Shown: in pieces, positions 1-64,000 of the stretch | Position numbering within the stretch: position 1 is the first letter of the stretch | Layout of the letters: each line of letters starts with the position of its first letter | Source: Ulota crispa | Lineage: Eukaryota; Streptophyta; Bryopsida; Orthotrichales; Orthotrichaceae | Assembly (NCBI GenBank): GCA_963920765.1 | Contig: OY987244.1 | Span: 14,758,501-14,822,500 of the forward strand | DNA length: 64,000 nucleotides | Direction of reading: 5' to 3' | Program-made: the position numbers and the translations under genes | The notes under the pieces: generated by a model | What the model was told of the DNA's origin: nothing | Seen by the model: only the letters and a program-made list of their open reading frames with translations | Database searches by the model: none

Positions 1-339
1 TGAAATAAATGTGTTTGTGTTGGTAAACTTGATAAAGTTCTAATGAATCTAGGCTAGTATAAGGGTACAACTTTACATTCATACGCATGTTTTGGGGAGT
101 TTTTGAGTTTCACCAGCTAATGTTCAACATTTCTCATTTTTAACTACAATCTTTGCACTTGATATTATATGTTTTCTTGATTTTTTGCATCCTAAACCAA
201 CTATCAATACATTAAGTGTAGGTTCTTCTCCTACATTGGTGATGAAAATAAAAATTAATGTTTGTTAACTCTTAAACAATGGACGGGTGATTGTGGCGTG
301 CCTAGCTTGTAGCTTCTACAATGTTTTTGCAGGTGCGCA
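1..339. other. AT-rich intergenic sequence
   Basis: No gene, RNA or clear repeat boundary seen. Open frames are short and lack splice partners or family motifs. Confidence 0.5.
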
Positions 340-640
340 CTAGTAGTAGTGCTTCTAAAGATTGCAAAAGTCAATAGTGCTTGGTGACCTCATGGAAATT
401 GCAGTAAGGGCAACTTGAGACCTAACACCGTATCTTTAAATTTTTTCATAATTTGAGTTACCAAAAAATATGCGTGCAATTGATGAGGTTATTTTTTACC
501 TTCCACAATGGACCATGTGTTTATGATCACTTTTGAAAAAAAATCAAATGAAAAATGGCTTTTGTCTTTAGTACAAAATGTTTTTTCCAGGCCAGAGGAC
601 AAAAAAAGTCCTCCTGGGCGTTTAAGGGTTGGATTCAATT
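340..640 (+). repeat. Diverged fragment of FMO intron sequence
   Basis: This stretch resembles the intron between exons 4 and 5 of FMO copy A (about 4529-4830). Both have the same order of landmarks: a TAGTGCTT start, a CATGGAAATTGC-like block, then GTGTTTATGATCACTT followed by AAATCAAATGAAAA. It lies upstream of FMO copy A in the same orientation, so it is either a partial tandem duplicate or a dispersed repeat that also landed in the intron. Not coding. Confidence 0.5.
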
Positions 641-744
641 GCACAACAATTGCATGTTACAAACTTGTGTGAATATGTATGTGAGATGTTTATTTTTCAA
701 TGGGTATCACTTTGCAGTACGATTGATGACACTTTGTGCCCCTA

Positions 745-1090
745 TTTCCAAAACACCATTTCCAATCCAATGCATCATGCAAGTACTCATTGCCAGAGAT
801 TCGCTTCATATTTCAAAGTTGATTCTGTACTGGAAAATCCGTGTTTACATCTAACTGTTCACAAACTATAGCAAGAGTGATGACCTTCACAGAATACTAC
901 ATTCAGATACAGATATACTCAGCCTCTGCTAGTAACTTAGAGCAAAAGATTTTCTCTTTGACTTGAAGCTAGCTTCATTATCAAATACCGTTCACTTTGA
1001 AGTAACTAAGCAACAAAGGAGAAAGCGATTCAATCGAGAGGCACAGGCCACACAGTAGTCTCACAAGAATCACCACTTCACTTAGGAACC
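745..1090 (+). repeat. FMO A upstream flank shared with FMO B
   Basis: Reverse-complement counterpart of about 24765-25051. Shared landmarks include the segment around GATTCTGTACTGGAAAATCC, the block containing ATACTCAGCCTCTG, and GAGAAAGCGATTCAATCG. The outer limit near 745 is where similarity to copy B stops. It is probably part of the ancestral FMO promoter, displaced from the gene in copy A by the 1.1-kb insertion that follows. Confidence 0.7.
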
Positions 1091-2206
1091 ACATCCTCGA
1101 TCACAAGTCAATTGTTGCTCTGTTGCATTGCTATTCGATCATCGATTTTCAACTCGTTGCTTGTAACATCGCCAACTCATTGTGTTGCACGTCAATTTGT
1201 TGTTTAGAATTGTTGATTCTTGTCATACTATAGAGATTTTTGTCACTTGTCATTCCTTACTTTATAGCTCTATATATCATCTCACAACCTCATAAAGTCA
1301 CAAGTGACAAAAATTGCTGCAACATGACAAGAATCAACAATACTAGACAATAAATTGATGAGCAATACAACAAGTTGGTGGTGTAACAAACAACAAGTTG
1401 AAAATCAATTAACAAATAGCAATGCAACAATGCCAAATTGACTTGTAATCAAAAATATCCTTGATTGCAACTCTACTCATCACTATTGCAGTGCAGCAAA
1501 TTTTGATTTGTTGACTATTACACCCTCAACTTGTCAAGTTACATAAATTCTAGACATACAAAGTTAGTGAACCTCAAAGAGTTGTAGAGTTATGCATCAA
1601 GTTGCATACCAACATGTTGCTACGTACATTGGAGCACCTGCATGTGCAAACGCCCGTTGCTTTGCACTTGCATAGTGATGAATAACTTTGCAACTCGTTG
1701 AGTTTGACTAACGTTGTACAATGAGAATGTATACAACTTGATGAGTTGAGGGTATAACAAGCAACAAGTCATGTTAATGAATAGCAGTGGAATAGGGACA
1801 AGTAGAATTGCAATTAAGGATATCCTTGATTTCACCCTTACTTGTATTGCATTGCTATTCATTGAGCAATTTCTGACTCGTCGTTTGTTACATTGTCACC
1901 TTGTCAAGTTACATACATTCTTGTCCTTGAGTGTTAGAGAATCTCATTGAATTGTAAATGTTATTTGTCATTGTGCAAGTGCAAAGAAATGGGCTTTTGT
2001 AGCATGCAAGTATCCAAAAAGAAGCAAAGAGAAATTACTCTACAACCTGACAAATAACATTGCAACTTGACAAGATTCACTTACACTAAATAATGAGAAT
2101 ATATGTAACTTAACAAGGTGACTGTGTAACAAACGACGAGTCAGAAATTGCTCAACGAATAGCAATGCAACAGTGACGAGTAACGGTGGAATCAAGGATA
2201 CCTTTA
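1091..2206. mobile_element. Three tandem foldback elements inserted upstream of FMO A
   Basis: Three long inverted repeats lie head to tail at about 1091-1455, 1455-1822 and 1820-2204. Each has arms of 100-150 bp that pair with each other: arm 1107-1253 with 1296-1443, the arm starting near 1456 with the one ending near 1815, and 1822-1930 with 2095-2200. All share the terminal motif ATCCTTGATT and its complement AATCAAGGAT, and two units meet in the palindrome AAGGATATCCTT at 1816-1827. FMO copy B has an uninterrupted version of this site (around 24735), so the array was gained in A or lost in B. No coding capacity is visible. Confidence 0.75.
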
Positions 2207-2530
2207 AACTGGAGAACTCGGAGAGGAAGCGGCGTAGATGGGATGACTAGAGTACCGTGCTGTTGAGAGGCAACGTGGTCGGCGATAAGGACCGCCATGA
2301 TTCTTCTCACAACAGCGACAACAAGCGCAAAAGCCGCTCTGACATCGCTGAACGAGTCGTGTGTCTACCGAGGGGCCCACTACCATTACTCGACATCGTC
2401 ATCGTCAACATCAACGAACGTCAACCCTGCTGCTGTGAAGTGCGAAGCGAGGCGCACTCGAGGATGGACGCGCGGAGCAGGAGTTGAGCGTCTTGCGCCG
2501 AACAGCAACGCAGCAATTCGCTGCTGCACC

Positions 2531-5500
2531 ATGGAACCAACGGGGATGAGCTCCGAGTTCGCAACCAACGGAGGTAATTCGCGCTTCTGTTTGTCAACAC
2601 CTCACGATACTTTATGGTTCGCAAAAATCGTCGTGTCTCGTTGTAGATGCTTACGGCGCTGAACGACGTGGTTGGTGATCCGCACCGGCCAATTCTTTGT
2701 TCGTGAGAGGATCTCCTGCCACCCGCCAAAATGAAGTTCCTGGAAAATAGGTTTGGAGGGACGGGAGCAGCAGGGCGCAGTTAGGAAGGTTTCAAGGCCT
2801 GCACTTCTGTTACAAGGAATGCACTGGTACATTTGGCTAAGCAGAGTGAAGTGAATAGTGCTTGACAGGGACCGTGAAAGGACCTACCTCAAATTTGAAA
2901 CAAAATCTCAAATTTGAAACAAAAGTGGCTAAACCTGCATGACCCAACTCCTGCAAATCGACGAGTACAGTGATGTTGGAGACTCAATTTGCACAAGCTG
3001 TTACTGGTGGAACTCAAAGGGCTCATTTGGCGGGTGGCAGGAGATGCTCTGAAGCGGTAGAATTAAGGTCGTCGAGTGGCTTTGACAATTGTGAATTAGG
3101 GTTTGGATGCGATGCGATGCGAGCTTACATTCCGGAAGTGCAGGAGGGCGGAAATCTTGCAGGGTGGCGGTGATCGGCGCAGGAGTGGCAGGTTTAGTGG
3201 CAGCACGGGAGCTCATGCGAGAGCACCACATGGTGACGGTGTTCGAGCAGACAGAGAGCGTGGGTGGAGTGTGGATTTACGACCCGGAGGTCGAGAGTGA
3301 CGACTTACTCGGAGTTGACAATCGTCGAAAGCGTGTGCACTCAAGTATGTTCGCGTGCGTGCGTACGAATCTCCCTCGTGAGACTATGAGCTTCACCGAC
3401 TTCCCGTTTCTTCCGAGAGCGGGGAGAGATTCTCGTCGCTTTCCAGGCCATGCAGAGGTCGCCTCTTACTTACAGGATTTCGCAAACTTTTACGGTCTTT
3501 TGAAGTTGGTGGAATTCTCCACCGTCGTAGAGCATGTAGGGTTATGTAGTGAAGGGCGTCAAAATTGTTGGACAGTGCGGACGAGACGAAGAGATGCCGT
3601 GAATGAGGAGCTTTTCGACGCAGTGGTGGTGTGCAATGGTCACTACTCCGAGCCCAAACTTGCAGTGATCCCAGGTATTCCTTGAGACTTCACACAATTG
3701 CACTGACTGCTCCATGGTTGTCTCATTAGACCAACCCTAAATCTCTAAGTGGGGGGCATGGATGCAACCTTGCATTTGCATCCTTGTGCATTTATGTCTG
3801 CACTTTGATTCCAACATGGACAGTCATGTCACTTGTCTTGATTGATAGGCCGCTTGTCCTCTCACCTTAATTCTAGCATGGACAGCCACCCATATAGCTT
3901 TATCTACCTGCCTATCATGTCCAGGTCCGCATGTCTTATCCTTGACTGCATGACTTGTCCTTGTCTACATGTCTTGTCCTTGTTCACATGTCCTTGTTCA
4001 CATGTCTTGTCCTTTGGCCTTAAGTTGCCAAAAGTAACAAGTATGGATTGCTCTAGTTGACAGGATTCTCAACAAATTCATATAACTGTTACTACTCTAT
4101 GAATGTTACGGTTTAGATCTGATTTAGTGATTTTCAAGTGCAGGAATAAGCAAATGGCCGGGAGTGCAAATGCACAGCCATAACTACAGAGAACCGAGTT
4201 CTTTCATCGACCAGGTAGTGATTTCGCAACTCGATTGTTTGCTATACATGATTTTTGAAAGGGAGAGAAATGCTTTATATATTTTAGGGTTTATATTTCA
4301 AGGGCGTATGTCAGACTGTGGTGGTGATAGGGAATGCGGCTAGTGGGGAGGACATCTCAAAGGACATCGCCCAAGTGGCCAAAGAGGTGCATATAAGCGG
4401 GCGTACTTGGAGCTCGCCGGTCGACTGTGGTGAACCTGTGGGCCAGCACAGTAACATGTATTGTCATTCTACGGTAACATCTCTCTACTGTACTTTCTTA
4501 ACCCCTGAATGCTGGGCTGGTCACTAGTGCTTGACAGTGGTATGACAAGTGCTCACCCATTGTACTATTGATTCCAAAAGTTGCAGAGATAATAGTGCAT
4601 GGTACCCTAATGAAAATTGCAAGAAGGGCCACATGGGACCTAAAACAGTGTCTATTAAAACAGCTAAAACAGTGTCTATGTATCTTCCCACATTTTTTTA
4701 ACTGCGATTATGAGTTCATTTGGTGAGGTTTTTGCTTTCAATGATGGACTCTGTGTTTATGATCACTTCTGCATAAAAATCAGATGAAAATTGACCTTTT
4801 TCCATCCGAGGATTTTTTGTTATACAGGGGATGAAAAACGTCCAGTTAGGCGTTGTCAGGTTAACCAACTGTGCTTCCTGACAATGCTGTGCATTTTGCA
4901 GTAGGAAATACTTGGGTTTCTGATGAAGAGGTTGCATGCAGATAGAGTGCGCTTGTGAGGACGGAATTGTGAAGTTCAAAAGTGGGAAATCAGTAACTGC
5001 GGATATCATTCTCCATTGTACAGGGTAAGCAGATTGTCTTTAGGCCGATTCTGCCCTCCTTGAACAGTGTTTCTAGACCCTTTGCAGGAACTAAGCCCCA
5101 AATTGTAAAGCCTTAAACCCTAAACCCTAAAACCCTAAACCTTAAAACCCTAAATCCTAAACTTCGTTACAAGAATCTTCTAAGCCTAAACCCTAGACCT
5201 CATAACACGAATCTTTCTCATGATCCTATGATGCTGTCGAAACCTTCTTGATTCGTGCTAACCTTATTGAAAACCTCCTTTTTTAAGCTCGTTTTGTCGG
5301 TGAACGTCTTTGTAACTTACGGATGAAGTAGGGTTTGCTCTTTTGTTTGTTGACGCGGGCTTTGTGTTTGTAATTGATGGCAGGTATTTTTATTATTTTC
5401 CGTTTCTGGATACAAAGGGAGAAGTGGGTGTGGATGATAATTGTGTTGGTCCTTTATATGAGCATGTGTTCCCACCTTCTCTTGCTCCCTCTCTTGCCTT

Positions 5501-6608
5501 CGTAGGGTTGCCTTGGAAGGTAATGCAATAATGCATGGTTTTTTGCAAGTGCTTGCTCGCTGTGAGTTTCATTTTTTTTGGGTGTTGTCTAACTTTGCAG
5601 CATGAGTTTGAGGAGCTATTGATTGCTGCTGAAGTCGTGCTACAACAGGTGTTATCCTTCCCGTTGTGTGAGCTGCAATCTCGGTGGATAGCCATGGCTC
5701 TGTCAGGCAAGGCCACCTTGCCTTCCACGTCGGAGATGATGAAGTCGGTGAAGGAGTTTTATGGGAAGCTTGCTGCTTCCGGCAAGACGAAACACTCTGC
5801 ACATAACCTGGCTATTACCCAGGTACCAGCATTTGAATTCTCATATGAAGATCCGTCACCCATACGAGTAACTTGATGAAGGTTTTTAGATGTTAAGTTA
5901 ATATACACTAGATTTATGGAGTCCTCACTTCAGATTAATGTCAAGCGTGAAGAATACAGTATAAAACTTGCCATCTGTCCAATTATTATATAGTGAGATA
6001 TTGAGTATTATGAAAACTCAATTGTATCTCCTTCACCCACCAGTGTAGTTATATATTGCTCAGATGTTTTTTATATATTGCTCAGATTTTTTTAATGTAT
6101 TGCTCATTTTTATTTATTGCTCAGATGTTTTTGAATATGAATATGTAGGGAATACTAGGTGTATTGTGCATGTACTGGTGGTGCAATCTCACAATCTTGC
6201 ACCTACTAATGCCCTATGGTGCTCAAGCTACCACAAAGTCAATAATCTATACGTTAATAAAACCAACATTGAATAACTTGATTTCAATCCAGTGTCACAA
6301 AAATAATGCTAACTCAACGTGATGTCTATGTTTTGCAGTTCGAGTACAACAACTGGCTTGCAGAACAAACAGGGAGCGCTTGTGTGGAGACTTGGAGGGT
6401 GAAAATCTTTGAAACTTTCTGCATAAATAAAATGCAAAATCCAGAGACGTACCGAGATGTATGGCCAGATGAGGACCTGCGCGAAGAAGCTTACTCTTGT
6501 CTCAACAAAATTGACCAGCGTTTGCTTGACAGGTGGCTGTTGTTTCACTATTTTGACTCCTTGTTTTCCAGGCCTGTGCTCATTTTTGATGGAAAATGCA
6601 ATCAGTAG
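2531..6608 (+). CDS. Flavin-containing monooxygenase, FMO GS-OX-like (copy A)
   Basis: Predicted NADPH- and FAD-dependent S-oxygenase; family members oxygenate thioethers such as methylthioalkyl glucosinolates or related sulfur compounds. The substrate here is unknown. Exons: 2531-2573, 3144-3674, 4144-4214, 4315-4473, 4942-5024, 5384-5519, 5649-5822, 6339-6608; 488 codons plus stop, all phases agree. Motifs: FAD site GAGVAG (residues 26-31), FMO-identifying stretch WPGVQMHSHNYR (196-207), NADPH site GNAASG (221-226), and HCTGY (293-297). The short first exon (MEPTGMSSEF..., ATG in a CACCATGG context) is preferred over the in-frame ATG at 3107 because it is conserved in copy B, where the 3107-type start is broken by TGA. 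The last residues differ from copy B because of a one-base difference in an A run, so the true C-terminus is uncertain. Family length is about 450-500 residues. Activity is an inference. Confidence 0.9.
2713..3043. mobile_element. MITE in intron 1 of FMO A
   Basis: Terminal inverted repeats CTCCTGCCACCCGCCAAA (2713-2730) and TTTGGCGGGTGGCAGGAG (3026-3043) are perfect over 18 bp. The corresponding intron of copy B reads straight through (around 24225-24245) without this 331-bp segment, so this is a filled versus empty site pair. No transposase is encoded; the superfamily is unclear because I could not define a clean target duplication. Confidence 0.8.
5108..5165 (+). repeat. Telomere-like CCCTAAA run in FMO A intron 5
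   Basis: Several degenerate CCCTAAA units are clustered in the intron between exons 5 and 6. The matching intron of copy B (22010-22080) has a reduced set of the complementary TTTAGGG units. These are interstitial telomeric or telo-box sequences, common in plant introns and 5' regions; no function is claimed. Confidence 0.7.
6050..6135 (+). repeat. Short tandem repeat in FMO A intron 7
   Basis: About four degenerate copies of a unit containing TATTGCTCAGAT and a T run. The matching intron of copy B lacks the expansion, so it arose after the duplication or contracted in B. Confidence 0.6.
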
Positions 6609-7262
6609 GTATACCTTCCAAATGCTTAAACTAAAAACAGAAATTCAGGTCTGCTTTGGTAGCAAGCTAAAGGTTACAGCTTTTGAAAGTGTAGAGAATG
6701 GAATCTTTCTTTCTATTTGTACATTTTGTTACTTTTCTTGAAGCTTTGTAGACATGTTTAAACTTTCTAGATACCGGAGTGGGTACCTAATAGTCAGTTA
6801 CTTGCACACTGTGAAGTTACGTCTTGCAAAGTTTTGCGGTTGAAGAGCAATGGCTAAAATTAGCAAATTTTTGACAAATTTTTCGTGATAGCTACAAAAA
6901 CGAATGCAAAACACCGAAGTGATAACTTTGAATGTTTTAGCATATTTAACAGTGTTTTGAGCCCTTTGAGCCAATCATGAAAATCATATTTGGGATCATT
7001 GCTGAGCAACATTCAAAATGTGGCTAAATTTAGCCAAACTCTTACGAAATCTTGATAATTGCTACAACAAATGTAAAAGGCGTGGCATTAATATATGGAT
7101 TTTGATCTTGTAAAGGTAGTTGAGGTAATTATGAATTTACATGTGAGATCATTGCTGAAGATTGTTTTTTATTGGGAACTGCAGATCTCCATTGAAGTCA
7201 AGCATATGATGCACTTGCGGGATGCAGCCGCCTCAAATGCAATTCTCGCAATGAGCTCGTTG
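6609..7262 (+). other. 3' flank of FMO A shared with FMO B
   Basis: Similar in reverse complement to about 19973-20605. The homology ends near GAGCTCGTTGCC at 7250-7262, which marks the distal boundary of the duplicated FMO unit. The segment after CTGCAG at 7185 has an acceptor-like start and is kept in both copies, so it could hold a 3' untranslated exon, but I see no conserved reading frame. Confidence 0.6.
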
Positions 7263-7447
7263 CCTTAAAACACTGCTAAATAAGCTGAAACTTCAGAGTC
7301 AAGCGTATGGTATTCAAATTTTTTGTAGCACTGAGTTCTTTTGGCTAGAAACCTTTACTAAACTTAGCCACATTTGTGAACTCTAGTGGGATGCAGTGAA
7401 TGTTTTCTGCGGACTTACACAATTTTGGATTCTTTATTGATGTTTAA

Positions 7448-8362
7448 CCCATAAAGAACTGTTGTCCCTTGGGGGACAAATGGGACTTTGGGCATGTATC
7501 TATGGCTAAACCAATTTGTATAAAAAAATGAAACTTTTGAGGAAGACGAGGAATTCAAAGATATATGTTGGCATCTAATTTTTTCTTCATTTTGATATTT
7601 ATTGAAGAAGTTGTGCATGATTTTCTAGAAAATGGGGAGGGCTGGCAACTCAAAAACTTTTTTAAAAATTGCATTTTTTTAAAATAAAAATCTGAAATTG
7701 GTTCTTTAGATTTATATATATGTGGGAAGCTTCAAATCATTCAATTCTAATTGATGAGAAGTTTTAGTTTGTGGGTAGGTATGGGACTCCCAAACCTTCA
7801 TTCCTTTTGCCCCTTGTAATATTTGGTGCTTTAGTTTTGTTTTTTGATTATCTTTTTTTCCAAGTTGTAGTAGACTAAAATTCCTTGGATTTTGTATTTT
7901 GAATAAAATTAATTCAAATCTTTGAATTTTACATAAATCCTCCAATTTTGCCTAGTGTATAAGCAAATTGCATGGCCTTATAGCATTGCAAGATTTTATA
8001 TAGAATGATTCACACCTCCATTTCATTTGAAAATTCTCCCACACTTACCTAACTTGGTCTTCTACATGGAAAAAATAAACCTTAACTTTGGGTAGAGCAA
8101 TGTCTTTGATATAGGAGAGGTCAAAGGCTTCTGAATTTTTTGGGGAAAAAAACTTTTTTTTGCACTTCAAATGTCAATATTTCACTCCTCTACATTTAAA
8201 ATAAGCTGATTTTTTTCCCACAGGTACTTCCCATAATCTAGGGCAAGATCCTACAATTGGATTTTTGGAAAAAAAAAACAATTTATTTACCTTAATATTT
8301 ATTGCCCTAAAAATGGCAGTTTCAATGACTTTTGCAGAAAAAAGAGCTCCATCCTTTAGGGG
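7448..8362. mobile_element. TTAA-flanked element, family P2 (915 bp)
   Basis: Flanked by TTAA at 7444-7447 and 8363-8366. The left end is CCCATAAAGAAC, the right end is CCTTTAGGGG. The interior matches another copy at 53345-54255, including GGGGGACAAATGGGA and GGAATTCAAAGAT. No transposase is seen; it looks like a non-autonomous piggyBac-type element. Confidence 0.7.
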
Positions 8363-8366
8363 TTAA

Positions 8367-8956
8367 TCTTATTACTGTGTTTATATACCGTTGGGCTTGA
8401 TTTGGGCCTTTGAAATTACAAATAAGAGTGTATCATGAGTCTAAGATTGCCAGCCAGTTATCTTTCATCCTACTCAAGTTATTGTTCAAATTCAAGTTGA
8501 ACTCCTCTTAGCTAGATCTGAAAAATAATTTTCTACTGCTATTTATTTCTTGTGTTTGAAATATTTATGGGCAAGTTTTTATGTTTGCATGATGCATTGA
8601 ATCCCTAGAAACTAGGTGTTGAATCTTTAGAAACTAGGTGTTAAAAATTTGAACAACTAATGAATCTAAACAGGTCCCATGCAGATGGAGACTTGGTTTT
8701 TCAGCTATGCACATGCATGCTACTACACTTTAACCCCTGAACGGCCCAAAAGCCCTTTGCGGCCGTATGTACGGTTGTATATATGGACATATTTGAGCTG
8801 CTCTAAGGGCTTTTCAAACTTTTTTATGCACCCATCATCGTACAACCCTTCAATATGTATGGTTGTAACACTTAATTTCCAATTGATTCAAACTTCTGAA
8901 TATTGGTTGCAATCGTATTTGGTACCGTATCTCTAGAGCCCAAGGGCCCTTCATGA
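8367..8956. other. AT-rich intergenic sequence
   Basis: No gene is visible. A motif TTAACCCCTGAACGG at 8730 resembles the P2 left terminus and could pair with GGGGTTAA at 13133-13140, which would make the 4.2-kb element that follows an insertion inside an older P2-like element. This pairing is weak. Confidence 0.35.
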
Positions 8957-9837
8957 AGGTAAAAAATAGCGTCCTACATGACCGCATGTTTTATGACTGG
9001 GCGTCCTAAATGACTATAAAACGACTATGACGTGACTAAAAAATGACTTGACATTGAAATAGTTGTTCTTTAGTCATTCTTTTGAACGATTCATCTGAAA
9101 CTCTCCACAGAATCGTATTCTCCTTAATTTGTAAGTACATTCTCATCCATAAGCAGATGAGGTTGTTGTTGTGTTTGACATCTTTTAGCTGGGGTAGTGG
9201 TTTAGTTGTATGCCCAAAACATGAGTTTATAGTATTACTAAGGTGTTACTAATGAACTACTAAAGAGTTACAAATTTCATTCCACATCATTTTCATGCAA
9301 AAACACATCTTTCACGGTTTTCTCTCAAAATTTTGGGACTGCCCGGTAGCATTATTTTAGCTCTTTCTTGTTCTCTTGAGACTATGTGAACGCACACTAT
9401 TGCAACAATCATTTTTTAGTTGTTTAGCACGTTTTGTAGCACTACTAGTTTACTACTAGGATATGACTTCTATGATTAAATTGGTTTTGAGTAAGTGGGT
9501 TAATGAAGTTGTTAGGAGAATAAGAGGCATAGGATTGGATGTCGCTAGGTACTAGTTCTATACGTACTAATGTGCGACTAATCCATGACTAATAAATGAC
9601 TTTCATGTGATTTTTATGTGCAACTAATTGAAGACTAATAAATGACTCATACATGGTTTTGCCTCTCCTGCTGAGTTAATATTGTTCTTTCTATCGCATT
9701 AATTTAATGATTAGAATTTGATCTTATTTCATGGGTCATGGGTGAGGAGCAAGGAATGTTTTAGGATTTAGGATTTAGGGGTTTTGGGTTTAATGGGAGT
9801 TAAAGAAAAGTGGTCATAGATAATATGTCACCACATC

Positions 9838-10460
9838 AGTTAAATGACTACATAATGACTACATAATGACTACAAAATGACTACATAATGACTACAAAAT
9901 GAGTACATAATGAGTACATAATGACTATAAAATGACTACATAATGACTACAAAATGACTACAAAATGACTACAAAATGACTACATAATGACTACATAATG
10001 ACTACAAAATGACTACAAAATGACTACAAAATGACTACAAAATGACTACATAATGACTACATAATGACTACATAATGACTATAAAATGACTACAAAATGA
10101 CTACAAAATGACTACATAATGACTACATAATGACTACAAAATGACTACATAATGACTACATAATGAGTATATAATGAGTACATAATGAGTACAAAATGAC
10201 TATAAAATGACTACAAAATGACTACATAATGACTACAAAATGACTACATAATGACTACATAATGACTACAATATGACTACATAATGACTACATAATGACT
10301 ACAAAATGAGTACATAATGAGTACATAATGACTATAAAATGACTACATAATGACTACATGATAACTACATAATGATTACAAAATGATTACAAAATGACTA
10401 CATAATGACTACAAAATGCCTACATAATGACTACAAAATGACTACATAATGACTATAAGA
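9838..10460 (+). repeat. 11-bp minisatellite, about 55 units
   Basis: Near-perfect tandem array of GACTACATAAT and GACTACAAAAT units, with rarer GAGTACATAAT and GACTATAAAAT variants. The unit carries the same TGACTA core found throughout the surrounding 4.2-kb element, so it probably grew from a subterminal motif. Confidence 0.95.
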
Positions 10461-11322
10461 CGACTATGGAAGAACCCAATTATAGTCATGCATTTGTTGT
10501 CACTTAGAAGTTCATGGACTTTTTTTTCTTCTACTATTATTATTAGAATATAACTTGAACAATTATTTTGGGATTTGCGGTGCAATTTTCTTTTTGGGCC
10601 CACATATTGTGGCTTTCAAAACAAGAAAGGTCTTGCTCTACCAATTCCAATTCCAACCAACTATTTGAAAGGGGTGTAGTTTGGTTAGCTCATTAAACTG
10701 TATGTTTAAGAGTTTAGTCGTATTTTAGTTTTACAAGGATTGTAGTTAGGTCACTATAATCTTCTCCAAGCATGTGCTAGTTGTCCATTAGTTGTATTTG
10801 AGTCATACATTCAATACATTATTATTATTAATGCTATTGTTATTACTATAATTATTATCATAATAATTAACAATTTGAAAGCTGTAATTAAAACTCTTTG
10901 AAAGCTTAAAAAATAATGTTTCATAAATATATATATAATTTTTATCATGATCTTGATTATTTTTAAAGATAAAAGTCAAACAAAATTAAAAAAGAAATCA
11001 TTTAAAGTAAAAATAAAAATTTAATACATTCAAATATTAGAAGTTAAAACTTTAAAATTTGCAAAAAAAATTGTTTTGAATGTTTTACAATAATTTTAGC
11101 ATGTAAATAGTTCATTTTGATGCAAATTTATGTTTTAAACACATTGTTGATGTTAAATTTGCCAAAAAAAAATATTATCTAAGTTTTAATAGCACACACC
11201 CCAAAAATCAAGTTGTAGTTTTTGAGTCAGTTTAAACCATTCATTGAGATTAGAATTGGTAGTTTGTAAAGTGAAGATGTGGCCGCCACCTTTACGTTTA
11301 GGGTTTAGCTCCGTGGACTTGA

Positions 11323-11620
11323 TTTGTTGGCTCTCTGCTCTTTAGAGAGTTTGTTGGCTCTCTGCTCTTTAGAGAGTTTGTTGGCTCTCTGCTCTTTAGA
11401 GAGTTTGTTGACTCTCTGCACTTGTTAAGGTTTGTTAGCTTTGTGCTCTTTTTTGGTTTGCTTGCTCCTCACTTTTCTTAGATTTGCTTGCTTTGCGCTT
11501 TTCTCAAATTTGTTTGTTTTGCACACTTCTCAAAGTTTGTTGGTTGTGTGCACTTGTCAAGGTTTGTTGGCTCTATGTTCTTTGCACATTTGTTTGCTTT
11601 GCGCACTTGTCAATGTTTGT
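11323..11620 (+). repeat. 27-bp tandem repeat with degenerate tail
   Basis: Three nearly perfect copies of a unit containing TTGTTGGCTCTCTGCTCTTT lie at about 11323-11410, followed by degenerate copies with TTTGTTGG or TTTGCTTGC starts to about 11620. The CTCT/AGAG parts are self-complementary. A 98-codon open frame here is an artefact of the repeat. Confidence 0.85.
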
Positions 11621-12362
11621 TGGCTTTACGTGCTACAACATTGTAACTCGTTTTTAGGTTGTGCTTTCATTGTTTATATGAAATTGCTAAAATTGCAGGC
11701 GTGTGCAAATGATGTTGACTGGGTTTAGAAAGCAGTGTGTGGGATAGTTTGTGAGTGCTAAATGAACAGTGGATATACTTTGAAGTTTCGGAAACCTTGA
11801 ACCATATATCTAAATTTTACGTAGAGTCTGCACTGAATTGCAACTGAATAGCAATCGTGAATCGACCGGATCGTGATTGCATAGCAACTACTCCATAACT
11901 GCATTGCAATTATATTGTGACTATAATGAGACTTCATATGGAATGTATAATGATTGTATTATGACTATAACATAACTTGACTACATTGTAATGCTGTTAT
12001 GTCTAAATGATGTCTACATTTGTGACTAGTTTGTGACTCTAGATTGTGACTAAATTTTGTATGCTTCTGTGAATGGTTGGTGATTGTATTCTGTTTGAGG
12101 AGGTACTGCATTGTAAACCCCAAATCTCATGTGACTGTATGAAGGCTATGGCGTCACTTCAAGTTTGCTTTAACCACTCTATAGTGACTGGATTGAGACT
12201 ACTTTATAATATTTAAACCGTCAACATTGGAACTAAAAATGACAACTATGTGGTGACTAATATAGAATTACCCTCTACCATTACTAGTAAACCACACTAT
12301 TTCTACACAACAAGTAGTTACTCCAAACCCTAAACGCCCAAAACCAAACAGTAATCAATTTA

Positions 12363-12500
12363 AGAACAACTAAAATATGACTAAGTGACAACTAAAATAT
12401 GACTAAGTAACAACTAAAATATGACTAAGTGACAACTAAAATATGACTAAGTAACAACTAAAATATGACTAAGTGACAACTAAAATATGACTAAGTGGAA
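12363..12500 (+). repeat. 22-bp tandem repeat (about 6 units)
   Basis: Unit CAACTAAAATATGACTAAGT plus two bases, alternating GTGA and GTAA. It reads as a dimer of an 11-bp motif with the TGACTA core, so it is related to the array at 9838. Confidence 0.9.
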
Positions 12501-13140
12501 TATATAAACAACTAGAAAATGACTAAACCAAGCACTACAAAATGAATGTAAGTGCTCGTTGGAGCACCGTGGCACCTTGATTCAAAACTAACAAACTACT
12601 AATATATGACTAATGAAAACTATGGGCTTCCTTATCTGTTACTGATACATGACTAAATGAGAATTATGTGACCACTTATCCATTACTGACATATGACTAA
12701 ATGATTCCTGTGTTGTCACTTATCCGTTACTAAATGTGGATTGGCGTTTTGATAACAAATGTGGATTGGATTTTATAAAGCAGTTACTGAGATCAAGACA
12801 CGTTGCCACATGATAGTTTGATTCTGTTAGTGGAAACGTAATGGCACCATTGGGAATTGGGAAAATTTAAATGCCTTCAAGAAAAAAAAGATAGTTGGGT
12901 TCAAGAAAGAGAGAACAATTCTTTCTTTCTAATAAAGACAAAGCCAGCATGATGTAAAGGATGAGATACTATAATGTCCTAAATGACTAAATGACAAAAA
13001 CTACTAAACAACTAAAAATTGACTAAATTGTGACCAAATGAGACCAGTCATGATATAGTCATTTAGCGAGAAATGACTCATTTTTTAGTCATTTGTAGCA
13101 ATCATATAAGACGCTGTATTTTACCTGTGTTAGGGGTTAA

Positions 13141-13674
13141 CTCCTAAATGCCCAAGGGGATAAGGGCAAAAGCAGATGCATTATAAAATGATACTTATGT
13201 AACTTTGATGAAGTTTGTTTCAACAGAGAAAACAAGAATCATGATGTTTAGTAATTATCCGTATAGTCAAACATTCAAAAAAAGTTTTGGATTTTTATTT
13301 AATGAATTTAGAAGCATTTGTCACTTTATATACACAAAAATTACAAATTTTATTCATAGATTTTGAAATTTGGTATGATTGGTTAAAAACAAACATTCTA
13401 TTATAAACTTCAAAAATGCAATCTTTTCAAAGGAGAGAACATCATTAGTTTCCCAAAATAGTAAATTTTATAATACTAGCAAATATTGAAGTGTTTGTCT
13501 TTGAAAAATTCTCCTTGATGGAGTTTAACTTGGATTGACATGATTCAAGTTAGATTGGAAAGCAAACTTGATTTTCTATTTAAATTTTTTTTTATTTTAA
13601 ATAAAAAAATTCATCTTGGGCAGCCCACAAAAATTGGGCAGCAATTAGAAAATGGTCGATTGAGCGCTTAGGGG
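13141..13674. mobile_element. TTAA-flanked element, P2-like (534 bp)
   Basis: TTAA lies at 13137-13140 and 13675-13678. The left end is CTCCTAAATGCCCAAGGG and the right end is GCGCTTAGGGG; the match is only good over the outer bases. It sits back to back with the next element, sharing one TTAA. Confidence 0.55.
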
Positions 13675-13678
13675 TTAA

Positions 13679-14642
13679 CCCCTAAAGGACCAAGGGCATT
13701 TTTTGAGAAAAAAAATAAAAAAACTGCCAACTTTTAGTGCTTTGCCCAAAATTGAAAATGTAAACCCTTTTTTCTCAACTCCAACCATACAAAAGTGTGT
13801 CAAACATATAAGATAATATGTGCAAAAAAATTCAGCTCATTTGACCGCACAAATTGTAAGAATATAATGTTGAAGTGAGAAAAATAGCTTTTTTTCATTC
13901 TTGCAAAACAAGGTCAATAGACTTTGAGCTTTGCTAGAGTAAATTTTTCGCTCTACACAAATTTTAGCTTTTTGACCATTCACAAGTATATGATGTTAGA
14001 TTCACTCATGAAAATTTTCAAATGCAAAGATAGAATTTAGCTTATTCTAAATCACCTTGCACCGCAAGGAGGTTTAGTGAATTGGCAATACAATGTTGTT
14101 CTTTCATGATTTCTTGTGCAATGAGGAAGTCTTTTATTTGAAATTTGAATTGGGAAAATTTAGAGACAATCATTTGGAATTTGTGAAGTAGAGTTTCAAG
14201 ATTTTTGGATTTATAAATTGAAAGATAATAGAGCCTAAAGTTAGAGGAATTTGTTTTTCTTGAAACTACCCAAACATAGTTAATGAAGTTTGACTCCCTT
14301 CTAAATGTGATGTGAGAGTTAGCTTTTTTTTTTTTTTTTTTTTTGACATTGTACCTTATGTTTTTTTAGTTACATATTAATTTCAAAAGTTGATGAGAGT
14401 TTTAGCATAAGATTCTCCAAAGATGCCCAAGCTGCCCAAGGTGCCCAAATTCTATTGGGTAACATAACTTTTGAACTAGACATTTGATTGGGGAAAAAAT
14501 TATATTTCCACTTAGGGAATACATATCTGCACCTCGTGTAACAATTTTGAAAAAATACAATAAAATTTAATAAAATTTAATTTCATATGACCCTACCCAA
14601 GTTCTCAAGTGGCTATTGAACAGCCACTTGGTCCTTTAGGGG
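13679..14642. mobile_element. TTAA-flanked element, family P2 (964 bp)
   Basis: TTAA on both sides (13675-13678, 14643-14646). Terminal inverted repeats: left CCCCTAAAGGACCAAGGGC, right (reverse complement) CCCCTAAAGGACCAAGTGG, identical for 16 bp. No coding region. A 23-base T run lies inside at about 14322-14344. The ends and target site fit a piggyBac-type non-autonomous element. Confidence 0.8.
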
Positions 14643-14646
14643 TTAA

Positions 14647-15215
14647 TGTTAGATTTTTTTATTGTTTGTTCAAAATAAATCTCCAAAAATAAATAGGAAT
14701 TATTCGACAATTCAAAGAGTCCAAGTTCCTTATTCTTTGAAAAACTAACTTTTCTATCTTAAGAAAATGGCACTTCAAAAAAATGCCAAAAGAAGATTAT
14801 GATGAAATAATTTTAGAAACCATCTCAATTAGAACTTCACGTTATGAATGTAAAGGAGCTAGAAATATTGTGATATTCATTGGTTTTTATTTGATGGTCA
14901 CTATTAGAAGGAATATGAATTATTCGTTTCAAGTTTTGTTGATAAATATTGGTGATTGCCATTGTGGATCCAACCTTGTACATTTGATTTATGAATCATA
15001 GTTTGTAACCTTTTTTTTTTGAGGCCATCATTCAATTTTTCTTTTAGGTTCCACATTATAAATAATCTTTACAATTTTGGAACCATGAGAAAATATTGTG
15101 GTTCTTAAGGAATGTGGTTAAGCGTTACATTAACTATATATAAAGGCCCTAGGTCTTTAGAGAAAATTGAAAACATAACGTGTGATTTTTTTGTGAAAAC
15201 AAGAGAAGCGAATGG
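14647..15215. other. AT-rich intergenic sequence
   Basis: A 72-codon open frame at 14783-15001 shows no recognisable motif and no splice partners. I see no gene. Confidence 0.5.
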
Positions 15216-15219
15216 TTAA

Positions 15220-17041
15220 CCCCTAAATGTCCAAGGCACTAGATTTTGGTGTTCAAAAAAATTCAAGAAACTTTGAAACCCTCTTGAAAACAAACAAATT
15301 ATTGTTTAAAGAGTTCTTTTTGGAGAGGTTGCGGGTTAAAGTTAGTTTTAGTTTTCAATCTTAACTTCCTCTGTACCTTATTCCAATTATTTTTGGTGGA
15401 AGCTAAATTGCTAGCATACATCTTGTGTCATAAATAGTGTAATAAATAAAGTCATGAATATTGTCACAACGCCAATGAGAAGTTGTCACATTGAAAAACA
15501 AGCATCAAGTTGAGAAAAATGGGAGGATTTCCCTTGGGCACTCCTTTGAGCTTGGGCAATAAGGGCCCTTTCACTAAAATTTTGTCATCTAACAAAATCT
15601 AAAAGTGCTTTTGGACTAATTTCACTTGGAATATTTTTGTTATAGAAATTAGAATTCATTCACCATTAAATTTTCTTTCATTAATAATGATTTTTGGTCA
15701 ATAATTGAAGCTAAAACATTTCTCTATACTAGGCAGGTGCATTTTGACAGTTGCATTGCAGTCTCATTTGTGAACTTGTGGTCATGGATTTAGAAGGGGG
15801 GACATTAGTTTTCAAGCAACAACAATAAACACTAGAGTATCTTAACCCTTTAGAGACCACCAAACCATATTTTGGTTTGGGAGAGTAGTTTTTGGCCTAT
15901 ATAGTAAAATTGCTCAAAAATTTGGAAAATGATCTTGAAGAACTCTTGTGATCACAAGAATTTTGCATCCAACCCAAAAAACAACAATAGAATCGGATAT
16001 GGGAGTTGATAAATTAAGGTGGTTATACATCATGACCTCAAAATACGTATCCATATTTGGTCAAAGATGGATCAAAGCAACAACACAATACATCAAACAT
16101 CCAAGAAGAATGCCACATTTCAATTGTGCAATCTTAAAAAACTTCAAATTACTCAAGAAATATGCTTGTATTGTTTCTCTATACGGTAGTAGTACAATTG
16201 TACTATTTGAGAATCCATTGAAAAGATGCTATCAATTTATTTTAAAAAAAGTTCATCCTACATTTAAGGCCAATTCTTGGTTGCTTTCACCAATTGGATT
16301 TTCAATAAAAATTTTCAAATTTCTTGTAGAATTGTTTTAGGGTAGCAAAGAAAACGGGATTTTTGACCCTTTTTGTCCACTTAGCTATACCTTGTGATTG
16401 CTATTTTTGTCTATTTTGAGTGAAACTAGTCTTGTTGGAAAGGTGGGAAACCCTACTTTCTAGAAATGTAAGACTTTTCTCAATCAAAACTTGCATGAAG
16501 CGCTACCATTCAAAACCACACAAGCATGAAAAACTAGAGATTTCCCATATAGAGCTCACTCAATCATTACAATATTTCACCTCCAATGGTAGATCTAGTT
16601 GAAATTTTGATGCATTGCAGCAAACAAGGTGTCCTTCACACTTATACAATTGGATTATTCAAATTGGGTCCATATTTGTTTCAAATGCACATCTAATCTT
16701 ACTGCCCTAGTTTCTAGTGGATTTTGGGAAAATGTGTGTGGTCTTTAAAGGGTTAAGTGGTTTTTTTCCAATTTTGTATCCAAAAGTTGCCAATTTGCAT
16801 TAGAAATTTTGGGCAGCTATACAAAAAGCAGAAAATTCCAAACTCGTCCATATTCAATCACATAATCTTAAAATTTGCATGGTCATTTTGGATTTTTTTA
16901 GATAGCACCATCTAAAAGCCTTGAAGTTCAAGATTCTACGGATTTAATTTTGTTTTGATATTTACTAATAATCTTACAAGAACAATTCAAAAACTTCAAA
17001 ACTAGCTTCCAAAATCAAGAACACCCTTGGGCATTTAGGGG
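15220..17041. mobile_element. TTAA-flanked P2 element, interrupted by a P1 element
   Basis: TTAA at 15216-15219 and 17042-17045. The left end CCCCTAAATGTCCAAGG and right end (reverse complement) CCCCTAAATGCCCAAGGG match closely. A complete P1 element (15846-16752) with its own TTAA pair is nested inside. Removing it leaves about 911 bp, the same size as other P2 copies, which supports nesting. Confidence 0.8.
15846..16752. mobile_element. TTAA-flanked element, family P1 (907 bp)
   Basis: TTAA at 15842-15845 and 16753-16756. The left end is CCCTTTAGAGACCACCAAAC; the right end in reverse complement is CCCTTTAAAGACCACACAC. Two further copies are at 57061-57920 and 61633-63174, aligned along their length, including CAAGAATTTTGCATCCAACC and GGTCAAAGATGG. 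The 130-codon frame at 15948-16340 partly survives in the other copies (TTTCTCTATACG region), so a remnant of coding sequence is possible, but it resembles no transposase I can name. Confidence 0.8.
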
Positions 17042-17266
17042 TTAATGATGCACTATGAATTTTCTTTAGGAGTACACTTGTAAAATTAACTATGTTCTAT
17101 GGAAGGCAAAATTATTATGTGGTGAGTTTGTACAAAATTGTAGAGTAAGAGGAATGAAAATTTAAATCTACAACAAAATATGAAGAACTTACATATATTT
17201 ATTGTAGAAACAAAATTTCAACCTGGAAATTTGGGATTTGAATTTCCCAAAGTTGAAAAGCGCTAA

Positions 17267-17856
17267 GCTAGGAGGCTTGTAAATGGAGCAGCTAAGGGTT
17301 TGTGCACTTTAGTGGAAAAATCCAGGCAGCTTGGCATAATGAAAATATTTTTGGTAGAAAGTCAAAGAAGAGACAATTTTGTGGCCATTTATTTTGAAGT
17401 TTTCTGAGTTGGTATGATTTAACTACAATTTATCAAAGTAAAAGGTGCATAGCTAGCTATTCTTGATCATAGGCAGTAGCATTCATGATGCAAAAGTGGC
17501 TTGTAAATGGAGCACATGAGTCCTAAAAGCAACCACTACAAAGTCAATAATGCTCCAATAAGGCTCTTAAATCGTCAAGTACCCATTCCATATTCTAATA
17601 CTCAAACCATGATTGAGAACAAGTTTTCATTTATTTTAGTATAAGTATATCTATATTTTACTAAAAGACAAATTTGAACACAATTATGACCAATAAGCAC
17701 ACTCAACAGTGGCTCATGTCACTCTTTTAAGTTCCTAAAACGGTGCATACACAAGTACAATTTTTGAACATAGAAAACGTGACCCATTTAAGAACCTTTA
17801 TGCATTGTTTTTGTGACCCCTACATGGTCCATTTGAAATAGAGCCTCCTACCTTAA
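17267..17856. mobile_element. TIR element, AGGTAGGAGGCTC family
   Basis: The left end GCTAGGAGGCTTGTAAATGG and the right end GAGCCTCCTACCT are inverted. The paralogous site at 25105 reads through (CGCTAATCACC), here interrupted as CGCTAA...TAATCACC, consistent with a TAA or TA target duplication. Interior sequence recurs in inverted orientation within 30175-30645. Other members: 29804-30645, 40980-41325, 54954-55277. Confidence 0.7.
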
Positions 17857-17907
17857 TCACCATGTCCAATGTTGATGCAATATGGAAGTTTTGTACTTAT
17901 TAATGTA

Positions 17908-18222
17908 AGGTAGGAGCACTCATAAGCGTCAATCTAAGGGTTTTGAACATGATGAGTACTAATAAACAACTAGCAAATTATAAGATCCTATTAGGAACAA
18001 AAAAATAATGAGTTTGCAATTTTGAATATATTATTTGGATATTGCAAGAATAAGTTGTGAATTTTTAAAGAGCAAACTGCCATTGTACCCATAACCACTA
18101 TCAAGATTTCATGTTCACATTTGTACATCCTTGTCATTACATCTATTTACTTCCAAAGATTTTCCAAGATTGCAGAGCTGACGGTTATGGGGACAGCGTT
18201 GCTTATGGGTGCTCCTACCTTA
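17908..18222. mobile_element. TA-inserting MITE, GGTAGGAGCAC family
   Basis: Terminal repeats AGGTAGGAGCACTCATAAGC and, at the right in reverse complement, AGGTAGGAGCACCCATAAGC, flanked by TA. The right copy of the bracketing repeat lacks it. Homologous members are at 19284-19632 and 62316-62632. TA target sites suit a Tc1/mariner (Stowaway-like) origin. Confidence 0.8.
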
Positions 18223-19283
18223 TATGCACTTTTCTTAAGCTTTTTTACCATGGATCTCATTCTCTCTACTACATTCTGTGCTTCACAACATTCAATTAGT
18301 GAGGTGCATTATTGAAAAAGTTCTCACACCATTGTCATATGTTTGTCCTATTTAGGTGAAGTTCAAGAACGACAATTGATTATTTCATGCACAAATAATA
18401 AGAGGAAAATAATCAATTGGTAGAGGTACACTCATCAAAAGTGAATCTTCATCTATCTCTCCAAAAAAGACCCATACATCCACTCAACAAATGCAATCAA
18501 TGAACTGAGATCTTTGAAGAACTGCATAAATTACAGAATTGGGTATTAGTAATCGGGTAAACCTCACAAGATCTATAAATTTGTGAGTTGGCAAAAAGTG
18601 ACTACGGAGCGAGTAGCTCTACAAGAGCCACGGAGAAGCCTCGTAAGGTATCGATAGAAGCACAAATTATATCAAAGGACAAGTGAGTATTGGTCAAGAG
18701 TTGTGAATAACCTTCAAACTACAACTTTGGGAGGGCCAGATTTGGAAGGAAATCAAACTCCAAGGAAGAAAGAAGGTTTAAGGTCTAATCTCAACTGTCC
18801 ATGTTGCTATTTCAAAACGAGCAACTTTGAAACTCCTAGTAAGAAAAAGGATCAAGGAGAAATAATAAAGATTGAAGTCCCACCACAATGCCATTATCTG
18901 AATTCTGTTACGAGGCAATCAACTGGTCAATAGCAACTTCTAGACAGTCTACTTCAGTATATACAACTAGAAGAAAATCCAGAAGATTCAGTTTCATAAA
19001 ACTGTGAAAACCAAATAAAAATGAAAGTGAAGAATCTTCACTTACATTGTCCTCTAATTCTGCATATAAGCCAACAAGCTTCTCACTGCAAGTCTCAACT
19101 CCTTCACACTCATTACAGGATTTGCATAAAAATTGAATGTTCTCTACAAACTAGGTCAATAAACCTACAACTGCACTCTACAAAGCTAAATGTTCTTCGG
19201 CTTAATCACCGGGAATATTTTCAATGCTTTGAAGCCGATTGTATTCTCTTAATAGGTGACACCTATGTAACAAAATCATAGTA

Positions 19284-19632
19284 AGGTAGCAACACCTATA
19301 AGCGTGAAACTAAGGGTTTTTGGAGTAGGAAAATCTATTGACGAACTTTGAAAAAAATATTGTAAGTTAGCAAGAGGAAATTAAAAACATTGGCATCAAT
19401 TTCAAAGTTCCAATTGCAAGCATGTTCACAAAGATTTTTCAAAGTCCTAAATCACTAAAAATGTACAGATGTATGTAGGAGATGCTAAAGACAACGCGAT
19501 GGGGCACTTAAAACTGTCATGCAAGTCACTTACAACCATCACTTTGTCACCCATAACCAATTTTTTTAATATTTGTAAGTAGACACAGCATATGTCATGC
19601 CCATAGAGACAATGGCGCTTATGGGTGTTGCT
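19284..19632. mobile_element. TA-inserting MITE, same family, with empty site at 26180
   Basis: Ends AGGTAGCAACACCTATAAGC and (reverse complement) GTAGCAACACCCATAAGCG. The empty site CATAGTATACAAAATCTTC at 26172-26190 is here split into CATAGTA and TATACAAAAATCTTC. This directly shows insertion at TA. Confidence 0.85.
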
Positions 19633-19773
19633 ACATATATACAAAAATCTTCAACTCTAGCGTCAGTTGAGTAGATTTCACTATAGACCCCAGAATCTCC
19701 AAATCAGCTCCATATTTAGAGTACACTAATCTTGAACTTTGACACTTTCCAATGATCCCGAAAATGAAGTGAA

Positions 19774-19972
19774 CTACGACCGTTGGCAAGTTCCTTGAAT
19801 GGACAACGTTCTTCCGACTGCAAGAGTTACAGAAATGCAAGGAGTTAGAACTGGAACACAAGAGAAGCAGAAATACAGAACTGGTTGAGGGTCTGAAATG
19901 AAAGGAAGCCTAAGATCAATCGACGTACATTCAGAGTTGCGCCAGACGATCACAATGGACAAGGGAGCTGAT
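19774..19972 (-). pseudogene. Truncated DUF569 C-terminal fragment
   Basis: Matches the 3' end of the intact DUF569 gene: the frame reads SIVIVWRNSECTS, versus SIVIVRRNSECTS at 26480-26515. Everything upstream of this point (fascin-like domain, linker and most of the C-terminal domain) is missing because FMO B sequence starts at 19973. It has no promoter or start and is non-functional as a DUF569 gene. It records the breakpoint of the segmental rearrangement. Confidence 0.8.
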
Positions 19973-20605
19973 TATAAGAATTGCATTTGAGACGGCTAAA
20001 TCCCAAAAATGCCTCATATGCTTGACTTCAATGGAGATCTGCAGTTTATCGAAAAAAAAAACAATCTTCAGCAATGATCTCACATGTAAATTCATTATTA
20101 GCTCAACTACCTCTAGAAGCTAAAAGTCCATATTTTAACACCATGCCTTTTACATTTATTGTAGCAATATCAAAATTTCGTAAAAGTTTGGCTAAATTCA
20201 GCCCCATTTTTTAATATTGCTCAGCAATGATCCCAAATGTGATTTTCATGATTGGCTCAAAAGGCTCAAAACACTGTTAAATATGCTAAAACATTCAAAG
20301 TTACTACTTCGGTGTTTTGCATTCGTTTCTGTAGCTATCACCTAAAATTTGTAGAAAAATTGCTAATTTTAGCAATTGCTTTTCAATTGCAAAATTTTGC
20401 AAGAAGTACGTCGAAAAAAACTTCAGAGTTTGCAAGAAATTGACTATTAGGTGCCCTCGCTTCTGTATCTAGAAAGTTTAAACATATCTACAAAGCTTCA
20501 AGAAAAGTAACAAAATGTACAAATAGAAACAAAGAAATCATTCTCTACACTTTCAAAAGCTGTAACAATTAACTTGCTACCAAAGCGGACTTGGACTTTC
20601 TGTTT

Positions 20606-23600
20606 CTAGTTTAGGCATTTGGAAGGTATACCTACTGATTGCATTTTTCCATTAAAAATGAGCACATGCCTGGAAAACAAGGAGTTAAAATAGTGAAACA
20701 ACAGCCACCTGTCAGGGAAACGTTGGTCAATTTTGTTGAGACAAGCGTAAGCTTCTTTGTGCAGGTCCTCGTCTGGCCATACATCTCGGTACGTCTCCGG
20801 ATTTTGTCTTTTATTTCTCGAAGTAGCTTCATAGATTTTCACCCTCCAAGTCTCCACACAAGCGCTCCCTGTTTGTTCTGCAAGCCAGTTGTCGTACTCA
20901 TACTGCAACAAACAGACATCACATTAACTTTAACTTAACATCATTTTTGTGACACTTTCTTGGAGTTAAGTTACTCAATCGTAATTTGATTAAACTAAAG
21001 ACTGTTGACTTTGTGGAAACTAGAGCACCATAGGGCATTAATAGGTGCAAGATTGTAAGATTGCACCACCAGTACATGTACAATACACCTAGTAATCCTT
21101 AAACATTCATGAGTATTAAAACATATCTAGGCAATATAACGGAGCTTGGTAGGTGAAAGAGATACAATTGAGTTTTCAGATAACTTAATAATTATCTCAC
21201 TATATAATGATTGGATGGGTGGCAAGTTTTACACTTTGTATTCTTCACATTTGGACAAAAATCTTAAGTGAGGACTCTATGAATCTAGTGTCCATTAACT
21301 TAGCTTTCAAGAATCTTAGTCAGCTATTGGTGGAGGTGACGGATCTTGAGACGAGAATTCAAATGCTGGTACCTGGGTAGTAGCCAGATTATGTGCAAAG
21401 TGTTTCGTCTTGCTGGAACCAGCAAGCTTCCCATAAAACTCCTTCACCGACTTCATCATCTCTGACGTGGAAGGCAAGCTGGCCTTGCCTGACAGAGCCA
21501 TGGCTATCCACCGAGATTGCAGCTCACACAACTGGAAGGGAACCACCTGTTGCAGCACAATTTTCAACAGCAATCAACAGCTCCTCAATAACATGCTGCA
21601 AAGTTAGACAACACCCAAAAAAAATGAAACTCACAGCGAGCAAGCACTTGCAAAAAACCATGCATTATTGCATTACCTTCCAAGGCAACCCTACGAAGGC
21701 AAGAGAGGGAGCAAGAGAAGGTGGGAACACATGCTCATATAAAGGACCAACACAATTATTATGCACACCCACTTCTCCCTTTGTATCCAGAAACGGAAAA
21801 TAATAGAAATACCTGCCATCAATTAGAAATACAAAGTCCGTGTCAAAAAACAAAAAGTCAAACCCTACTTCATATGTAAGTTACAAGAACGTTCACCGAC
21901 AAAAAAAAAAAGGCTGAAAAAGGGGTTTTTTAATAAGGTTCGCTCGAATCAAGAAGGTTTCAACAGCATCGTAGCATCATGAGAAAGAATCTTGTTATGA
22001 AGTCTAGGGTTTAGAATAATAGGGTTTAAGGTTTAGGGCCTTGGCAGCTTTACGGTTTTACGGTTTAGAGTTTAGTTCCTGCAAAGGGTCTAAAACCACT
22101 GTTTAAAGAGGGCAGAATTGGCCTCAACGACAATCTGCTTACCCTGTACAATGGAGAATGATATCCGCAGTGACAGATTTCCCGCTTTTGAACTTCACAG
22201 TTCCGTCATCACAAGCGCACTCTATCTGCATGCAACATCTTCATTAGACACCCAGGTATTTCGTATTGCAAAATGCACAGCACTATCAGAAAGCAAGAGC
22301 TGCTTAACTCTTAAACCCCCAAGAGGACATTTTTTGTCACCTGTAGGACGGGAAAAAGTTGTTCTTCATCTGATTTTTTTCGGAAGTAATCATAAACACG
22401 TGGTCCATCACGGGAGGCAAAAAAAACAATCTCATCAAACGCACTCATATTTGTAGGTAACCCAAATTGTGAGAAGATGAGACACAGTGTTAGGTCCCAT
22501 GTTACCCTTCTTGCAACTTTCATGAGGACACCATGCACTCTGCAACTTTTGAAACTAGTATTATAATGGGTGGGAACTAGCCACACCACTGTAGAGCTAC
22601 TATAGAGAGGCAGTCACGGTGACCAGCCCAGCGTTCAGGGGTTAAGAAAGCACAGTAGAGAGATGTTACCGTAGAATGACGATAAATGTTACTGTGCTGG
22701 CCAACAGGTTCACCGAAGTCGACCGGCGAGCTCCAGGTACGCCCGCTTATATGCACCTCTTTGGCCACTTGGGCAATATCCCTTGAGATGTCCACCCCAC
22801 TAGCCGCATTCCCTATCACCACCACAGTCTGACATACGCCCTTGAAATATAAACCCTAAAATATATAAAGCATTTCTCTCCCTTTCGGATATTCTGAAAA
22901 GCAAACAGTCAGAGTTGCAAATCACTACCTGGTCGATGAAAGAACTCGGTTCTCTGTAGTTATGGCTGTGCATTTGCGCTCCCGGCCATTTGCTTATTCC
23001 TGCACATGTAAATCACGAAATCAAATCAACATCGTAACATTCGTAGAGTAGTAACAGTTTTATGAAATCTTTCAAGAATCATGCCAAGTAGAGAGCTATC
23101 CATGGTTGTCACTTTGGGCAAGTTAAAGCCAAAGGACTAGAGCAATCCATGCTTGTTACTTTGGACAACTTAAGGCCAAAGGATAAGACAGACAAGACAG
23201 GCGCACAAGGACAAGACACACGGAAGAGGACAAGACATGCAAACAAGGACAAGACAGGCAGGTGGTTTGGACCAAGCTATGTGGGTGGGTGTCCATGCTA
23301 GAATTCAGGTGAGAAGACAAGCAACCTATCAGTGAGACAAGTGACGTGGTTGTCCATGTTGGAATCAAGGTGTGGACATCAAAGCACAAGGTTGCAAATG
23401 CAAGATTGCATCCATGCCCCCTACTTAAATAACAAAAAAAAACTGCCTCTGCACCCTGACTATTTGCTTTTTGACTATTTGCGTTTGCACTAGATGGGCA
23501 GGTGATTCAGGGTTGCTCCAGTATGACAACCATGGAGCAATCAGTGCAATTGTGTGAAGTCTCAAGGAATACCTGGGATCACTGCAAGTTTGGGCTCGGA

Positions 23601-24394
23601 GTAGTGACCATTGCACACCACCACTGCGTCGAAAAGCTCCTCATTCACGGCATCTCTTCGTCTCGTCCGCACTGTCCAACAATTTTGACGTAATCCTACA
23701 TGCTCTACGACGGTAGAAAATTCCACCAAGTTCGAAAGACCGTAAAAGTCTGCGAAATCCTGTAAGTAGGAGGTGACCTCTGCATGGCCTGGAAAGCGAC
23801 GAGGATCTCTCCCCGCTCTCGGAAGAAACGGGAAGTCGGTGAAGCCCATGATCTCACGAGGGAGATTCGTACGTAAAGACGCATACATGCTTGAGTGCAC
23901 ACGCTTCCGACGATTGTCAACTCCGAGTAAGTCGTCACTCTCGACCTCCGGGTCGTAAACCCACACTCCACCCACGCTCTCTGTCTGCTCGAACACCGTC
24001 ACCGTGTGGTGCTCTCGCATGAGCTCCCGTGCTGCCACTAGACCCGCCGCTCCTGCGCCGATCACCGCCACCCTGCAAGATTTCCGCCCTCCTGCACTCT
24101 CGGAACGTCAGCTCGCATCGCATCAAACCCTAATTTGCAGAACGAAAGCTCGCATCGCATGAAAACCCTAATTCGCATCCAAACCCTAATTTGCAATTGT
24201 CAAAGCCACTCGAAGATCTTAATTCTACTGCATCACGAACAAAACATTGGCCGGTGCGGATCACCAACCACGTCGTTCAGCGCCGTAAGCATCTTCGACG
24301 AGACACGACGATTTTTGCGAACCCTAAAGTATCGTGGGGAGCGCGAATTACCTCCGTTGGTTGCGAACTCGGAGCTCATCCCCGTTGGTTCCAT
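20606..24394 (-). CDS. Flavin-containing monooxygenase, FMO GS-OX-like (copy B)
   Basis: Inverted paralogue of the gene at 2531-6608 with the same eight-exon structure. Exons in transcription order: 24394-24352, 24091-23573, 22999-22929, 22828-22670, 22225-22143, 21812-21677, 21546-21373, 20902-20606; 493 codons plus stop, with consistent phases. Exons 1 and 3-7 have exactly the same lengths as in copy A; exon 2 is four codons shorter (CSEG absent before RQNCW). FAD motif GAGAAG, NADPH motif GNAASG, the MHSHNYR stretch and HCTGY are intact. The apparent lack of an ATG before the FAD motif is solved by the small first exon (MEPTGMSSEF). The C-terminus differs from A after FNGK because of a one-base change. 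Function is inferred from the family: S-oxygenation, substrate unknown. No inactivating change is visible, so both copies may be expressed. Confidence 0.9.
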
Positions 24395-25051
24395 GGTGCA
24401 GCAGCGAATTGCTGCGTTGCTGTTCGGCGCAAGACGCTCAACTCCTGCTCCGCGCGTCCATCCTCGAGTGCGCCTCGCTTCGCACTTCACAGCAGCAGGG
24501 TTGACGTTCGTTGATGTTGACGATGACGATGATGATGTCGAAAGATGGGAGTGGGCCCCTCGCGAGACACACAACGAGTTCAACGATGTCAGAGCAGCTT
24601 TTGCGCTTGTTGTCGCTGTTGTGAGCAGAATCATGGTGGTCCTCATCGCCGAACACGTTGCTCTTAGCAGCAATGTCTACGGCACTCCCGTCACGCCATC
24701 TATGCCGCTTTCACTCCGAGTTCTCCAGTTTCATGATATGATTCCTAAGTGGAAGTGGTGATTCTTGTGAGACCGCTCTGTGCCTCGCGATTGAATCGCT
24801 TTCTCTCTTCTGTCGCTCTGTCACAGTATTTGTAAATGAGTCTTTTGCTTTACTACCAGAGGCTGAGTATATGTAACTTATATCTGAATGTAGTAATCTG
24901 TGAAGGTCATCTCTCTTGCTGTAGTTTGTGAGCAATTAGATGTAAACACGGATTTTCCAGTACAGAATCAACTCCTAAATATGAAGCGAATCTTGGCAAT
25001 GAGCACTTGTTGAGGCCAACTTCCATGATGCATTGGAAATGGTGTTTTTGG
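24395..25051 (-). promoter_or_regulatory. 5' flank of FMO B
   Basis: Upstream region conserved with copy A (2207-2530 plus 745-1090) but not interrupted by the foldback array. It is GC-richer near the start codon. No TATA box or specific site can be assigned with confidence. A 208-codon open frame on the plus strand here is antisense to the promoter and first exon and is not taken as a gene. Confidence 0.5.
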
Positions 25052-25069
25052 TAAGTATCGGAATTTTGG

Positions 25070-26409
25070 GATTTGTGCTTTCCATGGTTGAAAAACGCTA
25101 ATCACCGTTTCCATTTCTGATGCAGTATGGATGTATGTTCTTCCTGATGTGTGTGCACTTTTCTGAAGTTTTTACCAAGGATCTCATTCTCTCTACAACA
25201 TTCTTTGCTTCACAACACACGTTCAATTAGTGAGAAGCATTATTGAAAAAGTTTCCCGCAGCATTGTCCTATGTTTGTCCTATTTAGGTGAAGTTTAAGA
25301 ATGACATTTGATTATTTTATGCACAAGTAAGAAGAGGAAAAGTGTTAATTGGTAGAGGTACAATAATCAAAAGTGAATCTTCATCTATCTCTTCGAAAAA
25401 AACCCTTACATCCACTCAATAAGTGCAATTAGTGAACTGAAGTCTTTGAAGAACTACATAAAATTACAAAATAGGGTATTAGCAATCCGGTCAACAACCT
25501 CACAAGATCTACAAATTTGTGAGCTGGCAAAAACTCAAGGAGAAGCCTCGTAAGGTATCGATGGAAACCAAAATCATATCAAAGGACAAGTGAGTTTTGG
25601 TTAAGAGTTGCGAATAAGCCTCAAACTACAACTTTGGGAGGGCCAGCTTTGGAAGAAAATAAAACTCCAAGAACGAAGGTTTAAGGCCCAATCTCACCCG
25701 TCGACGTTGTTACTTTGAAACGAGCAACTTTGAAACTCCTCGTCAAAGGAAAAGGATCAAGGAGAAATAATAAAGATTGAGATCACACCACAATGCCATT
25801 ATCTGAATTCCCTTGCTTGGTAATCAACTGGTCAATAGCAACTTCTTGACATTCTACTTCATTACGTACAACTAAGAAGAAGATCCAGAAGATTCAGTTC
25901 ATAAAACTGTGAAAATATGAAAATTAAGCCTCCTTCACTTACTTACCAATCCTCTAATTCTGCATATAAGCCAACAATCTTCTCACTGCAAGTCTCAGTT
26001 CCTTCACTCACTACAGGATTTGCACAAAAAATGAATGTTTTCTACAAAACAAATCAGTGAACCTACAACTGCACTCTACAAAGCTAAATGTTCTTCGGCT
26101 TGATCACCGGGAATATTTTCAATGGTTTGAAGCCGATTGTATCCTCTAGATGGGTGACACCTATGTAACAAAATCATAGTATACAAAATCTTCAACTCTA
26201 GCGTCAGTTGAGTAGTTTTCACTACAGGATTTCAAACCTTAGGCCCCGGAATCTCCAAATCAGCTCCATTTCTAGAGCATACTAATCTTGAACCCTGACA
26301 CTTTCCAATGATCCCGAAAATGAAGTGAACAACTACGACCGTTCGCGAGTTCCTCGAATGGACAACGTTCTTCCAACTGCAAGAGTTACAGGAATGCAAG
26401 GAGTTAGAA
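25070..26409 (+). repeat. Right copy of the bracketing repeat; 3' flank of DUF569
   Basis: Same orientation as 17220-19972 but without its three insertions. It continues directly into the DUF569 coding region (which ends at 26410 on the minus strand), so this is probably the ancestral arrangement. It may include the DUF569 3' untranslated region. Small open frames are not conserved between the copies. Confidence 0.75.
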
Positions 26410-28337
26410 CTACAACGAAATTGAAGCAGAAATACAGAACTGGTTGAGCAAAGGGAATGAAAGGAAGCAAGGGCTGAGATCACTCGACGTACATTCAGAG
26501 TTACGCCGGACGATCACAATGGACAAGGGGGATTTGTTCGGCGGAAGCTGCAGCCGCATTTTGTACAACTTTGAAGTCAGCGGATTCCGCATACACAAAA
26601 CAACGTCCTCGTCAATACCCGTCTCCACCTGCAGCGCCTCCGTCAAATCCTGCACCGAAAACCCTTTGAACAGAAAGCTTCCAAAAGTGTCATCGTCATG
26701 GGCTAACACTTCTCCATTCCCTTCCGCCACCGTGTAAAAGATTCGCCGAAAATCAGTAGGAGGTTTCGCTTTTGGGGACATCCCTGGCGAGGTCGTGTCA
26801 ATTAAGCTGATGTTTGCTATTTTCGGCGTTCTCGGTGAAGGCACAAAATTGTTGTCATCATCGTCCTCCTCGTCATCCTCGTCACGACGGGGGGGAATGT
26901 TGGAGACTGTAGGTCGGTGTCTAGATTGTTGCAGTGAACCTCGTTGGCTTGACAGTGCAGACTGTGAATAATCCACGTTAGAACTGACATCGTCTTCGTC
27001 CTTCGGGTTTGGAAGAACTGGGACATGGCCTCGTCGCACACCAGCTTGTCGTAGAGAGCTGTCTACAGAAGGTGATGGCGACAGTTGCCGCCGACGTCGC
27101 GGAGGACTCGGTACGAGTGACAACCGCTCAGAGGCGGGAGAGGCGCTCTCGTAGGGAAATGGAGGAGGAAACTCAATATCTTCGGGTGCGGAGTGCCGGC
27201 GAGATCGAGGAGGATGGCGCGTGTAAAAAGGTTCAGGCTCTGCACTATCTAGATCATGAGAGCTGTCAGACTCTTGCGTCCAACGCGGTGGCGGTGACGT
27301 GGTAGGTAATATCACAGGATTCTGTGAACACACACAAAACACAAGATGTAAGAAAACACCACAAATAGAAAATGCTTCGACAAGGCTGAGGAGTCTGCAT
27401 TCTAGCCTGCAAAACTGCGATCCTCTGTAAGCTTCGCCATTCCCTAATCACGACAAGACCGTAGTGGCAGTTTCAAGAGCAATCAGAGCAATGCCTACAA
27501 AACTGTGATCCTCTGTAATCAAGTCACAAGTCACTGCAAGCTTCGCCATTCCCTAATCACGACAAGACCATAATGGCAGTTTTAAGAGCAATCAGAGCAA
27601 TGCCTACAAAACTGCGATCCTCTGCAAGCCTCGCCATTCCCTAATCACGACAAGACCGTTTAAGAGCACTCAGAGCAATGCCTACAAAACTGCGATCCTT
27701 TTGTAAGCATGTCACTGCAAGCTTCGCCATTCCATAATCACGACAAGACCGTATTGGCAGTTCTGAAAACAATGGGAGCAATGCCTACAAGACTGCGATC
27801 CTCTGCAAGTTTCGCCATTCCCTGATCACGACAAGACCGTTTGAGAGCAATCAGAGCAATGCCTACCTGCTTCGGAGACGGTGCAACAGGCTCCTGTCGT
27901 CTGACAATGTCGACCTCCCACAGCACCACATGCTGGTTACTCGCCAACACGGGGACGTCATGCGTCACAGAGTTTCGATACGGAGGCACGCCACCGTTCG
28001 CACGCAGAAACTTATCCCCCTTCGTCCTGAACTTCACGAACGCGCCTTCTCTGATAGGTTCCCACTCCACATTCTCCCCGCGCGAGTCGAATCCCTGCAT
28101 CACCTTCTTCCCAGTGGCGCCAAAGAGGAATGGGTAGTCCGAGGCCACGAGGTAGAGGTCGTACACGTTCTTGAGCCGGATGGCGTGCCGTTCTGGGACG
28201 AGCTCCACGCGCCAGATGATGCCGTACGAGTCCTGGCCTTTCTTTTGTGCCACGGAGCGGCGATCGTCGTCCGCCCAGAGATACTTGCCCTTGTGCCCTA
28301 GGAGCCGCACCGAGTGCACGTCTTTGAAAAACTCCAT
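26410..28337 (-). CDS. DUF569-family protein (fascin-like/actin cross-linking fold)
   Basis: Two coding exons: 28337-27867 and 27321-26410, giving 460 residues. Residues 1-140 (MEFFKDVHSVRLLGHKGKYL, then WRVELVP, LYLVASDYPFLFG, KFRTKGDKFLRANGG) form the N-terminal DUF569 domain, which has a beta-trefoil fascin-like fold in family annotations. Residues 160-345 are a Ser/Pro/Arg-rich, probably disordered linker with an acidic run (DEDDEEDDDD). Residues about 350-430 (IFYTVAEGNG, FKGFSVQDLTEAL, LCMRNPLTSKLY, MRLQLPPNK) are the second DUF569 module. An acceptor at 28360 (CTTCCAG) implies a 5' untranslated exon upstream. The end after RNSECTS is less certain; another splice there is possible. The molecular role is unknown; binding to actin is only a family annotation. 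Confidence 0.85.
27411..27866 (-). repeat. Five-copy intronic tandem repeat carrying the 5' splice site
   Basis: Copies at 27866-27789 (78 bp), 27788-27686 (103), 27685-27608 (78), 27607-27499 (109) and 27498-27411 (88), read on the coding strand. Every copy starts with GTAGGCATTGCT, or one mismatch from it, and contains GTCTTGTCGTGATTA and GGAATGGCGAA. The first copy starts exactly at the exon-intron boundary, so the intron donor GTAGGC is repeated five times. Confidence 0.9.
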
Positions 28338-28359
28338 GGCCGAGGTGCCAATCGGATAC

Positions 28360-29123
28360 CTGGAAGAAAAAACACGCACTTGTTAACACTGATTACACCC
28401 TACAAACCACAAATCCTTCACTAAAATTTTCAAAGCTACAAACTGATTGTCTGCAATATTGTAAGATTCTTGTTCTTTTCAAGTTCAGCGAATGCAACTG
28501 AGCTTTAAACCCTAAGTTGCTGCTCTCTTGTCCATCAAAGGTCTTTTCCATAAAGAGACGTAACCGGCACCACAAATTGGTGAAGTCATATTCACCTACG
28601 CTTACTTTGATCTTCTAAAAACACGATTCATGCCGTAACGTCGTGCGTAAACCGTAAAAAATTCATAAGCAACTCTAAGCGTACTCTATTAAAAAAACAG
28701 GAAGAACAAAACTACTCCGCACCTACTTCAGTACCGTAACTTAAGTTATATCTTAAAAACTGCCAACACGATCGCCACTTGAAACCCTAACCTGGAAACG
28801 CCACAAACAATTGTCTGCAAAGAACAATCAACCTACCTCACGATACTTGCGCGACGGTTTTGACAATCAGCTCCCTAGCTCCAGCTGTATCAAGTCACGG
28901 TTACAGATTCCGAAGCAAAACTGTAAAACCAATACCACGCCGTCCAGACCAAAAGCTAAAATTCTCCGAGCTCACGCACACTCTTCAGGACAAGAATACT
29001 CCCGGGAAGAAGAGAAAAGAACACTAACTTAGAAGAGTCGGCAATCGAGCGTTGGATTGCTACGAAGACGCGGGTTGGTCGATTGTCTGCTCCAGACACA
29101 GCGTGAGCTTAGGTACACTGGCG
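28360..29123. promoter_or_regulatory. Intergenic/5' region between DUF569 and a divergent ORF
   Basis: Contains the presumed 5' untranslated intron and promoter of DUF569 and the upstream region of the weak gene at 29124. No specific element could be assigned. Confidence 0.4.
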
Positions 29124-29581
29124 ATGGCAGGGGCATCCGAGGAAAGGTGTCAGCAGGGCCGTGCAACTGCATTAATGTGCAAGGAAGCTGGAATGGCGAG
29201 AATCGTGTGGGATTTCGCGACGCGTCGCTCGCCGTCGAGACCGCGGTGGTGGCTTGGCATTCGCAGGTGCCAGGTCGGTGCTGTGATGGTGGAGTGCTGC
29301 CGCTTGGCTTTGAATCTAAGTTAATCCTGGCTAGGTTTTACCTTTTTCTTCCAATTCTCTCACAGGCACGCAACAACGGCTTCGAATTTCGCTACAAGAT
29401 TGGTCTACAGGTCGGTCAGGTCCTTGTCCTTTGTTTCGTGCTTCTCCTTCTCGTGTACGTTAGTCCTGTTGTCGAAGAATTGCGCCCGCTTTTCGAGGAT
29501 GGTAGTGTTCCGGAGAGGTTCTTCGTGTCCGACTATTTTGATTATTTCGACTACAGTACGTATTCCGAGCTGCAACGATAG
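29124..29581 (+). CDS. Hypothetical small single-pass membrane protein (weak)
   Basis: Two-exon model: 29124-29273 and 29366-29581, 121 residues, joined at phase 0 by a GT-AG intron of 92 bp. The second exon reads ARNNGFEFRYKIGLQVGQVL followed by a hydrophobic segment (LCFVLLLLVYV, about residues 70-82) and an acidic/aromatic tail (SDYFDYFDY). The region is GC-richer than the surroundings and divergent from DUF569. I recognise no family. It could equally be a non-coding transcript or an antisense 5' region; the ATG choice is uncertain because the longer frames here start at TTG. Confidence 0.35.
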
Positions 29582-29803
29582 AGGTACGCACCTGGAAACT
29601 GCAACGACGACGACGATTCTATGTACTGTAGAAATTTTACACTGAATCTTGACATTTTTACATTGGGATTTGATATACGTACTGTACTACACCCTTTTTG
29701 ACTATTCTTCCACACCTACTATATATAGCAAATATTTATGATATTAGAGTAGGTGTGGATCACAAGCAAAACATTACTATATTGAAAATATAGTTTGACA
29801 TAA

Positions 29804-30645
29804 AGTAGGAGGCTCGAACTCCATTAGGGCATTTTGAACCGCCCAAGTACGGGTTTCTAAATAGTGCACATAGTTTTTTAAAAGAGTCACATTTACTATG
29901 ATCAAGAATTGTACTTGTGCATGCAATGCTTTAGGAACTTAACCCTTAAATGTCTGAAAGGTCCTTTGCGACTAGTACAATACAAGGTATTTTCTTGTAT
30001 TTGGAATGGATCCACACCTTTACTACATTTGAGATCAACAAAGAAGTTGGAATATAGATAAACGCGGTTTGGGTGAGCTATTTGAGATCCCAAGTTAAAA
30101 TTTCTTGTTGGTAGCAAATGCCAAATATTTGGCAACGTATCTACTGTGCCCTCCTGATGTTTAGGGGTTAAGAGAGTGACATGAACCACTTTTGAGTGTG
30201 CTTATTTGTCATAATTGACTTCAAATTTGTTTTTCAGTAAAATAGAGACTTATGTCATACTAAAATAAATGAAAACTTGATTTCAATCATAATTTGAGTA
30301 TTAGAATATGGAATGGGTGCTTGCATGCTTCATTGGACTTAGTTGAACATTCTTAGCTTTGTGGTGGTTGGTTTTTGGACTCATGTGCTCCATTTACAAG
30401 CCGCCTTTGAATCATGAATACTACTACCTATGATCAAGAATAGCTACATATGCATCCTTTGCTTTGATTAGTTGTAGTTAATTCATACTAACTCAATAAA
30501 ATTCAATTTAAACAACCACAAAATTGTCTCTTCTTTGACTTTCTACCAAAAATATTTCCATTTTGCCAAGTTGCCCTAATTTTTCCATAAAAGCGCACTT
30601 TCCATAGACGATAAATTCACAAGCCTCCTACCTTAGAAGTTGCAA
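29804..30645. mobile_element. AGGTAGGAGGCTC-family element nested in a Mutator-like element
   Basis: The left end is AAGTAGGAGGCTCGAACTCC, the right end AAGCCTCCTACCTT. The inner part (about 30210-30440) is the reverse complement of 17455-17665. A small TTAA element (29943-30167) is nested within it. Confidence 0.6.
29943..30167. mobile_element. Small TTAA-flanked element (225 bp)
   Basis: TTAA at 29939-29942 and 30168-30171; ends CCCTTAAATGTCTG and CCTGATGTTTAGGGG. A related copy in inverted orientation is at about 40371-40621; both contain GAGATCAACAAAGAAGTT and the block CCACACCTTTA. Confidence 0.7.
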
Positions 30646-31373
30646 CTTCAATTTAGTTTGCTTTTGAGCTCTAAATTTTTGGCTAAATGCCTTGGTGAGG
30701 CCTTGTGGGGTGCCACCCCAGATGAGCTCAAAATTTTGCTCATTTCATTGATTCAAAGATCTAATTTAAACTTAGCATAATTTAGCTTTGTTGATAGTTA
30801 CTATGAGCAAGATATGGAACTAAAAAATAAAGTTGAAACTGCAACTTTTATGTTAGAATATATAATTTCACATTAGTGATGTTTTGTTTGTGATCCATAC
30901 CTACTATAATATCATATATATTGGCCATACATAGTAAGTGTGGAAGAATAGTCAACAAGATGTGATACATATATCAATTCCCTTTTACATTACATAAATA
31001 TTTACTAATACTATAATAGAATTCATTCATGATTAATAATTATTGCAATAAATAATTTTTAAAGGGCCTGGCAACAACAAGAAAGCCGTGTCAAAAAAAA
31101 ATAGCAACATTCAAATTATAATCAATGTGAAATCCAAGTGTTTAGGAAGTTGCATATGTCTCCAATTGGCCAAGTGATGAGTCATGAGGTAACTTTCCAA
31201 GGTAAGGCAACCTAATTGTCAAGGCAACCTAAATGCAATATTTAGTGTATAGAATCAATCATGGAAATTTGCACCCTTGGATCCCTAAAAGTTACATTTG
31301 TTTTTGAAAGGCTAAGGTTAGATCACATGCCATTTTGTGGGGTGAGGGTGGAGAAACCTCAACATTTTTCACA

Positions 31374-31693
31374 AGGAAATTTTTGATAGATACCTTGAAC
31401 TTTGCATTATTTGTATAGATGCCCTTAGTTTTTTAGAAATTACACAAATACACTTGGACCATAATTTTCAAGCATTTGTTCTATTGTGCACTCCACTTCC
31501 TTCAGGACTAATGTTGAAGCAAGTAGTGCAACATTATGGGAAAGGAATGAGCACACAAAGGGAGAAGGACATGGCGTGTGTAATGAAACAAATGCTTGAA
31601 AATTATGGTCTAAAGGTATTTGTGCAATTTCTGAAAAACTAAGGGCATCTATATAGTATTGCAAACCTTGGGGGTATCCATCAAATTTTTCCT
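31374..31693. mobile_element. Foldback element (about 320 bp)
   Basis: Long inverted arms: the left has ACCATAATTTTCAAGCATTTG and the right carries its complement CAAATGCTTGAAAATTATGG. The pairing extends outward through ATAGATGCCCT/AGGGCATCTAT and the flanks beyond. Two short open frames, one per strand, are mirror images caused by the palindrome, not genes. A related but diverged segment follows to about 32030. Confidence 0.75.
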
Positions 31694-32200
31694 TTTACAA
31701 ATAAGGGTAAAAGTAATAATTTGCCCCTTTTACAAGTCACTGTCAATTTTGTCCTCTTCTATGGTTCTAGACTAAATCCAAATGTGAATTCAAAATTCCC
31801 AAATTCCATTTCTTGATGGTAAATATCTAAACTCATATTTTCTAACAAGTGAAAAAGCCAAAATTTTCCACCTTGACTCCAAAACGACATGCCAAGGAAA
31901 TAGTGGGAAGTGGCATGCACAACAAAACAAATAAAAACTTGAAAATTTTGGTCCAAGGGTGTCTGTGAAATTTCTGAAAAAGCAGGGGTATTGCAACTTC
32001 AGGGGTATCCATGAAATCTTCCCTTATTATAATAACAAAAAATTGCTTCTACAATTATATTCAATTATAAAAGACAATGCTTTTGCACTTAAAGATCCGA
32101 AATTTTGCGCTCTTTACTAGTAAAACTATTTGAGAACATACCCACAAGATTTGTATATTTTAACACTTATGCTCAAAGAAAAGGAGAGCTCCAAGCTTCA

Positions 32201-32259
32201 CATTTTTCGGTCCATTTCGACATTTTTCGGTCCATTTCGACATTTTTCGGTCCATTTCG
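32201..32259 (+). repeat. Three 20-bp direct repeats upstream of the UPF0047 gene
   Basis: Three tandem copies of CATTTTTCGGTCCATTTCGA (the last diverges at its final base), about 410-470 bp before the start codon. It could be a promoter feature, but no known binding site is recognised. Confidence 0.9.
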
Positions 32260-32672
32260 TAGACCAAAGGCCCTAGAGAGTAGAGAGTAGAGAGAAGAGA
32301 ATGATTCGTGAGTTCGTCTTTTGGAGCAGCGTCACCAAAACGGGTTCCACTAGATTTCCTGAATTAGGGTTTCCCATCCGCAACAATCACATCCGAATTG
32401 CGTGCCACGAGCACACAATCCCTCGACCTTTGTTAACAATCCTCCTTCGCAATCTTCGAGCAACGAAGCGGCCGTTCTAAAACAGGTTCAACTCCTCGAT
32501 AACTTCCTTTAATGTTGAGATTCTCGTGAGATTTTTCTTTTCTTTTCGCTTCAACCAATTTAGACCTCTGAGTTTTGAGAATTTTTCTGTGCTGAGTAAG
32601 AATCCTGCTGTTAAGGATTGTGTCGAATTTCTTTTCTGAGAATTTTTTTGGCAATTCAGGGGATCCAAAGCC

Positions 32673-35600
32673 ATGACTGGCGTAACAGCCACTATTGCCG
32701 CTGTGGTGCCAGCTTCAGCGGTTTCAGGCAGGATTCTGACATCCGTCTCTCAAGCATCTCTTCATCAAGTGCCTCGTATCCAATCGAGGCGTTTGTTGAA
32801 GTCGAATGTGGTCGCGGATTCAAAGAAGGTGAATTTTGTTCTTGTGTCTCCTTGTTTGTGCTCTTGGAGAACAGAATCTTTCGTTTCGTTCCATTTTCGA
32901 ATTGCTGTTTAGAGTGTTTTCATTCAGTTTCGATTTTCAAGGCTCTGTTCTTAAGCTGGAAGTAAACAGACCTAGATTGAAAAATATTAATAAACTTTCA
33001 AATTACAATTCAGCTAGGAAACCGAAAATTGTAATTAAATTTTTTTTATTCCGTTTTTCCGGTGAGCTTGCTCTTATATGTAGCGTTCAAAACGTTAGTT
33101 CTAAGTCTTAGTGAACCTTTTTTTCTGATTGCAACGTGCTTTCGAAGCCGAAGCTTGTCGTTACACGAAATCACTTGTATTTCACTTACGAGTTTGAGTT
33201 TACGATTATAAAATTGCAGTATAGTCTTGGAAATAATTATAGTAAAATGGGAATAATATTAAAATGAGAATCACCTAATTTGCTTCTGTTAGTTTGAGAA
33301 TCCGAAGATAGAAAATTTTGATTTATTGGATTCCAATATCAGAAAGATAATGCAATTTCTTTATGTCAATAATTTGAAGGGGTATTGTGCTTTTTTCCTA
33401 TATTGTTCTTGACTAAGCAAATGAATTATGCTGCCTGGGTGTGCAGTTTTCTGCCATTTCTAGTAAACGAACTTACTGTAATGTGACCTGCGAGGCCGGC
33501 ACAGAAACAGGTCAGGACTCTTCTTAATGAGTGATTAGATTTTGTGATTGTTAACGCGAGAGGTTTCTTAGAAGCAAGTTTTTATGCTTGAAAGCTTGTC
33601 TTTGAATAGTCAGGAAATGTAGACTTGCATATCTGTGATATGGAACCAGCAGTGTGCGATCAGTATTGTGTCCATCGCTCAGTATTGTAGGCAGTAAAAG
33701 TAAAAGGATTCCGTGTTACCTCCTTTCCAAGTATACGTGAGTTATTTCACATAATAATGCTCGCATGGCTAAGACGATGAATAGACCTTGAAACTTTGAA
33801 TGAATGTGGTGCACAGTTTCCACTTCGCCTGGAACGGTATGGGTCCAACGCACTTTTGAGCTTCCAGCCTTTAAGAGGTATTCTCTCCTTAACTCTTAGC
33901 TCAGGTTTGGTTACCAAATGTTGGTTTTTCGGGTTGTTGTCAGGTAGACAGTATTTTTTCCTTAGTCTCATGTTCTTAAGGTTATTCTTGTTTCACACTT
34001 TGATTGCCATTCCGTATTGATATTCTGTTGTTTGATTTGTTGAGAACGTTAGGAGGTAGAGTGTTCTTGTTCGCAAATCTATGGAGCAGCTAAAACATCT
34101 GCCTCACAGAAACTTTAACCGGTTGATTTAGATGACACGCTCTTGATGATAAGTCAGTCGAACTCTTTGTGGTTTTGAGAACTAATAGGTCTGATGGAAT
34201 GGCACAAATATATTTGAACTGGTTGTTTGTAGGGGATGTCATATCATTACTAAGAACATTTACAAAGCAGTTCCGGAGGTGAGCGAATTCAGGGTTGGCA
34301 TTGCTCACATATTCGGTATGGTTACTCGTTTTTATCTCAAGTGAACAGACATGTTTCATCCCATTCTAGTTTTGTACTTTTATTTGCGGTTGTGTCGGAT
34401 GACATTTGAAGTCATTGCTGGATTTGCAATTTATTCCTAACTTTTTGGCTTCCGTACCCATGTTATTCTCCAGTGCTTTCTGGATCTTGTAGTTTATTTG
34501 GTTGGTGGTCGGTAAAGAGAAATGTTTTGCTTAATGTAGTCGAAGATGTTACTATGGCATACGATGTTACTTGGCAATAATATATGGGGTAAATTGTGCT
34601 CCTGTCTTTTGTCCTATGCTGTCTTGTTTAATTCCGTTTGTGCTCATGACATTGCCCGACTGCGCTGGAGTGTTGGAACAGTAATGCACACGTCAGCAAG
34701 TTTAACGATAAATGAGAACGCGAGCTCTGATGTTCCTTTGGATATGGAGGACGCGTTAAATCGGATTGTGCCAGAGGTTTGTACGTACCTGGTTATGTTG
34801 GCAGGATTTGACTGGTTGTTGATGTGATCTGCTCCTTGATTCCTATCCAAAATATTATGGTCATTGTCTTCCAATTCTTCATGTGTCACGCTTCTTTTAG
34901 AATGTTTCATTCCAGTCATGTGATTGCTTATATTTCCAAATTGGTTGACTGCACGTAGCTGAAAATTTCCGCGTTCCGTTTTACTTTTTCTCAATGTTTG
35001 AGTTTTGCATACCGTTGTCTTCTTTTTGTAGGGAAACAACTACCGTCACTTGGATGAAGGATATGATGACATGCCTGGTGAGATCTGCATCCTACCATCT
35101 TATATTTTACGATTGGGAACACTTTGACTGACATCGTCGTTAGTCTTCTGAAAATGGTTGCCTTTTGTCATTTGAGATTTAATTGACTTTCTAAAGTGCT
35201 CTGAAATGAAATAGTATCGTTAGCTTTTGGGATGAATTTTCAGGGACTTCCTTTGTGGTGGTCGTTTGTCAGAGTGTTTTCATCTCACTTGATAGAGGTG
35301 GCTTTGGTGTACTTGGTGTCTGCAATTAGGTTGCTTTGTTACTTCAAACCCATGTTTGAGCTAAAATCTGACATCCAATCTTTTTTCTTATGTGCTCAGC
35401 ACATGTCAAGGCCTCAATGATGGGTAGCTCTTTAACGATACCGATCACAGCTGGCCGCTTCAAACTTGGAATCTGGCAGGTACTATTGAATCCTCAGATC
35501 ATGTTTAGCATTATAATAAGAAACCCAGTCCTGCGCATATCGGGGACACTGCAAATCTAATGACTGAAAAATATTTAGATTATAGGTCTATGAAGACGTT

Positions 35601-36125
35601 GGTTCTTTTTTCACGAGAGCTCTTGATTATCTGCTTTCAAAGGTTTACGAGTTCATTGAACCTATTATTGATTGAATTTGAAGGGTATATGGTTGAATGA
35701 GCATCGGAACTATGGGGGATCTAGAAGTATTTGCATCACTATTCAAGGCGAGAAACGTGCAGACGGAAGGTAAATGCTGTAATTCTATTGCCTCATAAAC
35801 TAGCATTTTGAAGTATTTTTTAAGGTACTTTTGGTGACCCATGAATGGCATGCTCCCTGTATCTTCTGTCAGGAATTTAAGTAAAGAAGCAGATGTGAAG
35901 ATGTGTTACTTATAGCTAAGCTGAATGGTAATTTATGTATGTGATTATGAGCATGGAATATTTCTATAACTTACAGCTCTTTGTGAGCACATTTTTTGAT
36001 GATAGACACATATTTTCATGTTTGCTTTGCTCGTTTCCGTTTGCATTCTCTTGCACGGAGCACTTTGCCATGTATCTGTTGCGACACTGATTCCTTGATC
36101 ATGCCTTTTCAGGATATATAAGTGA
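32673..36125 (+). CDS. UPF0047/YjbQ-family protein, probably plastid-targeted
   Basis: Nine exons: 32673-32828, 33447-33510, 33817-33877, 34233-34315, 34682-34776, 35032-35077, 35400-35479, 35684-35769, 36113-36125; 227 residues, all phases consistent. The core (from about residue 80) has hallmark family stretches: RTFELPAFKRGCHIIT, VMHTSASLTINENASSDV, HLDEGYDDMPAHVKASMMGS, SLTIPITAGRFKLGIWQGIW and NEHRNYGGSR. Bacterial YjbQ can substitute for thiamine-phosphate synthase when overproduced and is annotated as secondary thiamine-phosphate synthase, but its physiological role is unsettled. Residues 1-75 are rich in Ala, Ser, Val and Arg and poor in acidic residues, like a chloroplast transit peptide; targeting is an inference. 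Bacterial homologues are about 140 residues, so the extra length is the N-terminal extension. Confidence 0.9.
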
Positions 36126-36887
36126 GTCAGAGTTCCAGAACTCGTACAGTACATGGATGGACCAGTCAACCATATAGGACATTGGATTTGTACATCAACA
36201 AAGTGGCATTACATCAGCAACTAGCTGCAACTTCTACAGGAAGTAGTGAGGTGTAATTATTGATCTGCTCCTGAGTACCGCATTATAGATGTTTATAAGA
36301 AAATTTGTGATTTGAAGCTACTGGCTCTTGAGGATGTTGCTCACCATGAAGTAAATCTGCTCAAGTTATGAGTCTAGTTGGAAGTTCCTCCTGTCGTAGC
36401 ATGTTTCACTCCCGATGATTCTCGTCAGCACAGAAAGTCCTTTGTCTATTTATAATTAGCAGGGAATTTTCAGCTTGAACATCAAGCAACGTATCACTAA
36501 CAAATATTGAACGGGCGGCTGACTTCAGGGAAAAGTGACCCATCAGAACCTCTTGTCTTGAAAGAAAAAATCAAAGAGTTGTTTATTGAAATCTTTCATT
36601 GCAAGGCAAATTAGGGTTCTGTACGAAAATTGTTACTAAATTACTCTTCTAGACGTATATCTTTACATTTTGAAAATTTTATACTGTTTGATCCTTTAGG
36701 GTAGGAATAATTAAGCTTGGGATTGGGACCATGTTCCACCAAATTGACAACTCATACTTTATTTCTATTCCTAAAAACCAGACAAGGCGTATACATAGAT
36801 TTGATTTTCAATCAATTTGCAATATACGAGCACGTCGAGCAGTTTTAGTACTCTTTATGTGACCAAGAAAATCCTTTTTGTAGCCCA
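36126..36887. other. 3' flank of UPF0047 gene
   Basis: Probably 3' untranslated region followed by intergenic DNA. No open frame with coding character is seen. Confidence 0.5.
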
Positions 36888-36895
36888 TTAATGTA

Positions 36896-37305
36896 GGGAA
36901 TTGATATGTGCACACCGGGGAGTTGATATTTGCACACCCCCTGGGGTAAATTTTAGATTTCTACCATTGTAAAGTTGAATTTGAGAATTTTGAATTCAGA
37001 TTCGGACTTACAAATCATGATTTAGTCTAAAATTATAAAAAAGGTTGCAATTCAACAACACCTAATGCAAAAGTTTAACTAGGGGAAAAGTGTCACTTTT
37101 ACTTTTGTTTGTGAAAAAAGATAAGCTTTTTCATTGGGTGTTGTTGAATTGCTACTTTGTTTTATGGTTTTATACTAAATCGTGGTCTCTGAGTCCAAAT
37201 CTAAATTCAGAATTCTCAATTTCAACTTTATGACGGTAGAAATCTAAAATTTACCCCAGGGAGGGTGTGCAAATATCAACCCCTAGTGTGCATATATCAA
37301 TTCCC
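36896..37305. mobile_element. Mutator-like foldback MITE (410 bp)
   Basis: The target duplication TTAATGTA flanks it (36888-36895, 37306-37313). Ends are GGGAATTGATATGTGCACAC and its inverted partner; arms of about 180 bp pair almost throughout, including GGTAAATTTTAGATTTCTAC. Same family as 52550-53074 and 29665-30982. Confidence 0.85.
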
Positions 37306-37638
37306 TTAATGTAATTGGTTTTGCAATTAAATTCAGAGAGGACACTTTTGGATAGAAAGAGAACAATTGATGACTAGCCAAAATATTCTCCCTTGAATTG
37401 CAAATTTTTCATTTTTCCAATGCACAACAACTCCTCTAAGAACTACTTTTTTTTTATCAATTAGTAAGTTGATTAAGCAATGATGGAGAGTCTATTTACT
37501 TCTTTCAAACAAGGGTGATTGATTGGTTGAACACTATTCTACCTAGTTGCACAAATGGAGGACATTACAATTGAACACAAGAAACAAGAGACATAGTGTT
37601 TTCTTGGGGTGAATACAAGTATGGTGAAGATGCTCTTA

Positions 37639-38055
37639 GAGTGGGCCTCTATAATTTACATTTTGTCATGAATTAACAAATTAGCCTAATTTATGCACAT
37701 TATGAAAGTGAATTTTTTTTTTGTCACAAATTAACAAATTTATTTTTTATATGTGCATATTTGATATCATTTTAATTGTGACAAAGCATTAAATTGCTTG
37801 CATTGCAACACCCCCCCTCAAGTGAGAGGTTAGTCAATAATTTACAATGCTCATATTTTGAAAGTTCAAGAACAAAGAAGTCGAATTCAGCTATGGCCAT
37901 GTTAAGGAATATGGTGGCTATTTTGCCACAAAACATATGCCATGTGCAAACTTTTTTTATAGGAAACAAGTGGGCTTAATATGTGCACTTTGATGAGGGT
38001 TAATTTGTTAATTTGTGCATTTATTTTTAGGAAACATAAATTATAGAGGCTTGTC
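37639..38055. mobile_element. TTA-flanked MITE (417 bp)
   Basis: TTA on both sides (37636-37638, 38056-38058). Ends are GAGTGGGCCTCTATAATTTA and, reverse complement of the right, GACAAGCCTCTATAATTTAT; ACAAATTAACAAATTA also recurs inverted. The three-base TTA duplication suggests PIF/Harbinger (Tourist-like). It abuts the next element, sharing one TTA. Confidence 0.7.
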
Positions 38056-38058
38056 TTA

Positions 38059-39037
38059 GAGCATCTCCACTAGGGAGCTTCCCTATTTGTATCTAAATGT
38101 AATTCATCCAGATAGGGAAGAACCCCTCCCCCACCAAGAGCATATATTCCCAAATATTTAGAGAATCTAGATAAGAGGAAGCCCCAATTCTCTATACAAG
38201 AGGTCATATAGGCAACTCAAATGTAGTAAATAGAATCTTCATTTTTTTTTCCAAAAAGTGCAATTTGTTACTCCCTTTCACCTCCATCTCTTTTCCGAGT
38301 TGTCTTTCCCAAGCCATCTTAGTAATTGTGGATGAAAATGGCTCCCTTGTCGGGAAGAATAGGTGGGACTTGGAGAATGATATTTTGTGAGCAAGGATCC
38401 ATGAGCCGTGAGCTATAAGCCATGAGCCATGAGCCAGTAGTTTTAGTCAAAATAATAAATTTCACCTATTATTGTATACATAAGGTCCTATAATTGTGCA
38501 TTTAAAACTATCTTCTCTTGAAAACTTGTCATTTTTCTAGTTATTACATTGATTTTGAGTTGAAAATTTGTTCTTGCTCCTAAAATCTTGAATCCCCGCT
38601 CATGGCTCACCATTTTATGCTCACCAAATAATAATGTTTGGTGAGGCTTGCCCTTCCCTATCCCTACCTTTGCTCCCTACAAGTGTTCTTTTTCTTGGCA
38701 AATTTTTGCCAAAATCTTACTTGGAATTGCCAGTGGTTCCCAATACACTAAAGAATTTTAGGAAAAAAGTAGATGAATTTGCCAAGTCCTTCCTTTAGCT
38801 TACACCAAATTTGCCAATTTTTGAATGAAAGTAGCTTGTATTAGTAAACGTATGGGATGAATATGCATATCTTGTTCATTCTTTCCAATTCTAGATAATT
38901 TTTCCTTACCTGCGGTTTGGGGTGCGGGTCGCTCTACTGTACCTCGATAAATGCAAAAAAAAAAAGACACTGCTCCCTACCTTTGCTCCCCTCCATCCTG
39001 ATAGGTTAGGGGTAGGGAACCCCCAGTGGAGATGCTC
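38059..39037. mobile_element. TTA-flanked element with GAGCATCTCC ends (979 bp)
   Basis: TTA at 38056-38058 and 39038-39040. The left end is GAGCATCTCCACTAGGGAGC, the right end CCCCCAGTGGAGATGCTC. The GAGCATCTCCA terminus recurs in many plant MITEs. No transposase is visible; a run of ATGAGCC repeats lies inside at about 38397-38435. Confidence 0.7.
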
Positions 39038-39040
39038 TTA

Positions 39041-39853
39041 GGACACAGAAAACCCTAAAGGACACCAAAAAACCAGTGTCCAATCAGACGCCCCCAGCAA
39101 GCCCAGCTCGCCTTGGGGGGGGGTAACACGGCAGTACCCAGGAATCTAGCAGGAGGGTCGAAATTCTGACAGGCAAAGATTCTTTGGTGGTTGAGGTCGC
39201 CACAAGCATCGTGGTCGCGTGCTCGTACACATGACTCTCGCCTCCCGTAGTCCCGTGCACCCCTGCTCACTCGGCGCCCAACACGCCACCCTCGCCACCC
39301 TCGCCCCCGCTCCCTTTCCCTTTCCTCCCCCACAGCTCACCCACCCCCAATTAACACACCCACGCGCAATTCCTTCCTCGTCTCACCTCTCTCAAATCCC
39401 TCTCTCAAATCCCTCTCTGCCTTCGCAATCAGGGACCCACCAATAGTTTCCTCTTGCAGGAGGAAGTCATCATTGGGCACTCAAAAGATCGTGTAAGATA
39501 TCGTGCGCTCCTTTGTGCACGCGTACATCAGTCTCTCACGCAACTCTCCTCGCTGTAGCAATTCCGCTTTTCGTCTCCAAAACTCGTTGTTTTGCTTCTT
39601 CTTCCCCTGACGCCCACGATTCCCACGGCTCACAGCTCGAGCTTGGGTGCGGATTGGAGAGAAAGTAGCCAGGTGTGTGTGTATGATTACTGCAGTCAGC
39701 GAGACGATGACCGATTGGTGGTGTGGTTTGGATTGACACGGGATTGAGAGTGTAGCGAGGAATTCATGGCAGCGGATGAGAGAGGCGGAACTAGAACGGG
39801 CTGAGGTGGGTGGTGAAGGAATTTGTGTGCGTTGGGAGTGACGGGGGTGGGGG
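39041..39853 (+). promoter_or_regulatory. Promoter and 5' region of the transporter gene
   Basis: C-rich, GC-elevated stretch (39190-39460) followed by the 5' leader. CTCTCTCAAATCCC repeats are typical of pyrimidine-rich plant leaders. The minus-strand open frames at 39055-39942 are antisense to this region and not supported as genes. Confidence 0.45.
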
Positions 39854-42800
39854 ATGACGACGACGGGGAAGGAAGAGCTGGGGTCGTCGTCGTCGATATG
39901 GCGACGGAAGCATGCGCATCCGACGCGGCCTCGCGGCGGCATTCAACTGGCCAAGCATCTCCGTGTGGCGGAACTCGTCTCCATAGGTTTGTTTGTATTC
40001 CGTCCGATCGAACGTGCTCCTCGATTCGTCCTGGTCGGTGCTAGAATGTCAGCAATTGGGGTTTGTTTTCTGATGCGAGAGATGGATGGGATGGATGGGA
40101 TGGCTATGGCAGCACAGCAAACTTTTATTAATTTCCTTCCGTCGGTTTCAGGAATTCTTTACATTTTCCCTGTGAGTGGTAGCGCCCAGAGTTGAAACGA
40201 AAAAAAGCTTGACTTGTGTGCAATCAAAGTGCTCTTGTGGATTGAAAAATACGATCCACAAGGTGAGATCATATGAATTGTTAGTGGAAAGTGTCTCCAT
40301 CATGGTGGACTTGATTGGAAGTGGTTTCACAGAACGTGTAATGAGATTATATTGGTCAAAATTGAGTTAACCCAGCTTTTTGAGAGAGGGTTAAAAGACC
40401 GAGCTACTATAATACACAATATGTACTTTGTTGTATAAATGGCATTTACTACCAACAAAAAGTTTTAATTTGAAACCTTGACTACCTCACTAGAACAATA
40501 TTGATCTATATTTTAACTTCTTTGTTGATCTCAAATATAATAAAGGTGTGGATGCACTCCAAATATGAGAAAAATACCCCATATTGTACTGATTGCAAAG
40601 AGTTGCTTTATCATTTAGGGGTTAAACATTTCTGACTATTTCTTTTTGTGATTTTTCCCGTATAGGGAATTCATATGCAAATCCCTAAAAGAAAATTGAT
40701 GACGAGAGTTTGTTGTGATGCAGGGATCGGATCCACGATAGGCGCGGGCGTGTACGTGCTGGTAGGCACCGTCGCCCGAGAGCGCGCGGGCCCGGCGCTC
40801 ACCGTCTCGTTCCTGATCGCCGGCATCGCTGCCGCGCTCGCGGCGCTGTGCTACGCGGAGCTGTCGAGTCGGTGTCCGTCCGCCGGCAGTGCGTACCATT
40901 ATGCTTACACTTGTGTCGGTGAAGGGTACGTGCACTTCGGAATACTTACCTGTGTCTTTTTTTCTTTTCAAAAACCAGTAAGGTAAGAGGCTCATAAACC
41001 GACCATCTAAGGGCTGAAACTGAATTTTGGAGTGGTGGAACTTCTTGAAGTAGTTTTCAGTAAGTTTTACTTGAAAGACAAGAGGAATTGGCATCTAACC
41101 CAAGGTTTTTTCATATTTTTTTGGAACTCAATGGACTTGGTTATGGAATTTTGAAGTGGAAAGGCCATAGGGCTCTAAAACCGCCCACCTCCTCAAATGT
41201 ACATCCATTGTACATTACTTAAAAGCTATGAATAAGTACATGTTCTGATAGAGTTCATTTGGGGAGATGAGCAATTTTAATGCCCTAACGGAGTTTGAGC
41301 CTCCTATCTTAGAGCTATCTTCAAGTTCAACAATATTTTACATTGGTAACGTGTCTCATGGGATTAAGGTATTGCTACCCTTTCATGTAATGCGTGTCAT
41401 AAGTAGTTCAAGAATGGATATGAAGTGGTCCTTGAATGGACCTCTTCAAATCATAGAAGAAAAGGTGTCTTTTATTACAAGAGCCAATCACACTCCTTAA
41501 TTTCAACTTATCTCTTTATAAGTTGTTGGGGAATGGTTCATGAGAAACCTAGAGTCACAAATAGATATCTACTATAAAAAACCTTGAAAACTCATGAACA
41601 ATTCAATAATGCTTCAAAAAAACATGAAAAGAATTATGTTACATTTAGCATCCATTTCTCTGTGTCTGAAAATTAGGCAAAAATATCTTTACGGCTTGGA
41701 AAGCCCATGAAAAGGCAGACCAGCCCTTAAAGTGACGGTTTTAGAGCTTAAATTCACCCCTGTTGTTTCATTGAATCAAGACCACCCCCCCCACTTTGCA
41801 TGAGTTTCAGCAGAACTCCGAGGTGTGACAGATTTTGAACTTTGGTTTTGCCACGTGGATGCAGAGTGGCGTGGATTATTGGGTGGGGGCTCATCCTTGA
41901 GTACACAGTGGGTGGCTCCACAGTTGCACGCGGCATTGCCCCCAACTTGGTACTTACCATCTCACCAATACTTCTGCTTCTAATACCAAAATAATTATTA
42001 AAATTCTCTGCATTTAGCCCTCAAGACTCTTAGTTCCCTGCACACACAACCTCTGGAAAATTGCCAATTTTGAATACGGTATACATTCTCTGCAGTTGAA
42101 GAAAAAAGTATTGCCACATGGCTCGTAAGACTCTTATGTCCTTTTATTTATTACTACACAGCCTCTAGAGATTTTTAGTTCTGCTGGATGACAAGTGTAC
42201 TACGTGACCTAAAAACTTTCCTGGGGCAAGCTCGGAACATCAAAAATAATGTTCCAACTTGCGAATTTTAACACAACTATTTGAATGGAACTCTTTTGAA
42301 GGAAATTGTTTGTGAAGCTTTTCTTGTGGTGTTCACTTTGCGTGCTGACAATGTTAAAACAAACAGGGGGTTTTTGTAGGAGGAGAAGAACACTTGCATT
42401 GGCTTCTGATCCGGAGGCTTATTCCTGGGACAGAGATTGTCGTGGACCCGTGTGCTGCGATTTTGGTGATGCTTGTAACCTCTCTCCTTTGCATTGGCGT
42501 TCGAGAGGTAATCAACATCTCTTTATCCCTTGCATGGCAATTTTGAATGTGAGATCCCTAGCCTTGGGAGGGAAGGAGGAGATGAAGAAACCTCCTTTGT
42601 TTTTAAGGGGTTTGCATGGTGGGAATTTTGGCAGAGTGCGCAAGTGCAAGCGGTGATGGTCTGTCTCAACATCCTAGTGCTGCTTTTTGTGGCGGGTGCT
42701 GGGTCCTATGCAGGCTTCAAAAATGGCTGGAAAGGCTACGAACAGCCTGACGGGTGCGTTTGCAACGATTGCAGGCCTCAAGTAACTAGGGTTAAGAAAT

Positions 42801-45800
42801 CACGGTTATTTTTTTAAGCTCAATTCAAAAGCTTGATCTTTGAGTTTGGGGGAATTTACTTTAAAGTTTGCAATGTGTAACATCAAGGGTGGATACCTTA
42901 TCGATCAGGTACATGCCATACGGTATAAATGGAGTGCTAGGAGGTGCTGCCACTCTTTTCTTTGCCTACATTGGATTTGATACCGTTGCAAGCACTGCAG
43001 AAGAGGTACCATAAAAAATAAGCCCTCCTCATACTCGTATTATCTCTTTCCAATTCGTGAATCCTTGGTTTTCTAGGGCTGATGTTAGGCATTAGTTTCT
43101 CGTATCTAGACTTCAGAAAAAAAAAACAGGAATTGCAGTTGTAATGTTGAAGGGTTGCTATCTAAATTGTGGCAGTGAAGGGCATGCTACTCTGCTCAAT
43201 TTAAAAAGCAGGTAGCTTTCATGCTTGCTCATCTCCACTCTATTGTACTTGGAATGAGAAAAACCAGACTTTTTCTCCATTGAATGTTTTAGTTATTTGT
43301 AATAGTGTCGTGATTTTGAAATCATTTGTTCACAGGTGAAGAACCCTCAGCGTGATCTTCCACTTGGTATTGGATTGGCGCTATTCATTTGCGGAGGCCT
43401 GTACATTTTGGTTTCCGGCGTCATAGTGGGCCTCATCCCTTACAACATGATGGACCCGGACACTCCCATGTCCACCGCCTTCTCCGCTAACGGCATGCCC
43501 TGGGCCATGTATGCTCCTCAAACTCCCACATTCCATTATAGCCAGCACAATATCTCTTAATTCAAACGAGTATGAAAATTCTCCTAATACCGGTTTCTTC
43601 GCTTGCATTCAGGTATATTGTTGCAGCAGGTGCTGTTGCCGCTCTGGCCACGACTCTCATGGGATCCTTGCTGCCTCAGGTTCGTAAAAGCAAGTTCACA
43701 AAAGCTTAGATTTTTTTTCAGGTAGTATAATGCATGACACTTAGAACCAACAATTATTGGCCAAACAAGAAACACTAAAGCACAACATATATACCCATTA
43801 GCTCAAAAGTCATTCCACCACCAAGCGGGACAAACCCTAAGCTTCATCTTGGTGGACTCGAATTTTGATAACTTTTTTTTTGACAAAGCCTTAGGCTAAC
43901 CACTTGAATTGGGAGTTGTTGGTTATAAGTGTCATACACCATAGCATTTTCGTTAGTGTGGTGAGAGTTTTATGCGAGCACAAGACGGTCATGTCAGAGA
44001 TGGATGTGAGAAAATCCGGTTACTCCTGTTTGTTTGTTTGTTTGTTTTTGGTGAATAGAGATTTGGATTCTAACTCTGCTATTGGTAGCCAGCCCAGAAT
44101 TTTGATGGCCATGTCGCGTGACGGCTTGCTTCCTCCTTTCTTCTCAACTGTTCACCCCAAGAGTGCTGTGCCTGTCAATGGAACCGTGTTGGCCGGCATT
44201 GTTGCTGCAGTCATGGCTTTCATGATGGACGTCGATCAACTTTCCGGCCTAGTAAGTTCGTTTTTCTAACTTTGCTTCGCGAGCATAGTTCCGACTTCAC
44301 GAGCAAGCTTCAATTAGGGTTCAATTAGGATTACAGGTAGTTTACCCTATTATCACTTCTCTATCTTCAAAAATCCATATCTTTAAGAGTTTAGTTTCAA
44401 ATCCGGGTTTATAGGTATTGCAAGGAATGTCTTAAGTCCTTACTAATAATGAATTATTATTTTTCCATTTGACCAAAATTTGCAAAAGATTAAAGTGTAT
44501 TAGCCTATGAAGACCTCAAGTAGACATACAATTTGTTGTCCCAATGTCTTAGCTGTAGCAACGTCAATTGCAAAACATAAAAAAAAATTGACATTTGTCA
44601 ACTTAGCTAGCACCAATGGATGACCACAAAGGTCAAGGAAAGGAAGAAGAAGTTCAAAGATGAAAATGACAAAATATGATTGTATGACGATGAAAACCTC
44701 TACGGAAATGATAATAATAGGGCGATTTCAAATTTGAGCTTAACCTTGACCTTACCTCATTGAAACCTTGAAAAAAAACGCATACTCCACTCGTTTAGGA
44801 AGTTGGAACTTGATACAAAACTTTGACTTGATTATCTTTCAGATGATACCATAATCATCATGACATTTGGTGTATTACGAACTAACTCCTACTTCAGTCA
44901 TTTAGGAAGTTGGAACTTATACAAAATCTTGACTTGATTGAGATGATACCATAACCCTGACATTTGTTGGTGTATTGTAGCTTTTGTAATTAATATTTGA
45001 ATTAAGGCCCAGTGATAATAGGGTAAACTGCCTGTATGCAATACCCAAAAAATCTCCACCTTAAACCCTGAACCCTAATCTCTCCAACCGTGAAGATATT
45101 GACGGAAGAGTTTTGGGTGATTTTGGCAGGTCAGTGTAGGGACGTTGTCAGCGTTTACTATTGTTTCAATCTGTCTGCTAGTACTGCGATACGTGCCGCC
45201 TTTAGACGGAACGAGGCCGGTGATCCAAACACGTACATCAGAGGGGCTTCCTGTGGTGCCCAAGTCTCAGTCGAGACCCATCTTTACCAGCCAGTATCCG
45301 ATCTTCTCCCCCGTCCTCACCATCTTGTCTGAAGCATCGTTGCACACCCTGCCGGAACGCAGCATTGTCAACGATATCTACGCCTCCTCCGTCAGCAGCA
45401 CGGGGTCGCTCTTGCAAGACGAGACTGAAGATTTGGAAGAAGAGAGCGTGCCCATCACCCAACCCCCGCCCACCTCCAGACTGGACTTGCAACATGCACT
45501 GGGGTTACCTGAGCTGCAACCCATTCTAACCGGTACAAGTACTCCTTTCTTTTCATTCCCATCCCCCCCCCGCCTCCCACTTGCAACCCTAAACCCTAAA
45601 CCCTAAATCCTAATCAAAATGTATTTATATGCTTCTCTCTGAATTACTCCCTCTGTCCCTCCAAAAACCCTAAACCCTAAAACCCTAAACGAAATGTCTT
45701 TCTATGCTCCTCTCTGAATTACTCCCCTCTGTCACTCTAAAAAGCTCCAAATCAGACACATTTCTTGTACCACTAAAAGCTCCCTTTTGCCAATTTCAAA

Positions 45801-48800
45801 CACTGAGAATGAGTCTGCCATGTTCAATGATCTCATGGGGGCACCCTAAACCCGAAACCCTAAAACTCTAAACGAAATGTATTTCTATGCTCCTCTCTGA
45901 ATTACTCCCTCTGTTCCTCTATAAAGCTCCAAATCAGACACATCCCTTGTACCACCAAAAAGCTCCCTTTTGCCATCTCTTGTACAGTGGTACTTGGATA
46001 AGATCAGTCTTTGTAACAGAAATGTTTGGATAGTGTCAAGGTCCCCATTCTTTTTTTTTTGTGTTCTAAGTTAGTTGAATAGAGTATTTCTTTAAAGTCA
46101 ATGCTTGGATATGATCAACATTTTTTGCTCTCCCAAAGCATTGACATTATCCAAGTATCACTGTACCACTAAAAAGCTCCCATTTGCTGATTTCAAACGG
46201 TGAGAATGCGTTTGCCATGTTCAATGATCTCATGGGAGCAAGTTAACCCGAAACCCTAAAATACTTAAACAAAGTGTATTTCTATGCTCCTCTCTGAATT
46301 ACTCCCTCTGTCTCTCTAAAAAACTCCAAATCAGACACATTTCTTGCACCACTAAAAGCTCCCTTTTGATGATTTCAAACGCTGAGAATGTGTTTGCCAT
46401 GTTCAATGATCCCATGGGAGCAAGTTAAGCAATTAGAGAGAGCATTCCTCTCCTAGCAAGCTTGGCTTGCCCATATGAGGTGTACCATTGTTGCTACAAA
46501 TCTTTAAATCATCAATAATAAGGAACTTGTAGCTTGCACAAATATGGTGCATTTTGCATGGAATTTGGGTGCCCAAACAGCGATATCAAAGTTGGAGATT
46601 CTGCATACATTTGGTAGATGGTATATCGATTCTAGAATGCATGTGTCACTAGCGCAAAGTCTAAAAACAGAGTTAATCCTTCACAAGGAAGCTTTTTGGA
46701 CGTACTTAGAGGGACAGAGGGAGTAGTAAATTTCTGATACCTTGTTTTCCAAAGCTCAACTCGATTTGAACAAGTGAGATCTCATGCTGATGATTTGTTT
46801 TATATGAGAGCTGCGATTTTGCTTGATTTTCTTTGATTAAGCCCTGCTTTTGCAAGAGGTTTTAAGACTGTTGCATCAGCGAACTTTTCGGCAATTCCTG
46901 GTGGCCAGTGTGAGTTTTGCGTTTTGTGATTGCAGTCAAGAGTTTGTCGGATACGTAGAAAACTAAGCCTTTTTAGGGGTTTTTTTTTGGGGGTCTGAAC
47001 AGAAAGTCCGGGTACAGAGCCACGAAGGGAGGAAGCAAGGCGACATGCTGCTGTGCTGGCCATTTCAGGGGTTTTGCTTGGCGTCGTACTCTTCACTCTT
47101 GCAACTGCAGCTACTGCTTTTCCAGTGTATGTCACCACACGCCAATTGTAGCTAATGTAAACAAGGATTTCTATGTGTTCCTTTACATGACTTCTTTTCC
47201 ATTGTTTTTAGTTCCTCTTTATCCAATCACTCGCTGAAAGACACGGCCCTTTTTAAGCTGGATACAGTACACTGACCAATCAGAGTTCACAAGTGTGCAA
47301 ATTCTAGCAGACCACAAAATGGCAAAATCTACTACCGACATGGCTGAACTTAGCAAGTTTTCTACCGATATTTGTTTTGTAGCTACTAAAATAGCGTGAG
47401 GACCGAAGTGTGAAATTTGATTGTTTGGCACATTCAGTAGTGTCTTTAGTCATTTGAGCTGATAGTGAAAAATTATGTATGGGGAGCATTGCTGACCGTG
47501 GTGGGATGATGATGTTGTGGTTCAGGGTGTTGCGATGGGGCTTGGGATCTTTGGGTATCCCTGTGTTTGTTGCTGCAACAACCGTGCTGTGCTTGATTGA
47601 ACAAGATGAGGGGCGACATAAGTTTGGACAACCTGGAGGTGTGAACCTTGCATCCGACTTTCACCTCTTCCTTTACTTGTCTCTCAAATTCAAAATTTCT
47701 TGGTGTGACCAGTCTTTAATTTTGCTTTATCGCAAATGCATTGTTCCTGAATGTGTCATTAGTTTGGTTGGCATTTATTTAACTTGTTTATAGTATTTGA
47801 AGGTCATAACCCTCTTTGGTTGCCTTCATTTTCCACATGGCACATTGTGGCTAGAAAAGAAAAGAGAAGGGTCTGAAGTTGTAGCTCTTGCTCTTCCCTA
47901 TTCTCTCATAGAGCTGTAGAGCTTCAAGATATGATGGTCTGGATTTTAACACGGAGGAAAGAAGGTTGTAGACCTCTAAGCTCTAGCGGTCTTGATTTAA
48001 CATGGAGGAGTGCATTCGAGCACTTCTTTTTTAGCTAATTGTCATTAAATTAATCAAGTTTGTGGACTAGCTACGTAAATCAAAGGAAATAAAAACTGCA
48101 ATTTGTTTAACCAGGTTTCAACAGAAATCTGCTGAGAATGCCAGAAAGTGTATTCTAACCACCAAAAACATCAAAAATGTTCAGCAAACTTATTAGAATT
48201 AACAGCTATCTTGCAGATAAAAGAATAGCTTAGGTGGTCGGTGTTAGAGAATCATGTCGCAATACTCAGGTTCATATACATTTGTGCAGGTTTTCATTGC
48301 CCTTGGGTTCCTGCACTGCCAATTGGAAGCATCCTTGTGAACGTGTATCTGCTCGTCAATCTAGGGTATGCCTTCCTAATTCCTTTGTACTGTATTTTCC
48401 TTCTACACTTTCTTCAGGGTTTAGGGTTTAAGGTCTAAAGTTTTAGAGTTTAGGGCGTGTGTAGTGAAGCTTTTCTGCGTATATATGGGATATTTTGCGA
48501 GTGTTTGATCGGTGGCAATTTTGATTAAGGTAGAAATACCATAAACGGTTAAAATAAGCCACTTTAGCCTGTAAGATATGGGGATTTCTTGAGAAATTAT
48601 GCTCAATCTGTGGAGGAACAAGGATAAGGAAGATTGCAAAAAAGAAAAGAAAAATTACTCAAGAATGAATATTTTATGCAATATAAATGTGGATTTAGGG
48701 TTTGGACCGATTCTGGTTTCATAGGTGCACCTTAATCGGCTACCTCTAGTACCTTGTTCTGAGATAAGTTTGAACCAATCAAACGCAAGGAAATAGCATC

Positions 48801-49076
48801 TTCTTAGAATATTTTGGAAACTTTTTCAAATGCAGCTATTGTTGGTTTCAGAGCAGTCTAGTTCTCCAAGTAGTGGTCACTAACCGTTTTCGGTATTTCT
48901 ACCTTATTCCTGGCAGGGTGGACACGTGGTTGCGAGTCTCAGTTTGGATGGTTTTGGGAGTGCTTGTGTATGTGTGCTATGGACTAAGCCATAGCCAGCT
49001 TGCCAAGGGATCTTTGTCCAAGGAAAATGAAGGCGATTACACGAGGTTGTTCTCGTCTATGGAGCCATCAGTGTAA
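39854..49076 (+). CDS. Cationic amino-acid transporter (CAT2/3/4 type), APC superfamily
   Basis: Complete 14-exon gene, 683 residues: 39854-39986, 40724-40925, 41865-41949, 42367-42507, 42635-42753, 42909-43005, 43336-43508, 43613-43679, 44093-44251, 45130-45532, 47003-47126, 47526-47638, 48290-48365, 48917-49076; every junction keeps frame. Signatures: [97 protein letters not shown] and [13 protein letters not shown], then a C-terminal membrane block ([34 protein letters not shown]). About 14 membrane spans are expected, with a hydrophilic loop from exon 10 (residues 410-530). Plant CAT2 and CAT4 are tonoplast proteins and family members move basic and other amino acids; localisation and substrate here are inferred. 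The start ([12 protein letters not shown]) is the first in-frame ATG before the conserved [15 protein letters not shown]. Introns carry several transposon insertions without disturbing exons. Confidence 0.95.
40371..40621. mobile_element. Small TTAA-flanked element in transporter intron 1
   Basis: TTAA at 40367-40370 and 40622-40625; the right end is ATCATTTAGGGG. The interior is an inverted relative of 29943-30167, sharing TTTGTTGATCTCAAATATAA. The left terminus is degenerate. Confidence 0.55.
40980..41325. mobile_element. AGGTAAGAGGCTC-family MITE in transporter intron 2
   Basis: The left end AAGGTAAGAGGCTCATAAAC matches 54954 onward nearly base for base (CCGACCATCTAAGGGCT). The right end is GAGCCTCCTATCTTA. 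It lies within an intron, and related sequence continues to about 41760. Confidence 0.65.
43718..43870 (+). repeat. Dispersed repeat in transporter intron 8
   Basis: Same sequence as 56928-57056 joined to 57925-57955: TAATGCATGACACTTA, ATTGGCCAAACAAGAA, TTCCACCACCAAGC and CTTCATCTTGGTGGACTCG. In the second copy it is split by a TTAA element. Confidence 0.75.
45585..46300 (+). repeat. Repeated MITE-end and CCCTAAA units in transporter intron 10
   Basis: Three or more partial repeats, each with CCCTAAA runs, CTATGCTCCTCTCTGAATTA, then CTCCCTCTGTC-like MITE termini and CTCCAAATCAGACACAT (around 45640, 45715, 45895). They look like repeated copies of the left end of the element at 46302 together with its flank. 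Confidence 0.75.
46302..46723. mobile_element. Stowaway-type MITE in transporter intron 10
   Basis: TA flanks both ends (46300-46301, 46724-46725). Terminal inverted repeats: left CTCCCTCTGTCTCTCTAA, right (reverse complement) CTCCCTCTGTCCCTCTAA. The CTCCCTC terminus and TA target duplication are the definition of plant Stowaway elements (Tc1/mariner). Confidence 0.85.
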
Positions 49077-52000
49077 CAAAGCGCAGTTGAAACTAATTCT
49101 CTGTTTCAGTTTTTTTTATGTTGATTATAATAGCCTCCAAGTATGGCTACCCTACTTTCTTTTTATCCGTGCTGGGTCAAAATTAATTCTTTGTAACACT
49201 AGGTATTGTTGGGGGCATATTGTGTCCATGGCCTTGTCAGCACAACTACCATTAGATTCTTCATTTACCCTATTATCGGGTCAAAGCTAGGTCTACTTTG
49301 TACCAATAGTCTAGTTTTTGTTGACACTATTTGTCCATGGGTTAATTAGTGGAATTACCCTAATTGGGTTTTTTGTTCACACTGGTCTTGGTGCTAGAGT
49401 TTACTTTTTTCTAGTCCTGAAAGTGTAACTATTGTTGTTTGGTGCCTTGTGCTGCAAACAGCCTAAGTAACAGAATAACTCTTTGAACTAACTCTTTTTT
49501 GTTGGAAACCTACCATTGAAGTTAAATTTTCTCAATACCAAAAGCTAAGCTATAGATCATTGTATTGAACTTAAATTTAGTTTAGCCCCATCACAAACCA
49601 CATGCCATAAAGCAGTGCCAACCTAATTCACTTCATAGATGTTGAATCATGATCGGATGGTTTTGTATTGGCTTTTTATCTCTCCTTCATGAGTATTGGT
49701 ATTGAATTGATGTTTTAATATTGGCTTTCAATTTCATGCATGAGTGTTGAGTCAAAGCTGGCACTTGAATGCTCAACTCTTCATTTACATTTTTGAGATA
49801 CAAGTCTCAATGTAGGAAAGAGTGGCAAAAACAAAAATATCTTCCTCATTGCCTACTTTTCAAGTCTTAGGGCTTCCTCATTGCCTACTTTTCAAGTCTT
49901 AGGGTTATAGAAGGTATCATAATTCAAACACATGATTTTGTTGTTTGAATTGAATATGCTTGGTTTGTGCAATTGTTGGAGTTTTTATTGATATCAAGCT
50001 GGCTAACTTGGCTAGCACATTGAAGTCTATCCTAAGGCCTTGTGGTCATGATACCTCTTCAAAGGTAAAGGTCAAACTTGAACACCTTTGCTAATTTGAA
50101 AATAGCACTACAACTTACATACTATCTTGTAGTCAATGCATGGTTTTTGGCAATAGTAAGCTGGTTCTTGTTAATTTTGACAAATTTGGACCAACGTGGG
50201 CACAAATCTCCTTGTATTAGCTAGTTGAATATCAACAACAAAGGAGGGGTTGCTCCAAAACTTGTAGTGTATGTTGTTCTTGCATGTTCATGGAATAGCC
50301 CCTTCAAGAGGCAAAGTAAGAGGAACAACCTTGGACCCATCACAAACAATTGGTTAGTGATAAAATGAGTAAAAAACATTGGGAATTGAAACTACCAAGT
50401 AGCTTGATCCCCTTCTCTTGTAAAAGCAAGTTGTCATTCCACTAAGAATGTGTTCTCAAGTTTGTTAAGAACTTTTACACATCCATTGGTGCTATCTACT
50501 TCTAGGAGAGCACTTCTTGTTGAATCTTCATAATAACCATTGTATTAGTAATTTGTTTGAGAGAGTTGTTTGTTTGTCTTCTATTAGGGGGTTTCAAAAT
50601 AAGGATTAAAAAAAAACCAATGTATCATGCAAATTTAATTATGGAAAATCTATTGCTTATAACTTAAAAGGTGATAAAACAATTAGACAACTTTTTCTTG
50701 ATTTTTGCATTTAGTTTTACTCACCTATATAATAGGTGAAGAAAATTTCTTGCTAAAACTTGCTAATATGTCTTTTAATGTTGCAAAATTTTATATCCAC
50801 AAAAAAATCTTATCTTGATGAATTTTGTGCTAGATCACATACTTCTAGACGATAAACTTCTTTAGATTTGAAAACCCCTATTTGATGGTGGCACTTGGAA
50901 TTCTTGATAATGCTGAATATTTCTGCTTTGTTTTTCAACTATAATTTTCTATTGGTTAAAAGTTAAAAGCTAAGAATGTCAGTTGAAATTCTAAACCACT
51001 TACTTAAACTTCCATTCAATAAGATCCACCTAGCACCTACCAAATTTTGTGGGATTGGTTAAATCAATTTACCAAAAAAGCCAAATGATATAGAACGATA
51101 ATCAATGTAATCTATTTGTACTAATTACTATACTCCTATATTGTAATGAATAAACTGACAAGTGATGTCTTAAGAACATCATTTCAATAATCACAAAATG
51201 CATATGAAGTATTTAATTTGAAATGGAGGTCAAGAAAGGTTTATTATTACCTCACTCATTGATCCTTTCTTAGCTTTAACCTTTGCTTGAATTAATTAGA
51301 TCAAATGCAATAATCAAGCTTAAGCATTCAAGGTTGAAGAGCTTCACAAAATATTTCCATAGAGATTAAGGTTATTATCTAGATGTCAACCATTTGCATA
51401 CAATGAAATATGCAAATGTGTCCCTTGACCAATTTATGTATAATTTTCATTGGAATTCTATCTTATTCCACAAATCACACATGAGTAGATAGGTTCTTGA
51501 GAGACATATTAATGAGCTCAAGATAAATGGGCACTTTTAGCTTTTGAGGACCTAATAAATATTTGAAGGTTTACTATAGCATAAAGGCATGTGTGACAAG
51601 CTAGAGTAGGCTACTTAGGGATACAATTGGAAAGAGTAATATCTCTACCTCCAATGTGATTGAGTGGTTGGTGACACTTCATGCACCCTCAAAGATAAAA
51701 TATTTATCTAGTATCGCACAAAGTTGAAAATTTTCAAGTATTTCTAAAGGTTATAAGCCTTATTAAAGTTAATTGCTTTTTTAACTTGAAAAAAATAAAT
51801 GACAAGAGTAAGGAATAAAATAAAACCATACATTTAAAAATCTATATATAATTAAATGTGATTTTTGGTTATGTCCATGGTGGTCAGTTGGATAAAGATG
51901 GAAAATCCCCAAATGAAATCTTACAATGCAACGGTTTTGTGACTAAATTGATTATAACTGAGTTTTTTTAATTGACTGATTAGGATTGACATATTGGCAT

Positions 52001-52540
52001 GGGGGCATGGGGGCATGGGGTGGGATGATCACTTTCTAATCATTACAATCTAAATAGAATTAGACTGATGTATTGGAAGGTACAAAGTACTTTTGAGTTG
52101 AACCAAAGTTCTTTGTGAAAGAGTTTCGATTCCTTGATCCTGTATCACCTTGTTGGTACGACTCGTATAGAAGACTTTTATCTCATAATTTGAATGTTAT
52201 CATTGCTTTCTAGTGGTTATTGAATATTTTAGGTTGTCCTTCTTGCAAAAAACTTGAGAACAGAGAATAGGACAAATAAAAAATTTAAGAAAACAAATGG
52301 ATTGTTCAAAAAAATTTAAGTAATCTACAATTTGCTTTTAAGGTACATTATCTATTATTATTTAACTAGATTGCTTTTCATGTACACACGTAATTAAAAT
52401 TATTGCACCCCTCACTAATATTACTAACTTGCGCTAATTCAAGAAACAAGTGAACTTGCAAGGCACACTAATAAATTAGGTCTTGCTTGCAAGAATTTAA
52501 GCCACTTCAATATACCATGAACTACAATATCTAAATACTA
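49077..52540. other. Gene-free AT-rich intergenic region
   Basis: No coding signal is seen on either strand. It contains a 32-bp direct tandem duplication at 49841-49904 (CTTCCTCATTGCCTACTTTT...) and a short GGCATGG triplication at 51998-52020. No element ends could be matched. Confidence 0.5.
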
Positions 52541-52549
52541 TCTCAAATA

Positions 52550-53074
52550 GGGAATTGATATGGACACACCTCGGGGTTGATCATTTTTTTTGGCACCAAA
52601 GTGCCAGTTTCCACCACTAGACTTCCATCCCTCCAATTTTGCTCCAATGTGGAGGGGACAAGTGGCACTTTGGTGCCAAAAAAAAAGGGCTGGTTGATAT
52701 ATGCACACCCCCCCCCTCCAAGGGTATCTCTTAGATTTCTACCATTGAAAAGTTGAATTTGAAAACTTTGAAATCAGATTTGGACTTAGAGACCTTGATT
52801 TAGTTTAGAACAAGTTGCATTTGAACAATACCCAATGAAAAAGCTTAGCTAGGGAGAAAAGTTTTATTTTTATTTTTTTTGTAAAAAAAGATAGGCTTTT
52901 TCATTGGTGTTGTTCTATTGCAACCTCCTTCATGGTTCTAGACTAAATCAAGGTTTCTAAGTCGAAATCTAAATTTGAAATTCTCAAATTCAGCTTTTTG
53001 GTGGTAGAAATCTAAAATTTACCCAGTAAAGGGGTGTGCATATGTCAACCCCCGGTGTGTCCATATCAATTCCC
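52550..53074. mobile_element. Mutator-like foldback MITE with nested small palindrome
   Basis: 9-bp target duplication TCTCAAATA (52541-52549, 53075-53083). Ends GGGAATTGATATGGACACAC and GTGTGTCCATATCAATTCCC are inverted. A second, smaller inverted pair TGGCACCAAAGTGCCA / TGGCACTTTGGTGCCA (about 52589-52682) sits just inside the left arm and interrupts its match, so it is probably a separate insertion. Confidence 0.85.
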
Positions 53075-53344
53075 TCTCAAATATTCTAATTCAAATGAAC
53101 AAAATTTTGAGGAGGTTTTGCAAGCACTTATCTAGAGTGTATGAAAGACGCCTTATTATGAAGGTTGTATCTTGAAATTGTTGTTTGAAAGACAACCAAA
53201 GGTTATGGTCAAAATATTGTTTAATGAACAAATACTAAATGCATGCCCATCATGTTAATTAAGCAAAATTCAACAAAATTAGTGTAAAGGGATCTTACTC
53301 TATTTAAATTCAAAGTTTTGCACCAATTGAATTAACTTCTATAA

Positions 53345-54255
53345 CCCCTAAAGGACCATTGTCCCTTTGGGGGACAAATGGGATTTTGGGCATGTGCCTT
53401 TAGCTAAACTACTTTGTGTGATTTTTTGAAACTTTTATGGAAGGTGAGGAATTCAAAGATCTACGTGGGAATGTAATTTTTTCTTCATTCTAACATTTAT
53501 AGAAGAAGTTATGCATGAAAATCTAAAAAATGCTGCTCCTCAGGCAGCCAAAAATTTCTTTAAGTTTTTCATTTTTTTCAAATAAAAATCTGAAATAGGT
53601 TCTTTAGACTTATATAGACGTGGGGAGCTTTGAATCATTCAATTTTGATAGATGAGATGAAAGTTATGAGGAGTTTTTGTTTGCAAGTAGGTGTGGTTTC
53701 ACTCTAAAAAAATAACTTATAAACTTCATATTTGAATGCAAATTTAACATTTTTGCAAAAAAAACTATTGGAAAGGGTGAAGATTGCTTGCTAGAACAAT
53801 CTCATCCTTGGGATTATTGTGATTCAATTCCATTGCAAGGTTCAATGTAATATTTTGGTCAATCTCAAACCTTCTTCTATTTAATGTTTTTTTAAGAATG
53901 AAATTAAGTATTTTTTGTTTTGGTTTTTTTAAAAAGATTCTCAACTCAATTCCCCACCACAAAAAAATAACCTTGAAACTCCATGGTGCAAAAATTTCAA
54001 GTTAAAAAGGTTCAAAGTCAAATAATCTAATCGTGCAAGGTGCAAAAAAGCTTGCTTTTTACACTATGCATATATCTTGCAATTTGTGCGGTCAAAGTTT
54101 TTAAGTTTTGAATGACACATTCCTATACAAGTCTAGTACAAGATCCAAAGGTTAGATATGCAAAAAGACCAATCTTCAAAAAAATTTACCTTTTGCCATA
54201 GAAGTGGCAATTTTGAGTGTTTTTTGACAAAATAAAGGCCATGGTCTTTTAGGGG
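53345..54255. mobile_element. P2-family element (911 bp) flanked by ATAA
   Basis: Homologous along its length to 7448-8362. Ends are CCCCTAAAGGACCATTG and CATGGTCTTTTAGGGG. The flanking tetranucleotide is ATAA on both sides (53341-53344, 54256-54259) instead of TTAA. Confidence 0.75.
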
Positions 54256-54259
54256 ATAA

Positions 54260-54798
54260 CCAACTTTCATTTATTGTAGATTTGTAGGCCACTCATTATT
54301 TTCTAGTGAACATCTTTTTATAGCGTTGTAACTTGCATTTTCTAAGAAAACTTCTTCATTCTGTTTATCTTCTTCTTAGTTTATTTAGGTCAAAAATAAA
54401 TATTCAAGTGAAAAGCTAGCAACTTTGGCATACTGAAGCCAAATATTTGAGCTAAATTGGAGAGTAGGATTCCCTTCTCTGGTTGAGATTTTTCATTTTT
54501 AGCATACAAACGCAAGTATGTTTGTTTCTGTCACTCAAGCAATTGGAAAGAGATTTTGGTCCTAAACCAATGAGTTGAAAATGGAGAAAGAAGGTTTGGA
54601 GATTTGAAGTTAAAAACTTTCATGGTTTAACCATCCAATTTTTCAAAGGTTTCCAATAATTGAAAATTTTGTCAATTTTCGACATTATAAATTAACATTT
54701 TTGAAAATTTGGTTATGTTTTTTGGAATTATTTTTAAGTCAAAAGTGCCACTTAAATATTAACATAAATTACTCAGGCTAACAAAGTTTTGCAGGTTA
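54260..54798. other. AT-rich intergenic sequence
   Basis: No gene or bounded element recognised. Confidence 0.45.
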
Positions 54799-54936
54799 CA
54801 TAAGAGAATTTTGATGACAAACAACAATCATTAACTAAATAGAAAGGCATTTAGAATCTTAAGTAAACATAAGAGAATTTTGATGAAAAACGACAATCAT
54901 TAACTAAGTGGAAAGGCATTTAGAATCTAAAATAAA
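54799..54936 (+). repeat. 69-bp tandem duplication
   Basis: Two direct copies beginning CATAAGAGAATTTTGATGA, with a handful of differences. Confidence 0.9.
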
Positions 54937-54953
54937 CATATGTGTTTTACGGA

Positions 54954-55277
54954 AGGAGGCTCATAAACCGACCATCTAAGGGCTAAATTGAATTTTGGGG
55001 AGTGAAACTTCTTGAAATATTTTTCAATAAATTTTCCTTGAAAGATAAGAAGAATTGGCATCTAACCCAAATTGTTTCATATTTTTTGAAGTTTTGTGAA
55101 ATTAGTTATGAAATTTTGAAGCAAAAGTGACATAGGGCTCTAAAACCGTCCACCTCCTCAAGTGTACATCATTTGTACATTTTGGAAACCTATGAAAAAC
55201 AATATATACAAAAGGAGTATATTTCAAAGAGTGGGCGGTTTTAGAGCCTGGACGATTTATGAGCCTCTTACCTTAGT
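54954..55277. mobile_element. AGGTAAGAGGCTC-family MITE
   Basis: Left AGGAGGCTCATAAACCGACC and right GATTTATGAGCCTCTTACCTT are inverted; the interior is closely related to the intron 2 copy of the transporter gene. Confidence 0.7.
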
Positions 55278-55991
55278 CTCTAAATGCCTCCAAGGCATCA
55301 TATTTTGTTGTCCCTAGAATCTTGATGTTAAGAAATCTTAACGTATTAATAATTTTGATATTTTTAGATGAATGGTTTTTCAAGTCTATCTTTCGGCATC
55401 AGAATTAAATTTTAATGCTATTGCAAGAGGGATATACTGCAAAACTTGTTTTTTCTAACCTTAAAGGCCCTTGAAGATGAGCCTCAGACATAGTGGATCT
55501 TGGGGAAAATTTCACATTGCAAATTCGTTTGGATAGATTACGTGCAGAAATCTTATGTTTTAAGTTATAAGTTTTTTTCTTTCTTAACTTTATATTATTT
55601 ATATGAACATGAATACAAATTTGATACATATTAAAGGATGGAGAGAGTTTGAATCACTTTGGGCTTTCTAAACCCTGTGTCCATTGAATATAGACCTTAG
55701 GCATTTGTGGATTTAAGTGCAGTTTCATCAATCTACAACTTATTCTCAATAAAATTGATTAACATTCCTCAACGGTTACCTCACCTTCGCGTAGTTTTAC
55801 TCAGATACATATAAAATTGCAACGCCTTAGGTTGATTGTTCTTTACAAACAGGGTATTTGTTGCTGGTCACAAAATTATAATTCTAAAACTAGTACCATT
55901 TTTGGATTTGTGGCGTATATTTCTTAATACAAAATCTTTGAGGTTGCCATAATTATGGTTCTTTTCAAGCATACAATGCATTATCATAATC
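55278..55991. other. AT-rich intergenic sequence
   Basis: Nothing supportable was found beyond short open frames without motifs. Confidence 0.45.
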
Positions 55992-55995
55992 TTAA

Positions 55996-56915
55996 CCCCT
56001 AAAGGTTTTGACTATGTTTTCATCAAAATTGTCCCAAAACTGTCATTTGTAGAGCAATTATCAAATTTTAGATAAAAGTTATTTTTGGACAAATTCAACT
56101 GTATGATCTTGTAGTACACTAGTATCCAAAAACGTGGAAAAAAATTCATAAATTTTTGCCAAGTGGATTGTTAGGTGATTGAGTTTGAATTGACAAAAAG
56201 TTGTTGTTTGTCCTGCAAAAAACCTGCACTTCACAAGGTCATATTTGTATGAAAAAAGTTTCAAAATGGTTGTAATTTTTTGTATTCATTCTTCAAGGCA
56301 AGTCAAGAACATATTTGAAAATTTTCAAATCATTTGGAAATGTATAACACATAGGAAAAAAATAGTAAGTAAAATGTAGAGAATGATACAAAACACTAAA
56401 TTGTTAAGAATTTAATTATGAAAAACAAAAAATCCATTCCCAATGGCTAAAATGCTGTAATCAACAATTTATATACTTTGGCATTATTTTTTTTCCAAAA
56501 TATTAAAAATTGAGTAAAACATAGGACTTAAAAGTTTTTTAGAGTAGGGAATCCATAACTGCCCGCAAACAGTATCTCCTCATAACTTTCATCTCATTGA
56601 TGAAAAGTGAATGATTCAAAGCCTCCCAAGTATATATAACTCTAAAGAACGAGTTTCAAAAAACAAAATTCAAAAAATATAATTTTTAAAAAAGTTTTTT
56701 GAACTGCCTGGGTTGCCCCCTGAACAAAGAAAACTACATATCATGCAATAACTTTTGAACCATGAAGTCAAAAGTTATGAAATTTGTTGGGCCTTAAAGC
56801 TACTCCTTAGACACATCATGTGTGAAAATTTCAAAGAAAAATTTGAAAAATCCATTTGTAGTGATCTGCCCAAAATTGCTATGTTGCCAAAAAACACTGT
56901 TTGGGCCTTTAGGGG
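55996..56915. mobile_element. TTAA-flanked element, P2-like (920 bp)
   Basis: TTAA at 55992-55995 and 56916-56919. Left CCCCTAAAGGTTTTGAC, right (reverse complement) CCCCTAAAGGCCCAAACAG. The size matches the other P2 copies. Confidence 0.75.
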
Positions 56916-56927
56916 TTAAGCACATAA

Positions 56928-57955
56928 CATTGTATAGTGCATGACACTTATAACCAACGACTATTGGCCAAACAAGAAGTACTACGGCACAATACATATA
57001 CTTATTAGCTCAAAAGTAATTCCACCACCAAGCAGGACAAGCCCTAAGATTCATCCTTAACCCTTTAGAGACCACCAAACCATATTTAGGTTTAGTAGAG
57101 TGGTTTTTGGCCTATAGAGTAAACTCGTTCAACAATTTGGAAACTAGTCTTGAAGTACGCTTGTGATCACAAGAATTTTGTATCCAACCAAAAAAACAAC
57201 AATGGAATCGGGTATGTGAGTTGACAAATAATGGTGTTTATACTACATGGCCTCAAAAGATGTATCCATATTTGGTCAAAGATGGGTCAAAACAACAACA
57301 CAATACATCAAACATTCAAGAAGAATGCCAAATTTCAATTGTGGGGTCCAAAAACGTTTCAGATTGCTTAAGAAATACACTTGTATTGTTTCTCTATACG
57401 ATAGTAGTATAATTGTAGTGTTTGAAGATCTATTGAAAGGGTGCTATCATTTCATTTTAAAAATTTGTCATCCTACATTTGAGGTCAATTCTTGATTGTT
57501 TTCACCGATTGGATTTTGCATAGCATTTATCAAACTTTTAGTAAAGCTGTTTTTGGGTAGCAAATAAAATGGGATTTTTTACCCTTTTTGTCCACTTAGC
57601 TACACCTTGTGATTGCTATTTTTTTCCACTTTGTGTGAAACTAGTCTTATTGAAAATATAAGACTCTTCTCAAACTACTTGTATGATGGAGTAATATCCA
57701 AAACCACACAAGCATGAAAACTAAAGATTTTTCCACCTACAACTCACTCAATCATTATAATATTTCACCTCCAGGTGATACTTTGCAACAAACAAGGTGT
57801 TCTTCCCATTTGCACAATTGGATTATTAAAATTGGGTCCATATTTGATTCAATTACACATCCAAGTTTACTATTCTAGTTTCTAGTGGATTTTGTGAAAA
57901 TGTGTGTGGTCTTTAAAGGGTTAAGCTTCATCTTGGTGGACTCGAATTTTTTATA
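56928..57955 (+). repeat. Dispersed repeat split by a P1 element
   Basis: The same repeat as 43718-43870. Its two parts lie on either side of the P1 element at 57061-57920, which dates the P1 insertion after the spread of this repeat. The junction also duplicates a short TAAG-TTCATC motif. Confidence 0.7.
57061..57920. mobile_element. TTAA-flanked element, family P1 (860 bp)
   Basis: TTAA at 57057-57060 and 57921-57924. Ends CCCTTTAGAGACCACCAAAC and GTGTGGTCTTTAAAGGG are nearly identical to those of 15846-16752. Two overlapping short frames (57221-57495) are remnants comparable to those in the other copies. Confidence 0.85.
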
Positions 57956-59700
57956 TCACAAGCTGGTTCTATGTATCCTCTCGTTGCATACAAACGCTCA
58001 CTCAACATACATAACATCCACGTATCTATGCTGTTGTACATATACATGTTCCTAATATATATACGTATGCTCCTTCTAGGTACGTATTCTCCTTCTAGAT
58101 ACGTACTCTCCTATTTGACATCTCATACATACGTATTCGTTTACACACGTATTCTCGGTGTTCATATATATGCTCCTTCTACGAATGAAAGTGTATACAA
58201 GCTAACGAGAAGATTTTGTTTAGAAGGTACAATTTTGCCCTCACTGTAAGCCTTCACATTTTTTACAGACGAGTAAATACAAGTGATTCCCTCAATTATA
58301 CATACTCAACAGATACCCAGCATTTATACCGAGTACCAACACTGCATTCAACATACGGATCCTAGTGTTCCTTTCAAAGAGTTCTTCATTCAAGAGTGAT
58401 CAACCGTAGCCCAATTGCGACAGAAAAGAATCGAACGGAAGTGTTTATTTACTGCAACACACACACAAGAGTTGAAACTCAATCGTCACCGCTGCCCAAC
58501 CCCTAATAAAACCAAATCGACGGTTCCATCCATCCCTGTATGTGCAATATCTTTCCTCACATCCGCTTTTTCAAGGCTAATTCTGGCAGTAGAAGCAAGA
58601 GATCTCTTCCAGGCATATGGTAGGTGGAAACAAAGATAGGGTCTCAACACTGTAGCTTCAAACCCCCATCAAAGACTGCAACAGCAAAAACCTCAGTATC
58701 ACTGAAAGTTGCACCTCAAAAGGGGGTTCAGGGACTTGGAAAAACCTTGTTTGGAATTTAGACAAATCATTTACACCAACCTCCCTATAGAATCCCCCAG
58801 ATGGTAAGATCAAGCAAGTTCCAACAAAACCGAGTTACACTGGCATCTAGCTGAAATTACAAAACACATAAACAAAATCCTTTGAATCTACAAGTAGATC
58901 TGGCAACCACCACCCACGGAGATATCGAAGATTCTGATCATAGCTCGGGATCCATCACCAGACGTGAAATCCGAGGTAGCGTAAAAAACCAAGACACGAG
59001 AGCCCTCGATCGAGTTCGAAATGAGACGAGGCCATTGAGGAAAAGTTTCAGATGCAAGCTATGGCAAAACTTCCAAATGACGTGGAATCCGAAGTAGCGT
59101 AGAAACCAAGACACGAAAGCCTTCGACTGAGTTCGAAATAAGACGAGGCTATTGGAAAAGTTTCAGATGCAAGTTATGGCAAAACTTCCATACTCACGGG
59201 TTGCAAGAGCTGGGACTTGGGAGTGACGAACACCAGATCCAACAGTCAAAGAAAGAGAGGTCCATAGAAGGGCCATCACCATGGGGGACAGAATGGAAGG
59301 GGGAGTAACATGGAATTTGGCATTGAAGTGCATAAATTTGAACCTAAACGCAGTTAATTCCTAAACCCGTCACTATGCTCATACACGATAACCCTCAGAG
59401 CTTGAAATTCGGGGCCTCCAGGTCGCCACCAAAACACACGCTGCTGATGCTTGCAAAATCATGCGTAATTTTTGCTTCATATTCAATCGATCGACCCTGC
59501 CCTGGAACTTATCCACCATGCTAAAGATCTTTCACCTGCCTTTGCTGTTGATTGAAAAACCGATACCCACCACCACCTAGCTTTTCTACACTTTTTTCAC
59601 TTTTTTTTTTGGTTCCATGTTTTCTTTCTGTATTGTTTCGGTACAACCCAAGATCACCAGAGAAACGAAAAGGATGACGATGATGATACCGGTGACGATG
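57956..59700 (-). other. 3' region of the LSD1-like gene and flank
   Basis: Likely includes the 3' untranslated region of the minus-strand gene ending at 59701. A ~115-bp tandem duplication with AAACCAAGACACGA and AAAGTTTCAGATGCAAG lies at about 58961-59191. Small plus-strand frames (58415, 58882) have no recognisable motifs. Confidence 0.45.
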
Positions 59701-60309
59701 TTACCTGCGATCGGTGGAAACCCCAACAGCCATATTGCTGACGAGCTTGCCGCTCTCGTCCATGGTCATGGGATTCTCCACCACCACGGTCTCCGACGAA
59801 TGCGACGGTGCAACCGACGTGGATGGCGGTGCAGCGGGCGGAGGCCTTTGCTGCTGCGAGGGTAGCGGGAGACGCATGTTGATGGTGGTGGTCGGCGGCA
59901 TCGCGATGGACGTCACGAACTGGCAGAGCGCGCATTTGACGCTCTGGGCGCCGTACGCGTACATGAGCGTCATCCCACACCCGCCACAATTGATGTGCGC
60001 CACCTGGGGCGGCGCTTCCATGGCCAGGTTCACGGTGTGGCAGCACGAGCACTGCACGCTGGTGGCGCCGCGCATGTACATCAGCAGCGTGCGACACCCC
60101 GCACACACCAGCTGCGCCATCTCCGTGCCGTGAGCCGGCACCTGCGTCACGGTGTGACACAGCGCGCATCGCACATTGCTCGCGCCGTGCGGGTACACCA
60201 GCAACGTGCGACATCCATTGCAAATCAACTGCCCCTGCTGCTGCTGCTGCTGCTGCTGAACATGTCCCCCTTGCTGTTGCTGTTGCCCTTGCATCGATTG
60301 ATATGGCAT
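59701..60309 (-). CDS. LSD1-like protein with three LSD1-type zinc fingers
   Basis: 202 residues in one uninterrupted frame. Three zinc-finger modules of the CxxC...CxxC type: C30/C33/C48/C51 ([19 protein letters not shown]), C69/C72/C87/C90 ([19 protein letters not shown]) and C108/C111/C126/C129 ([19 protein letters not shown]). A conserved C-terminal tail [18 protein letters not shown] ends in STDRR. This order and tail match plant LSD1 and LOL proteins, which restrain or promote programmed cell death and act as transcription-related scaffolds. The N-terminus has a polyglutamine stretch (residues 18-25) encoded by a CTG/CAG repeat. The start is the first true ATG; the frame continues upstream only from a TTG. 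Known homologues in flowering plants have several introns, so an intronless coding region is unusual. The long plus-strand frame over the same bases is an antisense shadow. Confidence 0.92.
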
Positions 60310-60710
60310 CTTCCAATTAAAAGACACTGCCTCGTTTCCCAACCAACCAAGACACGAATTCCCCTCCGCAATCAATCTCCAATTCGCGTCGACGATCTCT
60401 CAAGTCTCAACCCTCGCTCTTCTCCAAACCTCAACCCCAGATCTCTCTCTATCTCGTTACCTTCACCCAAATCCCGCGACGCACAAAACCTAGACCTCAA
60501 ACCACAACCTCGGCAGCAAATTACAAAGCTCGAGCCCCTTGTAATCCCCAAACCGACCTTCCTCGTGCCGCCACCAGCAATGACCCCTGCACCTTCCCCG
60601 AAAAGGACCCCACACGCACTTCCCCCTTTACGAGGTGACTTACAACCCGAGATCTTCAATCGTGAGGAGTTTGAGGGGGTGGTGGGGGGGTTAAAGAGAG
60701 CAAAAGAGAG

Positions 60711-60741
<31 letters not shown>

Positions 60742-61030
60742 GAGGGCACGAGAACGAGGCGAGTGTCGGCGCCTGGATTACCACAAAACCGTCGCTAACA
60801 CGCACACTGCCTACACACAAATGGTGGAATAGTAGAGCGAGAGCGCGGTCTAGACCGACGGAAGAAGAAGAAGACGACGACGTCGTCGTAGCGTAGCAGC
60901 CGGGTTTGAATACCGTATCATATCCGTAACCGTATGGGTGTATGCGGGTATGGGTGTATGCGCGTATGATCATTGCTGGGGGCATTATGATATTTAACGG
61001 GGGGTAATAATAAGGGTAGCCGGCTTCGCG
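60310..61030 (-). promoter_or_regulatory. 5' leader and promoter region of the LSD1-like gene
   Basis: The pyrimidine-rich leader on the coding strand contains a CT microsatellite (GAGA on the plus strand at about 60710-60737) and CTCGCC-type GC-rich sequence. GA/CT runs near starts are common in plant promoters. Repeated GGGTGTATGCG units occur at about 60932-60970. Confidence 0.5.
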
Positions 61031-61628
61031 ACGGGACTGGCTGGGTGTCTTCATGGGGTAAGTTCCATATGGCGGCACCGACTGGACGGACAGCGTGGGT
61101 TGGTTTTGGTACCTGGTGCCAGCTGCTGCGTCAGCACCGCTTGGTAGGTCCTGGCGGCAGGGCTGAGGTGGCAGATCATGTGCACTTTTCGCTTTTCCTT
61201 GTTGCAGGATGCCAAGGATTTGGTGAATTAGAAGAGTTGCTGCACTGTAAGTATTTGATCTGCTACTGGGAGATCTCTCCACTTGTCTTGTGTGCTTTGG
61301 TGGTAAGCCCTGCGGTCTGTAGCAGGGCCTACAGATGCATAAACCAATCCAAATTCATTACTCCCTTGCTTCTAGAGCTCTCTATGAATGCACCCCAACT
61401 CATTATGGACGTTTGCATTATTTCTTTACCGCTAGAGTTCTCTAAGCAGCAGCGATTTTTAAACTGGCTAAATTTCGCAAGATTGCTACGGAAAAAAATT
61501 GCAGCTAAAAAATTTGTGAACTTTATAATGTTAAATTTGAGAATTTTAGCTTTTTAGCAATGCTTTTAGCCAGTGAAAATTATAATTGGGATCACTACTA
61601 AGCAAAAGTTTTATAAGAAGGGAGACGG
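61031..61628. other. Intergenic sequence
   Basis: A 170-codon plus-strand frame at 61045-61557 has no recognisable motif or splice partner; not called. Confidence 0.4.
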
Positions 61629-62315
61629 TTAACCCGTTAGAAACCAAAGAATCATATTTTGTACTAGAAAACGCGCTAGGTGGTGCGCATTTTGTGCAGG
61701 AGCAAGCCCGTGGGCGTCCTTGAAAATAGCCGAAGTGGCGGGGACTACTCTTAACGATTAGGAAGAGTGGTTTTTGGCCTATAAAGTAAAATTGCTCAAC
61801 AATTTGGAAATTGGTCTTGAAGAATGCTTGTGATCACAAGAATTTTGCATCCAACCAAATAAACAACAATGGAATTGGGTATATGAGTTGAAAAATAATG
61901 GTATTTATATAGCATGGCCTCAAAATAGGTATCCATTTTTGGTCAAAGATGGATGAAAGCAACAACATGATACATCTAACATTCAAAAAGAATGCCACAT
62001 TTCAATTGTGCGGTCTTAAAAAATTTCAAATTGCTTAAGAAATATGCTTGTATTGTTTCTCTATACGATAGCAATATTATTGTAGTATTTGAAAACCTAT
62101 TGAAATGGTGCTATCATTCATCTTTAAAATTTGTCATCCTACATTTGCGGCTAATTCTTGGCTATTTTCACTAATTGGATTTTCCATAGCATTTATTAAA
62201 TTTCTTGTAGAACCATTTTAGGGTAGCAATGAAAAGTGAGATTTTTGACCCTTTTTGTCCACTTAGTTACACCTTTTTATTACTATTTTTATCTATTTTG
62301 TGTGAAACTAGTATT

Positions 62316-62632
62316 AAGGTAGGAACACCCGTCCTTGTAAGGGTCCCCTTAACCATCACCTCTGAAATCTTGGAAAATTTGTGGAAGTTTCTAGATGTAA
62401 TGACAAGGATGTACAACATGTGAATATGAAACCTTAGTATTGGTTATGGTTGCAATGGCAATTTGCTCTTTAAAGATTCACAACTTATTCTTACAATATC
62501 CAAATAATACATTTGAAAGTGCAAACTCATTTTCTTCTGTTGCTAATAGGATCCTATAATTTGCTAGATGTTTATAAATAATCATTGTGTCCAAAACCCT
62601 TAAACTCACGCTTATGGGTGTTCCTACCTTAT
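62316..62632. mobile_element. TA-inserting MITE nested in P1 element
   Basis: Perfect terminal repeats AGGTAGGAACACCC and GGGTGTTCCTACCT, flanked by TA. It is homologous to the elements at 17908-18222 and 19284-19632 (reverse orientation relative to the first). Confidence 0.85.
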
Positions 62633-62880
62633 TGGAAAGGTGGGAAACTAGTATTATTGGAAAGGTGGGAAACTAGTTGTATTGGAAAGGTGGGAAACTA
62701 GTCGTATTGGAAAGATGGGAAACTAGTCGTATTGGAAAGGTGGGAAACTAGTTGTATTGGAAAGGTGGGAAACTAGTCGTATTGGAAAGGTGGGAAACTA
62801 GTCGTATTGGAAAGGTGGGAAACTAGTATTATTGGAAAGGTGAGAAATTAGTCTTATTGGAAAGGTGGGAAACCTTGCTT
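62631..62880 (+). repeat. 25-bp minisatellite (about 10 units)
   Basis: Unit ATTGGAAAGGTGGGAAACTA plus five bases (GTCGT, GTTGT or GTATT). The same sequence is single-copy in the P1 element at 16430-16450, so the array expanded after the adjacent MITE inserted here. Confidence 0.95.
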
Positions 62881-63178
62881 TTTAGAAATATAAGGCTCTT
62901 CTCAAGCAAAACTTGCATGAAGCATTAACATTCAAACCACACAAGCTTGAAAAACTAGAGATTATGCACATACAATTCACTCAATCATTACAATATTTCA
63001 CCTCCAACGGTAAATCTAGTTGAAATTTTGATACATTACAACAAACAAGGTGTCCTTTTACATTTATACGGTTGAATTTTTCAAACTTGGTTCATATTTG
63101 TATCAACTACACATCTAAGCTTTCTGCACCTATTTTTTATGAATTTTGTGAAAATGTGTGTGGTCCTGAAAGGGTTAA

Positions 63179-63683
63179 GATGGCTCCTTAAAATCCTTCT
63201 CCATAAGCACAATCATGATTAGGAGGCAGAACTAGGAGCTCAAGTCTTGGAGCAGTTTTAGTGTCACTTGTCTTTCTTCTTGTATCTTATTTTTGTTTAT
63301 GCACCAATGATCCCTATTTTCTTGAAGAAAAAAAGGTATGCACTTTTGTGCTTCTTTTCATTGAGATATACATTCATGAAAAAATGAGGATAAGAGAATT
63401 ACTGTTTACAAAGTTTGTCAAGAAACAAAGATGATTTGCAATTGTAGCAATTTTACACTACAAATTACTTATTGGAAGAGGGGATGCAATATTGAAAATA
63501 TTAAAAAAAACTTTTTATTTAGTGTCATGTGGGAAAAAAATTACCATTTATACATATGGCAAATGACGAAAATAGCTCCAAAATTCTTTTTTGTTTCTCA
63601 AACTTTGTTATTGACATTTACTATTCTATTTGAGTCTTGATACTGCCACCCCCCTTTTTGATATTGCCACCCCCTCTTTTATG
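63179..63683. other. AT-rich intergenic sequence
   Basis: No gene seen. Confidence 0.45.
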
Positions 63684-63712
63684 GCATTGTTCAATTCTTA
63701 GTTGTTTTTGGG

Positions 63713-63785
<73 letters not shown>

Positions 63786-64000
63786 AACTAAATGATTTTT
63801 TGTTGATCTTCTTCAAAATGATAAATTGCAGTTAAATTTTTTGATAAGAAAAAACAACACTTTATTCTCTTTTCTTATCAAAAAATTTAATTGCAATTTA
63901 TCATTTTGAAAACACCAACAAAAAATCACTTAGTTTGATATATTTAATTCTAAATTAAATAATAATAATTTTCCCCAAAAATAATTAAGAATTGAACGAT
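63684..64000. repeat. Nested palindrome around an (AT)n microsatellite, cut by the window edge
   Basis: (TA)n spans about 63717-63782. To its right, arms 63782-63851 and 63879-63950 pair (ATCAAACTAAATGATTTTTT with AAAAAATCACTTAGTTTGAT). An outer pair, ATTGTTCAATTCTTAGTT at 63684 and AATTAAGAATTGAACGAT at the end, encloses everything. It is probably one foldback inserted in another; the right limit lies at or beyond the window. Confidence 0.8.

Follow-up and report, generated by a model that had tools for sequence, protein, structure and literature searches.

TTAA-flanked non-autonomous elements of a probable moss genome and their likely place in the piggyBac superfamily

Elements in the window

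The whole stretch of DNA that was analysed (the window) contains a set of short TTAA-flanked elements (Table 1), which together cover 8,996 of its 64,000 bases (14%). The initial annotation reported at least eight segments of the form TTAA-CCC...GGG-TTAA, and when the sequence was read at each of the eight main places, these edges were present at all of them. The coordinates in Table 1 include the target duplications, and the earlier coordinates of the eight main segments lie inside them. Two weaker segments had also been proposed. The segment at 13141-13674 is indeed an element, with CTCC, not CCC, at its left end; it adjoins the 13675..14646 element, and one TTAA (13675-13678) is common to both. 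In the case of the segment at 40371-40621, the left edge had been misplaced: the TTAACCC at 40371 is coincidental, and alignment with the relative at 29939-30171 places the true, decayed edge at the TTAA of 40391-40394.

Table 1. Positions, strands and supporting evidence of the TTAA-flanked elements
Position	Strand	Element	Evidence
7444..8366	+	P2a element, piggyBac type, non-autonomous	Homology of its two ends to T25, a coding element
13137..13678	.	TTAA-flanked element, diverged left end CTCC	Partial relatives in the T23 flank and L077
13675..14646	.	Element with P2a ends (CCCCTAAAGGACCAAG) between TTAA copies	Relative adjoins T34
15216..17045	+	P2b element, internal-deletion derivative of a coding piggyBac	T12 and T22 matches
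15842..16756	.	P1 element nested in the P2b element	Uninterrupted P2b paralogues
29939..30171	.	Short TTAA-flanked element with a 225-bp interior	Matches the 40391 element at 79% over 161 bp; partial relative in the T24 flank
40391..40625	.	Related to the 29939 element; its left end is decayed	Alignment with the 29939 element
53341..54259	+	P2a element with duplicated ATAA flanks	Both ends match T25
55992..56919	.	TTAA-flanked P2a-type element	Ends; partial similarity to the elements at 7444 and 53341
57057..57924	.	P1 element	Further P1 copies genome-wide
61629..63178	.	Long P1 variant, 1,542 bp inside	Extra interior including repeats of about 25 bp; left end diverged

TTAACCC and GGGTTAA occurred 12 and 19 times in the window, against means of 4.7 and 4.7 in 200 first-order Markov simulations. 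With stricter ends (TTAACCCYTWA facing its mirror motif at 150-2200 bp), nine facing combinations were found in the window and none in each of the 200 simulations, which rules out a chance origin of the TTAA/CCC end pairs.

Two families, P1 and P2, had been distinguished; P1 was kept, and P2 was divided into at least two families, P2a and P2b. With the nested P1 left out, the P2b element is 919 bp long with one target copy on each side. The relative of the 13675..14646 element beside the transposase locus T34 matches it at 83% over 967 bp, up to the end of the fetched piece. The window elements have TIRs of about 13-16 bp, roughly CCCYWWARNGNCC, as well as asymmetric subterminal sequence, and a transposase gene is absent. 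Transposase remnants in the window were sought by tblastn with 30 open pieces from 13 loci and were rejected, as no match among those listed was better than E 0.42.

Target site, copy number and age

Homology was used to locate ends across 354,087 bases, and the flanks were exactly TTAA at 36 of 44 left ends and 31 of 37 right ends, with a slight bias to TTAA from some flank loci that were fetched with TTAA-containing queries. All four TTAA positions were conserved on both sides (41-42 of 44 on the left and 34-36 of 37 on the right), which rules out a TWA target. Identical flanking tetramers were present in 19 of 22 full-length copies, eight of them the window's own (18 TTAA and one ATAA), and the remaining three differed by one base. 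The duplication in genome copies, which the initial annotation had proposed as a check, is therefore 4 bp at TTAA, as piggyBac predicts; the 3-bp TWA duplication of PIF/Harbinger was not borne out.

The P2 copy noted earlier for its ATAA flank (53345-54255) has ATAA on both sides, and a TTAG/TTAG pair was found at L039 799-1201, at ends with 2-3 mismatches; both pairs were picked out from 120 end combinations under a loose definition, the majority of them not real elements. The duplication is therefore indicated to include its first and fourth bases. At the site of the nested P1 element, all seven fetched P2b paralogues (L036-L042) align in one piece. Three of them, shown letter by letter, have a single copy of the tetramer, CTAA (L038 and L039) or CTAC (L040); the window P2b has a one-base target difference, because TTAA stands there against CTAA or CTAC in these paralogues.

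We searched the genome, which has 275 Mb and no fewer than ten contigs longer than 15 Mb, for three ends including TTAA, allowing up to one mismatch. The search gave 16,719 matches (about 16,700): 377+415 for the left P1 end (20 bases), 2,757+2,823 for the P2b end (21 bases), and 5,216+5,131 for the P2a end (20 bases), counts in which the mismatch may sit in the TTAA and a site intermediate between P2a and P2b may count twice. The reversed control of each end gave no match. Without the target, the P1 end (16 bases) had 227+251 exact matches, and on the contig covered by both lists for exact matches (C1), an exact TTAA precedes 77 of 85 such ends.

With the 7444..8366 element as the query, 40 of 9,243 first-look candidates were scored, giving rows 76-100% identical. 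With the 57057..57924 element, 40 of 2,427 candidates were scored and gave 42 further match rows, 76-88% identical except for one 32-base piece. Short pieces aside, the scored genome copies (40 per search) were 76-88% identical to the window copies; thus, judged by this divergence, the insertions of these families look old.

Coding relatives and the origin of the short elements

The PF13843 (piggyBac transposase) profile gave 120 match rows in the genome, all above the cut-off; 116 of 528 candidates were scored, and a few loci account for two of these rows each. Stops were present in 110 of the rows and absent from 10, and introns may explain some of them. Open pieces from T33, T34, T32, and T12 match PF13843 / DDE_Tnp_1_7. 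This transposase was found in the probable parents of both P2b (T12, E 2.6e-59 against PF13843) and P2a (T25, E 5.7e-63). At E 0.001, T33 and T34 matched nothing in the PDB other than piggyBac 6x67 and piggyBat 9c0f. When T34 was aligned to both, its three Asp fell on D268, the CDN motif, and D447 of 6x67; these three are the catalytic residues of piggyBac. The three catalytic Asp (DDD) are found in T34 and in T12, the latter with the motifs VDE, MDN, and GVD. The third catalytic position is Asn in T33 and T24, and at several of the 18 transposase loci that were walked one motif or another is missing in frame. In a pattern search without a control, 14 of these 18 loci had a Cys/His motif past the domain, in comparable positions; in the C-terminal piece of T12, a separate domain was not found with Pfam.

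Both ends were read at eight of the walked loci, namely T09 (5,027 bp), T14 (5,102 bp), T12 (5,746 bp), T22 (5,456 bp), T23 (6,687 bp), T25 (8,829 bp), T27 (5,556 bp), and T34 (5,656 bp), so that the coding elements with TTAA and CCC ends are 5-9 kb long. One target copy is decayed in each of T22 and T34, and the left end of T34 lies within a doubled TTAACCCA. The ends of two loci (T18 and T24), partly decayed, were placed by alignment, three (T10, T26, and T33) have a single candidate end each, and trusted ends were not found at five (T15, T16, T19, T20, and T32), T16 having a weak candidate pair. In the pairs T12/T22, T09/T18, and T23/T24, homology starts and stops within 2 bases of TTAA. 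The full-length relatives are mostly decayed and occur alongside abundant shortened, non-coding copies.

The P2b element matches T12 only in two outer parts: its positions 339-919 match T12 1-586 at 82.8%, and its positions 1-69 match the last 69 bases of T12. Positions 1-48 and 256-304 also match within the first 269 bases of T22. The element at 15216-17045 is an internal deletion of a coding piggyBac element of the T12/T22 type.

In the case of P2a, positions 1-177 of the 7444 element match the first 178 bases of T25 at 82%, and positions 478-923 match its last 453 at 74%. For the 53341 element, identity is 90.6% to the first 181 bases of T25 (over 180 bp) and 70.7% to the last 131 (over 133 aligned positions). 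In 100 shuffles of the three queries, two hits were obtained in all. The 7444-type right end is also carried by T26, and P2-type ends lie downstream of further transposases in 4 of 20 flanks, the 7444-type right end at L080, L084, and L088 and a P2b-type end at L087, with about 0.9 kb between hit and flank unread. The matches to the 7444 element start at its position 474-478 in T25, T26, L080, and L088, and at 415 in L084. The P2a copies match both ends of one coding element, the left-end half of the link resting on T25, one locus, and the right end is also seen at other transposase loci. Matches of L079, L081, and L082 to window-type ends were dropped, as separate MITE copies are the likelier source, judged by orientation or extent. 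The longer relative with the same ends and a DDD piggyBac transposase that the initial annotation proposed to look for was found for P2 (T12, T22, and T25), and the P2 parents found encode piggyBac instead of the Harbinger, hAT, or other transposase that it had considered for an autonomous partner.

A coding parent of P1 was not found; in the 18 walked loci and 20 further downstream flanks, P1 matches solely other P1 copies, and inspection by eye of contig C1 and the first part of contig C2 placed none of their exact P1 ends within 20 kb of a transposase row. The assignment of P1 (15842-16756, 57057-57924, and 61629-63178) therefore rests on its target and ends. Its end, CCCTTTAGAGACCACC, is most like the coding piggyBac ends of T33 (CCCTTTAGCGACCATGG) and T34 (CCCTTTAAGGACCGTGG), over a short length. 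P1 would have used a piggyBac transposase of a family outside those found here.

Assignment to piggyBac and its meaning

The elements have a TTAA target, a 4-bp duplication, defined ends, and a high copy number, and coding elements with the same ends are present in the genome. piggyBac termini are stated to be 5'-CC..GG-3' (PMC10045372), and both the window elements and the coding elements have such termini. The piggyBac reading, first drawn from ends and target, is now supported by the DDE_Tnp_1_7 transposase of the P2 parents and, for P1, by target and ends. We are highly confident that the window elements belong to the piggyBac superfamily, as cut-and-paste DNA transposons of the non-autonomous kind, in a land plant that is likely a moss. 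The moss reading comes from a single light-harvesting gene, whose protein matches the PDB chains 8htu and 7xqp at 458 and 457 bits, the next ordinary row reaching 437; both chains are from Physcomitrium patens (PMC10005731; PMC12589708). Two 9vfj rows (521 bits, the top score, and 439 bits), in which no single stretch passed, were set aside.

Other readings were weighed against the same observations. If the elements were PIF/Harbinger MITEs with a 3-bp TWA target, they would sit at TTAA by chance; TTAA does contain TTA and TAA, and PF13359 transposases, known here from the transposase domain alone, are numerous in the genome (150 scored of 278 candidates). However, the conservation of all four positions on both sides, the ATAA/ATAA pair, and the TTAG/TTAG pair with its weaker ends speak against this reading, as do the coding parents, which are piggyBac and count for P2a and P2b, and we consider it extremely improbable. 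Kolobok and Sola3 are also users of TTAA, and P1 alone could belong to such a superfamily, with P2 being piggyBac. The failure to find a P1 parent among the sampled loci would fit; however, P1 has the same target and CC..GG termini as coding piggyBac, and its end resembles, though briefly, those of T33 and T34, and we consider this explanation very unlikely.

The likeness to coding elements might also come from MITEs inserted beside transposase genes. MITE density is high, plain P1 copies adjoin T14, T24, and T33, and the sequence next to the transposase includes the unread part at L080, L084, L087, and L088. However, T12 and T22 have both TTAA ends and the transposase region in common, P2b matches just the two outer parts of a coding element, and the shared internal start of the 7444-element matches at T25, T26, L080, and L088 is unlike whole MITE copies. 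We give this explanation hardly any weight.

For the piggyBac reading, the anatomy fits movement in trans. A DDD transposase from the longer elements would recognise both ends kept by each window element and cut at CCC/GGG, and the cut element would insert at TTAA, which would be duplicated; excision would be seamless. Movement of the elements and any present activity are inferred.

Compared with piggyBac 6x67 and piggyBat 9c0f, the elements share the TTAA target, the 4-bp duplication, the CC..GG termini, and the DDE_Tnp_1_7 domain with three Asp, as well as a Cys/His motif after the domain (pattern only), whereas the sequence is distant (best phmmer E 4e-20), the host is a plant, and the non-autonomous populations are very large. 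Animal piggyBac-derived MITEs, including lepidopteran ones, are short and internally deleted with TTAA duplications. The copies described here are similar in these respects, but many are about 0.9 kb, have traceable decayed coding parents, and lie in a plant genome. Like plant MITEs, they are high-copy and non-coding with short TIRs, but they differ in the 4-bp TTAA target and the piggyBac parents.

The initial annotation held piggyBac to be rarely reported from land plants. This is fair as to detail; however, piggyBac-like elements have been said to occur in plants (PMC8086355; PMC10813416), and piggyBac is listed among plant superfamilies (PMC10794571), so in the available parts of these sources it is a known kind in plants. 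One study states such elements for all of its taxonomic groups, the group list being outside what we checked (PMC4438587), and in a fern annotation table the PiggyBac row gives 1,230 and 122,417, which we read as copies and bases (PMC6890710). In a MITE survey that covered 207 plant genomes, five main superfamilies are named, and piggyBac and TTAA are absent from the main text as available (PMC12550479). For the moss Ptychostomum knowltonii, 29.13% of the genome is assigned to TIR elements, CACTA being the largest share (PMC11704416). In the Niphotrichum paper, one of the two 'piggybac' words is 'piggybacking'. In the accessible literature on piggyBac with land plants, bryophytes, liverworts, Selaginella, and green algae, we came across no moss for which a native piggyBac is described, which is not proof of absence. 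We found no description of these families, their abundance, or their parents in the portions of the literature examined.

Insects are where piggyBac is best known, and it serves mainly in animals, both as a tool and as an object of study. Taken together, and tentatively, at somewhat less than even chances, piggyBac, which is outside the five usual plant MITE superfamilies, may be a leading DNA-transposon group in this moss lineage, long-resident, divided among many families, and responsible for well over ten thousand MITE ends; some of the large TIR fraction given for another moss may then be misfiled piggyBac, and plants may own a footprint-free transposon lineage. A plant genome in which the ends match about 16,700 times, the coding parents are decayed, and some transposase frames are open makes it possible to ask how piggyBac lives in plants. 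The same genome lets one ask whether piggyBac in plants was inherited or transferred, and whether it has been missed by plant repeat annotation.

Abutting elements and unpaired ends

At four places in the genome, adjoining elements have four bases in common, TTAA at the two read directly, as if one element had inserted into the target copy of its neighbour. Single ends were also seen in the window; those at 4498 and 22645 resemble each other, and both are covered by a large inverted duplication, the arms of which lie at 2198-7258 and 19965-24739. The main pieces of this duplication are 82-92% identical, and the duplication carries fragments of flavin monooxygenase-like gene sequence. A tandem repeat array occupies window 9842-10467, with 88-92% likeness among its copies.

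Coordinates of the features (C1, C3 and C5 are contigs of the same genome)
Feature	Location	TTAA
TTAACCCC-type end without recognised mate	window 4498	
TTAACCCC-type end without recognised mate	window 8730	
TTAACCCC-type end without recognised mate	window 22645	
Adjoining elements, four common bases	window 13675-13678	read directly
Adjoining elements, four common bases	G000, C5:22254722-22254725	read directly
Adjoining elements, four common bases	C5:20205255-20205258	inferred from alignment coordinates
Adjoining elements, four common bases	C3:9475275-9475278	inferred from alignment coordinates
Palindromic repeat, TATCAACCCCC-like ends (example)	C5:24508802-24509156	

Repeats and transposase loci

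Palindromic repeats with TATCAACCCCC-like ends were observed within or close to the piggyBac transposase loci T12, T22, T25, and T34; those of T12, T22, and T34 are homologous to one another. At a further locus, L032 (C1:1177500-1184500), no element ends were recognised flanking the transposase within the 7 kb read. This piggyBac transposase is present as two open pieces with about 270 bp between them, and is possibly an intron-bearing or domesticated copy.
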